This document shows, piece by piece, positions 1-64,000 of a stretch of DNA of 64,000 bases (positions within the stretch are counted from its first letter, which is position 1; each line of letters opens with the position of its first letter). This stretch comes from Deuterostichococcus epilithicus (taxonomy: Eukaryota > Chlorophyta > Trebouxiophyceae > Prasiolales > Stichococcaceae), in NCBI GenBank assembly GCA_033439295.1, contig JAVTLE010000004.1, positions 124,012-188,011 of the forward strand, written 5' to 3'. The translations under genes were made by a program, and so were the position numbers. The notes beneath the pieces were generated by a model. That model was not told the origin of the DNA. It worked only from the letters and a program-made list of their open reading frames with translations, and did not search any database.

Positions 1-42
1 GCGGACCACAGCTGTTAACGAGCAGCGTTGCTCTGCCTTGTT

Positions 43-520
43 GCAGGCATCGCGGCGGAGGTGTGTGGCAGTGAGCGCCAGGGCTGGCATGCCACGCCTG
101 ATGCGCAGTCTGAAACACGACCAGTAGAGGTCCGGATTGCTTCGACAAGACAATCGCAAGTTTGGCGCCTGCGCGCAGGCACCACCGTGGAGATGCACGG
201 CAGCGCGCGGCAGCTGGTGTGCCCTGCCTGCGGCACCATGGTCGCCTCATGGGGGCGTTGGCGCAGACTTCCTGTGTGGCTGTGGCCAGAAATCCACTTT
301 CCCCTCCGCATACGCGCAGGCATCACCGCGGGGAGGTGCACCGTTCAGAGTGCGGCGGCCGGCGTGGGTTTCGTCCACAACCGTTCGCGGTCATCACACC
401 CGTTTGTATGTGACCGCAAGCTTTGCGTTTTCACTGCAGGCATCACCGTGGAGATGCACGGCAGCGTGCGGCAGCTGGTGTGCCCCGCCTGCGGTACCGT
501 CGTGGGCCTCACGCCGGCGG
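43..520 (+). repeat. Four tandem copies of a sirtuin acceptor site plus exon start
   Basis: A 3' splice site followed by the beginning of the zinc-ribbon exon recurs with GCAGGC at about 43, 175, 316 and 436, spaced 132, 141 and 120 bp. Copy 436 is the real exon. Copy 175 is nearly identical for about 60 bp (it still reads VEMHGSARQLVCPACGT) but runs out of frame and homology. Copies 43 and 316 are badly decayed, keeping mainly the acceptor and a GGAGGTG-like core. Confidence 0.75.
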
Positions 521-3500
521 CAGCGCGCACCTTGAAGACGCGGAAGCCGCTGCGCTGCGCCGCGTGCGGCCATGCGCCCATCCGCACGAAGGTCATGCTG
601 TACGACGACGCGGAAGGTGTGGCCTCCGCTAATCTCCCTTGGTCAGGCGAGGCTTGAATTGCTTGAAAGGCTTGAAAAAGGCGACAAACAAGTCTGGAGT
701 GCGCGTGCAATATCGTCGTGCACAATGCAGCGCGCTGAGGGAGAAGGTGCCTCCCTCTGCCTTCACCGCGGCCGCCGTGCTTGGCCGCGTGCCTTATACG
801 CAGAGATCTCACACGCACGAGCCAAACAGTCCCTTCTCTTGTCAACTCAGCGCTGCTGGAGTCTTGCACTGTAGATAGAGCATATCATGCCATCTTCTCT
901 GTGGCAGCGGGACGCCAATGCCGCTGTTGTGATGCAGCTGCAGCACTGCCCAGAGTCCACACAGCGCCAAGGCCTGAACCCAGAGTCAGGGCTCAGTCCG
1001 GCTTAAGTGTAGACCCTGCCAGGGCCTCCCGCAAACCCCCTACTGCAGTCTTCGATCTCAGGCCAGAGGCGGCGCACGAGCGTGAGGAGGATGAGGACAT
1101 GGCAGCAGCGGATTATTTGACATTGCTGATGTGAAGAGACATGTGCCGCAGAATCAGTCGTCATGCCAGAGTCGTTGTGCGAGCGCATAGAGGAAGACAT
1201 GGCAGTGGCGGTTCTGCAATGTCTCACTGATCAAATCGTACTCACTCATTGGCGTTTCACTTTGTGATTGCCCTGTGCTGCAGACTCGGTCATCACGCCG
1301 GAAACGGTGTATGAGCGCATGGAAGAAGACATGGCGGCGGCAGACTTGGTGCTGTGGGTCGGCATCTCCTTCCAGCAGTCTGCTTCCACGCAGTACTTTC
1401 GGAACGTGCGCCGCTTCTGATACCTTCTGGGTTCTGTGCACCTCGTTCTGCGCCCGTTGAGAGGGCATGATCTGTACATTTTAAGCATCTTGAAGCGAGT
1501 CACTGAAGCGCAGGTTCGTGGCATGGTCGCTGAGGAAGGCCGCCCGGGCTCTCTGGCTGGCCCCTTGAAACCTGTGCCAACCCTCGGCATGCGATTGAAA
1601 TCCGCTTCGATCCTTTGCTCTCAGGTCCGCAACATGATCGCCGAGGCAGGCCGTCTGGGCGCTGTGAAACAGGCGCTGGTCAACCCTTCCGACGAGACAC
1701 TGTGGAACGTGCTGTCAGCCTGCTCCAATACCGGTGCACTTTGCAGGCTCCCCCGCATCTGTCTCCCACTAATGCCAGGGGCTGCGTAAGCCATGGTGCA
1801 GTTGATGCCCTGCAGCGGGCTGTTGTGCAGGCCCTGATGCGGGGCTCGAGTGGAGTCGCATTGCGGCTCTGCTGCCGGCACCACTTCCACAGCGTCACTA
1901 CGACGCGCCTGCACTGTAGTGGTGCTCGAGACCCTGTCAGTGAGTCCAATGTGCAGTGTTTGGTCGTGTCTTCTTACTGACTTGTCAAAAACGACTGTTG
2001 TTGTTTCACCCTGCGAGCTGCCCGCTCGAATGCATCTCCCCGAGTGACTGAAGCCAGCAACAGCAACTCTAGCAGCAGTGATCTTGCACACACGCCGGAG
2101 GTTGCTTGGGCCTGCCGCCAGCGGCAGCCTGCTCACGATGGCTGGCGTCTGGCCTGCTCGATTCCCTGCGTAAGCCTTTCCAGCATGTCCGTTGCTCTAC
2201 GCGGTCAGTCAGATTTGTTATGGCACCTGAAGGCGTCCCATGCTCTCAGGGGACATCTAACAGAGGGATGCAGCACTTTCAAAGTGAAGATGACATCCGT
2301 GAAGCTCAGCGCAACGCTTGCCGCTGCTCAGGTGAGCTGGACGTGCTGGAGGTGCTGCTGCCGGCGGACATCGCGCTGCCGCCGCTGGCCGGGGCGCTTG
2401 CCGCCGGCACGCCTGTCGGCCCACGGCTGGCAGCGGAGGCCGTCGAGCTGGCGGCTGCGGCTGTTGCAGCCGCATCAAAGGTCGCGGCGGCGGCGGCGGC
2501 GCTGCCGCCCGCAGCGGTTCCACCGGCGAATGGCTCCTTGCGGACCCCTGGCGATCGGCGGCCGGCGTCCAGCCGCGCTCGCTCGCCCGCCGTGCGCGCC
2601 GCGGCGGCAGCGGCGCCGGCACGGCCCAGCTCGGCGCCGCCGGTGCTGCCGCTGCACGGCGTGCATGACGCCGGGGCCGGCGGCGCGCTGCGCAAGTCGG
2701 CCTCGGACGCCTCGGCTGCGGCAGAGCAGGTGGCCGCAGAGCATGGCGGGCACGCTCCACTCGATACAGTGCGGCCGGTGAAGCGGGCGCGTCTGGCGCT
2801 GAGCAGCGGCCCGCACCAGCATGCGGCCAGCCAGCCCGAGCTGCGGAGCCTGGACGCCGCAAGCCAGGCGCCAGCCTTCCCGCCCGGCTCTGCCGCCGCC
2901 GCTGGGTCCGGCCCGGCGGCCGGCGCCGCGCTGCAGCAGGCGGCCGTGCGGCTCGCCGGCCGGCCGGCCGGGCAGGCGCTGGGCGCAGCGTTGACAGCGG
3001 GCTTCGTTGCTGCGCGGGCAGCCGCGGCGGCGGACGAATTGGCCGACCTCGCAGCGGACAGCTCGGCTCCGGAGTCGGCGCTTCATTCTGCGAAGCAGGG
3101 GGTTCCGGCGCAGCACTGGGCGCCTGCGGCTGTGGAGCTGCGAACCCGCTGCGCAGGCGACGCCACGGACGGTGCCGCCGCCGCCGCTGCCGGCGCAGGC
3201 GACGAGCCAATGCCCGACGCCGAGTCGCCGCACCACACGGCGCAGGGCGGGGGCCTGGGGCCAAGTGTCGGTCGGCCGCCGCCGGGCGGCGGCCAGGTGG
3301 ATGGCGCTCACCATTTAGGGGGCATGTCCTCAGCCGCATGGGCCCTGTTGCAGCGGGAGTCGCCGCAGCCGCAGGAGCCGCCGGCAGCGCTGGCGTCGCC
3401 GCCCGCGCATGGCCTGGACGGCGGACTGCTGCCGGCGTGGCGAGGCCGCGCCACCGGGGAACACGGCGGCGTGCTGCCCGCCNGCGCNGTGCTGGCGCGG

Positions 3501-4190
3501 GCGCACAGCCCCCTACGGGAGGCCAGCCCGATTTTGTCGGGAGGCGGCGGCGGCGGTGGCGAACAGGCCACTGTAACATGCGTTGCAGCTGAGGCGAGGG
3601 GTGCGGCATCGGCTACGGCGGCGGCGGCAGGTGCTGGCGCAGCGCCTGCCCGCGGACCAGCACTGCCGCAACAACCGGCTCGGCAGCGGCGGCCGCAGCT
3701 GTGGGCACCCGCTGCAGCTGCGACAGGCGCAGGCCCCGACCTGGCAGNGGCACCGACAGCCCTGTCGGTGCCGGCGCGGTTGGACTGGCCACGCTCGCGT
3801 GACCGGTCGCCGGCGCTGCAGCCGCCAGCGCTGAGCCCAACGCTGAGCCCATCGCACGCACACGGCCCCAACGCATTGCAGGACCCTGTGCAGGCTGTGT
3901 CGTCGGCTGCCCAAAATTTGTCGGGTGTGGCAGGGCAGCAGCCGGCTGCAGCTCAAGCGGCGGCTCTGGATGTCAGCGTGTCAACGGCCCAACAGGCCGG
4001 GCAGCATCGTGACGGGTTTCCGTCTGGCATCGGGGCCGGTGGGGATCCTGGCGCCAGGGCAGGCGACACTGCCGGCCCTGCCGGCAGAGGCCGGCTGTCG
4101 GCGGCGGGCTCAGGCGAGCTGGCCGTGAGGCTCGTGGCAGATGGCCTGGGGAGGGTCGCCCTGCACCTGAGCATGTGCGAGGATCCCTGA
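440..4190 (+). CDS. Sirtuin (NAD-dependent protein deacylase), 3' part, with long Ala/Pro-rich C-terminal extension
   Basis: Exons that keep frame are 440-616, 1284-1405, 1625-1733 and 2332-4190; earlier exons lie outside the window. The first exon encodes the zinc ribbon of sirtuins: an EMHGS start, then CPACG and CAACG cysteine pairs, then KVMLYDDAEG. The second has the NAD-fold part (DLVLWVGISFQQSAS). The third has the conserved NPSDE. The junction into the last exon restores SNTG-ELDVLEVLL in phase 1, a typical sirtuin C-terminal strand. The last exon then stays open for about 600 codons of alanine, proline and glycine-rich sequence with the positively charged patch RPVKRAR, unlike ordinary sirtuins, which end near this point. 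Sirtuins remove acyl groups from lysines using NAD. The deacylase family is clear; target and compartment are not. The low-complexity tail carries three ambiguous bases and could be partly untranslated if an unseen splice site is used. Confidence 0.85.
1055..1405 (+). repeat. Two decayed upstream copies of sirtuin exon 1284-1405
   Basis: The real exon reads PETVYERMEEDMAAADL. Upstream, 1153-1220 reads PESLCERIEEDMAVA and about 1058-1133 reads RPEAAHEREEDEDMAAAD. The GA(A/G)GACATGGCAG core sits near 1092, 1192 and 1323, giving spacings of about 100 and 130 bp. Neither upstream copy continues into the conserved NAD-fold strand. Confidence 0.75.
1510..1733 (+). repeat. Decayed copy of sirtuin exon 1625-1733
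   Basis: A CAGGTTCGTGGCATGGTCGC segment near 1511 (reading VRGMVAEEGRPGSL) duplicates the true exon start near 1622 (VRNMIAEAGRLGAV). Spacing is about 111 bp. The copy lacks the conserved NPSDE that follows in the real exon. Confidence 0.75.
3483..3748. other. Ambiguous bases
   Basis: Unresolved bases at 3483, 3488 and 3748 lie in the GC-rich sirtuin tail. Others are at 11929, 11933 and about 57376-57389. All are in long GC-rich, low-complexity stretches, so frame continuity there depends on the assembly. Confidence 0.95.
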
Positions 4191-5601
4191 CAGCATGGGT
4201 GGCTGTGTGTGGCAGCTCGGTTTCACCGTATTCACGCTGCATGGTTGGGCGACGGACGAATGTCAGTCGGCAGAGGCGCACCTCTCGTTGGACTGGTTTC
4301 TGCTTCAAGGAACGACTCTATGCATGTCATAGTGTGGCACCTCGCCTCCCGTACTCGTACGGCCGGCGAAGGGCCAGCCGAATGCTCTTTCCCTTGTGAA
4401 GTTTCCCTTGTGACGTGACAAGTGCTCCTGCGGTGGCGGCTGGAACCCGAGCAATTGCAGTGAGCGCGGTGGCTGTCTAAGAGGTGGCACAGGCGGTTTA
4501 CGCAAGATCCTGGACGAGACACGTCAAGTGGTTTCAAGGCATCAGCAACGTCCCCAGGTGCGGAAGTCGCCGGGTACTCGAAGGGAGCGAGGTCACCTGA
4601 CTGCCCCGTGGCCCTTCGTGGGCCATGTTCATCACATTTTTAACAGTCAACCAGAGAGAGCGCACCCACAGCTTGTAGCTGGTGGCGAGTTGTATGCAAT
4701 GCATGAGTGATGTATGACATGTGTAACAAGCTCATCGCCACTGTGTCTCGAGGATCCCTTTAAGAATCCGCTGACCATTTGCTGATTTCGGAGACTCCCG
4801 CCGTCATCAAACTGTCATCAAGGCGGATACTGACTGCCGCCAGATTTTCCGTCAATATATCAGAAGCAGCATGTGCACCATACTGAAAGAATCATCTTTG
4901 ATGCAGCGAGACTCGTTGTAGACGCAACATTTGCAACATTCGCTCGCAGCCCAGGATGCCGAGCGTCGGAGGTTCGCCCCACGTGCTTGGCATCTGCCAG
5001 CTCAGCCCGCTGCATTTGTACAGTCTTGCCTTTTGGCGCGAGGAACGCCGCATTGCTGGCCTCGGCGGACCTGCAATGTGCCGAGGAGCAACGCGCGACC
5101 AGGCAGGGAACCTCTACAGCCAGCTGCGCCGTGTTGTCCTACTCCTAGGTAACCTTGTTTACATCGGCTGCATGCGCCAAGCTTGGCCGTTGTCAGCCAG
5201 CCAGTAACGAAACCGCCTCGCTCGCGTGAGCGGCGGTCATCAAGAGGAGTGATTTTGACGGACAGACATCGCTCTGCGGTTGCCTCACGCCCCTTCTTCT
5301 CCAGATTTCCATGCCGTGCAAGATGCTGTTGAGCACCTTGCAAGCCTGCAGTCTGCGTGGTGGCCGCCGGATGATTAGCTTTCCAGGCGCCGCTGGAACC
5401 GCTTTTCAGGGGTATATCGACTGGCCGCTCGCCTGAGGGACGCCCCTGACGTCAAGGCACAGCTGACGTCAAAAAGAACCTTCGGGAGCCTTGATCTGTG
5501 CTGTGAGAAGGACCCAATCGCCGAGCCAGCTAAGACCGAGCTGCCACCCACGTAGCTGCAGATTTACTCTTTGGGTAAATGTCCGAAATGTGCGACGCAG
5601 G
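4191..5601. other. Intergenic stretch between sirtuin and bZIP gene
   Basis: I see no exon with recognisable protein homology. A TGTAA motif, the usual chlorophyte polyadenylation signal, lies near 4727 but is more than 500 bp from the sirtuin stop. The region should hold the sirtuin 3' end and the bZIP promoter, but no specific element can be supported. Confidence 0.4.
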
Positions 5602-8600
5602 ATGGTGCCAGTGACGACGGGAGATGGTGGCGGGGGTTGCCGCCACACAGGGCCAGTGAGCATGCCCGGGTGGCCTGAAGGTGCAGACGAGCCCATGCTC
5701 GGGCCTGGTAGCCCGCCTCCGGGCAGCCTGGACAGCCTGCCGACGCTGCCCACCCTTGATGCCCAGCTGTCTGCAGGTGAGGGCGGCTGCCGCCGAGCTT
5801 GGTGCACCATCACAGCGTCTTGCATTATTGCCTTCGTCCGCCAGTTGCGCTGCCTTGCACAGTGGGGATCCCGCATGGTGACGGCATGCATCTGCACCTG
5901 CTGTGTCCGTCATCACTTCCTGCAGGCTTGTGGTGTGCAGCGCCTGCGCATCATGCCGGCTTTGTGCAGTGCATGCTCCGCATGTGCGCCCACACGCTCT
6001 ACTGACCGCTTCATGCGCAACCGCCCTGACGGATCCCCGTCCTCTAACCTGCGGTCGAAATTGACAACGCTGCGACAGAGGACCCTGGGCAGCTGTTGGT
6101 GCAGCCGCCTCTCGCATCAGGAGAGCCCTCGGAGCGGACAGCAGCAACGGGTGGCAGCCGCCTCTTGGTCAGCCTGCCACCGGAAGCGCCCCACCCTGGC
6201 GCCGGCCCGGCGACCGCAACTGCAGCATTCTGGAACATGTCATCCCAGAAGATCCGTGACATTCGGATATCTATTGTGCGATGTATCAGGGTCTGACCGC
6301 ACTGCACAGACGACTGAGGGTGCGCGGTGGCGCCGTGCATGTGCGCTGTGCCCTAGTCCTGTACCTGCAGCGGGGCTTCCTAAGTCGTTGTCTGGCTGGC
6401 CTATGCAGGTGAAAGCATCGACTACTACGGCCACAGACAGCAGCCATTCTCACCACGACGAGGTGCACATCAATCGCAACGTGACAGCTGGTGCGCGCCT
6501 GCCGCCTCAATTTTCCCGTTCTGTAGTTTCTTTGTGGCATCCTGGTGTGCTGCAGCACCGCACCTCTGCTGGCCGCCATTATGCAGGTTCGTCTTGGCTG
6601 CGCCTCTCAGTACAACAAGACGGTGCCGCCGAATATGGCAGTCAGTCGAGCGAGATGTTGTTGAGCACCTGAGCAGCGGGCAGAGACAGAGGGCTCAGAT
6701 CTGTCACAGCGTTTCCACCAGGGCAGCATGGCCATGTCACGATGCACTCCGCCGGGCGCTGGGTGTCAGCTGAGGCAGCGGCATCTCCAGCACATTGGGA
6801 ACTGCTGTTAGCTGCCTGTCTGACCCCCACCCTGTTAAACCTACAGCCCGGCTACGTTTATGGCTTGCAGGTGTTCAGGCGGGTGGTGCCACAGCGGCAA
6901 CGGAGGAGCAGCAGCCGGGCCTGCTGCTGACAGATTCTGGATCCGGCACCTGGACACGCATCACGGTGCGCTTGCAATCCAGGCTCGTGGGTCGCCCATG
7001 GGTTGAACCTTTCCGTACATCTCCGCGTCCCAATAGCAACAGCACTACATATGCTGCCGGCCATGCTCCGCTTGCCTTGCTGGCAGGGTGGCACAGGCCA
7101 TATCAGTCCCACACGATTGCAGTCTGCTGGACATTTGCCATGCTGGAGTGTCTCTGACTGACGACCTGGTGTAGGCGCCGGCTCAGGTGGCAAAGAAGCC
7201 ACCGGCGGCCGTCGACATCTCTGGTGCCGCGCGCACGGCTGGACCTCCGGCGGTGCCGTGCAGCCCCACCCTGCCCGCAGGCCGCCTCAGCTGTGACAGG
7301 TGCGGATTGGCAGACGAGCTGGCAGAGGTCAGTCCGACCCAGGCCTTGTTGCAAACTGACCGCTGCTGGCTGCTGCTGCTGAGCAGCGGGGAGGACCAAC
7401 AGAATGTCGTCCAAAACATGTCTGGGGTCGGCACTTTTCGTGTAGAAATCCGATAGGCTCTCGTGTCGATGCTAATACTTGTGGGCCCACCCAGTCCAGG
7501 GCAGGCTGTATCCAGCGCAACCCTGCCCCCGCGTTCCCATGCCTGCCTTTACCTGAAAAGAAGGGGTTCAATGTCGATCGATCAGAGCCATCAGGCTCAC
7601 TCTGCAGTGCGCGGCGGTCTGCACGCACTAGTTGTTCCTTGTCGATTCCAAACTGTCTGCAGGCTCCTCTTCCATATATCCTGTGAGCTTGCATCACCTC
7701 CTGGATCATGCATCATTGTGCAGTAGCCGCGCGGGCCTGGGGTTGCCGCCGCTGGGCTGCGGCCCCGGGGGCGGCGGCGGCAGGCTCGTCCGTGGCGCCC
7801 ACGGCATCAGCAGCGTGACCAGCGGCGGTCTCGGCACCCTCAGCCCGCCCGGCGCCGTCGCTGCCAGCGGCTTCGGCTGCACCGTAACCACCAGCGACAT
7901 CGTCAATATGTGCGCACGCCCTTTGCCGGCGGCTCCCTCCGAAAGGCAGCAGGTGTCACTCACACACACAAATTGATGGGCAGTGCGGCCTGTGTGCTGC
8001 TTCCAGCAGCTCGCACTGAAGCTGGGCAGGGCAATTTGCTGGGCAAGTCCGCGTGATGCGCCACCCCATAATCGGCTCCGTGTGTCGGTTGCAAAAGGCT
8101 CTCCATCACGGCTCCATGCACTGCGCGTGTGACTCGGGAATGCAGCGGGAGATCCTGCATGTGGCCCAGCTAGACAGCTGGGACACCATGCTGGCTTGCT
8201 TGTATCGCGGCAGTGTACATCAGAGGTGAACGCAGAGGCACAATGAAGGATCAGGCAGGATCATGCAGGTCATTTCTCCTGATCGAGGTCTAAGAGATGT
8301 GCGCCGATCGAATTGCCGTTCACTTGACTCCAGGCAAACAGAGGCGGCCCGCCGATCGGCTGAGGCCGTAATGCGCCTGGGCGCAACACCGGGGCTGCAG
8401 CTGCAGCCAGACGTCATGCAGATGAGCAACCTCAACGCTGCCGGCGGCCTCAAATTCTCCACTGACGCTGCCGACGCGGACATCGGCGGCCTTGGCGGCG
8501 GCTATGGCGGCGGAGGCGCCGCCGCCACCGCCGCGGCCCGCGGCCGCGGCCGCCACTGCGTCGTGCAGGATTCAGACTACGAGCCACCCGTCACCAGGTG

Positions 8601-11078
8601 TGCAGGGGCATGATCAATATGAGCGCTTCATTATGCAGCAGAGTAGGCAGCCTTTTATTGGCGAGCAGTGCTTGATTGCTGACTCATAGCACTAAGGCCG
8701 TGACAGCGTATCAGCCCTGACTGCGGCAAAGTCAGAAATAATTGGGCACTTGTGTGACGATCGCCATCAGGCACGAACGCTGCCCCTTCAGTCCAGTCCC
8801 TGCGGCTGCACGGTGGCAGTGTGTGCAAAGTGAGAACGACCTCATCGACTTCAGTCATAGCTGTTTTCGTACATTGGACTTTCCCTGGGCCAAGTCCAAG
8901 AGCTGGAGCCACGAACCCACGATGCAGAGGCCAGAGATTTCTGCTCCCGAGGCAGATGTGAAGACGCCGGCATTGCCGGCTTGAGGCACTGGCACACTGC
9001 TAGGGCGCCTCCGGCGATAACAGAGACCTCGTTGTCGTCTGAACGTGCAGCATTAATGACACCGTGTGCCGCTGCGCCGCTGCCCGCAGGCCCATCATGC
9101 GGGCGGCGGCGCACCTGCTCACTGTCTGTGATCACCCACGCAATTCGTGGAAAGATGGGATCTTTGGGACCCCGCCTCATGATATATAATCCCCGTGTCT
9201 TGTTCACGGGGGCGAATGCCATGCAGGCTCGCGATGCGGGCAACAACGGCGTGGCCAGGTCTGCGGCGGCGGCCTGCCTTGGGCGCGCCTTGTTCCGGTC
9301 GATGCGTCTCTGGCGTTCGCAACAGCTGACCCTCCTCCTGACGATTGCTGCGCCGGAGCCATGCAGGCCCACGACGCGCTCGGCGGCGCGCCGCCAGGCG
9401 CACGGCAGGGACTGGCCGCCGGCGCGCCAGGTCACCGTCGATGCCGAGGTGGCCGCCGACGATGACGGCACGACAGACGTCAGCATGGAGGCGTACGGCT
9501 CCGTCCGGCCGCACAAGAAGGCGAGGACTTTCCTCGGACTGGCAAGCATGGATGTCCGTTTCACGTGGAAACCCCAGCATGACAGATGGGAGTCAAGCTT
9601 TCGGGTGTGCTGCAGGTCGACCGTTGGGATGACAGCTAGTCGATCAGATTGTGCCGTGGCTTGCCTTCGTGCTCGTGGCCATTGTGCGCTAGACCGCCTG
9701 CACTCTGTCGTCCACTGAGTGCAGAGCAATGTGGATCACCAACTCGTGAGGTGCAACAGTATCTCGAACTGCAGACCGACCGCCTGCATAGCCTGCTGGC
9801 CACGCTGCAACGACATTGTCATAATTGCACAGCATCACAGATGCAAGTGAGAAACCCCTTCAACTTGAGTGACGCCCTCGCTGCCGCGAGTGACGCCCTC
9901 GCTGCCGCAGGCGGGGTGCCCAGTCAATATTCATGTTTAAGCGTGAAAAGAAGTTCTCAGTACAATATATCCCTCCTAAATCCAGCGCAGGTGCGATGTT
10001 CCTTCTCCTTTAAGGGCGACACGTACAGCCCACAGAAAAGATCCTCATGTCCTCATGTCTCAGCATCACGTCAACTATCCCCCCCTTGCTTCGGCACAGG
10101 TGGGGCGGCCCATCACGTTCAAGGGCGACATCAACAGCCCCAACCTGACAGTCGAGGAGCGGCGTCGCATCAAGCGGTGCGCAATGGCTTCCTCGCTGTG
10201 CGGGCTGCCCAAGGGAGACATGCACTTTTGCGACCATGACAGGGAATGCCGACCATCTGCGGCCATGCATCCCAGCCTGCATTGCAAACGCCAAGGAGCA
10301 AAGTCCGCCAAGTCCATGCCTGTTTTTGGCGCAAAGTGGCTGCAGGAGGAAACTCACAATATCTATGAAGGCGCTGTCCCACCTGACAAGCACATCCTCC
10401 TGACGCTGCGGGCGCCACACTTTCGAACAACTCTCTCGCACAAGGATGACACACTGCAATAGATGCGTGCTTGCCGGTGCCCGCAGACGCATCGCCAACC
10501 GACAGTCGGCGCAACGGGTGCGCCACAAGCGGCAGCAGCAGATGGAGGAGCTGCAGGCCAAGGTGATCGTCGAGAGGGTACCGGCAGACCGAGTGCCTCT
10601 TGGATGTTTTGTGAACATCATTGACGATCGGTCGGCCGCTACAAGCAGCAGCGGCATATGTGGGAGCTCAAGGCCAAGGCACACTCAGCAGGCCGCGCGG
10701 CTTTTGCTGTACTCGCTGCATCACGTGATGATGCAGGCATTCGTTTGACATCCCCATCAGTGCCTACTGCAAGAGTGGCGGGTGCTGATGACACCTTCAA
10801 AAAGGATTGCACCATAAGCCCTGCTCACACTGGCACCCAAACACTCAAGTATGTGGCCAAACACTCAAGTATGTGGTCTCACATGAGGGCCATGCGTCTG
10901 CGTCCAGGTGGCGGCGCTGAGCGCGCAGAACGCGCGCCTACAAGCCGCGCTAGGGGAGGCCGACGCGCAGCGGGCGCTGCTGGCGGCGCAGCTGGCGGGG
11001 CTCAAGACGCGCTGGGCAGGGGAGGCGGGGCGTGCGGCGCCGCCGCCTCAGCCTCAGGCGAGAAGCGACCTCATGTGA
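5602..11078 (+). CDS. bZIP transcription factor
   Basis: The DNA-binding core is certain. Exon 10100-10176 ends in VEERRRIKR, exon 10487-10562 gives RIANRQSAQRVRHKRQQQ, and exon 10908-11078 gives the zipper. The phase 2 and phase 0 junctions rebuild the basic region with the invariant N-x7-R spacing (NRQSAQRVR), then leucines every seventh residue (EEL, AAL, ARL) and a stop at 11076. Upstream exons are less sure: 5602-5776 (Pro-rich, good start context, donor GTGAGG), about 6090-6240, about 7190-7300, about 8395-8597 (Gly/Ala-rich, ends PPVTR at a GTGTGC donor) and about 9430-9540 (acidic, ends PHKKAR). The basic region resembles plant groups with ANRQSA-type cores. It would bind ACGT-like or related sites as a dimer in the nucleus. 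N-terminal structure is inference. Confidence 0.85.
9871..9916 (+). repeat. Short tandem direct repeat, about 21 bp twice
   Basis: GAGTGACGCCCTCGCTGCCG occurs twice back to back inside the bZIP gene, just before the ghost copy at 9988. A similar 22-bp tandem duplication containing CACTCAAGTATGTGG lies at about 10842-10885. Confidence 0.85.
9988..10176 (+). repeat. Decayed copy of the bZIP exon start
   Basis: The segment at 9988-10050 reads VRCSFSFKGDTYSPQKRSS after a CAG. The true exon starts at 10100 and reads VGRPITFKGDINSPN after a CAG. Both share TT(T/C)AAGGGCGACA and a splice acceptor; spacing is about 109 bp. The upstream copy lacks the basic region. Confidence 0.75.
10521..10692 (+). 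repeat. Decayed downstream copy of the bZIP basic-region exon
   Basis: Real exon positions 10521-10562 encode RHKRQQQMEELQAK. At 10637-10678 the intron encodes RYKQQRHMWELKAK in a clearly homologous segment, 116 bp downstream. This copy lies after the true donor, so duplication occurred on the 5' splice site side here. Confidence 0.8.
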
Positions 11079-11397
11079 TGCGCCTGCAAACGATTGTTGT
11101 GACAGCATGGACAGCAGGAACGGGGCCTAAGTGGCAGAGAAGGCGGAGGCAAAGCCGGTCCCGGGTGCTGAAAGCAGGTGGCGGTTTGTGGTCCGGTGTC
11201 CAATCCACCGCGTGCCGGAAGCCAGCTGGTTTCGAAAAGGTCCGACTAGGCTGTGCCTGCGCCCTCCGCAAGCGCCGCGCAAACGCTGCCGGGACCTCAT
11301 GTGCTTCTGGGATCCTGCCAGCTGCATTCTCTGACGTGGGACTCATCTGACAACAGAACCGCGCCAGCTCGTCTGGACAGCTCGGTGCTTTGCGCCT

Positions 11398-12072
11398 GTG
11401 CAGGGCTGTGCAGCCGGCGCACCCATCGTCGTGCAGGCCATCCACGCGCGTCGCCCATCCCTGGACAATTTCAATCCGCCGGCGACGGCCGTTGCGGGCG
11501 CCACCGCTACCGCTGCCCCTCTCGGCTCGCTGGCCGCCGCACCTGCCACCCCCGCCAGCCGCGGCACGCTCGTGCAGTCCCCGTTCGCTGCCCACTCCGC
11601 CCAGCAACAGCACGAGCGGCAGCAGCAGCAGCAGCTAAGTGCCTACCCCAGGTTCCCGTCCTTCGGCCTGCCTGCCACCTCGGTGCTGTCCACAGCGACC
11701 GACCAGCTGCCGTTCGCCTTCGAGATGGCCGCCGCCGCCGCCGCCCTGGCGGCGCCGCTGCCCGACATCGGTGCTGGCGCAATCGCTGACGATGGGGGCG
11801 CCTTCGGCTCGCAGCTGGCGCCAGCCGCCGCCGCCGCTGCTGCGGCCGCTCCCGACGGGTCCCCAAACGGCGACGTGTACCTGTGCTGGGACGCAGATGG
11901 CGAGGGTCGCGCTGCCGGCGCCGCCGGCNGCANGGGCGGCGGCGGCGGTGTTGGCGGCGCCACCGTCACCAGCCGCGGCAGCAGCCCGACATTCACCGAT
12001 GAGGCCGGTGCAATTCGCGTATCACCGCAACCGTTTGCTCTGGGGCGCTGCGGCGTTGCCCGCCGCGCCTGA
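11398..12072 (+). CDS. Low-complexity Ala/Gln-rich exon, possibly the 3' end of the bZIP gene
   Basis: A 3' splice-like CAG at 11403 opens a frame that stays open to 12072. It holds HARRPSLDNF, a QQQHERQQQQQ tract, polyalanine runs, a VYLCWDADG segment and a serine/proline-rich end. Two ambiguous bases lie at 11929 and 11933. It has no recognised domain. It lies on the same strand just after the zipper exon. It could be joined by an unusual splice near 11060 that skips the stop at 11076, or it could belong to a separate transcript. The high third-position GC suggests coding in this frame. Confidence 0.45.
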   Translation: MQGCAAGAPIVVQAIHARRPSLDNFNPPATAVAGATATAAPLGSLAAAPATPASRGTLVQSPFAAHSAQQQHERQQQQQLSAYPRFPSFGLPATSVLSTATDQLPFAFEMAAAAAALAAPLPDIGAGAIADDGGAFGSQLAPAAAAAAAAAPDGSPNGDVYLCWDADGEGRAAGAAGXXGGGGGVGGATVTSRGSSPTFTDEAGAIRVSPQPFALGRCGVARRA

Positions 12073-13783
12073 CGACCTGCATGGGCCACGCTCGTGCTGG
12101 CCAGGTGAGCGGCCTGATTGTGTCTGAGTGAAGGGTGGCCTGCGTGGCGCCAGTCTCGTTGGTGCCAGTCTGCCAGATGGCTCGAGACAGTTTTGTCTCG
12201 GTCAAATGATCTTCAGAACCAAATACCATGCGCAACCTCAGCATGCCGTCATATGCAAAGTCGAAGCTGGCTGCAGCAGCAATCCGGAGCGGCCTGACAT
12301 GCCTGACATGCACACAGCGGCACAGCTAGGCCTGTAATGCAATGGTGGCTTCCACTGTGGTTCCGGTTACTGGTGGGTCTGGTACGAGGGTTGCAGGACT
12401 CGCTCGAATGACTCCCGTCTCGGTGCACACGACATCGCGCAGGACGCCTGCAGCAGGAGGCAACAAGGAGTTCGTAGTAACAGCATCGGCGGCGAGACAG
12501 AAACGGCGGCCGCCGCCCCAGATGGGGCAGCGGCCTTCGGCCCCAGCTCTGCGCAGGGTCACCTCGCTTCATTCGGCTTCCGCAGCTTGAGCAGTCTGGC
12601 CGTGACAACCAGAGAACAGCTGCGCCGGGAGCCCAGGCACCGCCTCTCAGGCAGCGCTCCGCCCAGTTTCGGGAGCTTTTCAGCGCAGAAAAGCAGCTTT
12701 CAGCGCAGAAACAACGCACGCAAACAGCCAGCGGCAGCAAGACGAGTTCAGGAATGGTGTAGCCGGACGGCACATGCCTTCAAGGCTGGGCTTGGAGGCG
12801 AGGGCAATACACGCAACTGGCACATATAAGCCAGCCGGGAAAGAGCAGGCGAACAGATTTGTCTTGGTCATTCAGGTCGGGGATCGGGGATCAAAAACAC
12901 CGGCGTGAAATGCCGACATCGATGATGCTGACGCAAGCAGCCAAGCTGTGATCGGGAGAGAGTGTGTTGGAGTTTGATTTCTTTCCAACTGACTGGTTTC
13001 ACAGGTTCAGCTCGATCGGTGCGATGACACCACCCATTATTGGCACCCGCATGCAACGACAGCGACAGCGGCCCTTTTGTGACTGGCGCAAAACATTGCG
13101 CACACCAGCTTTCCGCTGATCTTGCACTTGTTCGTACTTCTTAGGGTTCAGGTGTAGCTCGCAATTGACAGTTCACGACGAAAGCAGTGGTGCATGCCAG
13201 TTCGTCCGCCGCCACTTGCTGGCGGCGGCCACATCGCTGCAGATGATATTGCTGTGTTGTGCCGGTTTTGGTATAGGTAGCCCCCTACAATTTAGCTTCT
13301 CACAACAGAGGTTACCGATGGTGACCTTTGGGCAATCTGATCGCCAAAACAAGTTCCTCAAATCGAGCAACGTGGTCACAGGGACAGCGAACGGCACAGA
13401 CCGCAGCAGCTGGATTGGGCACCAGGCAACGCGCCGACGAAGAGGCCCTCGCTCACAGCGCGATGTGCCAATGCAAGCTGCAGTGGTGCCTTCCAGCATT
13501 TGGCGTCCCACCTCCCAATACCTACTGCCCGATGAGGCTGGCCGAACACTGACCGAACACCAGCAAGATGATGTTTAAACAAGCAGCACAACAGCAACCC
13601 GCACTGAAGTGGACAAGAGTCCTTCCAATTCCTGATGTTCGGTTTAAGGATGTTTCTTGGGCCTGGAGGCGCAGCAGCTCGCCGCGCCTGGAACACAGCA
13701 ACGCGTGACGAACTGAACCCACATGAGCGTACACAGCCCACTGCCACCTTTGTCACCTTCCACTGCGCTGCAACTCCGAAGCA
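12073..13783. other. Convergent intergenic region
   Basis: It lies between the plus-strand bZIP region and the minus-strand acetylesterase. Several short frames are open on both strands, but none shows a protein family or a consistent exon structure. A small imperfect duplication (TTTCAGCGCAGAAA twice) occurs near 12675-12710. Confidence 0.4.
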
Positions 13784-16700
13784 TCACATGGCGGCAACCG
13801 CGCCAGCAGCGACCCCGGCGAGGATGAGCAGCAGCCCGCCGCCGGCTGCGGTCGCCATCGCGGGGGCTGCCTGGGGAGCCGGCGCTGGCGCCGACGCCGG
13901 CGCCGTGGCAGAGCCCTCGATGCTGACGGGGCTGCTGGCAACGGCGCCGGGCGACGGTACAGCCGCAGAGGGGCCGGCAGCCGGGCTGTCGGCTGCCGGG
14001 CTGCTGGCTGCCGGGCTGCTGGCTGCCGGGCTGCTGTCGGGTGGGCCGCCAGCTGCAGGGCTGCACCATGGCAGGGGCGCAGTGTGAGCGCTTGGCAGCC
14101 TCGAGACGATTGCATGCAGTGCATCACAGACCGTGGCATTGGCGGCGGCCGCGGTCTGGCCTGCTGAATCAGATGGAGGAGAGCAGCACTTAACTCGTTC
14201 ACCACCACACATCAAGCAGGCCAGTCCGGCGCTCGTGGTAATGCAATTCGTTTTCATGCCTCTGTCTCAGAAATGCACCGCCAGCTTGCGCACTGCACGG
14301 CGGAACCAATTCAAAGCGCACAGCTGGTATTCTGCCGGTTGCCCTTGGTGCGCGGCGATCCGGAGCACTTTGTCAAGACCAGACCCACCCTGTGCCGTCG
14401 GGCCCGGGGGCAATGGATGGCAGCGCGTCCGCAGGGACGAGGCCCAGGGAGGCTGCGGGCGGCAGCGCCGCCAGCGCGGGCTCCGCCGCTGAAGGCTCTA
14501 CCACTGCCGGCGCCGGCTGGCCCGGCCTTGGCACCGTCGTGCACTCCTCGTTGGACCGCACCCCGGGGTAGGTGTCCAGCTCCTGCATGGGCATGGTGCA
14601 TGCTCATCAGCGGCGCTTGCAGGCGCCGAGGGTGACACTCATCAGCGGCTCATGTGGCGGTCGCAGGTGCCAGGGCCGGTTCTTAGGGTCACGAGTAGGG
14701 GCAGCCTGCACATTTCATCTCAACAGGCGGCAGCAGCGCGCAGGCCCCATACCCTGGCGCCTACCCGCCGCGTACCAGCCGCTGATTGCAGCGGCCGGCG
14801 GGCATGCGAGGCCGCAGCTGCTCCCAGAGACACAGCCAGAGGCTGTGTCTGCCCAGACGGAACAGGCAGCCGCCCACGAGCTGGGTGCTGACAGCAACGG
14901 CGGCGGCAGCCACCCCAGTTGGCTGCCATCGGTCCCCCCAGTCCCAAATCACCGACGTTGAGGGAGCCGCCTGCGCAAACCCCGAGGGAGAAGCCAGCAG
15001 CGGGTCCCACCTCGTAGCGCGTGGAGTTGAAGAACCACAGCGGCAGCGCTTTCGAGAGGTAGGTGCCGCCGACGGCCGCCGCGAAAAAGGTGTCGCCGTC
15101 ACTGATCTCGTGCAGACGGCAGGCCTCCGAAAACACGCTGGGCGGTTGCCGGCCGCCACCCGCGCCGCCGTTTAGGTCCGGCTGCAGGGACACATAGGAC
15201 ACTCACTTTTCGGTCACTCACTTTGCCATCACCTCTTTCTTGTGAAGGAACTTCGAACCGCTCGACTCAGAGTTGCAAGCTCTGCCTGATGTCTGCTCGT
15301 CCAGACCGGCATCGCAATGTTTGCTCAGCGTGAAGACCTTGCGACCGGAACGAGGTAGCTGTGCTGCCAATCCGCACTAGGTGGTTCTGTGGGCTTGAAG
15401 GTTTGGCATTTCGTCAGACGGCCAGAAGCGGGACCGATCGGCACCTGCCCTGAGGCAGTGGGCGCCGCCACCGCAGCCAGCCGCCTGACGCCCGGCAGCC
15501 GCCATGCGCTGGCCGAGAGACGCCTGGAGGCGCCGCCGCTCGCTAGCGCCACCTCCACAGTGTTGCTGTTCTCGGCACCCGCCCCGCCGCTGCCGCCGGC
15601 TGCCGGCGCCGGCGCCGCCGAGCCCGCCACGACCAGCTCCGTCGCGGCGGCGGGCCCTGCCAGGCTGGCGGCCATAGCGGCGCGGAAGGCCTCAGCGTCC
15701 AGAGGCCCCTGCGCGTAGTCGAATGCTGCGATGACAACACAGCACAAAAACCCGGATCAGCGCCACAGGGGGGGCTCAGCGCATCATGATGAGCATGCGC
15801 CTCGGGGCATGCCAGGGGCCAGGGGGCTGGGGGAGGTGGGTTCTGGAACCTTGAGGCTAGCGGTCATTGCGGCGCGGAACTCAGCCTCCCCCTCGCCTCT
15901 GTACATGCTATAGCCTGCCAGGCAGCACAAGCAGGTCGTGAGCTCGGGACGCGGGATGCATTTGCCGCACACCGTCTGGCGAAAACAAGGTGACGCCTGC
16001 ACGATCCGGCGGGCTGGTCTGCACGTGCAGACTGCGCAGAGGCGCCCACACCATCTACTCTAAACCCTAGCCAAGCAGGTGCATTCGCTGCAGGCACAGG
16101 CTGCAGCTGGAAATGACGGGCAGCGGAACGCAGGGGCGGCAGCTCTGGGTTGTAGCTCCACCCGGCTGACCATCGGAAGCTCTATCCGGCTGCCCAGCCG
16201 GGTGGGATCAGCACTCCACAAGTGCAGACGGGGCGCCGACCACCCCTGCCAGGCGCGGGCAGCAGGCAACAAGGCCCTACTCTGCCTGAGCCCATGGGCG
16301 GGGAGCCTCTGGCAGCACAGCAGCATTGCCCCACGCACATCACACTGAGAGGCGTAGGAGCAAGCAGCAACCGCACCCAGGTTGGCAGAGTCGTACAGGT
16401 ACTCCCCGATGAAGGTCGGCAGCGGAAAGCGCTGCCACCAGTACTGCGGAAAGAAGCACGCCCAGGCCTGGCGTGACAGACAGGAGCATTCAGTCTGGAG
16501 CGCTACCAAAGGCTCACAGCAGTACATGCGCCTGCTGACCCTGCGGCTGCATTACGGGGAGGAAGGAAAACAGGCATGAGGACCGCATCCAACAGTCGCC
16601 TGCCTCCCTCCTGCCGCCCGCCCACATATCGTCGCAGGCCGGTAGTGGCAGAAGCTGCCACCGCTGTGCCGCCCAGCAGCGTTCTCTGGGACATCTCGTG

Positions 16701-19284
16701 CCTCCAGGAGCGTGCACCGCAGCGGGCCGCAGACCAAAATGTATCCATCTTGTCCTCTGAGACATAACCTACGACCTTCCACTTGTTTCGGCTTCCCACC
16801 GCCAATGCACCGCCAATGCACCGCCTGCACATGGCATCACGAGCAGCCCACCTGGCCAGGCTCCAGTTGCGCCATGCAGGTCGCATCGAAGGTGGCGTTG
16901 TAGCCTGCCAGCAGCGCTGTCGCGATGTCGCGCATGGGGCGCGCCTGCGGCGCGCCAAACGCCGGCAGGTCCAGGAACCAGCCGGCGTCCACATACAGCT
17001 TCCACCGCCGCAGGCTGCGGGAAGCACGCGGTGCAGGATGTCACCGCATCCAGAAAGGTTGGAGCTGTCAATCGAGCCGGCCAGCATTTTACCCGACTTT
17101 TGGTGCCGCAGGCTGCAGGCATTGAAGGAGCGGTCCGGAGTCCAGAGCCACTAATGCATGCCCCACAGCCGCCAGCGGTGTCACAGCTTCAACAATAGCA
17201 GGCTGCAGGCTGCAGGAGGGGCGACGCTGGTGAGACTCATTGCGCCAGTGCACGCATGCGAAGCTCTCGCAGTCTGTGGTTGCCCGCAGCGCTTAGCCGG
17301 ACATCAGGTCTGCCGGATCGAGTCCACTGCTTCTCTGTCACTTCCTGCTTCCGATATGCCCTCGCACCAGCCCTCACCTAGGCAGCGACGCCTTGACACG
17401 CTGCAGCATGAAGTCGGCGTTGTTGAGCGCCGACACGCCGCCGGCGGAGTCGCCGAGCACGAGCACGTCCGTGGCGTCGCCCAAACCCCGATCCGCCAGC
17501 AGCTGGTCCATGAGCGCCGCGACGACGCGGCGGCCGCGGAATTGATACTGTTCGGTACCCGGGATCAGGCCAGCGTCAATGTCGCCTGCGCATGGCAGAG
17601 CACTTGCACTCAGTATGCAGTGTTGCCTGCTGTCTGAGTGTCGGTCTCGAAGAGCAGGGAAGCCTGCTCGTGCAGAGACTGCCACTGCTCCAAAAACAGA
17701 ACAATGGCCTGGATCGGTGTCGCTTGCCGTTGACACACTGTTGCAAGCTCCGACTAGACTGTCTGCGAGCAGAGACTGAGCCTGCGTCGCCTGCAGGACT
17801 GCCGTTGCCTTGCGCTCGAGATCAGGCCGGCATCGATGCTGTCTGCGCTTGCTGCAAATGCATTCCAGGATGACTCCTGGACAGCGAGCCCAGGACTTGT
17901 GCCACCGGCATGCTAACCTTGCGATGGAACGATCAACCCTTCTGCACGGCAATCTTTCCTGCACGCAGCAGCAGCTTCGACAAAACATGACATCACAAAC
18001 CCACCAAGGGAGGAGTCGCTGGTGCAGTACCACACGTACACGTGGTTCCAGTCGGCGAACGTAGGGTTTTTGACGGCGTCGGCCGACAGAATGCCGCCCG
18101 GCTGCACCAGGTTGTTGGGGATGCCGGCCACCGAGGCGGTGGTCGAAATCGTTTCCTGCAGTTCAGAACAGCTGCATGAATATGTGATCACCAGACAGGT
18201 GATGCTGGCCGTCGAGGCTGCAGACGAGACCATCACCGGCGGCCTGGGCGGCCCGGCAGCAGCAGCAGTGACGCCATCGTGTCTGAACCACATGCTTGAG
18301 TGGGGACGTGGCAGCCCCAGAGCGGCCGTGCGGCGCTGAGACAGGTGCCGCTGCACATTCGCCGCACATTCAGCAGGCCAGCGCTGCAACACATGTGGAC
18401 ATCCGCGGCTGCAGGCTGCAAGTGCGATCAGCCGCCAGTGTGCGGCAGCCTCGCGTGCCGTTAACATTGGACGCCCTCTATGCGGCTGCCACCTATGGCA
18501 TGCGCACGGCTGACAAGGCTGTCTTGTCGTGAAGGATACTGAGCACGTGACCAAAGGAGAGAAGCTTGTGGCAGTCGCACCGGCAGCATGTCAGAGGACA
18601 CCCAGTAGGGGAAGGATGCCGAGCGGGTGGCGCAGGAGGCGGCGTCGGTGCACCAGCCGCCGCCCTGGAAGCGGATGAGCCACCGCGCTGCGCCGCTGCC
18701 GCTGCCCGATCTGAAGTAGTACACAGCTGCACGGCGAGGAACCAGGGATGGAGTGGAGCTCCTGGGTCATTGTGGAGCTGCTAGCTGCTCCAAGGAGCAG
18801 GGGGGTATGGCGCCATAGCCTTGCAAAGAATGGGCCATCGGCTGCCCCACTGCTAGGAGTCAGCCAAGCAGCATGGGGGAGCTGCCCTTGAAGCTGCGCC
18901 GTGACAGCTTTCGTTTGGCATCATCATCCTATGCGCATGGGCACCATAGACAGTGGGCTCCGCTCAGCAAGCACAGCAGAGGCACAGCCCGCCTTGGAAG
19001 AGAGCAGCAGGCGCAGTGAGCTGTCCTCGAAAGCACGCACCTGAGGAGCCATCGTTACACACAGCCAGAGGGTCCGTCGAGTTGAGGTAGTAGCGGCGCA
19101 TGGTGTTTGCCGCACTCTGGGCTCCGACTGACTGAGTCTGCAGGCCGACTAACGCCACCAGCACCGCAATCAGACACAGCCTGTGCGGCTGACCTGGTGG
19201 ACGGCTGCCCCGTCTCCTGCCGTTGCTGCCGCTGCAGCCGCTGTCGTCGCTGGCAAGGTGGCCGCATCGCGACGCCTGCCACAT
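13784..19284 (-). CDS. Pectin acetylesterase / Notum-family carboxylesterase, secreted, possibly GPI-anchored
   Basis: Frame-consistent exons in transcript order are 19284-19041, 18726-18581, 18155-18005, 17585-17378, 17014-16852, 16467-16377, 15725-15445 and 15181-15011. An exon then starts at 14582 (LDTYPGVRSNEEC), and a last exon ends at 13784. The start has a signal peptide (CLIAVLVALVGLQ). Family landmarks appear in order: NDGSS-AVYYFRSGSGSG, WLIRFQGGGWC, NPTFADWNHVYVWYC, nucleophile GDSAGG, LYVDAGWFLD, LYDSANLG with the likely catalytic Asp, and SEACRLHE with the likely His. So the Ser-Asp-His triad is intact. The family removes acetyl or acyl esters from polysaccharides or proteins outside the cell. 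The C-terminus is Ala/Pro/Ser-rich and ends in a hydrophobic stretch (GGGLLLILAGVAAGAVAAM), as in GPI-anchored proteins. The junctions of the last two exons are not resolved. Confidence 0.92.
13965..14045. repeat. Short tandem repeat coding a Ser/Pro/Ala tail
   Basis: A 15-bp unit, GCTGCCGGGCTGCTG with small variations, is repeated several times on the plus strand. On the minus strand it encodes repeated PAASS-like blocks in the acetylesterase C-terminal linker, just before the hydrophobic tail. Confidence 0.8.
15666..15890 (-). repeat. Decayed copy of acetylesterase exon 7
   Basis: The true exon (15725-15445) has AEAFRAAMAASL. The intron just upstream in transcript order, about 15856-15889, reads EAEFRAAMTASLKV. 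The two share GCGGCGCGGAA and flanking bases and lie about 190 bp apart. Confidence 0.75.
17560..17852 (-). repeat. Decayed copies of acetylesterase exon 4 start
   Basis: The true exon edge at 17591-17563 (plus-strand GATCAGGCCAGCGTCAATG then CGCCTGCGC) is copied at 17850-17818 as GATCAGGCCGGCATCGATG then CTGTCTGCGC. A weaker copy lies around 17710-17735. Spacings are about 138 and 125 bp. The copies are upstream of the exon and keep the acceptor CAG. Confidence 0.7.
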
Positions 19285-20773
19285 AGGGCGCCGTGTGCTG
19301 CGGCGGAGTGCAGCAGGATCCCAGGCTCTGCTTGAGAATCGGATTCGGACGGCAGTTTGCTGGCTGGCTCGTTTCACCACGTGGTGCACAGTCGGTGCCT
19401 TGCTGATTCTCGTCCCAGAGGATCCTTGGGACCGTCAGTAGCGAAGCCTGCAGCAGGAGAGCATACCGGTCTGAAAGGTGAGCATTGGTGCCTAGCGCGA
19501 GTAATGTGGTGAGGTCCTGGTTCGGCAACACGTGGTGTGCCTGGCAAGCACCCCTTGCTTGACGGTGCCGGAACCTCTTCCATCAGGCGAGACCGCAGCA
19601 GAGAATGCTATGCAGTGGGGTCGAGCCGCGGGCTGTGGAGCACGCGCTCCGATTAGAGGTTGTCCGACGGCCGACCGTGACAGCCAGCAGTCAAAGCGAT
19701 TCTGCCATCCAGACGACCCAATCTTGCAACATAGCAGGCCAGATGGGGCCAGGAAGTGTTCAATGCAGATACTGCAGTCTCTTCACCTCAGTGGCGGCCG
19801 CTCACTTGACTTTTGCGTTGTGACTCACGTCCGGAGCCGATGCCGAAAATTCAAATCTGGCAGCAGAGATGCGTCGCAGCAGGCGGTTCAAAAGACCCAG
19901 GGTCGAGGCAGAACGAGGTGGGCTGCGCGCGATGGCTGCACCCTCAAACCAATGTCAGCAGTACAATGGACCTCGACGACCGACGACGTACGCACAACTG
20001 ACACGGAAAATTGTCATAGACTTTGTATAGTGCGCAAGGCCGCCCTTCTAGACTGAGCCGTTTCAGAAAAGGCACGAGAGCCGAAATTCATCCGTGTTCT
20101 GCCTCCTGCCCAGCAGGCGTGAGCTGTGTTGGTGACGTGGGTGATGCTAGCTGGCATACCCTCTTAAAATTTGGCAGAACCTGACAAAAACCCCTTCCAT
20201 AAATTTTGGAAGAGGACGTCGATCCACCATTTAATGGCAATCGGCGCATTTCGTAAGGTCAGCAGCAGCTGCTCTCAGGCACGTTATTGAAAGCGTTGGC
20301 CACGGGCTGCAGCTTGCAGTTCCACAAGTCATATTGTGATCCCGGTTTCACACCTTCGAAACGGGCCTCGAGAGCAGACTAGTGTGCGGTCCACGGTAGT
20401 CCACTGGCCTCCTTAGAGTGCCGCTGCTACGATGGAAACGAGCCATGCACAAGGCAGGCACTGAGCCAACCGCGCCGCACGGCGGTAGCAGCACACTGCG
20501 CAACCGCGAAAGTCGAACGGCTTGCTGTGCCTAATCACGCTCAGGCATACTTGCAGCGATTCGCAGCGACCTGCTCACAGCGCGCTGGCTTGTGACTACT
20601 GTGCCGGTGCGCCACGGCTGCTGACTGACGCCGCCGCTGACACGCCGAGTGGCCATGGCACTTGCTGTGCAGCACTAGCGGCCATGGCGAGTACATGATG
20701 TAGCTCTCGCGCGCATGCGCTGAGCCGCTCGCCAAAGGGGCGTCCGAGGCAATCATTGTTATTATCCTTCAAC
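19285..20773. other. Divergent intergenic region
   Basis: About 1.5 kb separates the divergent starts of the acetylesterase (minus) and prolyl 4-hydroxylase (plus), so it should hold both promoters. Both neighbours act in the secretory or extracellular space. No TATA box or repeated operator could be assigned with confidence, and no exon is visible. Confidence 0.4.
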
Positions 20774-23700
20774 ATGCCGGCGTCGCTGCCGGCGTCGCCG
20801 CCAACACAGCCAACTTTGGCGGCAGCAGCCGTGGCGTGCGGCGACAGCGAATCCGGGCTAGCTCAATGGCTGTGCAGCCGCCAGCGCAGCGTCATGGAGG
20901 CTGCCTGCGCCCAGAACTGCAGCGCAGCTGGCAGCCCCTCAGAGGCGACTTCAAGACAGTATCTGCAGCGACGGCGACGGCGACGAAGCACGCATCTGTC
21001 CCAGGCTGCCAGGGCGGCCCTGGCCGCAGGTGCGCTGCTGGCGGCGCTGCTGGCGGCGGCAGCGCCAGTCTCAGGCGCTGCAGCGGACGCAGATCCAGGG
21101 GAGGAAGAGCGACTCATAGGTGCGCCGCGCCGCCAGCACTTCATTGCCTTGTGGCTGTCACGTGGGCACAGACAGCCTTCAAGCACTGCTGCTGCGGCTC
21201 CTGCATGCTCCCTGCAGCAGTGGCAAGGGTGCAGAGCCTGCCCCTTCGGCGCTCAAACACTTGATGCAACTGCTCTTGAGCAGTACCTGATTAGTGGGAC
21301 GGCATGTTGCGAGTCATTAAATCGTGTTTAGGATATACAGCTTTGACTGGCTGCAACTGCTAGCCAGGTTTTGTTCACGGGGCCGGGGGGCAACGACCTG
21401 AGGCATTGTGCCAGTCAGACATTCTGTCCAGCCCAGCTGCCAATTGGCAGCCCCAGCTCAACCTGGGACCATATCCTTCATTGAACCCTGTTTGGGTTTC
21501 ATCATCTGCTGTTTGAGCAGTATATCCTGCAACAGACACGGTCCCAATGTTGAGCCCTCACTTTCCCAGCTGCCTGATCCAATGGCTCAGGACTCCAGCC
21601 TCGTGCGGTTTCGGCCGTGCAGGCTGGCAGGGGGAAACATATCACGAGGCTCCGAAGCCCACATTTGACGTCCTGAGCTGGGCGCCGCGCATATTCCTCG
21701 CCGAGAACCTGCTGACCCCGGGTGCGCAGCTGCACGTGTGCCTGATCGGCCTGTGCAGCCTCGTGGAGCACGTGCCTGCATCGGGGAGTCTGCACCAGCG
21801 GGTCTGCACCGGCGGTTGAAGGGCACCAGGAAAGTCAGACGGCGGCACCGTGTCGCCGGGCGGCGCCTTGATCGGCAGCCGCTTTTTCGCTGCGGCGCCC
21901 CATGCTAAGACCTGCATGCACGGTCCCTGTGACGCAGCGGAGGTGGCACACCTCATCGCCAAGGCCAAGCCACGCATCGCGCGGAGCGGCGTGGTGGACA
22001 CCGAGACCGGCGGATCCTCTGTCTCGGAGATCCGCACCTCCTCGGGAATGTTCTTCGAACGCAACGAGGATGCAGTGATAACAGGTGCGCACGCATCTGC
22101 GTGTTCACCTCGATTTCTCGAGGATATCTCTCTCATATCCCCCAGCTTGCAATTCTCACGCAAGCGAGTCATCATCATCGGTGTGCTCACAATGCGTCTT
22201 TGACATCTCCCCTTCTCAACATGTGTTTCTTCGCCTCCCTTTCACACTCATGTTATCTGAGCGCGACGACAACGCCGGCATCGTCGGTGCACACACGTGT
22301 CTGAAATCATCAATCTCTCTGTTTTCCCACCTGGTCCAAAACCTGGTCCCTTTTGCCTCCTTCGCAGCCCTTGCAGCGGGTGACTGCTGATGCTGCACCG
22401 TAGCGAACGTTTTTCATGCTCTAGGACCTGCAACCAGGTCAGCACAGGCAGGCGCCTCCCGATGCGCATGCACCGGCGCTGGCTCCGCCACCGGCATCTG
22501 CCGTCGCACACCGGCATCTGACAGCCGCTGGTCCGCTGATCAGGTGCCCTCGCCGTGCAAGCAAGGCTGTCGGGGGCCCCAAAGCGTGTGCTGTTTCTGT
22601 CTGCAGCCATCGAGGACCGTCTGGCGGAGTGGCTGATGGTGCCATTCTACAACGGTGCGGCACGCCGCAGGGCGCCCCCCATAGGCACCCTCCCTTCTGC
22701 TGCTCCTGCCATCCTTTGTCGGCATTGGTACCTGTGCCGGCTGGCAAAAGCCCGGCATAAGGGACCGGGACCGGTGTCGGCATTGCCACGACTGCTGCTC
22801 GTGCTGCCGTCAGTCGACTTCTGATGGATTTGTGCCTGTACAAAATCAACATGCCTTGTCTCCCTCCCTGCCGCTCAGGCGAGGGCATCCAGGTGCTGAA
22901 GTATGAGCACGGCCAGCACTACAGCGAGCACTTTGACTACTTCTTTCACGAGGTGCGCCGCTGTTTCCCGACATCATTATGGCGCATCCGCATTCCAGGA
23001 GTGATGACTCTATCAGAGCTGTTCGGGTAGTTCCCTATATCTTTCCAAGCATGCGCCATGCCACGGAATGCGCTCCCATGCGCAGGCCAATGTGCAGAGG
23101 ACTGCGGGAGTGAGCAGGGTCTGTCACCATTGCCGGGCAGCAGATGGTGCAAAGCTGCCAATGCTGGGTATCTGCTCTCTGCTGCAGGGGGGGACCGCCA
23201 ACGGCGGCAATCGGCTGGTCACAGTTCTGATGTACTTGTCCGACGTGGAGGAAGGCGGCGAGACGGTGCGTTCTCTTCCGGCGCGGTTGCTGCACGCTGG
23301 CGAGCTCCGGCATGCGCAATGATGCATGTCCCAGTGCCCCGGAGCCGCAGTCCATCGTTGAGGGGACAAGTAAAACTGGACAGTTTCCCTGCCGTGCACG
23401 GTGTCTGAAGCTGTGCCATCGTTACACTGGTGGAAGGCCTGCACACTTCGTTGCTCTTCGTGACTGCTCGACAGTAGGTCCAGCTGCGACAGTGCGTGTG
23501 CATGCGTCATGGCCCCTCAGGCCGCCGTCACGCAATGTTGACGGCGGCGCAGCACGACTCGGGCAGCCTCGCTCGACGTGGGTGCAGAGCGCCTGCCACA
23601 CGTGTTCAGCCTCTTTTGACGAACACACAACACCCATTCGTGCCCGCAGGTGTTTCCCAATGTGGAGGTGCCGCCGTGGCAGCAGGAAGCCAAGGAACAG

Positions 23701-24943
23701 TACTCCGATTGCGCCATGAAGGGTTTGGCGGTAAAACCCAAAGCCGGAAGCGCCGTCGCCTTCTGGAGCCTGCAGACGGACGGGAGGCTGGACCAAGGCT
23801 CGCTGCACGGCGGCTGCCCTGTACTGAAAGGCGTCAAGTGGAGCGCCACCAAGTGGTGAGCGGAGGTTCTTCACTTTGAGCCTGAGCCTGTGACAAGCCT
23901 GTGATAAGCCTGGAAGGTCCTATGGCTGGACCCGGGCATGCTGCACGACGGCCGCCCTGGGCTCAAAGGCAGCAAGTGGAGCGCTACAAAATGTTTAGCA
24001 ATCGTCAGCACCGGGCATCAAGGTCACGACCAGTCGGTCCTTTTGAGAGCCTGCAAGCTAGGGCGCTGCACAGCAGGTGCTTCATCTCGAAAGGCTTCCA
24101 AATGGAGCGTCCCAAGATGGTGAGCGGCACAAACAAACATGGTCACATGGCTGCTGACAGTCGTGAACTGCCGGCAGAGTGCGGACCTCCAAGCAGCGGC
24201 TGGTCTGTGCTGCGAGGAGTGAAGCAGCAAGGTGCAAAGCGATCAGTGACACATTACGCCATCGGCAACAGTGCGCAAACAGTGCGCCAGGACGCCTGCA
24301 GGGCTGCAGCTGTGCGTGGAGCTCGTACTGCGACCCTCAGGGGACACTGGGCCAGGGTCCGAGCGGTCTTGTGCAAGTGGCTGTGTCTGCTGCAGGGTGC
24401 ACGTGGCGCGGTATGCTGTGGGAACAGAGAAAGCGGTCGCGGTGCAGCACGTGGTACACGTGCCGCCGCCGCCGCCCGCGCCGCCCGGCTGCGCGGACCT
24501 CGACAAGCACTGCGCGCAGGTGCGTGGCGCGCGACCCGTCGTGGGACTGCCTGCTCAGCCTGATGCGGTGCCGTGCAAGCCCGGTGAGCGTCGTTGCTGC
24601 GCTGGCGCAGTGGGCAGAGTCTGGAGAGTGCACCTCGAACAAGCCGTTCATGGTGGGCACGGCATCGCGCCCTGGCGCCTGTCTGTTCGCCTGCGAGAGG
24701 TGTGCGTCGTCAGTACCTCTTGTCGCTTCGCTCTCTCTGCGACCTCAAGCCCCCGTCGCTGCTGTGCCCGCACGCATTTTTACTCTGAACCCTGCTGCGG
24801 GACGGGGGCGGGAACGGGGCGGCAGACATGCGTTCAGGCGAACAGGCTGGCGTCCTGGCTTGCCAAGCAAGGGCACGCGACAGTCCTCGCTGCACGAACG
24901 TTGTCGCCTTCCTGAGGTCTGTCAAATGAAGGCGTGCTATTGA
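20774..24943 (+). CDS. Prolyl 4-hydroxylase alpha-type, with C-terminal ShKT domain
   Basis: Exons 20774-21119, 21623-21721, 21938-22084, 22607-22654, 22879-22952, 23188-23265, 23650-23855, 24396-24519 and 24611 onward join in compatible phases. The N-terminus has a basic stretch and a hydrophobic anchor (ALLAALLAAAA). The core is typical: SWAPRIFLAENLLTP, SEIRTSSGMFFERNED, EGIQVLKYEHGQHY. Iron ligands are His and Asp in HFDYF and the distal His in SLHGGCPVLKG, with the 2-oxoglutarate lysine in KGVKW. The 24519/24611 junction rebuilds a ShKT module (DKHCAQWAESGEC, then GTASRPGACLFACERC). The enzyme hydroxylates prolines of cell-wall hydroxyproline-rich proteins in the ER or Golgi using Fe(II), 2-oxoglutarate and O2. 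ATG 20894 is an alternative start. The end at 24943 assumes that the last exon runs on to its stop; an earlier donor near 24700 is possible. Confidence 0.93.
23790..24245 (+). repeat. Three decaying downstream copies of the P4H active-site exon end
   Basis: The real exon end (AAAGGCGTCAAGTGGAGCGC near 23828) recurs at about 23964 (AAAGGCAGCAAGTGGAGCGC), 24091 (AAAGGCTTCCAAATGGAGCG) and, weakly, 24209. Spacings are about 136, 129 and 118 bp, and identity falls with distance. Copy 2 even keeps the donor-like TGGTGAGCGG. The first copy still reads GRPGLKGSKWSATK. None is followed by the next domain, so the true donor is fixed at 23856 by the junction to VHVARY. Confidence 0.85.
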
Positions 24944-25733
24944 TGTGCTGCAGGTGCGACATTGGTCCCAACGCTCCTCTGGACAGCAGCGCAGCATAGC
25001 TGTCTGACTCCATTGTCTAGTCCAGCTAGGAAGTCGAAATGAGCCCACAGGTGTGCGGTCCAAGGGGTGGCCCAGAACTTCCGCCTGCAGACGGCATTGA
25101 AGCGCGGCGGATGAAGCGCGGTCGAAGCGCGCCATGCATCACAGTCGGCACCATCGCAACAGCAGCTTGCAGCAGCCTTCAACCGTTACGTGCATGCCTT
25201 GACTGGATCGGATCAGAGTGAGACTCACACCATCATTGTCTCTGAGGCACAGCATAGGTAGATCGAGAACAGCAAGCTCAAGTACCTAATCGACATTGTC
25301 GTTTGAGAACTTGCGGGTTTTGAAACAACCTCTGGACCTTGGGCGTGCGCCCAACTCAGATGCAGGACAGGGCAGACCTGATCGGGGATTGATTGGGCGT
25401 GGATATTTTGAAACGGCCTAACCTGCACAGTGGCCGGTCAGCCTCCAAGCTGCCGCTCACTCGACCGGGCGAGCACAGCGATCTTGGCGCTCCGTGTCAC
25501 TGCAGCTCAACCTATTCAGTTCATATCATCTAGATTCTTCACAAGAGGGTCAAAGGCTAACTGGGTGAGCTTGTGTCCACACGTATCGCAACTGCTGTCC
25601 TCCCGGACTGCCTTTCAGTAGCCAGTCTGACCGTCGCACAGCGTCTGGCATGACCAGGCCCAAACCCCGCCGGCGCGCCAACTCCGACCCCATCGTCTCA
25701 TCCGCGCTGCCGCCGCGCCGCCCCTGAGAACCC
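24944..25733. other. Convergent intergenic region
   Basis: It separates the ends of prolyl 4-hydroxylase and SRP receptor beta. No exon or structural element is recognised. Confidence 0.4.
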
Positions 25734-28700
25734 TTATGCCGGCAAGCAGCGGTGGATGAAGTCAATGACAGGCTGCACGTCGCCGGCGGTGGCCGAGATG
25801 CTTGCAACGCTGACCTGCGAGTGTGTGACCCGCCGGAAGTCAGTCTGGGCACTGAAAGGCCAGGAGCATCAGGAGCGACGCCGTGGGCAGTGGCCGCTTG
25901 CTCGGGGCACTGCGGGAAGGGCACTCTGTCAGCCACCAGCGGTGCAGGCTGGAACAATGCGACTTGACCTGCGCGCCGAGCACGGCCGGCGCTGCGCGGC
26001 TGGGCGCACCAGCGTCCAGCAGCAGCGGCAATGCACGTCACTACCGCAACACTGAAGCAAGACAAGAGGCCGCACGGCACTTTGGGACCCATTGCCGACT
26101 AGAGAGAGACACGTTGTAGACTCCGACAGACGTCAGTTTCCAAAAAGCGGTTTGGCGGCAGCGCTGCTGCAGATCTCGTTACCCAGCAAAACCCCCACCT
26201 GGGCGCCCTTGGCGCGGGCCAGGGACTCAAAGGTCAGCGCCTCGCCCGGCTTCCCCAGCGGCAGCGCCTCGCCGCCGCCGCCGCCCGCCGCCGGCTGCGC
26301 TGCACGCGTCGCCCGCAGTGCGTCCCTGCAGCACAAGTTGCCCGGCAGCGTCATCAACCTGAGGGTCGCCCCGAAACCGCCTGCCACCCCGCTAACAACT
26401 CACAAGCTGCTGCAGTGCCCAGCCTTAACGCGCCGCCGGCTGCGCTGAGTTACCGCGGCCCAGGATGGCCTTCCTTTGAGGATCCCCTGCTGCATTGCGC
26501 CTGTAGGCTTCTTTGCAAGCGCGACGCCAGATGCATGGCGACACTGCATCTCCAGGATGTGCACGCCAAGCTGGTTGCGCAGGTATGTGTTTGTCCGGCC
26601 GCAAGGGCCAACCAAATGCGAAAAAAGGATAAGCAATCCCCGTCCCAGGTGGCGTCACACGAAGTCGGGCGCGTGTGCATGCCCCATTGAATTCTCGTTT
26701 TGTGCGACAGCTCAGACCACGACAGTTGTGAATAGGCATGTTGTCAAAACGAACACAGCCCCCGCTTCAAGCAGCGGCGAACGAAAGCTGGCCCGAAGGT
26801 GTTGGGGCGGCCGCCCCGTGAACCAAGCCCCGATCGGTGCGACATACTCAGCAGAGGGCACATGGAAGAAGTCAGGTGACCGCATCCGGAGTATGCGCTC
26901 ACAGCTCGCGTTCCAGGCGGCGCCGCACGAAGTCAGGCGTGTGCGCGCGAGCGCCGTGGTCCGCCTTGTTGGCTGCCAGCAGCACCGGCAGCCGCCGCTT
27001 GGCGACGCCCGCCACCGTTAACACCTCGTACAGCTGCCTGCGGTGGGAGAAATTCAGAGGTCGTGAGCATCGAACATTTGGGCGGGGATGCTGGTGCCTG
27101 CCAAGGTACAAGGTAAACAGCTGCCGTCACTGCCGCGTCTGGCGCCGCCAAGACCTCGTGAAGCTGCCTTCACGCACAGATTCTCGGCACAGCCGTCAGG
27201 GGACGTGATTATCTGTGGCTAACTTGGACAGGCAAGGATGCCGAGGGCGGAGCGTGTGGCCGCCTGTGCCTTAAGGCGCAGCTGAGAGATGCAAGTCTGC
27301 AGCGCTACCCACGCGCTGGGCGCGGCTCCAAGACGGCCGCAAAGCGACTCAGTGGCGATGCAAGGCGCTGCCCTGCCGGTCATGGACGACTTTCACAGCG
27401 GACGCCTGCTGCGGGGGCCCGCTGCAAGAGCGTACACGCAAACCGGCGGGGCTGCAGCCCCCAGCCGCTGTGCGGACGGCAGAAGGGAGGGGCGCTGCGC
27501 GCATCTTGTAGGCGCGCTGCTGCACAGGGGCCTTAAGGGCGGCAGCGGCCCTATGTGTGCAGACGAACTTTGGGCATCCCTTTGAGGCTTGGTCCTATCA
27601 TAAAGCTTCGTGGCCGTGGAGGGGGCATGCCCCATCGCCGTGGCAAGCTCCTCCTTGGTGGGTGCTCCCTCAATTGGGCGAATTGCCCCATGCACCACAC
27701 CAATGGTGATGTGCCTTCACCACACAAACAGTGGGGCCCAAGTCCTCCTGCTCGGAGAGAGAGTGCACGGTGCGAGGACCTGGCAGGATGACCGAGTAGG
27801 AGACGCTTGGGAGGATCCTGAACCTCAGAGGATCCTGAGACCCAGACTCCCTCTCGGCGGTCTCCATTCTGTGGCAGGCAGTCAAGCGAGTCCACTTCTG
27901 GATAAGCCCAAGCTCAGCCACCAGTGGCAACGTCCCGCGGACGCACTCTGCGGTCTCCGTCTTGTGGGGAAGAAAGTCCAGCGAATCCACCACGAAGACG
28001 ATGCCGCAGGCGCCCGCCAGGTGGCGCTCGAAGGTGCGCCGCACGCGCGGGTGCCCGGGTACATCGACCAGGTGCACGCTCGTCGCTCTGCCACTGCCCT
28101 GCAGGCCAGGAGCAGATGCGGCTCTGCACTCCAGGCGGCTGCGCATGCCTATCATGTGCTCAACGGCGTTCTTTATGCATGTATACATGCTTCGGCCCAC
28201 GCTTTGGCCAATGCAAAGTTTGAGAAATAATGCTGAAGGCAGCCGCTGCGTAGAGGATGTGGCTGAAAGGCAGTCGCTGCGGAGTGTTTGCTTGATCATC
28301 TTGCTCCCAGCATGTGGCGTGCAAGGGAATGGTGACGATGCCCACCTTGGCGTCTGCCAGCTGGAAGGTGTCGCCATTCTCGTGCATCGAGGCGACGGTG
28401 CCGCCGCAAGGGCCGCCCTCCCGCAGCTGCCGCGAACGGCAGCGGCATCGTCAGCGAGACGTTCAGGCAGTGCGCAGTGCGCAGTTGGCGGGCGGATTGC
28501 AGCGGGATCGCCCCAAGCGCCGCCGTGCACAGACAATGCCCGGAGATCCCATCCTCGCATGAGATGCCAAGGCACAGCTGATGGGGCAATTTTCTGGCTA
28601 GCGCAGCCTTGCAGTGTGAAGAGAGGCCGCACCTGCAGCCACAGGGTGGTCTTGCCGGCGTTACACGGGCCCAGGATGAGAATGGTACGCCCCCGTCGCA

Positions 28701-28959
28701 CGCCGCCACGCACTGCCAACAGCGCTGCAAGATTGACGTGACACTCGTCAGCATTCTGCATCAGCTGTCCGCATGACATTGTCGCCGGAATGCTATGTGC
28801 GAGCCTTGCCGCAACTAGAGTGTTGGTGACAGCATCGCGCTTGTCGAGTTCGAACGACTCACTCAGGATGAGGAGTACAGCTCCTAGGCCAAAGATAATT
28901 GCTAGGCCGGTACTGCTGCCGAGCAAGGTGCCCAGGTCGTCAGGAAGAGGCCCTCTCAT
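25734..28959 (-). CDS. SRPRB: Signal recognition particle receptor subunit beta
   Basis: Seven exons in transcript order (28959-28863, 28724-28633, 28426-28346, 28098-27947, 27037-26903, 26325-26199, 25814-25734) join in phase to 765 nt, or 254 residues, the usual length. A single N-terminal membrane segment (IIFGLGAVLLIL) precedes an Arf-like GTPase: G1 GPCNAGKT, GGTVASMHENGDTF as the switch region, G3 DVPGH, FVVDSLDFLP, G4 NKAD, and G5-like ISAT near the C-terminus. The chain ends DFIHRCLPA. The subunit anchors the SRP receptor in the ER membrane and couples ribosome targeting to the translocon. Every junction restores a conserved stretch, for example TETAE-QLYEVL and LEREL-DALRATR. The start is the ATG just before the membrane segment. 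Confidence 0.94.
26640..26950 (-). repeat. Decayed copies of the SRP receptor beta exon 5 end
   Basis: Plus-strand CCAGGCGGCGCCGCACGAAG at about 26913, inside the exon, recurs as CCAGGTGGCGTCACACGAAG near 26645, followed in both by a TCNGGCG(T/C)GTGTG stretch. The distance is about 268 bp, twice 134, and a much weaker match lies near 26775. The copy lies on the 3' side of the exon in transcript order. Confidence 0.6.
27850..27995 (-). repeat. Decayed copy of the SRP receptor beta exon 4 end
   Basis: The exon end encodes VDSLDFLPHKTETAE. A segment about 94 bp further downstream in transcript order reads MDSLDCLPQNGDRRE, at plus-strand 27851-27898. It has a small frameshift and no conserved continuation. 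Confidence 0.8.
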
Positions 28960-29649
28960 GCCACAAGAGTAGCTGGTCCCTGGGGGTGCTGGAGGTGTTG
29001 CAGCGTGTCGTACTGCTGAGGATATCTCGTGCGGTCAGAAGAAGTGTCGTTCTACCGCAGATCTAATGTAGGACATAGCAGACGTGTGCCCAAGCGCTCG
29101 GATCACTCCCAAACGACGTTCTGCAAAACGTGAATGAGGACCGCAGCGAGCAAACGGGACACAAGTGCTACCGGAAAGATTCACGCGAGGGATGGTAGTG
29201 CAATTGCAAGTGCATCACGCTGCCGAGACTTCCTTGCACAAAAGCTGTCCTCCCTCGCAAGGTGAATGAACATGTGGCAGCTTCATTTCAGGCTTGTTGA
29301 AAAGCGCTCGCCAAGCCTCTCAGTCTGATACTTTTGCTGCAACTCAATCTGAGCGTCCTTACTCGTTGATTCCACAAAGTCCAGCGGCAGGTCCTTGCAG
29401 TGCATCGTGCTAACGCCGTCACCACATCGAACGATGGTGCGTCCATCGATCGAAATGTCAAACGCTGCGTCTGACATGTCTCAATACGATCCCGTCATGG
29501 TAGAAAGCCTTCACATGTCATAGCGCCTTGCGTAGGTGCTCCTGCGTAAAAAGTCAACTATGCAATTTGTCAACACCCATGCAAGCTGATCCTGCAGCGC
29601 TCCTACTTGCACCGCCTCGAACTTGCGCTTGTCCACTCCGATCACGCAG
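28960..29649. promoter_or_regulatory. Divergent region between SRP receptor beta and malate dehydrogenase
   Basis: The two genes diverge, so both promoters should be here, along with the unplaced first exon of the malate dehydrogenase. The interval is less GC-rich than the flanking genes. No specific motif could be assigned. Confidence 0.35.
29283..29477 (-). CDS. Short unassigned ORF in the divergent region
   Basis: A 64-codon frame begins MSDAAFDISIDGRTI and ends STSLK with a stop at 29283. Its composition is not low-complexity and looks like an ordinary protein, but no family is recognised. It lies between two divergent genes, and its codons are less GC-rich than theirs. It could be a small gene, part of a longer spliced gene, or chance. 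Confidence 0.2.
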   Translation of the reverse strand: MSDAAFDISIDGRTIVRCGDGVSTMHCKDLPLDFVESTSKDAQIELQQKYQTERLGERFSTSLK

Positions 29650-32600
29650 GCTCCGTCCAAGAGGTTTAAGGTCGCTATTCTCGGTGGGCCGCCTGCACCG
29701 CTGCCCCTGGTTGCGGCAAACCCTTTTGGGTCGTCCCCTTCACAGACAGCGTGCCTGTCAGCTTGCATGTCAATGCCTTCGTTGCATCAGAAGCTCTCGA
29801 CCGGCTGGACACCCTAATCCCACCCCGGTCCCAAACTCGATGTAACAGGCGCGTCCGGCGGCATTGGGCAGCCGCTGTCGCTGCTGCTCAAGCTCAACGA
29901 GCACGTAGACGTGCTGAGCCTATACGATGTGGTGGGCACTCCCGGCGTGGGCGCCGACATCGGCCACATCGACAGCATCGCCAAGGTGCCTTTCTGTGCA
30001 CAGAGTCCCAGCAGCCCACCGTAATGCACACTAGCCAGCTGAGGCAGCACGACTCGGCGTATGTAGGTAGAGCTCAGATACAAAGCAGCCCGCCCCAGGC
30101 GCTGAGCTGCTGCTGCTTTGCTGGCAACTGCCCTTAAGGTTCCGACCGCTGCGCAGCCAGGGTGCTCTGTGGTGGCCTGCCACACAAGGTCAAAAGCGAG
30201 GAGGGGGAGTCTGATCAAGGCGCTGATGTGACGACGTTCACAGCTGGGTTCTGAGCGGCAATGCTGCTTAGGGTGGCAAAATCCTCTCCCTGCAGGTGGA
30301 GTCCTTCGTGGGCGACCTGTCGGACAAGGCCAAGAGCGAGGAGGAACTGCACAAGGCGCTACAGGGGGTCCAGCTGGCGCTCATACCCGCCGGCGTGCCG
30401 CGCAAGCCCGGCATGAGCCGCGATGACCTGTTCAACACCAATGCCGGTGGGTGCTCCTGCTGTGGTCGGCTGCGTGTGCCAGCCCACATCTGCAGCATCA
30501 TGCGCGCTGCTGGAAGCGCTGTTGTGGCGCAGCGGCCGATGCGGTCCATCGCTGCCCTGCGCAAGTCATCAGCACCATATGAGTCGTAGCTGACATTGCT
30601 GACACAAGCCACATCCTCAGCCCTTGCTGTTCCTCGTCTCATTGCTGCGCTGTACGGCTGCGGGCCGCCGGGTGGGGGAGGGGAGGCAGGAGGCGGCGCC
30701 AGCGCGTCTGCGCTGACTGCTCTCGGTGCATGAGCTCCTGCAACGTGCGCTGCGTCGCAGGCATTGTGGCGGGCCTGGCGGAGGGCATCGCCAAGGTGGC
30801 GCCGGACGCCTGGGTCGCCATCATCAGCAACCCCGTCAATTCGACGGTGCCCATAGTCGCCGAAGTCTTCAAGCGCGCCGGTGCGTCCATGCCGTGTCTG
30901 CTAAGCCTGCAGGAAAGCCAGTGCCTTGAGCGAGATGCCATGCCAGATGTGCATCGCCATTGTCCTGGCGGCAGCTCCGGGGGCTCTTGCAGGTAAGCAG
31001 CACGAGGATGCGCGCAAGCTGCATGCGACAACGTCATTGTTTTAGCGCAGCGGTGTGACACCCTCATCGCTGCAGCCCTCACACGTGACACAGCACACAG
31101 GCACCTGCGACTCGGCGCGGGTGCTGGGCGCGGCCAAGCTGGACGTGGTGCGCGCAACATAAAAAGGTTTGGAGCCCATCATCAATGCTTGCTGCTTTGG
31201 ACAGGCACCTACGACCCGAAGAAGGTGTTGGGCGTGACGAAGCTAGACGTCGTGCGCGCAAAGGCGTTTGTGGGCCAGATCCTTGGCAAGGACCCGAAGG
31301 AGGTGGCGGTGCCGGTGGTGGGCGGCCATGCCGGCGTCACCATCCTGCCGCTGCTGTCGCAGGTGCGGCAGAGCATGGGGAATGGAATTGTCTGCGGACT
31401 GCACTGCATGCAGCGTCCGTGATGTGCGTGCCAAATGCAAAAATGACAGCACCAGTGCAAGGCGATGCACGGCGGTGGGGCGTTTGGCACCTGCACTGTC
31501 ATCACGAAGATAAAATGTCACTTGGAGATGGTCACTGTCACTCAGCAGGTTGATGCTGAGCGAAGTCCTGATGATAATGGCAGCAAGCACGTGCGGCAAT
31601 CACAGCGGCGGCATGCTGCTGCAGCGGTCACCCTCGCTGTTGCTCGGCGCCGCCGGTCTTGAGCGTACTATCAGGCTCCTGCATGCTGAGCTCTGCCTTG
31701 CGCCTGGCGCCTTGCAGGCAAAGCCGGCGGTGGACCTCAGCGAGGAGGAGGCGAGGAAGCTGACGGACCGCATCCAGAACGCCGGCACCGAGGTCGTTGA
31801 GGCCAAGGTGGGTCGTGCCTGGGGTCTCGGGGCCCCGCAGCTGCAGGTCTGGGCTGGCGTCTGCTTGCTAAGCCGCTGCTTCGGGGCGGCGGCCGCTGCT
31901 CGTGCGATGATGGGTTGCAGCGATGCTTCGGGGGCAAGCGATGCGCGCAAGCTGTGCCGACAAGCGTGACGCGCGCGGCTCATGTGAGGCGTCGCAGGTG
32001 AACATCGCCCTGTTCCGCTCACCGACCGTTTGCAAACTACACGTGGCCCAGCAAGGGATCGGCCATGCTGTCCAAAGGGTATGCGGCCGCGTCTTTCAGG
32101 CGCAGCGTTGTGGTTAGTGTGTCCTGTTGGTTTGCATGCTGCAGGCCGGAAAGGGCTCGGCGACGCTGAGCATGGCGTACGCCGCCGCGGCCTTTGCAGA
32201 GTCCTGCCTGCGGGCCATGGCCGGCGAGTCGGGCGTCACCGAGTACGCGTATGTGGAGTCGCCGCTGGTGGACGGCGTGCCGTTCTTTGCGAGCGGCGTG
32301 TCGCTGGACACGTCAGGAGCGACACCGGACTCGGACCTGGGGCCGCTTAACGACGCAGAGCGCGCTGCGCTGGAGGTGCGGTGGGGGTCTGCCGTTCAGG
32401 GTTCAACCGGTTGATTTCGGGTCTCATCTGCCAGGGGGTTGTCGAGCTGCTCGCCTCTGCTGCAGGCGGGATCAGTGCAGGCTTGAGCTGAGCCTGCTGT
32501 CGCATTGTTCCCGTGACAGTCCTGGTGCGGCACGTGGCGCATGAGCTGGGGCAGTTGTTCCTGAGGACGGTCGCCCTGGCCAGTCACAAGGCGTGCATGC

Positions 32601-32733
32601 CCATGTGGGGTTTACTTGTGGCGCCAGCCCGCGTGACGCCCACCCGACTGCGGTGCAGGGCCTCAGGTCGGAGCTGGTGTCCAGCATCCAGAAGGGCGTG
32701 GACTTCGTGACCAACGGCCCCATCGGCAGCTGA
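29650..32733 (+). CDS. MDH: NAD-dependent malate dehydrogenase
   Basis: Exons 29650-29683, 29849-29985, 30296-30446, 30761-30880, 31205-31362, 31718-31807, 32145-32375 and 32659-32733 are joined in consistent phases. The NAD loop is rebuilt across the first junction (KVAILGASGGIG), followed by [13 protein letters not shown]. Substrate arginines lie in [20 protein letters not shown]. Other landmarks are [20 protein letters not shown] (often GVTTLDVVRA in relatives), the catalytic His in [10 protein letters not shown], and [14 protein letters not shown]. The chain ends [11 protein letters not shown]. The enzyme interconverts malate and oxaloacetate with NAD. The N-terminal targeting exon is not resolved: the reading frame before KRFKVAILG has no ATG before a stop, so an upstream exon is needed. 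Mitochondrial, plastid or peroxisomal location therefore cannot be decided. Confidence 0.95.
30158..30364 (+). repeat. Decayed upstream copy of malate dehydrogenase exon 3
   Basis: The true exon has GACAAGGCCAAGAGCGAGGA at about 30324. About 141 bp upstream the intron has CACAAGGTCAAAAGCGAGGA, followed in both by a purine-rich stretch and AAGGCGCT. The copy is frameshifted after the match. Confidence 0.8.
31097..31268 (+). repeat. Decayed upstream copy of malate dehydrogenase exon 5, with stop codon
   Basis: The real exon at 31205 reads [19 protein letters not shown]. About 104 bp upstream, after ACACAG, the intron reads [20 protein letters not shown] and then a TAA stop near 31160. Splice acceptor, frame and about twenty codons are preserved, so the copy is recent or was briefly constrained. 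Using it would truncate the enzyme. Confidence 0.9.
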
Positions 32734-33939
32734 TCGGTGGCCGCGCCGGAGGATGTGCGTGCGGAGGGGGAGAGCGCCTGGGGAGACGCTGTCATGAAAG
32801 CCTGCCTGCCCAGGATTGGCGGTCAGACCTTATATCATCCTGCAAGCACCTCGCGCATTGATCAGATGACAAAGCTGGCAACCAAGGCTGGGCGTAAACT
32901 CAGGACAAAACATGGCTGTGTCCGCATGGGCCGATGCCATGGGGGGACGGTGCTTTGACTCGGCGCGGCTGCAGCCGATGGCCAGTGCAAAAGGGCCAAT
33001 GCTGACATGCCAGACACCGAGGTATCTATGGACTGCAGCTGCAACACCAGGAAGCTGGATAGTGAGGCACCGTTCACATCTAGACCGTGCAGAGGTGCAG
33101 GGGGCCCCCACTGCCACCCACCCCTCGCACGACACAAATTTCGTGTACGGGCAGACGAGCAAGGGACACTAGGAGACGAGCTGAGCTGCCATGCAGCTCA
33201 TGCTTCAGATGCTGGGTGAATATTAGGTTTCATCAACCTGCCGCTCAGTCAACGCTGCTGTGCGCAAACGCCCTTGAGACCAAGCGAGGCCGAGCCATAC
33301 AGTGCGCACGTACATGACGGGACCCGCAGCCTGGCAGGTAAAACTTCAAGCTCTCTCAAGCTCTGGCAAGCAAGGCTCTGGACCAGCATGTTTCCGGACG
33401 TGACAGCCTGCCTGCATTGGACACTCGCTGTCATCGCGCAGTCGCTGTGCACCGGCGTCAGCAACCTTGGGCACTCGCTGCGGCATGCTGAAGGGCTGTT
33501 ATGTTGAGTCTGCAAGCATGCACTCGCTCCGCTCGGCGGACTTGTTCGTGGTGCTGCTGAGCGCCTGTCGCGTGCACATGACACTGATCAGCACGCTGTG
33601 ATCCCTGGACACCATCGACATCGACGCGATCGCCATCGTGGCCGTGGCCCTGGTCGTGCAGGTGACGTAGCAGATTTGCCAGGCCCGGTCGCCACGCTGA
33701 CAAGTGCTGTGCAGCTTGCGGCGGCAGCGGCGGCGCTTGGTGGCGCAGGGCTGCCAGCATTGGGTCACACAGCGCACAGCGTCAGCGCCGCAGGCTGTGA
33801 CAGCGCAACTCAATACCCTCACTGGAACGTGCCTGGCGTGTCCGCTGCGCGCTCGCCATAGTCGAGTCTGGCCTGGCAGACCGCATGCAGCACTGGCCGC
33901 CGGCAGCAGCCCCCTGCTGACTTGCCGACCTGACAGATC

Positions 33940-33973
<34 letters not shown>

Positions 33974-34211
33974 CAGCAGCAGCGGCGGCGGCCAACCGCG
34001 AATTTTCGTGGAAAGCGCCGAAGCACAGAAATCCCAGCCGACGGCAGGCACTTCCCTCCCTGGTGGCGGCGATAGACACCTAGCGAGCCGCAGCAGCGCA
34101 CCTCTAGCGGCGTGTCTACAGACAGCGGCGCAGCAGGTCGCAGACGTCATCTGACGCCGGAACTGCGGGACACAGCAGCGGCGGGCGGGACCGATCCGTC
34201 CTAGAGCGTTA
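32734..34211. other. Intergenic region with CAG tract
   Basis: It lies between malate dehydrogenase and the GT90 gene, both on the plus strand. It holds a CAG run at 33941-33983. The minus strand is open across the tract only because of the repeat. No exon is recognised. Confidence 0.4.
33941..33983. repeat. CAG trinucleotide tract
   Basis: About fourteen CAG units, interrupted once by TAG, followed by CGG units. It lies about 230 bp before the GT90 start and would be in the 5' leader or promoter. Confidence 0.95.
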
Positions 34212-37200
34212 ATGGGCCGCGGCGGGGCGTCTGACGATGCGCCAGGCGACCGACAGCGCCGGCGGCCGGCGCCGGCGCTGCTGCCAGCACGCATGGCGGT
34301 GTCGCGCGGCCTGTGGCTGGCACTGGCGACAGCCTTCCTGACAATCGCGACGGTGCTGTCGGTGACGCTCGGCGGCGGCGGCGGCGGCGGCGGCGGCTTT
34401 GGCAGACGCACTATCAGCGACGCCTGGGGCGGTGCGGAAAGTGCACTCAGCAGTGCCTGGGGCAGTGCTGGAAAGAGTGCCGGCGGCTCGAAGGTGCGAA
34501 CCATGAGGGACTCTCGGATCGTTTGGTGGAAGGTGCTGCACTCTGCGCCTGCAGAGCACAGCTGTGAGCCTCGGCAGCTGAGAGGTGCTGGCAGGGTTGG
34601 GCTGCGTGCAGCAGGTTGCCTGTAATTTCACAGCAACATTCCGGCAGGGGCATGCGCACAGCGCTTGGGCAGGGCCATGTGTGCGCGTCGCCAATGGTTG
34701 TCAGGGGAGCCGCGCGCAGCTGAGGCGGGTGGCGCGCGGGGGGCGCAACCCTGGCGTTCGGCACACGATAGGGCAGTGGCCCAGAGCTTCTGCGAGGGAT
34801 GAGCTTCAGCAGCTCCGGCTCAGACCTGCTATGCAGTCTTTGGTACTCGCAGACACCATGCACCCGACTCTGTGGCCATGTCTGCATGCTGACAGAGGCC
34901 TGCATGTGTGCTGCCGGCGCAGTGGCGGGAGACGCTGACTTCGGGCTTCAGTCAGTGGCATGGCACAGGAAAGGGCAGTGTGGCGCTCATGCTCAACGGC
35001 ACCTCGGAGGCCAACGAAACGGTCGCTGTGGTGGACGAGATACCCAGTGACGGCACAAAAAAGCGCGCCGTGCACCGAAACCCCAAGGACACCTCCTGGC
35101 GGCAATGTGAGCGCACCTTCCTGCTGTGCTTGCTTTGCTGGTGCGACCGTGCACTCCGTACCCAGTAGAGTGAAATACGTCTCTCCAGGCCGGCACGCTC
35201 ACTGCTGCCAGTCGCTGCGCCCGGATGCTCTTGCGCACTGTTACAGGGCTGAGGCCAGGGCGTGCGCCCAAATGGCGGCGCCAATTAGCGCTGTCCACGC
35301 TGCCGTGCAACATGGACGCTGTCTGAACGAGCGTCGGGATGCGTCTGCATGATCGGACGCAAGGCCTAGCAGGCATCCAGCATCTGCGGCTTGGCGGCTG
35401 GAGGGCTGGATACAGAGTCATGCCCATGCACAGGCAGCGTACTGGTGCCTGCATCCCTGTGCCGAGATGACCGAGCAAACTGGCCTTGTGACGCTGGCGC
35501 CGCAGTTGCCGTCGTGGAGCCTGCCGGTCGCGCGTCGCACCACTCCTGGGACGGCAGCCTTGGGCCGGAGCAGCTGCCGAGTGAGGATGCCGACAAGCGC
35601 CCGCGGCAGCTCAAGGTGCGAGGCGCAGCCCCAGCCTGGCCTCTCGGCGCGGCAGCCCTGTGGGCTCTGCGACAGTGAAGGGGTCGCTGCGGCCTGGCGC
35701 CGCCGCAGCCGCTGCCCGCGTCACGCGGGGCTTGGAAGCATCCCAGCTGCTGGTAGGGGAGCAGCGCGCCGCTGTCTTCAGCGCCGTCCAGTGGCTGCTG
35801 CCGCGGCCCGGCAGCTGGCGTCACCACTCATTCGTGGCACCCACCACGCCCACCGGAGCTATCGCTGCAAATCCTGAAACCATTCTTTCGCAGGACCAGA
35901 TCTTCGACGACTTCAACGCGTGGCGCGGCGACGTCGACGGCATCACGCTGGAAGCCGTCGAGCAGCTGTACTGCGGCCTGGGGGACAGCAGCCTGCGCAT
36001 CCAGGTAGCTGAAGTCAACTGGACACAGACTCTTTCTCCACTGGAGACGCCGGGCCCTGATGGCATGGACTGGTGCCTAGGACTCCTGCTGCCACGGACG
36101 CTGCATGCCGCCGGGCTGGCCACTCGGCGGTCCTCTCCTGGCCGGTTCAGGAAGCAGCCGGTTTGTTCTGGGCACATTCTGTGGTGCGGAGCCCTGTGAG
36201 AGCGTGCGCATTTGTGCGCCCAGTAAGTAGAGCGCTCTGGCGCAGCGTCTGCCTCTGCGCTGTGCTGGGCTGCACCCAATGTGCAGTCGTGCGGCCTGCA
36301 TGATGCCCAGCCGGCTCGGTCTGCTCGATGGGCGTGTGACCCCGCCTTTCCATTCCGGCTCCAGATCGTGGACAATAAGGCGTATGTGGTGGGCGAGGCG
36401 GCGTCGCGGCAGCAGGGCCGCCACCACCGCCTCAAGCTGCAGATCCAGGAGGTGCCCGCTGTTTCAGTCCCTGTCAGAGAGCCCCGCTTGTATCTCCCTG
36501 TCTCCCAGCCGGCGCGCAGGCTCCGTGCGGCGGCGGCCGCGCCTGCGCCTGTGCCTGTGCCACCGGCCGGCGCGCTGCCCAGCGTTGGCCAGCAGTTGCG
36601 CCCCTCGTGCACGCCGCCCAGGCAGCAGCCCGTGTGCAGCGGCAAAACCCTTTCACAACAAAGCGTGCGATGAGGCGGCAGGGGGTGCAGCGCTTGTGCA
36701 GCTGGCTTTTGCAGCTGGCTTTCGGGGCTGTCGTCAGGCTGTTGGATGGCGGCTCGCGGAGCATTTGCGTGGCAAGGACTGTGGCTGCAGAAGCTACCTC
36801 GTGACACTGTTGTTCGTGACACCGCCCTGAACGCTGACCACCTGCCGCCGCACAGACGCTGGAGAAGTTCAAGCCGGACCCCGGGCAAAACTTTGCCGGC
36901 ATCCCCAACGCCGACGTCGTCATCTGGACGGGCAACGCCTACCCGCCGGACGCGCCCGACGCCGACGGCAGGGGGCCTTGCGGCGCAGCGTGGGGGCCGC
37001 TGCTGACGCCCGGGCGGCGGCTGGCGGGCCAGGCGGCGCACACGGTGCTGGTCCCTGACGACAGCTTCGCGGGGCTGCCCGACGCTGGGATTCGCCCCTG
37101 GAAGGACGAGCAGGTGAGGTGCTGCAACTTTGTGAGTGCCGACCACCGACCCCACGCCCAGCAGCGGCTGATGGGCCGCCGGCCGGCGCCGGCATACAGC

Positions 37201-40200
37201 TTTGAGGGATGCGCAGGCGGGGTCGGTCACCAACGAACTCGAGGCTGACCCATGTGGTGTCAGGCGCTGCGGCGGATGCGCGGGGGCACGGCAGCAGCGG
37301 CGCATGACGCGGCTGGCGCCTGCGATCTCTCGTGCAAATTTGCTCTCCCTGCGGGTCCCGCGGGTCAAACTGACAGCATCCGTCCGGACGCTGACATGTC
37401 GCGTGCGCCCGTTCGTAACAGCCGGACATTCGGCGGGCGGCGGACGAGCGGCCGTGGGAAGGCCGCCGCTCGGCGCTGCTGTTCCGGGGAGCTCGCTCCA
37501 CGCCGGCGCGCCTGGCGCTGTTCGAGTCTGACGCCCTGGCCGAGTCCAACCTGACGGACTTTGCATACACGGACGTGGACGAGGAGACGGAAGGCGCCGA
37601 CGGCGACGTGGCCACCAAGTTCGGCGGCGACGCGTGCGCTCCGCCACTGCCACTCCCTGGCCTCAATGCCAGCTGTTCGAGCTGTTCACCATGCACGATG
37701 CACGTTGCCGCTGCCGCGCATTGGCGCTCGTGGCTGTCGCCGCGCTCGAGGGTTGCTAAGGACTGTCCGACAGCCTGCGTGTCGCTCTGAGCCTTGTTGC
37801 CGGCTGGTCCAGTGACCTGTGCGCCGCTGCTGCGGCGGACGCAACCTCAGCACCAGGCTGCTGGGCAGGCGAGCTGCTTGTCCGTTTGCCTTGCTGTTCG
37901 CCTGTTGTCTTGGTCCGCCCACTGCCTTTAAACATGCGGCCAGCGCCAGATGAAACGGTGAGGGCCCCCGGGTGGAGTGCTGCAGGCTGCCGTGTCCTGG
38001 CTGTGCGCACCAGCTGAGCAAACACTGCCGGCATTGGGATCGACACCACGCCCGACCTGCCTGGTGACCACCAGAGTTTCTGCCGTGCTGCAGGGAGGGC
38101 TTCCTGAAGCCGCCGCAGCAGTGCGACACGCGCTACATCCTGCACATGCAGGTGCGGCGGGCCCAGTGTCCAGCCAACAGCAGACGGCCTGCTCGAATCT
38201 CCGCCTGCAGGATGAGATTGCCCGTGTGCAAAAATCCTAACCCATGGCCCGAGAGCGTGCGGTGCAGCCCTGTGTGCCGGTGCGGGCCATTGTCCGCTGT
38301 CTGCGTGTTCAGTGCCGTGCAGGCCTGCTCCGCCTACACGCGCCCGGCTGCCGACAGCTTCTGACACCCCACTTCTTCGAGCATTCCCGGAGCAGGGCTC
38401 GGCGCACAGCGGGCGTCTCAAGTACGCGATGGCTTGCAACACCGTCGTCATCTGGCCACGCCACGAGACCAAGGGCCGCGAGGAGTTTTTCCACCACCTG
38501 CTCATGGTGCGGCAAATACCTCACCGGTTTCGCATGGCACAGTGGCGCTGGCCCGTGATCCATATGCATGATCCCCCACCAGCCGGACGAAAGTTGGTGC
38601 TCTTGGCGGCGCGGCGTCTGAAAGGCATCTTCAGCTGCTGTCTGGACGGCTCTTGCTTTAGCAGCGCCCTGCATGCACGTGCAGCCACCATGAGAAGGGC
38701 AGTCCCACTGCGCATCGCTCCACCCGGCTGTCGCGGCGGCGGCTGCCGCCACCCCCACCGCCACCGGCCGCTTGGCAGCCCTGCTGTCAGCAGTGCGTCG
38801 TCTGCTCGAGGGCGCTGACATGGGGGCGCCCGAGAGCTGATCTGACTGTGGTTGTTGCGACACCCTGAACTCCGTCTCTGACTCCACACCTGCGACCCAC
38901 AGGACGGTGTGAATGTGGTGATGGTGCCGCCGGTGACGGCTGCCAACGGCGGCGCGCACCTGCTGGAAACAGTGGAGAGGCTGGAAGCGGACGCGAGGCG
39001 CACCAAGCGCGTCGGGCGGCGCGCCGGCGCGCTCATCCAGCACCGCCTGCGCCAGGAGGACGTCCTGAGCCACTGGGAAACGGTGTGTCCTCCCACCAGG
39101 GTTGCTATCCTGTTGTTGCATTTTCTGGCCGGGCTTCCAGCAGGATTCGAGCGGCAGGTGTAGCAGCAGGCGCGGCGGCGACAAGACGAGCTGACCCACA
39201 ATGCTGCCGGTCGTGATCCTACCGAGCTGCTGTCGCAGTTGGTGCTCCGCAGCAGGAGCCGTGGAAGCCTGGTGCATGTTGTGGATGACACCACCCCTAT
39301 GGCCTGGAGCGCCGGTCTTTCACCGCCTGCCCAGCCCTGCGCCACCCCTCACTGGCATGCCGCCTGCCGCCGCACAGGTTCAGTTCTTCCTGCACCCGGA
39401 ACTGCAGAGGCTCCGGCTCAACCTGGAACCAGATTCATCGACCTCGCCATACAAACAGACACATAGCCATGGGCCTCTTGGCGCTGCGCAGGTTCTGCGG
39501 CAGCACTCGGAGCTGCAGAAGTTCGAGCTCAAAACGCCGCACGAAGACGCGGTGCCGCTGGAGGACAGCATCCAGCGCGGCGAGTCCTTTGACGGCCTGC
39601 CCGACTCCATAGCAGAGGCCCGCAACTGCACCGTGTGTCAGGTGTGCCCTCGACATTACGCTTGGTTCCTAGCGGAATTGGTACACCTGCTCCCTGCGAC
39701 AGCGTGGCGCCCTGCACTGCGCCCACGGACTCCCAACAGGACCAGAGGTCAGCCAACCAAGTCCTGGCTGCTGTCAGGCTGCGCAGCGCTGGCTGGCAGG
39801 CTCGGTGATGTTGTGTTCAGCTTGGGCAGCTCGCCCTGAGCCGCTGCATCTGCCTGGTCCCATCAGAGCAGGGCTGCAAATCGCTGCAGCGTCCTGCACC
39901 TGCACTTCAATCGACTACTATGTGTTGTGTGTGCTTTGGACTTTGCACGCCCCTGCACCCGCTCATCTCAAACTGCTATGCACACCCGGCAAGCGACTCG
40001 TCAGCTTTGGTGCATCCTTCCCACCGCCATTCCGTTGCAACACCTTGGACAGGCGTTTGGGCTGGGCGATCCGGAGCCGCTGGCAAAGCGGCGTGCGGCC
40101 GCGCGCGCCGAGCGCAAGCAGGCGGCTGCGGCGCGCGCCAAGGCGGCCGCCAAGGTGAAGCAGGCTGCGGAAAAGCGGCGACGAGCGGAGGAAAAGCAGC

Positions 40201-40415
40201 GCGAGGACGAAGAGCAGGAGGAAAAGGCAAAGGAGGAGGAGAACAAGAAGGAGGAAGACAGAAAAAGGGCGGAGGAGGAAGAGAAAGCGGACGAGGGCAA
40301 GGAGGAGCAGGGCATAAAGGATAAAGACGAGGGGGCAAGCGACGGGAAAGGTGAGGAGCGCCGCCGGCTGCAGTGGCAGCGGGTGCGCCGCATGCTGCTG
40401 TGGAAGGCCCATTAG
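34212..40415 (+). CDS. GT90 (CAP10/KDELC/POGLUT-like) glycosyltransferase, type II membrane protein
   Basis: Twelve exons join in phase to 2106 nt, or 701 residues: 34212-34493, 34923-35106, 35506-35615, 35894-36004, 36365-36451, 36856-37113, 37422-37633, 38094-38151, 38396-38506, 38903-39082, 39492-39641 and 40053-40415. A short basic N-terminus and one membrane segment (LWLALATAFLTIATVLSV) indicate a Golgi/ER type II protein, followed by a glycine run. GT90 landmarks are FDDFNAWRGDVDGITLEAVE, IVDNKAYVVGE, PNADVVIWTGN, VPDDSFAGLPDAGIRPW, SALLFRGARSTPAR, CDTRYILHMQ and the nucleotide-sugar site SGRLKYAMACNTVVIW. The last exon is a strongly charged Lys/Glu/Arg coiled coil ending WKAH. Relatives transfer glucose or xylose to proteins or polysaccharides; substrate here is unknown. 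ATG 34293 is an alternative start. Confidence 0.87.
39372..39545 (+). repeat. Decayed upstream copy of GT90 exon 11
   Basis: True exon start at 39492: VLRQHSELQKFELKTP. Copy after an acceptor-like CACAG at 39378: VQFFLHPELQRLRLNLEP. Spacing is 114 bp. The copy has lost the rest of the exon. Confidence 0.75.
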
Positions 40416-41423
40416 GGCAGGATCCTTACACCTGCAAGCACTCCTGGCTCGTCACACCCACAAGAGCGTCAGAGCAGTGTCACGAGTCTTGGAAAAAAGG
40501 ATTTTTGGGCATGACTGCCTAGGTAGGGGCGCCTCAAACAAGCACTTGGCGCAGTTGGACAGGTGGCAAGTGGCGGTTGACTGCCGACCAAACCTGACAA
40601 TGGCCTAGATTGCAATTGTCTGGGGTGGTTGGTAAGCAGGCCGCGATCTCGTCCAGCCGCCTTTGGTCAAGCTCGCTCGCTGGAATGGAGAATGGCATAG
40701 GTGTGTCTATCTTGGTGCACGCGTCGCACTCATACAACTCCTGGCAGGTCTGGTGGTTCACGGGCCGAGAGATTGCAGTGTTTTGCACTTGCATACGTTC
40801 CAAGAGGTCATGGGGCACTGAACCAAAACGGATACCGTACTGCGAACCTGCTGTGTTTGTCCACTCGGTGCCTCGTGTCACGGCAACAGACTGTTGTCAG
40901 GCCCGGGCTGCAGCGCGGTGGTAGCGCCGTGCCTTCACAGAGGGGCCAGGCGGGACCGCCGCTCGCTTATGGCAAACACAGGCTGCAGCTGCGCGCGTCT
41001 GGAGCGCAATGCGCAGGCCAATCTGCAAGCCGGCCAGCAGCGCAGAGCTGACAAGCTCCGCACGCCAACCAGGCCAACCTGCCTTTGCGATAGCGGCGGC
41101 TGGCGTATGTCCTGTTGTGCCTTCCCCTGCCTCAGGTCTTGGAGGCGGCTGTTGGCGAAAAGCGGTCGAAGCCCTCCTTTGTGATGCGCTCCTGCCGCTG
41201 CTGCTCCCTGCGAGCACGGCAGCGGGTCACACCCGGTCTCAGTGACAAGGCGTGCCACACGCTGGTTCAAAAACAATCTGGCCGGTGCTTTTGCTGTGAA
41301 TATTCTCTATGACGGCGCAGGCTTATGACCCTGCAACTATTGCACGTTCACAGCTGCGCGGCCGCACAGGGCGTGCGACCGCCAAGCGCCAAGCGTCACA
41401 CGGCATCAGCAGCAAGTGTAAAT
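40416..41423. other. Convergent intergenic region
   Basis: It separates the ends of the GT90 and PP28-like genes. Several short frames exist but none has family features. A TGTAA motif, the chlorophyte poly(A) signal, overlaps the PP28-like stop on the minus strand. Confidence 0.35.
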
Positions 41424-43539
41424 TTACAAAAGGATGAGAGGCAGAGCGCACCGCCTCTGGCGGATGAGCGCCAGGCGCTCCATGTCTAGCCGCGCCCGCT
41501 CCGCCTCCTCCGACTCCACCGCGCTCCTGCACAGTCGCCCGTCATGTGTCAAGGCTTCGTTCCCGCGATAAGCTCCGCCAGTCTGGATTGTGAACGTGTG
41601 TCAGGGGCGGCGCCGGCCTGCGAGCACGCCTCTCGGGAGGTGAACTGCCAAGTGCCTCGGTGCAGATCCGCTGCGGTCGGCCACCTCCGAGAGGCGGCGC
41701 CTCCGGGCTGCCGCGCCACCGTCTGTGGGGCGCACTGCTGCGCTTGATGCACATCGGCTGGCTCTGGCTGCAGGGCAGGGCGCTGCCGTGCTGGCCGCCG
41801 CGCTGGCTGATGCGCCGTCGCCGCCCTTCGCAGCATGCGGCAGTTGCGCCAAAACGGCCCGGCGCTCGGCAAAACGCCTTTTTCTGCTAGTGGACTCTTG
41901 AGTCGGACAGCTGCCGGCCAGGGGGCTGCATGAAAGTGCCCACCTGGCGGCGGGCTGACTGGGGCCCGGCGGCGGCTTGCCGCGCTGCTGCGCCGCCAGC
42001 TTGCGCGCGATGTCCGCCGCGGAGGTGTCCTCATCGGACTCTGACTCCGTCTCCGTCTCCTCCTCGGAGTCTGTTTCGCCCTCGCTGCTTTCGCTCGCCG
42101 CCTGACCCGCCGCCTTCGGCTGCAGACACGAGAGCAGGACTGTTGGGAGGCCGGCTGGCACCAAGCTTGCAGCCTCAGAGTCCGTCTCCTCTCCGCAGAA
42201 TCAATGTTCTCTGCTCCTCGCTGTCGCTCGGCGCCTGCCAGGCCGCATTTGGCTGCGACAGCAGTACGGACCAATGTTGGGAAATGGCTGCGTCATCCTC
42301 AAGGGTTGCGTCGAATTCTCCTCGGACTCCAACCCAATCTCCTCGGTCACTGCCCTTCTCACTATTGCTTGGCGCCTGCCCAGCCATCTTCGGCTGCAGA
42401 CACGATCACAAGACAGTCCTGTGGCTGATTCGCGCCAGGCGCAAAGATGACCAATGTCCCCCTCCTCGCTGTCGCTCGGCAGCTGCCCCACCGTCTTCGG
42501 CTGGGCGCCGGCTAGAGATGTGTTGGGCTCCACGGACGAGAGCATATGGCTAAAATGCCGAAATTGAGCTGGCCGTTCTTCGATGTCCATTTCCTCCTCC
42601 TTTCTGTCACTCTGGCAGCTGGCCTGGCGTTCTCGACAGTGGCATCGACGCCAGAGATGCATGCCGCAAGCATCACCGCCGCCACAGTCGTCATTGCTGC
42701 TCCACTTGCCGCGGCTAAAGCTTCCGCTGACTCTGGCCCGGTTTTGTAAAATATACTGGCGGAACTCAGGCTGCTGTGAACATGCCAGCATGTGGCCGAC
42801 ACTGGCCCACAGGTTGCAAACGAGTCAATATACCTGGCCTGCCGGCGCAGCCGCCACTGCCGCTGCCGGCTTGGCGTCTGCCGCGGCATCCGCTGCTGGC
42901 GCCCCTTCGTCTGAGTATTCGTCCTCGCTATCTGACGGCGGCATCATGCCCGCCGTCGCCGGCTGGCCGGCTGCAGCAAGAAAGCTGTTTACCGCAGCGC
43001 CGTGCACAACCAAGAACAAGGAATTCAGACGTTAACATGCTCGCCCAGCAGCGGTCCCACCATGCTACCACGCTCAACGTCACAGACTGTCGTGCTGCAC
43101 TCGTGCCAGTTGACAATGCCAGCCATTCGCACGGCCCTTTCGGAGGTTTCGACAGCCCCGGTCAAGCGCATTGCGAACGCCCACACCGCGCAAGGCTTGA
43201 GCGTGCGAAATCAGAGGCATGCACATGCATTGCTGCATGCTCGTGTGAGGCGGAATGCTGGAAGGCTGGCCAGCCTTGCTTGGCGTGCAACGCCCTGATG
43301 CACCTTCGCACAGCAACGGAGAAGACAGCCATGTCCGGCACAGCAGAAGCATCCACTGCAGAGGAGTCAGTCTTACCATCTCGCTTCACTTTGACTTTTG
43401 TCACTCGCTCCTCCTCCGACTCGCTGCCCGAGTCATCGGATGCTGCAGCATCTGTGGCTGGTCGCCAACCCCTGCCGCCGCGGGCGCGTCCGCTGCTGGC
43501 GCCACCCTTGCGCGTGCCATGGCCGCGTGTTTTCCCCAT
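41424..43539 (-). CDS. Small acidic phosphoprotein, PP28/PDAP1-like
   Basis: Four exons (43539-43377, 42970-42834, 42119-41944, 41526-41424) join in phase to 579 nt, 192 residues. The start MGKTRGHGTRKGG is basic. Then come Ser/Asp/Glu stretches of casein kinase 2 type (ASDDSGSESEEE, PPSDSEDEYSDEG, SEEETETESESDEDTS). The C-terminus EEAERARLDMERLALIRQRR resembles the conserved end of PP28/PDAP1, a 28-kDa heat- and acid-stable phosphoprotein of about 180 residues in animals and plants. The usual central Asn-Pro-Asn motif is not visible, so the assignment rests on length, the charged architecture and the C-terminal helix. The chain ends in an unusual ALPLILL. It could instead be an unrelated acidic coiled-coil protein. 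Confidence 0.6.
42060..42515 (-). repeat. Three decayed upstream copies of PP28-like exon 3 start
   Basis: The true exon starts QPKAAGQAASESSEGE, with plus-strand CGCCTTCGGCTGCAGAC at about 42111. Copies with (C/A)(T/A)CTTCGGCTG or CATTTGGCTG lie near 42245, 42388 and 42492, spaced about 133, 143 and 104 bp. Translated on the minus strand they read QPNAAWQAPSDSEE, PKMAGQAPSNSEK and QPKTVGQLPSDSEEG. Each keeps the acceptor, the Gln-Pro-x-x-x-x-Gln pattern and the acidic start, then loses frame. Confidence 0.85.
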
Positions 43540-44261
43540 ACTGCAGCGCTAGATGCGAAATGGCCGGAAAACTTTGCTGGCGCTGGGGAACGACTGCCCA
43601 TTTTGCCATCAAAATTTCATTGGGAAACTCGTTGACTGCCAGTGTCGATTGGCGGTTTCTGAGATTGCCTTTCACAACCTCGCCCCGCCGGCGCCCTCCG
43701 GCACAAACTTGGCGGCATCTCGTCCGTTTTCCTGAAGCAATTTCTTGCACCTGGCGGACCAACGAACAGGTAACTTCCTGAACAAAACTTGCAAATCATG
43801 TACACATGCAGATATATATGCCAGCTGTCAACAGCCTGAAGTACATGGAAGGTGGCAGCCTGAAACCCTGGCACTTACTTGCTTCACATCGACATCTTGC
43901 ACTTCGTTGGGAGCTGATGTCGAGATATGCCTCTGTGGCACGTTGTATGCACGAGCCGCTTGCGTGTCACATGGTAGCAGGCATGGTGCAATCAAAGACG
44001 GCGGAATTCTTGACAAGCGCTGCCTCTAGCAGCGCCGGAAGCTTGCTGACGACAAAGCTGGCTGCGAAGCCAGCGGCGCGCAAAGGGTGATACGGGCTGC
44101 GCATCCAGTGGCCAGCCTGCATCACCAGGCACAAAGTCCAGCGTGTACAAGATCTGTACACTTTACGATCAATTCAACATATATACCGGTTCATTCGTCG
44201 GCCTCCTGCCAGGTAAAACATGCTGATTCACGAAGGCGACATGACGAACGCGACTTCTCAC
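43540..44261. other. Region with no assignable exon
   Basis: Lies between the PP28-like start and the Hint-like exon, both on the minus strand. A minus-strand frame near 43985-44085 (LRAAGFAASFVVSKLPALLE) could be an exon downstream of the Hint-like one, but no junction could be fixed. Confidence 0.3.
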
Positions 44262-44467
44262 CGCGCGGGCGAGACCGCTGACGGCGTGGTTTAGCGGCAT
44301 CAGCACGCCCCACACGTGCAGCTGGCGCATCAGCCACGGCGCGATGCGGAATGCAAGGCGAGCCTTGGCGGCGGCAGCCTGCTGCTTCAGGGCCTCTGAC
44401 TCAGCTGCGGTGAGGTGCGACTCCTTGTTAAAGCAGGACGCCACAATGCCGTCGACAATAATGTTGC
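44262..44467 (-). CDS. Hint/Hog (hedgehog-intein type) domain C-terminal exon, partial gene
   Basis: The exon 44467-44262 has a good acceptor (CATGCAG) and donor (GTGAGA). It enters in phase 1, so the preceding codon completes Gly, giving GNIIVDGIVASC, the characteristic last strand pair of Hint domains. A KESHLTAAE stretch and APWLMRQLHVWGVLMPLNH follow, like the hydrophobic end of hedgehog autoprocessing domains. Hint domains cleave their own backbone. The N-terminal part with its catalytic Cys was not found nearby. Ser/Thr/Gly-rich frames at about 44800-44990 and 45100-45290 on this strand may be linker exons of the same gene. Family call is from one exon. Confidence 0.45.
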
Positions 44468-44779
44468 CTGCATGATAGAGACCATGCTCATCAGATAGTC
44501 AAGCCGACGAGCTTCTGTAGGGGGGTGCTAGGTGAACGGGTTCCTTTCTGGGGAGAGGTGCTGCAAGCTTACACCATGCATGCTGTGCTGCTGTCAGTTG
44601 ATGCTGCTGATCATGATGAACAGCTGTAGCAAACTGCAAATGCCCTTGAGGTGCTGTGATCTCTCAGCAGAATGCAGACATAGAGTACCACGCGAGGTGT
44701 GGACGTTGACAGCGGTTGGTAGCGCCAGCTGGCTTTTTGCCGTGATGGTGCTGATGCTGACAGCTGAGTGTCCAGGCTG

Positions 44780-45290
44780 CTGAACGAAAATCTCGTCGCA
44801 GTGGACACGCTGGAAGTCGAGCCGCCAGTGCCAGATGAAGCGCCTGCGCCCGACGCGCTACTAGTGGCAGTACTGCCTGCGCCACTGCCCGACGACGAAC
44901 TTTCGCCATCGTCGAGGACATATCGGACGAACTGCTGTTTGACAACTGCAACTGACCGTCTTCTAAAGACAGCAGGCACACCTTTTGTGGCGAGTGTGTG
45001 ACAGCAATTGCCAGGCTTCCACGAACGAGAAGTCATCACCACAGCGCAGTGAAATTTGGCCGAGGAGAGCTTCCCAAGATGCACTTTATAAGCTCACGAC
45101 TCGCCTGTGGCAGCGGTTACGTCGGATGCCGCGGGAGTGCTGGTGCCGACGAATGAGCCCGCGGTCCCTGACCCAACAGCGGTGCTGCCGCCCTGTGAGG
45201 TGGTTGCTGCAGAAGCCCCGCTGTTGGTCTGCGCCAGTTTGCGGTGACCGCAGGCACCTGCAGATGAGCCAAAGAGGCTTGCGCGATCCA
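44780..45290 (-). CDS. Ser/Thr/Gly-rich exons, possibly of the Hint-like gene
   Basis: One exon opens after TCATCTGCAG at about 45262 and reads ACGHRKLAQTNSGASAATTS with donor GTGAGC near 45105. A second frame at about 44990-44780 begins QQFVRYVLDDGESSSSGSG and continues Ser/Thr/Gly-rich. Such linkers are common between extracellular modules in green algae. No family recognised, and the junctions are unproven. Confidence 0.35.
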
Positions 45291-45659
45291 CCATACATGA
45301 ATCACAAGCGCGTCATATCAGGGGCAGATCCTTATCAAGCACGAGAGACAGTACCCGCAGCAGAGCCGCGGCTGATGGTGCGTGTTCCCAAGCCGGTCTT
45401 ATGCGGCAGTCTGGTCAGTTTTAAAATCTGTTTCGCCGAACTAGCGTTCGGTTCTGGACGGACTGTTCTGGACTTTGACCAGCAGGGTACTCTTCACTTC
45501 TTCAGCAACATTGGCGCTGCAAACTTGCGCATGTGCACTGTCGAGAGAGTGCTTTTTTATTTATTTATGCAACGTAACTCACAGAAGTCCTGTTACATGC
45601 CTACAGCCGAGAGTTGAACACAGTTTTCAGCACAAGCCGCCGGGTGCACCGTCAAACTG

Positions 45660-45875
45660 TCAGTGCATCGCAATGATGGTTCGTTTGGCATCGTGTGCGT
45701 GGCCGTACATGATGTAGGGAAAGATGCAGAAAGTTGATGGCTTGGCACCTCTGGGGCAGAGAGAATCAGCGTCGGCGGCCATCGAACAGGCAGGAAAGCA
45801 GGCAGAGGCCAGCAGAATCAGCAGCAGCATGCCGCTAGCTGCTCCATGGCGACCGGCAGCCATGCTGGTGCGCAT
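45660..45875 (-). CDS. Possible secretory N-terminus
   Basis: The frame from ATG 45875 has a basic start and a strong hydrophobic core (GMLLLILLASACF), then DADSLCPRGAKPSTFC and a stop at 45660 unless spliced earlier. It is typical of a signal peptide followed by a short cysteine-containing region. It lies upstream on the same strand as the Ser/Thr-rich and Hint-like exons and might be their first exon. Confidence 0.35.
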   Translation of the reverse strand: MRTSMAAGRHGAASGMLLLILLASACFPACSMAADADSLCPRGAKPSTFCIFPYIMYGHAHDAKRTIIAMH

Positions 45876-46661
45876 GATTCTCGAACAGTGGATCAGCGGT
45901 CGCTGAGACACAGTCTCGGCGAAAGGGCTGGAGAACTGCGAGATGATGACAAAAAATGTCAGGCTCGCTTTCTTGTGTGAGCCTGCTCTAAATTCGATTG
46001 CCCACGCTCTGTCACCGTCTGGGAGCCCATGCATGTCACTGCCGGCGGAAGTTACGTAGCGGCTGATGTCACCCATGTGTCCCTGTTGGATCAACGGCAG
46101 GCTAGCACAGCAAACACAAACCGAGACGCAGCTTACCAGAGCACCGCCGACAAGAAGCGGCAAGAGAGGCGTGCCAGACACTATACTGGTAATATGGCGC
46201 AGCAGTGACGGCCTAACTATATATGCGAGTCGTGGCCCAGATGTATGTACAGCTGCCGCGTTGAGCAGAACAATACACTGCTGCTGAGATCCCATACAAA
46301 AACGGTCCTCGAAACACCACACACGTGAGCTCGTGTGCAGTTGCATGCACAGCGGCGCTGCTAGTGGCTGAGGTGCCAGCCGTGGCTGTCTTGGCTCAGG
46401 GTCGGAAACTGCGGTCATGCACCGCCCGCACGACTGCCGGTACCTCGTTCCTGTGTACAGCACATCCTTTCAGATGCTCGTGACTGGGATCCTGTCGAGA
46501 CTTCAGTGCCTAAAACCTGGCGTATGGTGGAGATATCATTGGCCATGGGGCACCAAAAGGCAGCATCATGCGCATGTGGTTGTGCTGCCCGTCTTGGTGC
46601 CAGCAGGCAGAAGCAATGGTCAATCTTGCCTGTCTGTACGACACACGTCCTTGCAACCCAC

Positions 46662-49394
46662 CTGTGCGCAGCAGTCGTCCATGCGGCATCGATGCGAAAG
46701 GCGTCATTCGGCATGTCAAACGCCTCGCCGCCGCCAGCCGGCCGCCGGACAGGCTTTGCGCGCAGCTGCTTCCCAGCAGACAACAACGGCGGCTGGTCGA
46801 AGCGCACCCGTGGCGCTGACTTTGGCGGGGCGCCAGACCCAAAGGCGACGGGTTTTGACGCCCTGCTGGACGCGCCTGCGCGGGCACAGAACCGCTGATG
46901 CGTGGCACTGCACTCAAGACATAGCCTATCCCACACATACAAGCTGAGCACGACAACGATGGCTCTGAGCAGCAGTAGACCGCCTGCAGCACTGCAGAGC
47001 TCATAGCAACAGGATGTACAACAGCAGCGTCGATTGCTTCCAGACTCATGCTCATCTACAGGTGACCGCCAAGCATTTGGCGGGAATGGTATGCACGGTA
47101 ACTTTTGAATTACATTTTAAGTTTCTGAACAGCTCAGACATGCAAGAGTCGGCAGCATGTAACAGCGTCCCCTGTGCCCCTGCGGCCATTTGAACTACAT
47201 ACACTGGATGAAGGTGGCTTCGAGCCTCCCACTGTCTCACACCATGCATGTCCACCAGCAATCTGGCAGGTCAGTCAGAGCCGCACCTGCCGCCGCGATT
47301 GCCGCGCACTCGGCGCCGCCGCACAGCAGAGGCCCCGGGGCAAAGGCCGGCTCCACCAGCTTTGGCGGCGCGGGGCCGCTGATGAAGAGGCCCGCTGCAG
47401 CGAAAGCCAGGCGGTAGGTCGGCGGCTTTGCATGCTCCGACGGCGTGACGCTGCCGCCGCCGGATTTGGCAGCGGGCCGCAGAGCCGACAGCGCAACTTG
47501 CAGCCGCACAGTGGCACGCATCGCTGTGGCCGCCTTGCCGGCTCCGTCGCCCACCTGTTGACGGAACAGCGGCACATTCGTGTTGGACTGTATTTTGCTC
47601 AGCAGGGATGCAGAGCGATGGCGCCCTCGGAGTTCGCTTGCACTTGCCATCAGTGCTGGCCTGCCTTCACGCACAGGTGGTGAAATATTTCGTAAGTAAT
47701 TCAGCGGGAGGGAAGAGCGCAGCCTTGTGTGCATCGGTGCGCAGGTGTTCCAACCATCCCCAGAACCTTCCACAAAGAATCTGCAGGCTACCCCACTGTG
47801 TTGCTATCTTGTCCCACTTTGTAGGTTCAGGCCACACCTGCTGCAGCGCTGCCGCCACGTCGAGCGGCGCACCCTCGCCACCGTCGGTCTTGCGGAAGTG
47901 GTCAACGGCACACGGCATCTTGCCGCCCAGCGCCGCATCGAACCAAACCTGGAGCATCAACGTCGGATAGGGTCGAATTTGGAATCACAGTGACATCGGC
48001 CACATGCAAAGCTAGAGCCCTGATGTATCTGTGCTCCCGTGTGTGACTCTGGATATATCTTATCTGATGCAACAGGGACCTTGCGAGCTGCAGCAGTGGC
48101 GCACCGAAAGGATGCGCACTCCGGCGCATTGCAGCTCCAGCCACAACCGGATCTACCGGCCTTCGTCTCAGGCTGAACCGCTACGTGCTCTGTTCACTAG
48201 AATTGTGCAGCAGCTGCCCCGCGGTTCGAGCACTTGGCGATGCAAACTTTCAGCGCTGTCTGCTTGTGATGATGCAATGGTGTGATGGCAAGCCACTCTT
48301 ATCTCATCACTGAGCTGGGCTCAGATAGGCCCCACCAAGCTCCCGGCCTCGGATCCGAAGTTCAAGCGGCGCGCATCCAGCGCCGCATGGCCGCCGTCCC
48401 ACGCCCAGTCCGCCACAGGCGCCAGCAGCTGCCCGACGAACGTCTCCTTGCTGACGCCCAGCCGCACCCACCCCAGGTTCTGGCGCCTGCAAGCAGCACA
48501 GGCAGGGCATTGTGAAAGACGCCGTACAGAGACTGCCACAAACCTGCTGAGTGAGCAGCCACAGAGTGCAATTGCCTGTACCTGCTGGATCGCCGCCACT
48601 GTCGATGATTCTCTTGTGCGCTGCTCAGGGTGCCAGTTACTGCATGGAGGCCTCACCCGCTGCTGTTGCTGTCTGTGCTGTTTACAGGCGCCGGCACAAT
48701 GACCGCCTCAAGCTTCACAAATGGCTGTGCGTCCTGTACGCCTGCAGAAAGCACCGCGCGACGGCATCGTATCATTCACAAGTGCTGGATGCAACATGTC
48801 GCAGCCTACATCCCACCTGAAGCGGGTCTGGAATCGAGCATTGCCTCATCTCTGCAGTGTTGATTTGTCACACTTGCACCCGCTGATTGGCGTGCAGTCG
48901 ACGGCAGAGATGCCCAGCCAGCTGCAGCCTCACAGATACCTCGAGTGCAAGAAAGGCTGGGCACAGGAAACCAGTGCTGCAGAGGCGGCGGGTCACATCA
49001 TTTGGTACAGACTCGCTCATTCCATTACTTCCTGAATGAATCCCCCTTAATGAGCCGGCTGCGTAGTCGCAAGGTGACATCCAGCATGGTTTGATGTCGC
49101 AAGCAAGCATCTATCCAGTGCACTACCTGGGGGGAAGAAGTGCAGGTCCAGCCAGGTGCACTCCAGTCCCGTCTGGCTGTCGACGCCCACCCGCTGGCCT
49201 TGTGCGTGTGACACTGACGCCTTGTGCTGCCCGTCGTCCAGGCTTAGCATCCTCGCGGCCTCCAGCGGCACGGCTGCCACGGTGCCACGCTTCCCGCCGC
49301 GGTGGCTGGTGCTGCACACCACGTGCTCATAGCTGTCGCTGTTGAGGGGATAGCCCTGATTGGGCTGCCAGGCCGTCGATGACGGGGACGGCAT
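46662..49394 (-). CDS. Unrecognised multi-exon gene
   Basis: Exons 48486-48336, 47948-47838, 47554-47287 and 46875-46662 join in consistent phases on the minus strand. A further likely exon is 49394-49127, which has ATG at 49394. Its phase does not match 48486, so an exon between is missing. Conspicuous segments are YEHVVCSTSHRGGKRGTVAA, LECTWLDLHFFPPG, LGVSKETFVGQLLAPVADW, WFDAALGGKMPCAVDHFRK and RVRFDQPPLLSAGKQLRAKP. I do not recognise the family. It does not look like low-complexity noise, since acceptors and donors are regular. The last visible donor (GTGGGT at 46661) means at least one more exon lies to the left. A separate upstream frame at 49632-49441 (YRTVIKLSVLLAGVGGWP) could be its N-terminus. 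Confidence 0.5.
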
Positions 49395-50700
49395 GTCAGA
49401 TCCTCCAGGTCAAGATAGATCTGGGCAACCAGAGCTGCTGTTACAGAGCGCTCCAGCGAGACGGGGAATCAGCCGAGGCTGCGGCCGCCAAGAATTCCGC
49501 CGGAACCTTTGGCCAGCCTCCAACGCCGGCCAACAGCACCGAAAGTTTGATGACCGTGCGGTAAGAAGGCCCGGGCGTGGCCCGTCGATGCAGCAGGTTC
49601 GCGGGAGCTGGCACTGTGAACGGAACAGTCATGATTCGTCGGTCGGACCTACCAACGCGACACGCGACAGGGTCATCTCAACCGAATTTTGTTTGCCTAT
49701 TTGTGGGATCGATCACCCACAGCGGACGCATGATATGATATATGCAGCTGAACGACCGTCACCTTGTCGATGGACTTTGAGCTTGATATATGAATGGCGT
49801 GCTTGCGCTCAGCTTGCATACAATGGCACCAGATCGCCACTCAACCCCGGGGACCTGCTGCAGCCCTGTTGTGTGATGTGCAACGCAGCTGACGTGACGA
49901 AGTGGTGGTAGCTGGTGCAGCTGCCGCATGTACGCACAAACGCGCCGGGGTGCATTATTATAGGGGATACCATGTTCATTTTATATCATATGTAGTATAT
50001 ATCACAGTATCCTCTGCTGGCGCGCTTTTATAGTGCAGGGCAGAACAATAATGTGTGAGATTCCAGATGTCAGTGTTGGTTCCGACTTTGGCGCTCCTGA
50101 GGGCGGCCTATTCCCCTATTGGGCATCACCAGGACAATGCTGCCACCACCGCGATGAATTCTGGCGGGCATGCGGCAGCATGCTGCCTGGCATGCGCAAC
50201 GTCCATTGTGGGGAACGATATGCAGCATGCGTAAGATGCCAGCCGCATGATAGCAAATTGTCACATCCACCCAGCATCGTCTTCTCGGGCACTGCTTCCT
50301 ACAGTGCTTCCATACGCAACGGCAGGCGCCAACACCCTAGCTCGGAAAACCGACCCAGAACCTCGGCTGACATTTGTGCATCCGACTCAATCTGAAGTTT
50401 TCGTCCTGGCAGCCTAACTCAGCTACCTCGAGCTCATCACGAAGCCTGGTGCAGCCAGCGCTGTGCATCAGACTGATTCCGAGATTCCAAGGCCAAATCC
50501 ACAGTGCCAGGTCATTTGCGATATGAACGGTCAAGTGCGTTGCCTTCGGCCTTAACATTGCAGGCAGTTGTAGTCATCGTTGCACTGCGAGCACCCAGTC
50601 ATTCAGGGCGCTCCCTCTCACACCGCAAAGATTTTGCCAATATTGGATTGATCCGCCGGAAGTGTTGCACTGCCACGGTCAAAGGTCCTCGGAACCTGAC
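49395..50700. other. Mostly non-coding interval
   Basis: Apart from the possible N-terminal frame at 49441-49632 on the minus strand, nothing recognisable is present. An AT-rich patch with several TATATA-like stretches at about 49955-50015 stands out against the GC-rich background. Confidence 0.35.
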
Positions 50701-51160
50701 TTGTCCAACATGCACGTCTGGCTGGAATTTGCATCGGCCGCTTGCCGCCAGCCTGCCAGCTGATGTGCTGATGGAGGTCCTCGGCTGCCAGCTACACTCA
50801 CGCGATGCATCCTCCGCGCGCCTCGTGTGCCACAGGTGTCTCCTCCGTCTAACTAAATACCCCTGCTGCAATGCCGTGTGTAACTTGCCTTCATGATTCT
50901 GTTACATCGCATTGCCAACGTTGGTATCGTCACCTGACCTGACGACCTGACATGATCCACTCCTGTTATGCAGCTGATGAGCAGCAGCAGCACTGGCTGC
51001 TGTCCAGCGTGTGGCGCTAGAAGGGAACCAGCCACATGACAGCTTTGCAGCCGCAGGAAACTGGCACCGCCTGCGGTCCTTGCGCCAGCTCGAGTGCGGC
51101 GGCGCGGCAGCCACAGTGCTGCCCCTGAAGTCCGTCGTGACCCAGCTCCCAGGTGCCCAA
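50701..51160 (+). CDS. F-box protein, partial
   Basis: An F-box signature, LPADVLMEVLGCQL followed by ASSARLVC, lies at about 50752-50832, ahead of a GTGTCT donor. About 170 bp downstream a second exon-like frame (about 51000-51152, donor GTGCCC) reads NWHRLRSLRQLECGG, suggesting leucine-rich repeats. F-box proteins recruit substrates to SCF ubiquitin ligases through Skp1. A consistent phase between the two exons was not found, and the following 51.5-52.0 kb region has only weak leucine-rich matches, so the gene may be degraded or incompletely resolved. Confidence 0.55.
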
Positions 51161-52500
51161 TCTGCGTGCTATCATCCCACAAACCTGCAGGTGCCATGTA
51201 CGCCGACGAACAATAGTGCGTTCAAATACAACTACAAGATGAGATGTCGACATTGCAGTCTACAACTGGCGTGAGTCTGGTCTCATGGTCCTCGACACAC
51301 ATCATTCACATGCTTTCCAAGCCGATAGCAAGGCACCAAAAGCAGTTGTGCTAGGAAAGACGGGCTGGGATTTATCCGTGTTGCTTGTGCAATGCTCCCC
51401 TGCCCCCATGCATGATGCTGTGTACCCGGCCAAGATCTAGGACTGCAGCTGCATGCACACCAGTGAAGCATGATGTTGTTTGCACCCTGGCCCTGCCACC
51501 ATGCACTTGGCTTCCCCAGACAGGGCGCTGAGCGACTCGGCCATTGGCACGCAGGCGCTCTCCGCAACACACCTGCTCACGGACCTCCGGCTGGAATTCC
51601 GCTGCGCCTGTGACTTCAAGGGCATGAAGTGCCTGCCCATCCACTGGGTGGGCCACCCTGCACGCCCTGCAGAGCCTGGTGGTGGCGGCAAGAACAAGTG
51701 CTCTCGACCTTTGATAGGCAGCGTTCAGCTCTGCGGCCAGCAGGATCCAGCCAGCATCGGAGATGCCAGGTGGTGCCTCATCGCAAGCAGTCCTCGTGAG
51801 CACCAAAGCAGTACTACTAGGCAGCAGAGTGCAGACATTCGGCATGCTGACGAATAGGGATGTGCTGACTGCAGGCGTGCCAGCCCCAGGCCCTCCAACC
51901 GCCGCTGCGCGTCCTTCTCCAGATGCGAGAGCTGCGCCAAGGGTTGCCGTCGCGGGACTGCCGCAAGCGCACGTCTGCGCCCCCAAGACGGCGGCTTTGC
52001 ACGCGGCATTGGCGGTGCACGTGACCAGCACCATCGACACATTGCTCTGCGGCCGGCGGCAGGCGCATGCAGGCTGTCATGTTCTCGCCGCAGTTGCTGG
52101 CCAAAACTCGCTACACGCCATTGAATGCACAGACTAGGCAAAGATACAATCCGTTCTGGTGGTTTATTGGACATGCTGAAGCACAGGCGCACCGAGACGG
52201 CGCAGCGCAACGCAAAGTCGGTGAGGGCGCTCGAGCCGGCGGCGCCCTGCCGCCGCAGCCGCGCCACCATGTCGCCACGCCTCGGCCATCGCGCGGAATA
52301 CGCCGGCGGTAGCGGCCGTAAAGTCGGCGCCGAGGCCCGTCATCGGCCAAAAGAAAAAGTGCGTGGAATCGCACCCGCATGCAATCGGTGCATGCACAAG
52401 AATGCAGCGTTTAAAGCAGGAGTCGTGAGCGCAGTCGTACCATAGTGGTGCAGCGGCGGCAGCGCCGCGGGCCAAGCTAATATTGGTGCTAACAGCATCC
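51161..52500. other. Region without a firm gene model
   Basis: Frames on both strands show leucine-rich fragments, for example LHALQSLVVAAR at about 51655-51695 on plus and LAQLSHLEKDAQRRLEGLGL at about 51880-51945 on minus. They may be remnants of the F-box gene's repeat region. No splice-consistent chain was found. Confidence 0.3.
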
Positions 52501-52506
52501 CAAGCG

Positions 52507-52695
52507 TGCCTCGATGCAGCGCATGCACTCGTCAGCCGGCAGCGGCATGGCGTGGCCACCGTGGCCGTGCTGTAGCTCGCGGCCGACAAGCTACCGCGCA
52601 TGCGGCACCTGATGCAGCACGCGCAGCCTACCATTAGCAGGCTGATGGACAGCCTCGGGCTGGCGGACCGGTGGATCACGGTGCCGGAGCACGGT
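52507..52695 (+). pseudogene. Dead inverted copy of the exon at 52976-53175
   Basis: On the plus strand this segment reads ...LDAAHAL..., then a TAG stop at 52573, then LAADKLPRMRHLMQ, SLGLADRWITVPEHG. It matches the minus-strand exon 53175-52976 along its whole length (LDAAYEL, LAADELPGLRHMAQ, SLGLADDHWIAVEEHDS). The stop replaces a Gln codon, and the matching acceptor has been lost. Confidence 0.85.
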
Positions 52696-52975
52696 AGGAA
52701 TGAGTCTCGTGTTGTCATGTGTGGTTCATCTACACGAGCTCCTGGAAGTCCCAGTAGCTGCCCTGCCGGTCGCCCGGCAACTCAGCTAGTCGGAGATGCC
52801 GGCTGGTCACATGCAAAGGCTGTTGCTCTGCTGCCGCTGCTGCTGCTGCTGACCACAGCAGACAGCTGCGAAAGCCAGCATCCCCGGCTAGCCGAGCCGA
52901 CGGGCGAGCGGCAGGGCAGTCGCTAGGCCTTCCAAGACCTCAATACGTTGAACACATGACAGCACGAGACCTCAC

Positions 52976-53175
52976 CTGCTGTCGTGCTCCTCCACCGCGA
53001 TCCAGTGGTCATCCGCCAGCCCAAGGCTGGCCATCTCCTGCCTGAGGATGGGCATCGCCAGCTGCGCCATGTGCCGCAGGCCGGGCAACTCGTCGGCTGC
53101 CAGCTGCAGTGAAGCCACAGCGGCCACGCCGGGCCGCTGTCCACTGCGGAGCTCATATGCTGCATCAAGGCCGTC
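52976..53175 (-). CDS. Exon of an unrecognised gene, parent of an inverted pseudo-exon
   Basis: The segment has an acceptor (AGCATTGCAG), a 200-nt open frame starting DGLDAAYELRSGQ and ending AVEEHDSR, and a GTGAGG donor. Composition is helical and leucine-rich (LQLAADELPGLRHMAQLAMP). No family is recognised. A distantly similar frame, DLLDAAQGVLGDEVEQAMR, follows an acceptor at about 53966 on the same strand, and may be another exon or an old copy. Confidence 0.55.
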
Positions 53176-53599
53176 CTGCAATGCTGACAGCAGCAATTCC
53201 AGCTTGGCCCGCAACGCATGTACCAATGCATTTTGGGTGCAGTTAAGGCTCGAGTAAACGGATGAAAACCTCGACAAACGGAACGCAAAAGAAACGGCGC
53301 AGCTCGCAGGGGCTTGCTGTCTTTGTACGGCGGATACCGGAAGAAGGCGCGGGAAGGTGCTTTTGCTTCGAATTAGCCACCTGCTGGGCGGGCACTGTAT
53401 GCCAGTTCGTTTCTGAGCAAAGCTGCACCGAATGGCGCACGCATGCTAACGCGCACGCGTTCCGCACGCATGCGCACGCGGCTGTTTCTGACAATCACGT
53501 CACATAGGGTGTCAAGCAATTTCCACGGCCAGCCTGAGATACAAGTTAAGGTGCAGCAGGGCGTAAGACAGTGCTGCTGATGTTCACACAGTTCTTCCA

Positions 53600-54010
53600 C
53601 ATTCCACATGTGATACTCTATCTCCTCCTAGCTGGTGAACTTCTTCAGCACCCGCAGACAGCTGAGACACACACCAAATCGACCGCCGCTCTGCCGTCGG
53701 GCGGTCGCGCGACCGGATGTGAAGAAACTGCTCCGATTGCGCTCGCAGCTGCAGGCCGAGGACGGCTGACCGAGCGCATTCGTTGCAAGCTCCCAGAGCA
53801 GTGGTGCTGAGCCCCTTTGTCCCTCCACCACTCCCACGCCGTCATGAATCTGGCCAGATTTTGCACCATGAGCCTGTTAGACACCTCCACTTTATTGCGG
53901 TCATTTTTCAGCTTCGCATCGCCTGCTCGACCTCGTCGCCCAATACCCCCTGCGCAGCATCGAGCAGGTCCTGCATCACCTGCTAGCACGCCAACGACAA
54001 ACTGATGGCG
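53600..54010 (-). CDS. Possible further exons on the minus strand
   Basis: Two exon-like frames occur: about 53966-53905 (DLLDAAQGVLGDEVEQ) and about 53760-53680 (LRAQSEQFLHIRSRDRPTAE after a CAG). They may belong to the same gene as 52976-53175. No junction could be fixed and no family is recognised. Confidence 0.25.
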
Positions 54011-54138
54011 CAAAGAGACATCACTTGGACATGGCGCGCTTTTTGGCTGTGAGATGTGCAGACTGCGGAGACATGCAAGACACGTACAGCCCAGCCAGTG
54101 CCGAAGTAAGACGTAACAGCAATAAACCCCGGACGCTC

Positions 54139-54262
54139 ATTCGTTCCAAGCTCCAAAACGGCGTGAAAACATTGGTGAGAGCTCTTGAAAGGCGTAGAAT
54201 CATTGGCGAGGCCTCCAAAAAGGCGGGAAGGTATTCGTGAGTGCTTAAAAATATATCGTTGA
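54139..54262. repeat. Degenerate short repeat, about 31-bp period
   Basis: Segments beginning ATTCGTTCC, ATTGGTGAG, ATTGGCGAG and ATTCGTGAG start at about 54139, 54171, 54202 and 54233. Each has GC(T/C)(C/T)...AAA...GGCG in the same place. This is the oldest-looking part of the repeat block that ends at the tRNA gene. Confidence 0.7.
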
Positions 54263-54288
54263 GGGCACCAAGATGCCCAAAAACTACC

Positions 54289-54573
54289 TGAGGGATAACG
54301 GGATGGCTGCAGCCTGAGGGGCTCCCGGCCGCCGCAAGTGGAGCTCAAAAGCTACTTTAATGACGATGGGATTGCTGCAGCAGCGATTGGAGGGGCTCCC
54401 GGCCGCCGCAAGTGGAGCTCAAAAGCTACCCGAGGGAAAAAGAGATCGCTGCAGCAGCGCCCGGAGAGGCTCCTGCCCGCCGCAAGAGGCGGCGGGCCAC
54501 AAAACGACCAGAGAGCTTCAGAGGCGGCCTGAAACGACCCTTGCTGCTCCCAAAAAACAGGCCAAACATCAAT
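54289..54573. repeat. Diverged tandem repeat, about 74-bp period
   Basis: GGGGCTCCCGGCCGCCGCAA with following GTGGAGCTCAAAAGCTAC occurs at about 54318 and 54392, and a decayed GAGGCTCCTGCCCGCCGCAA at about 54466. The block starts with TGAGGGATAACGGGAT at about 54289, the same tRNA-derived sequence as in the following array, and merges into it by the shared AAAACGACCAGAGAGCTTCA. Confidence 0.8.
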
Positions 54574-55679
54574 GAGGGATAACGGGATCGCCCTAGCGGC
54601 GGCGGGCCCCAAAACGACCAGAGAGCTTCAGAGGCGGCCTGAAACGACCCTTGCTGCTCCCAAAAACAGGCCAAAATCTTGGTGAGGGATAACGGGATCG
54701 CCCTAGCGGCGGCGGGCCCCAAAACGACCAGAGAGCTTCAGAGGCGGCCTGAAACGACCCTTGCTGCTCCCAAAAAACAGGCCAAAAAATCAATGAGGGA
54801 TAGCGGGATCGCCCTAGCGGCGGCGGGCCCCAAAACGACCAGAGAGCTTCAGAGGCGGCCTGAAACGACCCTTGCTGCTCCCAAAAAACAGGCCAAAATC
54901 TTGGTGAGGGATAGCGGGATCGCCCTAGCGGTGGCGGGCCCCAAAACGACCAGAGAGCTTCAGAGGCGGCCTGAAACAACCCTTGCTGCTCCCAAAAAAC
55001 AGGCCAAAAAATCAATGAGGGACAACGGGATCGCCCTAGCGGCGGCGGGCCCCAAAACGACCAGAGAGCTTCAGAGGCGGCCTGAAACGACCCTTGCTGC
55101 TCCCAAAAAACAGGCCAAAAAATCAATGAGGGATAACGGGATCGCCCTAGCGGCGGCGGGCCCCAAAACGACCAGAGAGCTTCAGAGGCGGCCTGAAACG
55201 ACCCTTGCTGCTCCTAAAAAACAGGCCAAACATCAATGAGGGATAACGGGATCGCCCTAGCGGCGGCGGGCCCCAAAACGACCAGAGAGCTTCAGAGGCG
55301 GCCTGAAACGACCCTTGCTGCTCCCAAAAAACAGGCCAAAAAATCAATGAGGGATAACGGGATCGCCCTAGCGGCGGCGGGCCCCAAAACGACCAGAGAG
55401 CTTCAGAGGCGGCCTGAAACGACCCTTGCTGCTCCAAAAAACAGGCCAAAAAATCAATGAGGGATAGCGGGATCGCCCTAGCGGCGGCGGGCCCCAAAAC
55501 GACCAGAGAGCTTCAGAGGCGGCCTGAAACGACCCTTGCTGCTCCAAAAAACAGGCCAAAAAATCAATGAGGGATAGCGGGATCGCCCTAGCGGCGGCGG
55601 GCCCCAAAACGACCAGAGAGCTTCAGAGGCGGCCTGAAACGACTCTTGCTGCTCCCAAAAAACAGGCCAAAATCTTCGT
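54574..55679. repeat. Ten-unit 110/111-bp tandem array carrying the 3' end of tRNA-Trp
   Basis: Units begin GAGGGATA(A/G)CGGGATCG at 54574, 54684, 54795, 54906, 55017, 55128, 55238, 55349, 55459 and 55569. The next period falls exactly on the 3' end of the tRNA gene at 55680. Units are nearly identical. Each holds 18 nt complementary to the tRNA 3' end, a CGGCGGCGGGCCCC block, AAAACGACCAGAGAGCTTCA, and A-runs that read as T-runs, possible Pol III stops, on the tRNA strand. The tRNA internal B box is not preserved in the units (GGGCGATCC instead of GGTTCGATCC). The frames open across it on both strands are a by-product of the 111-bp unit. Confidence 0.95.
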
Positions 55680-55750
55680 GAGGGATAACGGGATCGAACC
55701 GCTAACCTTCTGCTTTGGAGGCAGACGCGCTACCATTGCGCCAATCCCCC
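55679..55750 (-). tRNA. trnW-CCA: tRNA-Trp (anticodon CCA)
   Basis: Read on the minus strand, GGGGGAT pairs with ATCCCTC as a seven-pair acceptor stem with one G-U. GCGC pairs with GCGC in the D arm. TCTGC-CTCCAAA-GCAGA is the anticodon arm with CCA at positions 34-36. AGCGG-TTCGATC-CCGTT is the T arm, and the discriminator base is A. There is no intron. The body matches the plant nuclear tRNA-Trp pattern (GGCGCAATGGTAGCGCGTCTG). The gene lies at the end of the 110/111-bp array. Confidence 0.95.
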
Positions 55751-56019
55751 GTTGCTTTCGGGGTGCTTCGCTCTTGCGTCGTAAATCCTCTGGTGTCAGA
55801 GGTCCAATCGCTGTTGTCTCCAGGGCGATTGTAAGCGTCATGACGCTGGATCACCGTCGGGTCCCCCGCTCGACCCGGCCCTTTTTGGCTTTGTCGAAAC
55901 CCTTGTCGAACCCCAATGGGCTGCGGTCCATTTGCTCTCCGGAAATCGGTGAGAACACGGCGCGAACGATCCAAAGCCGACCCCCCTACCGGCTGCTCAT
56001 GCTTCGCTAAGCCACAAAT

Positions 56020-56436
56020 GCAATGCCGTGGGCGGGAAGCGAGCCGCCAACAGTGGCCCTGTAGGCCCGCAGCATGGCGGCGTCGCAGCCGCGCTGACCG
56101 CGCTGCAGCACCGCAAACCGCTGCCCCGCGCTCGGGGCTGCAGCGGCTCATGCGATGGGGGCCGCCGGACGGGCGCCAGCGCCCAGCTGGCGGCAGCAGC
56201 CGCAGCCCTGCCGGCGGCAGCGCCCCCGCAGAATGGCGGCGGCGCTGCTGCGCCAGCTGCTGCGGCAGCTGTGGCAATACCCGGCAGCCGGGATCAGCTG
56301 CGATCCAATGCGCCAGCGGCGGGGGCGGGGGGCCGGCATCGCGCGACCAGCGCCGATGCCGCCGGCAGCCGCTCGCCCTGTTTAGGCTCGCCAAAGCTCG
56401 GCAAGCTGAGTGCTTTGGGCGGGGTGAGGAGCCCAG
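56020..56436 (+). CDS. Low-complexity exon, unknown protein
   Basis: A GC-rich frame reads HGGVAAALTALQHRKPLPRA, alanine-rich blocks, then LGSPKLGKLSALGG and a GTGAGG donor at about 56425. Third-position GC is high. No family is recognised. It could be the 5' part of a gene that continues into the CAG-tract region, or of the Tr/low-complexity gene class common in this genome. Confidence 0.35.
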
Positions 56437-56477
56437 GCCGCGTGCACCACTGCTGACACTGCATCGTTGCCCGCGCG

Positions 56478-56625
56478 GTGGTCTCCGCTGTCGAGGCCGA
56501 GCTGTGGGCGGCCGCGACAGCTGCCGCCGCAGGGCCGGCGCCGCTGCCAGCCGCCGCAGTTCCCACGGTGTGGCTGTGGTGGCAGACCAGCGGCGGCGGC
56601 AGCGGCAGCAGCAGCAGGCGCCGGC

Positions 56626-56687
<62 letters not shown>

Positions 56688-56979
56688 CGCTAGAGCAACA
56701 GCAGCAGCAGCGGCAGCAGCAGGTGCCGGCGATAGCGGCAGCAGCCGCAGCAGGGGCATCGGCCTGCTGGCGGTGGACGCCCGGCTCATGTGTGGAGCAG
56801 AGGGCTCGGCCCTGGTGTGCCTGGCAGCCGTGTCCGCCATGGATTATGGGCGCAGGCTGGCCAGCCGCATCATCCTGGATGGGGAGCAGGCAGCGCGGCC
56901 GGGGCCGCGGCTCGACCGCAGGTGCAGCGAGCGGCCGTGGCGCGCTGCTGGAGCGTCCTATCGGAGTTGCGTGCAGTAG
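56478..56979 (+). CDS. Low-complexity region with CAG tract, unknown protein
   Basis: Before the tract one frame reads AVVSAVEAELWAAATAAAAG. After it a frame reads GIGLLAVDARLMCGAEGSAL, then AAVSAMDYGRRLASRIILDG, with a stop at about 56979. In this latter frame the tract codes polyalanine; in the other two frames it would code polyglutamine or polyserine. The flanking non-repetitive parts look protein-like, but which frame is used, and whether they are one gene, is not settled. Confidence 0.35.
56626..56692. repeat. CAG trinucleotide tract
   Basis: A run of about twenty CAG units with one CAA interruption, followed after GCGCTAGAGCAA by a shorter run to about 56730. It is likely length-variable. 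Confidence 0.95.
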
Positions 56980-58223
56980 GAGCGGCCCCAGAGCAGTGGC
57001 GAGCGGGGTCCGCCTCCGCTCAAGGGCCGTCCATCAGCTTCAGCGGCCAGCTGCAGCAGCGGGCTGTCGTTTGAGCGTCAGGCAGCGCGTAGCAGCTGGC
57101 GTGGGTCTGGTTCCGTTGCGCGCGGCGTGCTTTCTTGTGGTCCTGTTCTGGCTTCGAGTGGCATTGGTTGGTGCTACAGACTGGTCGGTCGTGCTTTTGT
57201 TGTGGTGCGCGCACGCGGGCCCACGGTCGCCTGACATGCCCTGCGGTTCGCCGAGGTCACAGGGGCTTGCTCGTGGTCCTGGGACTGCGCCACCCCTCCT
57301 GCCAGGTTCATCAAGGGGCCGCACATACACCCTCGCCGCGCAGGCGGGCTGCGCCAACCGCCAAGCGCTAGCCCGNNCCGCCGGTGGCNCGCGGCGGCGG
57401 CGGCGCTCGCCGTCACGTTGCCCGCCGCCCTGACGGGCACCGCTGCTCTTCATCATGCCAATCGCCTCCTTTGTCAGCGTCCGTTCTCTTGGCAGGTCAT
57501 GCTTTGCTGAGCTTCTGGCATGGCACAAATTGGCAAGTTGATCAAGAAAACATATCATCGACCCTTGCTGAGGTGATCCGGTCTGAGTGAAGCGCCTTTG
57601 TGCATTTGCAGCAGCACCGGCTCATCGTCATTGTCGCTTGTGTGCTTGTAAATCATTTCAGCACGAGCAGAATCCTAAATCGACGCACCTGCAAAATCCC
57701 GCAACTTCCGCAGCAGGGCAGGCGTCAAGCCACTGCGAGTTGCTCGCAAAGCAGCTCATGTGTCAGGCATGCATGTTCGAACTTCTTTGAGCAGCATGAA
57801 CAGTGTATCGTCTCGGATGCTCAGCCGTCAGCAAGCCCCTGCCCTCGCAGATCGCCGGCACTCTGGACCGTGCGAAGCGCAACAATCGCGGTTACTGCAG
57901 GCCCAATGCCTTTCAGCCAAGCCGCAGCACCGGCGAAAGATCGCGCACAGCTGCAGGTCGGCCGCGTCAGCCGATCTTATGGCGGCCGCGTCGCCAGCGT
58001 CATTTAGCGTCGGCAGGGTATGCATGTTTGTGCCATGCTGTCTCGCCACACCAGCGCACCCCGAGCCAGAGAACAAGCTGCACGTTCTCTGACGAAGGCA
58101 ATGCACTGTCGCGTCGTGCATCGGATGCACCCCGCTGACCGAGCCTACTGAGCTGCCGCACCGCCGCCGCCGGCGCACTGCCTGCGCACGCCGGCCCTGA
58201 GGGCATCCCTCATCTGGCTGCAG
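56980..58223. other. Interval before the TrpD core, holding its unresolved 5' end
   Basis: Three ambiguous bases lie at about 57376-57389 in GC-rich sequence. The TrpD transit peptide and first exon must lie here or further left, but no start could be fixed. No other gene is recognised. Confidence 0.35.
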
Positions 58224-61200
58224 CTTCTTGACACGCTGGCCGACGGCACCGGCCTCAGCGAGCAAGACACCGAGGCGGCGCTGACGGTGCGCCCCTGCAT
58301 GGCGAGCTGCAGTGGAGGTCCGCGCATGTGGCACACGACGGCCCGACGCCGCTGTTTGTTCGCATGGTGCCTCCATGGTGCAGACACACGAGTCAATCCG
58401 AACCCTGCGCCTCGAATGCAGGGGTTGCTGCGGGAGGGAAAGCCGGTGCAGATTGCCGCCTTCCTCATGCTATTGCGCGCCAAGGTGAGCGTTCCGGACA
58501 TTCACAGGTCTGCAGGAATCATGCCGGCAGTCCTGCACCTGCTCGACGTGAATTTGGGGCCTGGAATCATACGAACGGACAAGGATTGTTCATACGCCCG
58601 CCATGGATGAACCCTTTCACCCTGCTGTGACCGCCGACGGGGTGGTAACTCGTCATGCATGCAGGGGGAGACGGCTGAGGAGGTCGCCGGGCTGGCCAAG
58701 GCAATGCTGCAGGTGTCCGTGCCAGTGCAGATTGGCGAGGACGGTGCGCGTTTCAGAAGAGCTCATCACATCCATCCAGAACAAAAGAGGAGGCGGATGT
58801 CAGCGGTGCTACTCCATAGGCAGCTGGATCGCGCCAGCACATGGCCATATGACGGCATGCATGGCTCACAGAGCTTGCCAGAGCGACAGCACAGCATGGC
58901 CCGCGGCAGCCCGCGGCATCAGACGCAGCGCCAAAGCTTGACTCACAGCGACTTTGACCAAGAGCATGCATGGAGAAATGAGTGTCAACAGGGCTGCGAA
59001 CCCTCCTGAACCCTGGTTCACGCTGCAGTGCTGGACATCGTGGGCACGGGCGGCGACAACATCGGCAGCGTCAACATCAGCACCGGCGCCTGCGTCGTTG
59101 CCGCCGCCGCCGGGGGCCGCATCGCCAAGCACGGCAACCGCTCCGTGTCCAGCTTGTGCGGGTCTGCCGATGTGCTGGAGGTGTGCAGTCACACTCTCGT
59201 AGGCTCTCGAAAGTAGGCTCCGCAGTTACTTGGAGGCACCGCTTGATGTGGCCTCTGCGGCTCGCCCAATGTGGTGGTGGTGGTGTTCTGTTGCGGGACT
59301 CCGCATGGCACACCGCTCTGTGTGCAGCCTGTGCGTACTCCACGGACTTCTAGAGGTGGGGCCTGAGAAACCCCCAGACCTTGCCTGGGTTCGGCAATGT
59401 CAAAACACGCATCTGCTGCCGCCGTGGGCTGCAAAGCGGCGCCCGGGACCTGATCGTCGGTGCTGCAGGCCACCCCCGAGGCCATACAAGTGCTGTCTCT
59501 AGCATCCAGCAGGTTCCTGAAAGACGTCGGGCATAGCAGAGCCACTGCCTGCGGCCCCGGAAGACCGCCACTGCCGTGCCCAGCGTCTGGAGGGATCACA
59601 CATTTCTGTGTGTCAGATACACCTGCATGGTTGTGCAACCAGCCGTTGCTTCATGCGAGTTCCGCCGCAGTTGCTGGGCACGGCGGAGGGGCCAGGCATC
59701 CCCCGTTCGGTGGCGCGCTGTGCGCGGGAGGCGCGCGCCGCCTTCCCGTCATGAAAAGCACATGAAAAGCCTTGGTGCCGATCTCATAGGCGCAGGGCCG
59801 GGGCGCCGTGCCCGAACATGCAGCTGGCGGCCTGCAGCATGCGGGAGGCGGGCCGATGCTCAGGCCGATGCACAAGCCAGTGCAGCTCCGCATGCTGATG
59901 ACTCGCGTTGTCTCCCAAACGCAGGCGCTGGGCGTCGCAGTGGACCTGGGGCCTCGGTCCGTGGCGCGCTGCGTGCAGGAGGCGGGCGTGGGCTTCATGT
60001 ATGCGCCGCGGTACCACCCCGCCATGGCCGCCGTGCGCCACGTGCGCAAGGAGCTCGGGGTGCGTCACAGGTTTTGGAGCGGCGCCCGCCTTCTGGCAGA
60101 TCCAGCACCTGGAACCTGGAATCTGGCTCATGAACACAACTTTCTTTGCAAGGAGATGGGGCTGCATCACACCTCCTTTTTGTTGAGGAAGAGCTCTCCT
60201 TCTGAATAGACAACAAACCGCTGGCGACCTGGGCACTGGAACACTCGGCAGCGGCCGCCACGCGCCATGTGCGCACAGCGCTGGGGATGCCGCGTGCATC
60301 CATTCCAGGTCTGTACTCCAGGGCATTTTGGAAAGTGTCAGCGGTCTGCCGCCATGCGCCATGTGCGCTGTGAGGCGGGGGGTTTGTGAACCCCACACCT
60401 GACGCGGCGTGCGCCGATTCCTGGTGTGGCATTCTGATGTGGGTGCAGATGCCACGTCGATTTCGTGTGCAGGTGCGCACGGCGTTCAACATCCTGGGTC
60501 CGATGCTGAACCCGGCGCGCGCGGCGTACGGCCTGGTGGGCGTCTACAGCGCCGACGTCGGCCCGCTCATGGCGGCGGCGCTGCAGCGGCTGGGGATGCA
60601 GAGGGCGCTGGTGGTGCACAGCTTTGGGCTGGACGAGCTCACGCCGCTGGGGCCGTCGGACGTCATAGAGGCGCGCTCTGACTCCCCCCCACCACCCGAC
60701 GACTGAATGTGTTGAGAAGGCGAGTTGCGAGGCACTCGTCGTGCAAATCGTTGGGTTGGATGGGGATTCGAAGCCGCTCGGTCCACCCGGCGTCAGCGAG
60801 GTGGTCCTCAAAACCCTGTTCCAGGTGCTGGAGGCTGTTCTTGCAGAGCCTGGCTTTTAAAAGGGGTCGGTCATCTCGCGCTGCGAGGTCGGCACCAACA
60901 GCCACTGAAGCTTCTCATCCACCCAAAACTATTGACGTTCAATAGGTCACGCCTACGAATGCGTGCACATACAAGCTGAAGCCGCCCTGGGCCATCCTCA
61001 CGCCCTACGCCACCACACGCCATCCAGTGCTGAGCTGCTTCTCAGCGTCCATCCAGGTCACGCCTACGGGGACACGCACATACAAGCTGGAGCCAAAGGA
61101 CCTGGGCATACCGCGCTGCGAGATAGCGGACCTGGCCGGCGGCGACGCCGCGCACAATGCCAACCTGCTCATGGTGCGGTGGTCTGTGTGCTGTGGCACA

Positions 61201-62080
61201 GACAGCCTGCGAGCTCGTGCAGCTGCGAGAAGCCACGTGCCATCATCTCCGGGTGCTGCCTGATCGAAAGTTCTGCTGTAGACCGGCAGATGGCGTCGGC
61301 AGCGTTGGCCGGCGTCAGTTGCATTCCACCGAATGCGCTGACGCAGATCCGCTGAGCCGCTTGCTGCAATGCCTCCTGCTGCCCCTGACTTGCACACCTG
61401 CGTCTCTGGTCATGCAATCTGGCGCCATGTGCACCAGGACGTGTTTGGCGGCGAGCGTAATGCGATCGCGGACGCGCTGAACCTGAACGCGGGCGTCGCG
61501 CTGCACGCCGCCAACATGGCGGCCAGCCCCGCGGAGGGCGTCGCCGCGGCACAAGAGGCGCAGCGCTCGGGTGCGGCTGCATGGCGGACGACATCTCATC
61601 CTGTCTTAGACCGGGGAATGCGTCCCACTGGCGGCGCCTGCACATGTTCCTGAATATCTGGTGCATCCCTCGGTGCATCCCACCTGGGGCGCCGCTGCCA
61701 CAGCGGACGAGATGCATGCTGCACGCCTCCAATCTCGGCGGCGAGCCCTGCCAGGGTAGTGCGGCTGACTGCTGCTGCACTGCACCATGAGTGAGCGACC
61801 CCGGGCGGCTGTCTGACCGCCTGGACTCGGCATGCACCTGGTCATGTGACAGCAACAAAGAGTCGGGGGATGCTCAGCGGCACACGCCCACACAGCTTCT
61901 GGGCAGCAAAGCCCGGCTGGTGGCACTCGCACTGTTTTGCACTGCTCCTCTCTCCTCACACACCGTGGCTGCCGATGCACAGGCAAGGCCGGGGAGGTGC
62001 TGGCGAAGTGGATAGAGGTCAGCCAGTCGGCGGCACGGGAGGAGGCACCAATGCCATGCACGCCCTCGCAGCTGCTCTGA
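58224..62080 (+). CDS. trpD/PAT1: Anthranilate phosphoribosyltransferase (tryptophan biosynthesis, plastid)
   Basis: Nine exons join in phase to 346 codons: 58224-58286, 58422-58484, 58665-58743, 59029-59180, 59925-60059, 60473-60670, 61057-61173, 61438-61570 and 61983-62080. Landmarks are [20 protein letters not shown], the PRPP site [116 protein letters not shown] and a [14 protein letters not shown] end. It transfers phosphoribose to anthranilate, the second step of the tryptophan branch, in the chloroplast of plants and algae. Exon 60473-60670 must end at GAG followed by GC rather than GT to match the family, so a GC-AG intron is likely. The N-terminal transit-peptide exon lies upstream and is unresolved. 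Confidence 0.95.
60029..60385 (+). repeat. Decayed downstream copies of TrpD exon 5 end
   Basis: The real exon end at about 60030 reads GCCGTGCGCCACGTGCGCAA. Similar GCC(A)CGCGCCATGTGCGC and GCCATGCGCCATGTGCGC segments lie at about 60257 and 60350. The first gap is about 225 bp, so one copy may have been lost; the second is 94 bp. Confidence 0.65.
60940..61120 (+). repeat. Decayed upstream copy of TrpD exon 7
   Basis: The true exon starts at 61057 with GTCACGCCTACGGGGACACG followed by CACATACAAGCTGGAGCC. About 111 bp upstream the intron has GTCACGCCTACGAATGCGTG followed by CACATACAAGCTGAAGCC. About 40 of the first 45 bases match; after that the copy diverges. Confidence 0.9.
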
Positions 62081-62803
62081 GCGGTTTGTGAGCTGGGCGC
62101 TTGCGCATCGCGGGCGGCAAGGAGTGCACACCGAGCCTGGCAGCCAGTGGCGTGCAAGGCTGGCTGGTGAAACGCGCGCATTTTGCCTGCCGGACATCAT
62201 TCGGCGCCGGTCCTGGCGGCGTCCGGCCCATGATGTTTTGCGCGCCCTGCGACAGCAGCTGCACGCGGTGCTGCTCGGTGAGCTCCTACATGGCGCAAGA
62301 GAAGCAGGCACCTGTCGTCCTGAAAATTCCAAACTCGCTGGAAATCCCAGCTTTTCGTTGCGACAGATGCCTTTCAGCAACCACACTGCAGTCCGACTAC
62401 CTTTCAGGACTCCTTCACACGCCGACCATGATATGGTAGTAGGCAGAAGGTCAGTGATTTAATGCTCCACAGGCACGTTGCCTTGACAGGTCAAAGTCGA
62501 GCTTATCTTTTGACCGGTACTGGTGAATAAAGAGAATGACGGCCGAGCAAGGAAAACTGTCGGCCGCCGAAGTTTCCGCGCTGGAACCCCAGCCCACCCT
62601 GCGCCGAAACAAAGGTCGACAACGCCTCGCCTTCTGCTTCCAGTCGCGGTCTTGTGCAGATTCCTTGAAGCATCGATCCGCCATCCAGCTTCCTGCCTGC
62701 TGGATTGACTCAACCACACCATGCGGTTGTGATCAAAGCACCCTGCCTCGTGTTGCGTTGACGACCTCAGGGCCTGCCCCCGTCTCAGGGCGGTACCGCC
62801 GCC
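62081..62803. other. Intergenic region between TrpD and the ABC transporter
   Basis: No exon is recognised. The interval should hold the TrpD 3' end and the promoter of the next gene. Confidence 0.35.
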
Positions 62804-64000
62804 ATGGCGGTGGACGCAGACGCTCTTCCGGACTACGCTGCTGTCCAGGATAGTGCGGCGGATCAGCTTGAGCAGTCAGCGGTGGATGACACAGCGCTCG
62901 ATGTGCACGAAGTCATGCCACCCATCGAGGTGTACAAGCAGCTATTGCTGGACTTCAAGGCAGTCAGCAGTGAGGTGCTGGCTGGTCCTGGCGTCAAGCC
63001 GCTGGTGCCTGGCTGGATGAAGCCGCGCAAGGACGGCGCCATCGTGCAGCCAGCTGTGCGCAAGGTGGGTGAGACGTTCCATGACAGGCGCCGAGGCTGT
63101 CAAGACTCAGCCTTGTTGACACGACACCGATGGTTATACGATACGCAGCGAGCCGTTTCGCTGCCAGGAAGGCCTGCCACGAGGAGTCACGTTTTTCTTG
63201 CACGACGCACCGTACACGCGGTCCGTTCGACTGCTGCGGCTGCATGGTTGCTCGCAGACGCATTTCTAAGGCGCATGTGGTATCTAGGACTTCCACGATC
63301 TCGCTGTGCGTAAGCGCTCAGCTCTAGCTGTCGCCCACGTCTGCACCTCGAGAAACCTAGCTTGAGCAGATGCGTACAACACGAGCAGCGTTGGAGGATG
63401 GCAGCTCGCGAGCAGGATTGCGTGCTGCACAGGACGGTCATACTCTGTTCCGTGTAGTACTGGGCCCAAGTTGATGACTGCAAAGCGTATAGCCATGCGG
63501 TGACTGCAACATCACCGCTGGCTTCTCGGATCAGTATCGGTTGTCAAGCATGAGACGCCTGCTGGGCAGCCTCGCTGCCTGCTAGACCGCTGCGACGAGC
63601 CCATAATAGCTAACCTGTCATGCTTGAGCGACCTGCACGCCTTATGGCATGTAGGCACGTTCAGGCTGTTTGCGCGACAATCCGCCCTGACCAGACGTTT
63701 GTTGGATGCTCGGTGGTGTCGGAACCTTCTTCGATGTGTCTGGACTGCCTCCGCATTGCACCTGGTGACCGTGGCCTGCGTCAATCCCATCTGCAAACAT
63801 GCTAGCACTGGCCCAGCAGATTGTCCGGCATGCGGCTGCGTGGACGATGCTGCACTAAATTGCCTGTTCGCGCCGCCGCAGATCCTGCTCAGCATCTCGG
63901 GCTGCTGCCTGCCGGGCGAGCTGCTGGCGCTGATGGGGCCCAGCGGCTCCGGCAAGACATCGCTGCTGTCCATCATTGGTGGCCGCGTGCCCAAGTGAGT
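62804..64000 (+). CDS. ABC transporter (ABCG/White-type), 5' end, cut by window
   Basis: Exon 63882-63994 encodes [20 protein letters not shown] and the Walker A motif GPSGSGKT, then [11 protein letters not shown]. This order and spacing is typical of ABCG half- or full-size transporters. The window ends exactly at its GTGAGT donor. Exon 62804-63064 begins at an ATG in good context (GCCGCCATGG), reads [14 protein letters not shown] and ends in phase 0 before GTGGGT. It is placed as the first exon because phases fit and no other gene start is seen between. It shows no ABC motif, and the short strand that usually precedes ILxxxSG is missing. An unseen exon between the two, or two separate genes, is possible. 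Confidence 0.75.

Follow-up and report, generated by a model that had tools for sequence, protein, structure and literature searches.

The window analyzed here is a stretch of 64,000 nucleotides from the green alga Deuterostichococcus epilithicus (C4:124012-188011 of a 46.8-Mb genome in 21 contigs), and the original prediction held that the introns of nine of its genes contain decayed copies of the neighboring exon edge. The gene models are our own, made by a gene finder self-trained on the sequence, and were compared with known proteins for malate dehydrogenase, TrpD and one exon of another stretch (L016); the other gene names in the window are those of the original prediction. The predicted positions gave 32 pairs, which were aligned and set against a baseline of far-apart random pairs of the window. 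The copies were confirmed: 25 of the 32 pairs exceeded the baseline at p<0.005, and at least one significant pair (p<0.005) is present in all nine genes. The seven pairs that fell below this level are 43/316, 17563/17710, 17710/17818 and, in the P4H gene, 23828/24209, 23964/24091, 23964/24209 and 24091/24209. The 99% point of random window pairs taken at the same lag was 22.3 versus 15 for the far-apart pairs, but the same-lag set contains the phenomenon itself. The predicted positions had been picked post hoc; blastn self-comparison and an ungapped diagonal scan (20 sequences including the window, with the minisatellite masked), both independent of those picks, recovered many of the same pairs.

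The sirtuin gene lies on the forward strand, and the head of its exon at 440..616 (gene model, pair alignment) has been copied upstream, with decayed copies at 43..100 (blastn 42-100 versus 435-491, 74.6%; pair alignment), at 155..257, where ~20 bp of intron tail are included (blastn versus 415-519, 82.9%), and at 307..366 (blastn 316-366 versus 436-482, 78%). Another sirtuin exon, at 1284..1405 (gene model, pair alignment), is the source of copies at ~1092 and ~1192; blastn delimits a decayed copy of exon head plus intron tail at 1142..1209 (lag 132), and a further exon-head copy at 1511..1555 (lag 111; diagonal scan, pair alignment) precedes the exon at 1625..1733 (gene model, pair alignment). 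In the bZIP gene, also on the forward strand, a decayed exon-head copy lies at 9971..10031 (lag 109; diagonal scan, pair alignment), and the tail of the exon at 10487..10562 (gene model, pair alignment) is copied downstream at 10637..10679 (lag 116; blastn 81%). The acetylesterase gene, on the reverse strand, has an exon at 17378..17585 (gene model, diagonal scan) whose head recurs as a decayed copy at 17817..17851 (diagonal scan 17560-17594, lag 257; pair alignment). The tail of the P4H exon at 23650..23855 (forward strand; gene model, pair alignment) is followed by a decayed copy at 23924..23999 (lag 138; blastn 79%) and by a second, weaker one with approximate limits 24049..24136 (23828/24091, score 29.5); the scores of the series against 23828 are 44, 29.5 and 15, which agrees with the predicted fall of similarity with distance. 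Decayed copies of SRP receptor beta exon tails are found on the reverse strand at 26641..26678 (lag 268, blastn; absent from the original list) and, with approximate limits, at 27830..27880 (lag 93, pair alignment). Also on the reverse strand, the head of the PP28-like exon at 41944..42119 (gene model, pair alignment) has been copied three times, at 42181..42260 (blastn), 42367..42405 (blastn 85%) and 42452..42503 (blastn).

The malate dehydrogenase gene (forward strand) carries decayed exon-head copies at approximately 30157..30230 (lag 139, pair alignment), upstream of the exon at 30296..30446 (gene model, pair alignment, alignment of the protein with solved enzymes), at 31097..31157 (lag 104; blastn 80%), upstream of the exon at 31205..31362 (gene model, protein alignment with solved enzymes), and at 32048..32096 (lag 98, diagonal scan), the last being a copy of the head of the exon at 32145 that was absent from the original list. 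The modeled protein aligns with solved enzymes over nearly its whole length, with no copy needed. In TrpD (forward strand), a decayed copy of the exon head at 60944..60983 (lag 111; blastn 82.5%, homolog alignment) precedes the true exon head at 61055..61094 (blastn, homolog alignment). The gene finder fused this copy into the exon; the stretch that it adds, model residues 286-327, is unaligned with the solved homolog shown, which supports the original reading of the copy as non-coding. The GT90 case (39378..39421, forward strand; diagonal scan, pair alignment) holds only in part: the repeat of the exon edge at 39492 is real, but the copy is not demonstrably non-coding because a single modeled exon, 39378-39641, contains both copies and their lag of 114 is a multiple of 3; this in-frame repeat is possibly a duplication retained in the protein. 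Elsewhere in the window, a CAG array of 45 units (56588-56722) gives polyglutamine in the same gene model as TrpD, and a minisatellite at 54488-55696 (10.9 copies of a 111-bp unit, 95%) has a unit as long as many exon-edge lags (range 80-150 bp) and is crossed in part by long open reading frames on both strands.

The sample was completed with 24 additional 10-kb stretches of the same genome, amounting to 304 kb with the window (<1% of the genome). The final models of these 25 sequences comprise 72 genes and 500 introns, 440 of which were usable; the other 60 were excluded for a flanking exon <40 bp, for N or for the minisatellite. The splice signals reached by the gene finder are AG/GTGCG for the donor and TGCAG/G for the acceptor, and over all gene models GC takes the place of GT at ~10% of the inferred donors. 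The diagonal scan of 20 sequences found 170 repeat segments at lags 30-999 versus 30 at control lags 3000-3969, the short-lag excess peaking at lag 100-160 and rising again at 220-280, and one dinucleotide shuffle of 18 sequences, run without the low-complexity filter, left 24 segments versus 396 observed at lags 40-619. Over the 25 sequences, the non-redundant pairs at lag 30-319 are 74 exon-intron, 29 exon-exon, 15 intron-intron, 9 intergenic and 7 exon-intergenic; the control lags gave 1 exon-intron, 6 exon-exon, 1 intron-intron, 0 intergenic, 4 exon-intergenic and 2 intron-intergenic pairs. The exon-intron pairs stand well above the control lags (74 versus 1), and 52 of the 74 exon-intron pairs are at lag 80-159, so that the copy adjoins its source as a short tandem duplication requires. 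Two repeats of other kinds were seen outside the window: a degenerate array of ~73-76 bp units at L019 8294-8860, intergenic by the gene models, and a ~123 bp repeat in a modeled exon at L002 5262-5476 (87% identical), which by eye is a Pro/Thr-rich protein repeat.

When copies were called at score >=16, 53 of the 440 introns, about one in eight, contained a copy of the adjoining exon edge. The 57 matches comprise 35 acceptor-side and 22 donor-side cases, as expected if copies occur on either side, and 42 of them come from outside the window, spread over 17 of the 24 stretches; one match, at lag 1144, is probably due to chance. With the first gene models and the same threshold, 29 of 341 exon heads matched their own intron (other introns 0.2%, own reverse complement 1.5%, own shuffled 0.6%), as did 21 of 341 exon tails (0.5%, 0.9% and 0%, respectively). 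Chance or compositional likeness of GC-rich coding edges can be dismissed with near certainty for the bulk of the matches: the own reverse complement still yields the matches just given, and for exon interiors 90-150 bp from the acceptor the rate of intron matches (score>=13) is 9.1% (143 cases) versus 5.9% for exon heads against other introns, but other introns, shuffles, reverse complements and far lags all give far fewer matches, and at control rates ~3-10 of the 57 could be chance. A dispersed element, such as an introner or a transposon-derived intron, is disfavored, as three copied edges searched against the whole genome had local copies and no distant match, in a search so insensitive that the P4H copy (79%) and two weaker copies in sirtuin escaped it.

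The spare copies show the decay without coding constraint, and the leftover decoy splice sites, that had been postulated. Mismatches between copy and exon at codon positions 1, 2 and 3 (0.188, 0.205 and 0.254) are nearly flat, 50 copies contain 91 indels, mostly of 1-2 bp and frequently frameshifting, and a ghost AG is still present in 16 of 29 acceptor-side copies and a ghost GT in 9 of 21 donor-side copies. Judged from these features, the copies look non-coding. Tandem exon duplication, as in mutually exclusive exons, likewise places repeated exon sequence within neighboring introns, and the copies might be functional, either as such alternative exons or as conserved splicing decoys. This would fit with the exon part being preserved better than the flank, with the AG or GT kept in many copies and with an in-frame stop in only 6 of 50 aligned stretches. 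It is nevertheless very unlikely, given the near-flat codon-position mismatch, the frequent frameshifts, the mere 9 of 44 primary lags that are divisible by 3, and a malate dehydrogenase protein that requires none of the copies. Unlike mutually exclusive exons, whose hallmark is the conservation of both frame and codon constraint, the copies are partial, often frameshifted and under little codon constraint. Recombination between diverged alleles was rejected because its mismatches would be mainly synonymous, and they are not.

The primary lags measure 117 +/- 20 bp (mean, SD; n=44), and the 57 matches are distributed as 0 at lags <80, 44 at 80-160, 2 at 160-205, 10 at 205-290 and 1 above. Broad size spectra fit these lags poorly, but the fit is fairly close for an exponential spectrum of mean 60 whose units include 40 bp of intron or more. 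A true preferred unit size is hence likely but not proven, and detection and the need for a working splice site may account for part of the shape of the lag distribution. Nucleosome repeat sizes are not matched in particular by 117-bp lags, and the proposal of units of nucleosome or Okazaki size is not specifically supported. The proposal that duplication lengthens introns fared better: the median length is 410 bp for introns with copies versus 240 bp for those without (p=6e-13), and 27 of the 73 sampled introns of at least 400 bp bear a recognizable copy.

A review (PMC3443670) treats the gain of introns through tandem genomic duplication of AGGT, and individual cases are described for Drosophila (PMC2891723) and potato (PMC4974935). 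The exon-edge copies resemble these cases in that coding sequence with splice motifs is tandemly duplicated, but differ from them in that existing introns are lengthened. Precise intron birth of the AGGT type, which had been put forward as a related route to new introns, was rejected for this sample, as its signature (a lag equal to the intron length and a donor border like the acceptor border, score >=12) is found in 0 of 440 introns. The mean score at a lag equal to intron length is slightly raised, 4.30 versus 3.26, which we attribute to the shared splice consensus, and L004:4557-4657, where the copy lag is 115 and the intron length 101, could be one imprecise case of intron gain.

The duplication process had also been considered as continuing. 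At a constant rate, 51% of the detected pairs are predicted to have a score>=35, but 6 of 56 do, and 28% are predicted to have 90% identity or more over 25 bp, but 2 of 56 have; this age list was thinned of overlaps and omits 8 of 64 pairs, 6 of them exon-exon and 2 from the L019 array. The unthinned diagonal-scan list at lag 80-159 contains 6 of 72 pairs of at least 90% over 25 bp, 2 of the 6 being in the L019 array. A fresh unit at L016:9178 (92%) and two L004 pairs at 90-97% (5650-5688, lag 149, and 5803-5837, lag 115), which were dropped from the thinned list, speak for continuing short tandem duplication at a constant rate, but in view of these counts we regard it as improbable. A simulated pulse with ~0.35 draws per site reproduces the observed score quantiles, and from simulations with assumed exon and indel rates, applied to the overlap-thinned list, we infer an old pulse with an age of ~0.3 neutral substitutions per site. 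The process thus looks largely past, because young pairs are too rare for a constant rate; collapse of near-identical young units in the assembly could hide some.

The view that the exon edge alone was copied, for instance by break repair with filler or by RNA-linked copying, and not a whole unit, was considered initially. In 30 cases, the intron-side score was 8.4, versus 7.5 for random sequence and 23.4 for simulated duplication with equal rates, and similarity drops sharply at the junction, the flanks being near random beyond ~10 bp with the ghost CAG kept. This contrast was weakened because the simulation ignored that matches are selected by their exon side, so that the divergence of selected matches was put on unselected flanks. 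A junction-anchored gapped test gave an intron-side mean of 6.43 versus 4.75 for the control (p=1.5e-4), with 10 of 51 cases above the control 95% point; the excess is clear at L018:3611 (18.2), and L019:3654 and window 617-1283 are also above that point. Anchored simulations with small indels gave intron-side means of 7.4-18 versus the 6.4 observed, and simulated junction-spanning duplications with heavy-tailed indels came near both the exon-side and the intron-side scores under a few of the 18 settings, one of them having 0.35 substitution draws and an indel rate of 0.04 per site. The weak flanks can thus be explained by detection bias plus larger indels, although this match is fitted by tuning and is not proof. 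Copying of the edge alone gains from L004:5676, where exon divergence is 7% yet the flank matches over just ~15 bp, but the residual intron-side similarity above controls, the retained ghost CAG and the ability of heavy-tailed indels to reproduce the loss of flanks make it unlikely. In the L004 region concerned (5600-5990), an exon tail that looks kinase-like by eye occurs three times together with its donor site; over 35 bp the two ghosts share 97% identity, whereas the spacers look unrelated. Simple decay hardly accounts for these ghosts, and the copies may have exchanged sequence by gene conversion.

Hardly any complete units are present in the 304-kb sample; the one complete and fresh case is L016:9178-9336 (lag 133, 92% identical in the diagonal scan), both copies of which were found at C15 in the genome. 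This unit illustrates the state before decay and, like the weak residual similarity on the intron side, supports tandem duplication across the junction. The modeled exon starts at 9411 and its copy at 9278, and from its second residue the exon matches solved E2 ubiquitin-conjugating enzymes (UBE2O-like; E=0.001); the unit therefore joins ~75 bp of intron to the exon head.

Taken together, we consider short tandem duplications that spanned splice junctions, arose in an old pulse and have since decayed to be the best explanation, and probably the correct one. Short tandem duplications, mostly with units of 80-150 bp, would have been frequent for a time in an ancestor of this genome, the units spanning either the acceptor (intron tail plus exon head) or the donor (exon tail plus intron head). 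Such a unit would be tolerated because splicing can go on using whichever copy keeps the mRNA as it was. The spare edge of the exon would end up within the intron and decay by substitutions and by small and large indels, while the duplicated part of the intron would decay in both copies and soon become unrecognizable. What would remain is an apparent copy of the exon edge only, ~100-150 bp from the border, in some cases in arrays of up to three copies. The likely molecular route would be end-joining fill-in at staggered breaks. Small tandem duplications do arise at staggered breaks, and short tandem duplications have been described as the commonest short (<100 bp) insertions in humans, while insertions in plants are said to hint at a like origin (Schimmel et al. 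2021, PMC8355091). As far as that account goes, the exon-edge copies are similar in being local, sequence-independent, short and tandem, and differ in that their units are mostly 80-150 bp, that they are old, and that they are mainly seen with an exon edge as one arm, which leaves this mechanism a candidate. No description of the pattern in an algal genome was found in the titles and opening lines of abstracts among the matches listed for the open-access literature, and it may have been reported elsewhere, as most subscription papers lie outside that search; in the passages of the Coccomyxa genome paper and of the Auxenochlorella paper found by search words, exon-edge copies are unmentioned.

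In summary, exon-edge copies are a countable trace of intron growth. The ancestor of each copy, the exon, is known, which permits direct measurement of intron decay rates, indel spectra and splice-site loss; with young copies so scarce, sister species also offer a test of when the mutational episode took place. The copies are also a warning for annotation, as our gene finder took copies for exons in TrpD and perhaps in GT90. A wider view, to which we give somewhat less than even odds, is that exon-intron junctions were hit by an ancient genome-wide pulse whose units had a preferred size of ~117 +/- 20 bp, and that this pulse was a main source of the lengthening of introns in the lineage. If true, this fossil layer could date the pulse and provide a neutral clock for the decay of introns, and the preferred size may stem from a particular geometry of breakage or replication.
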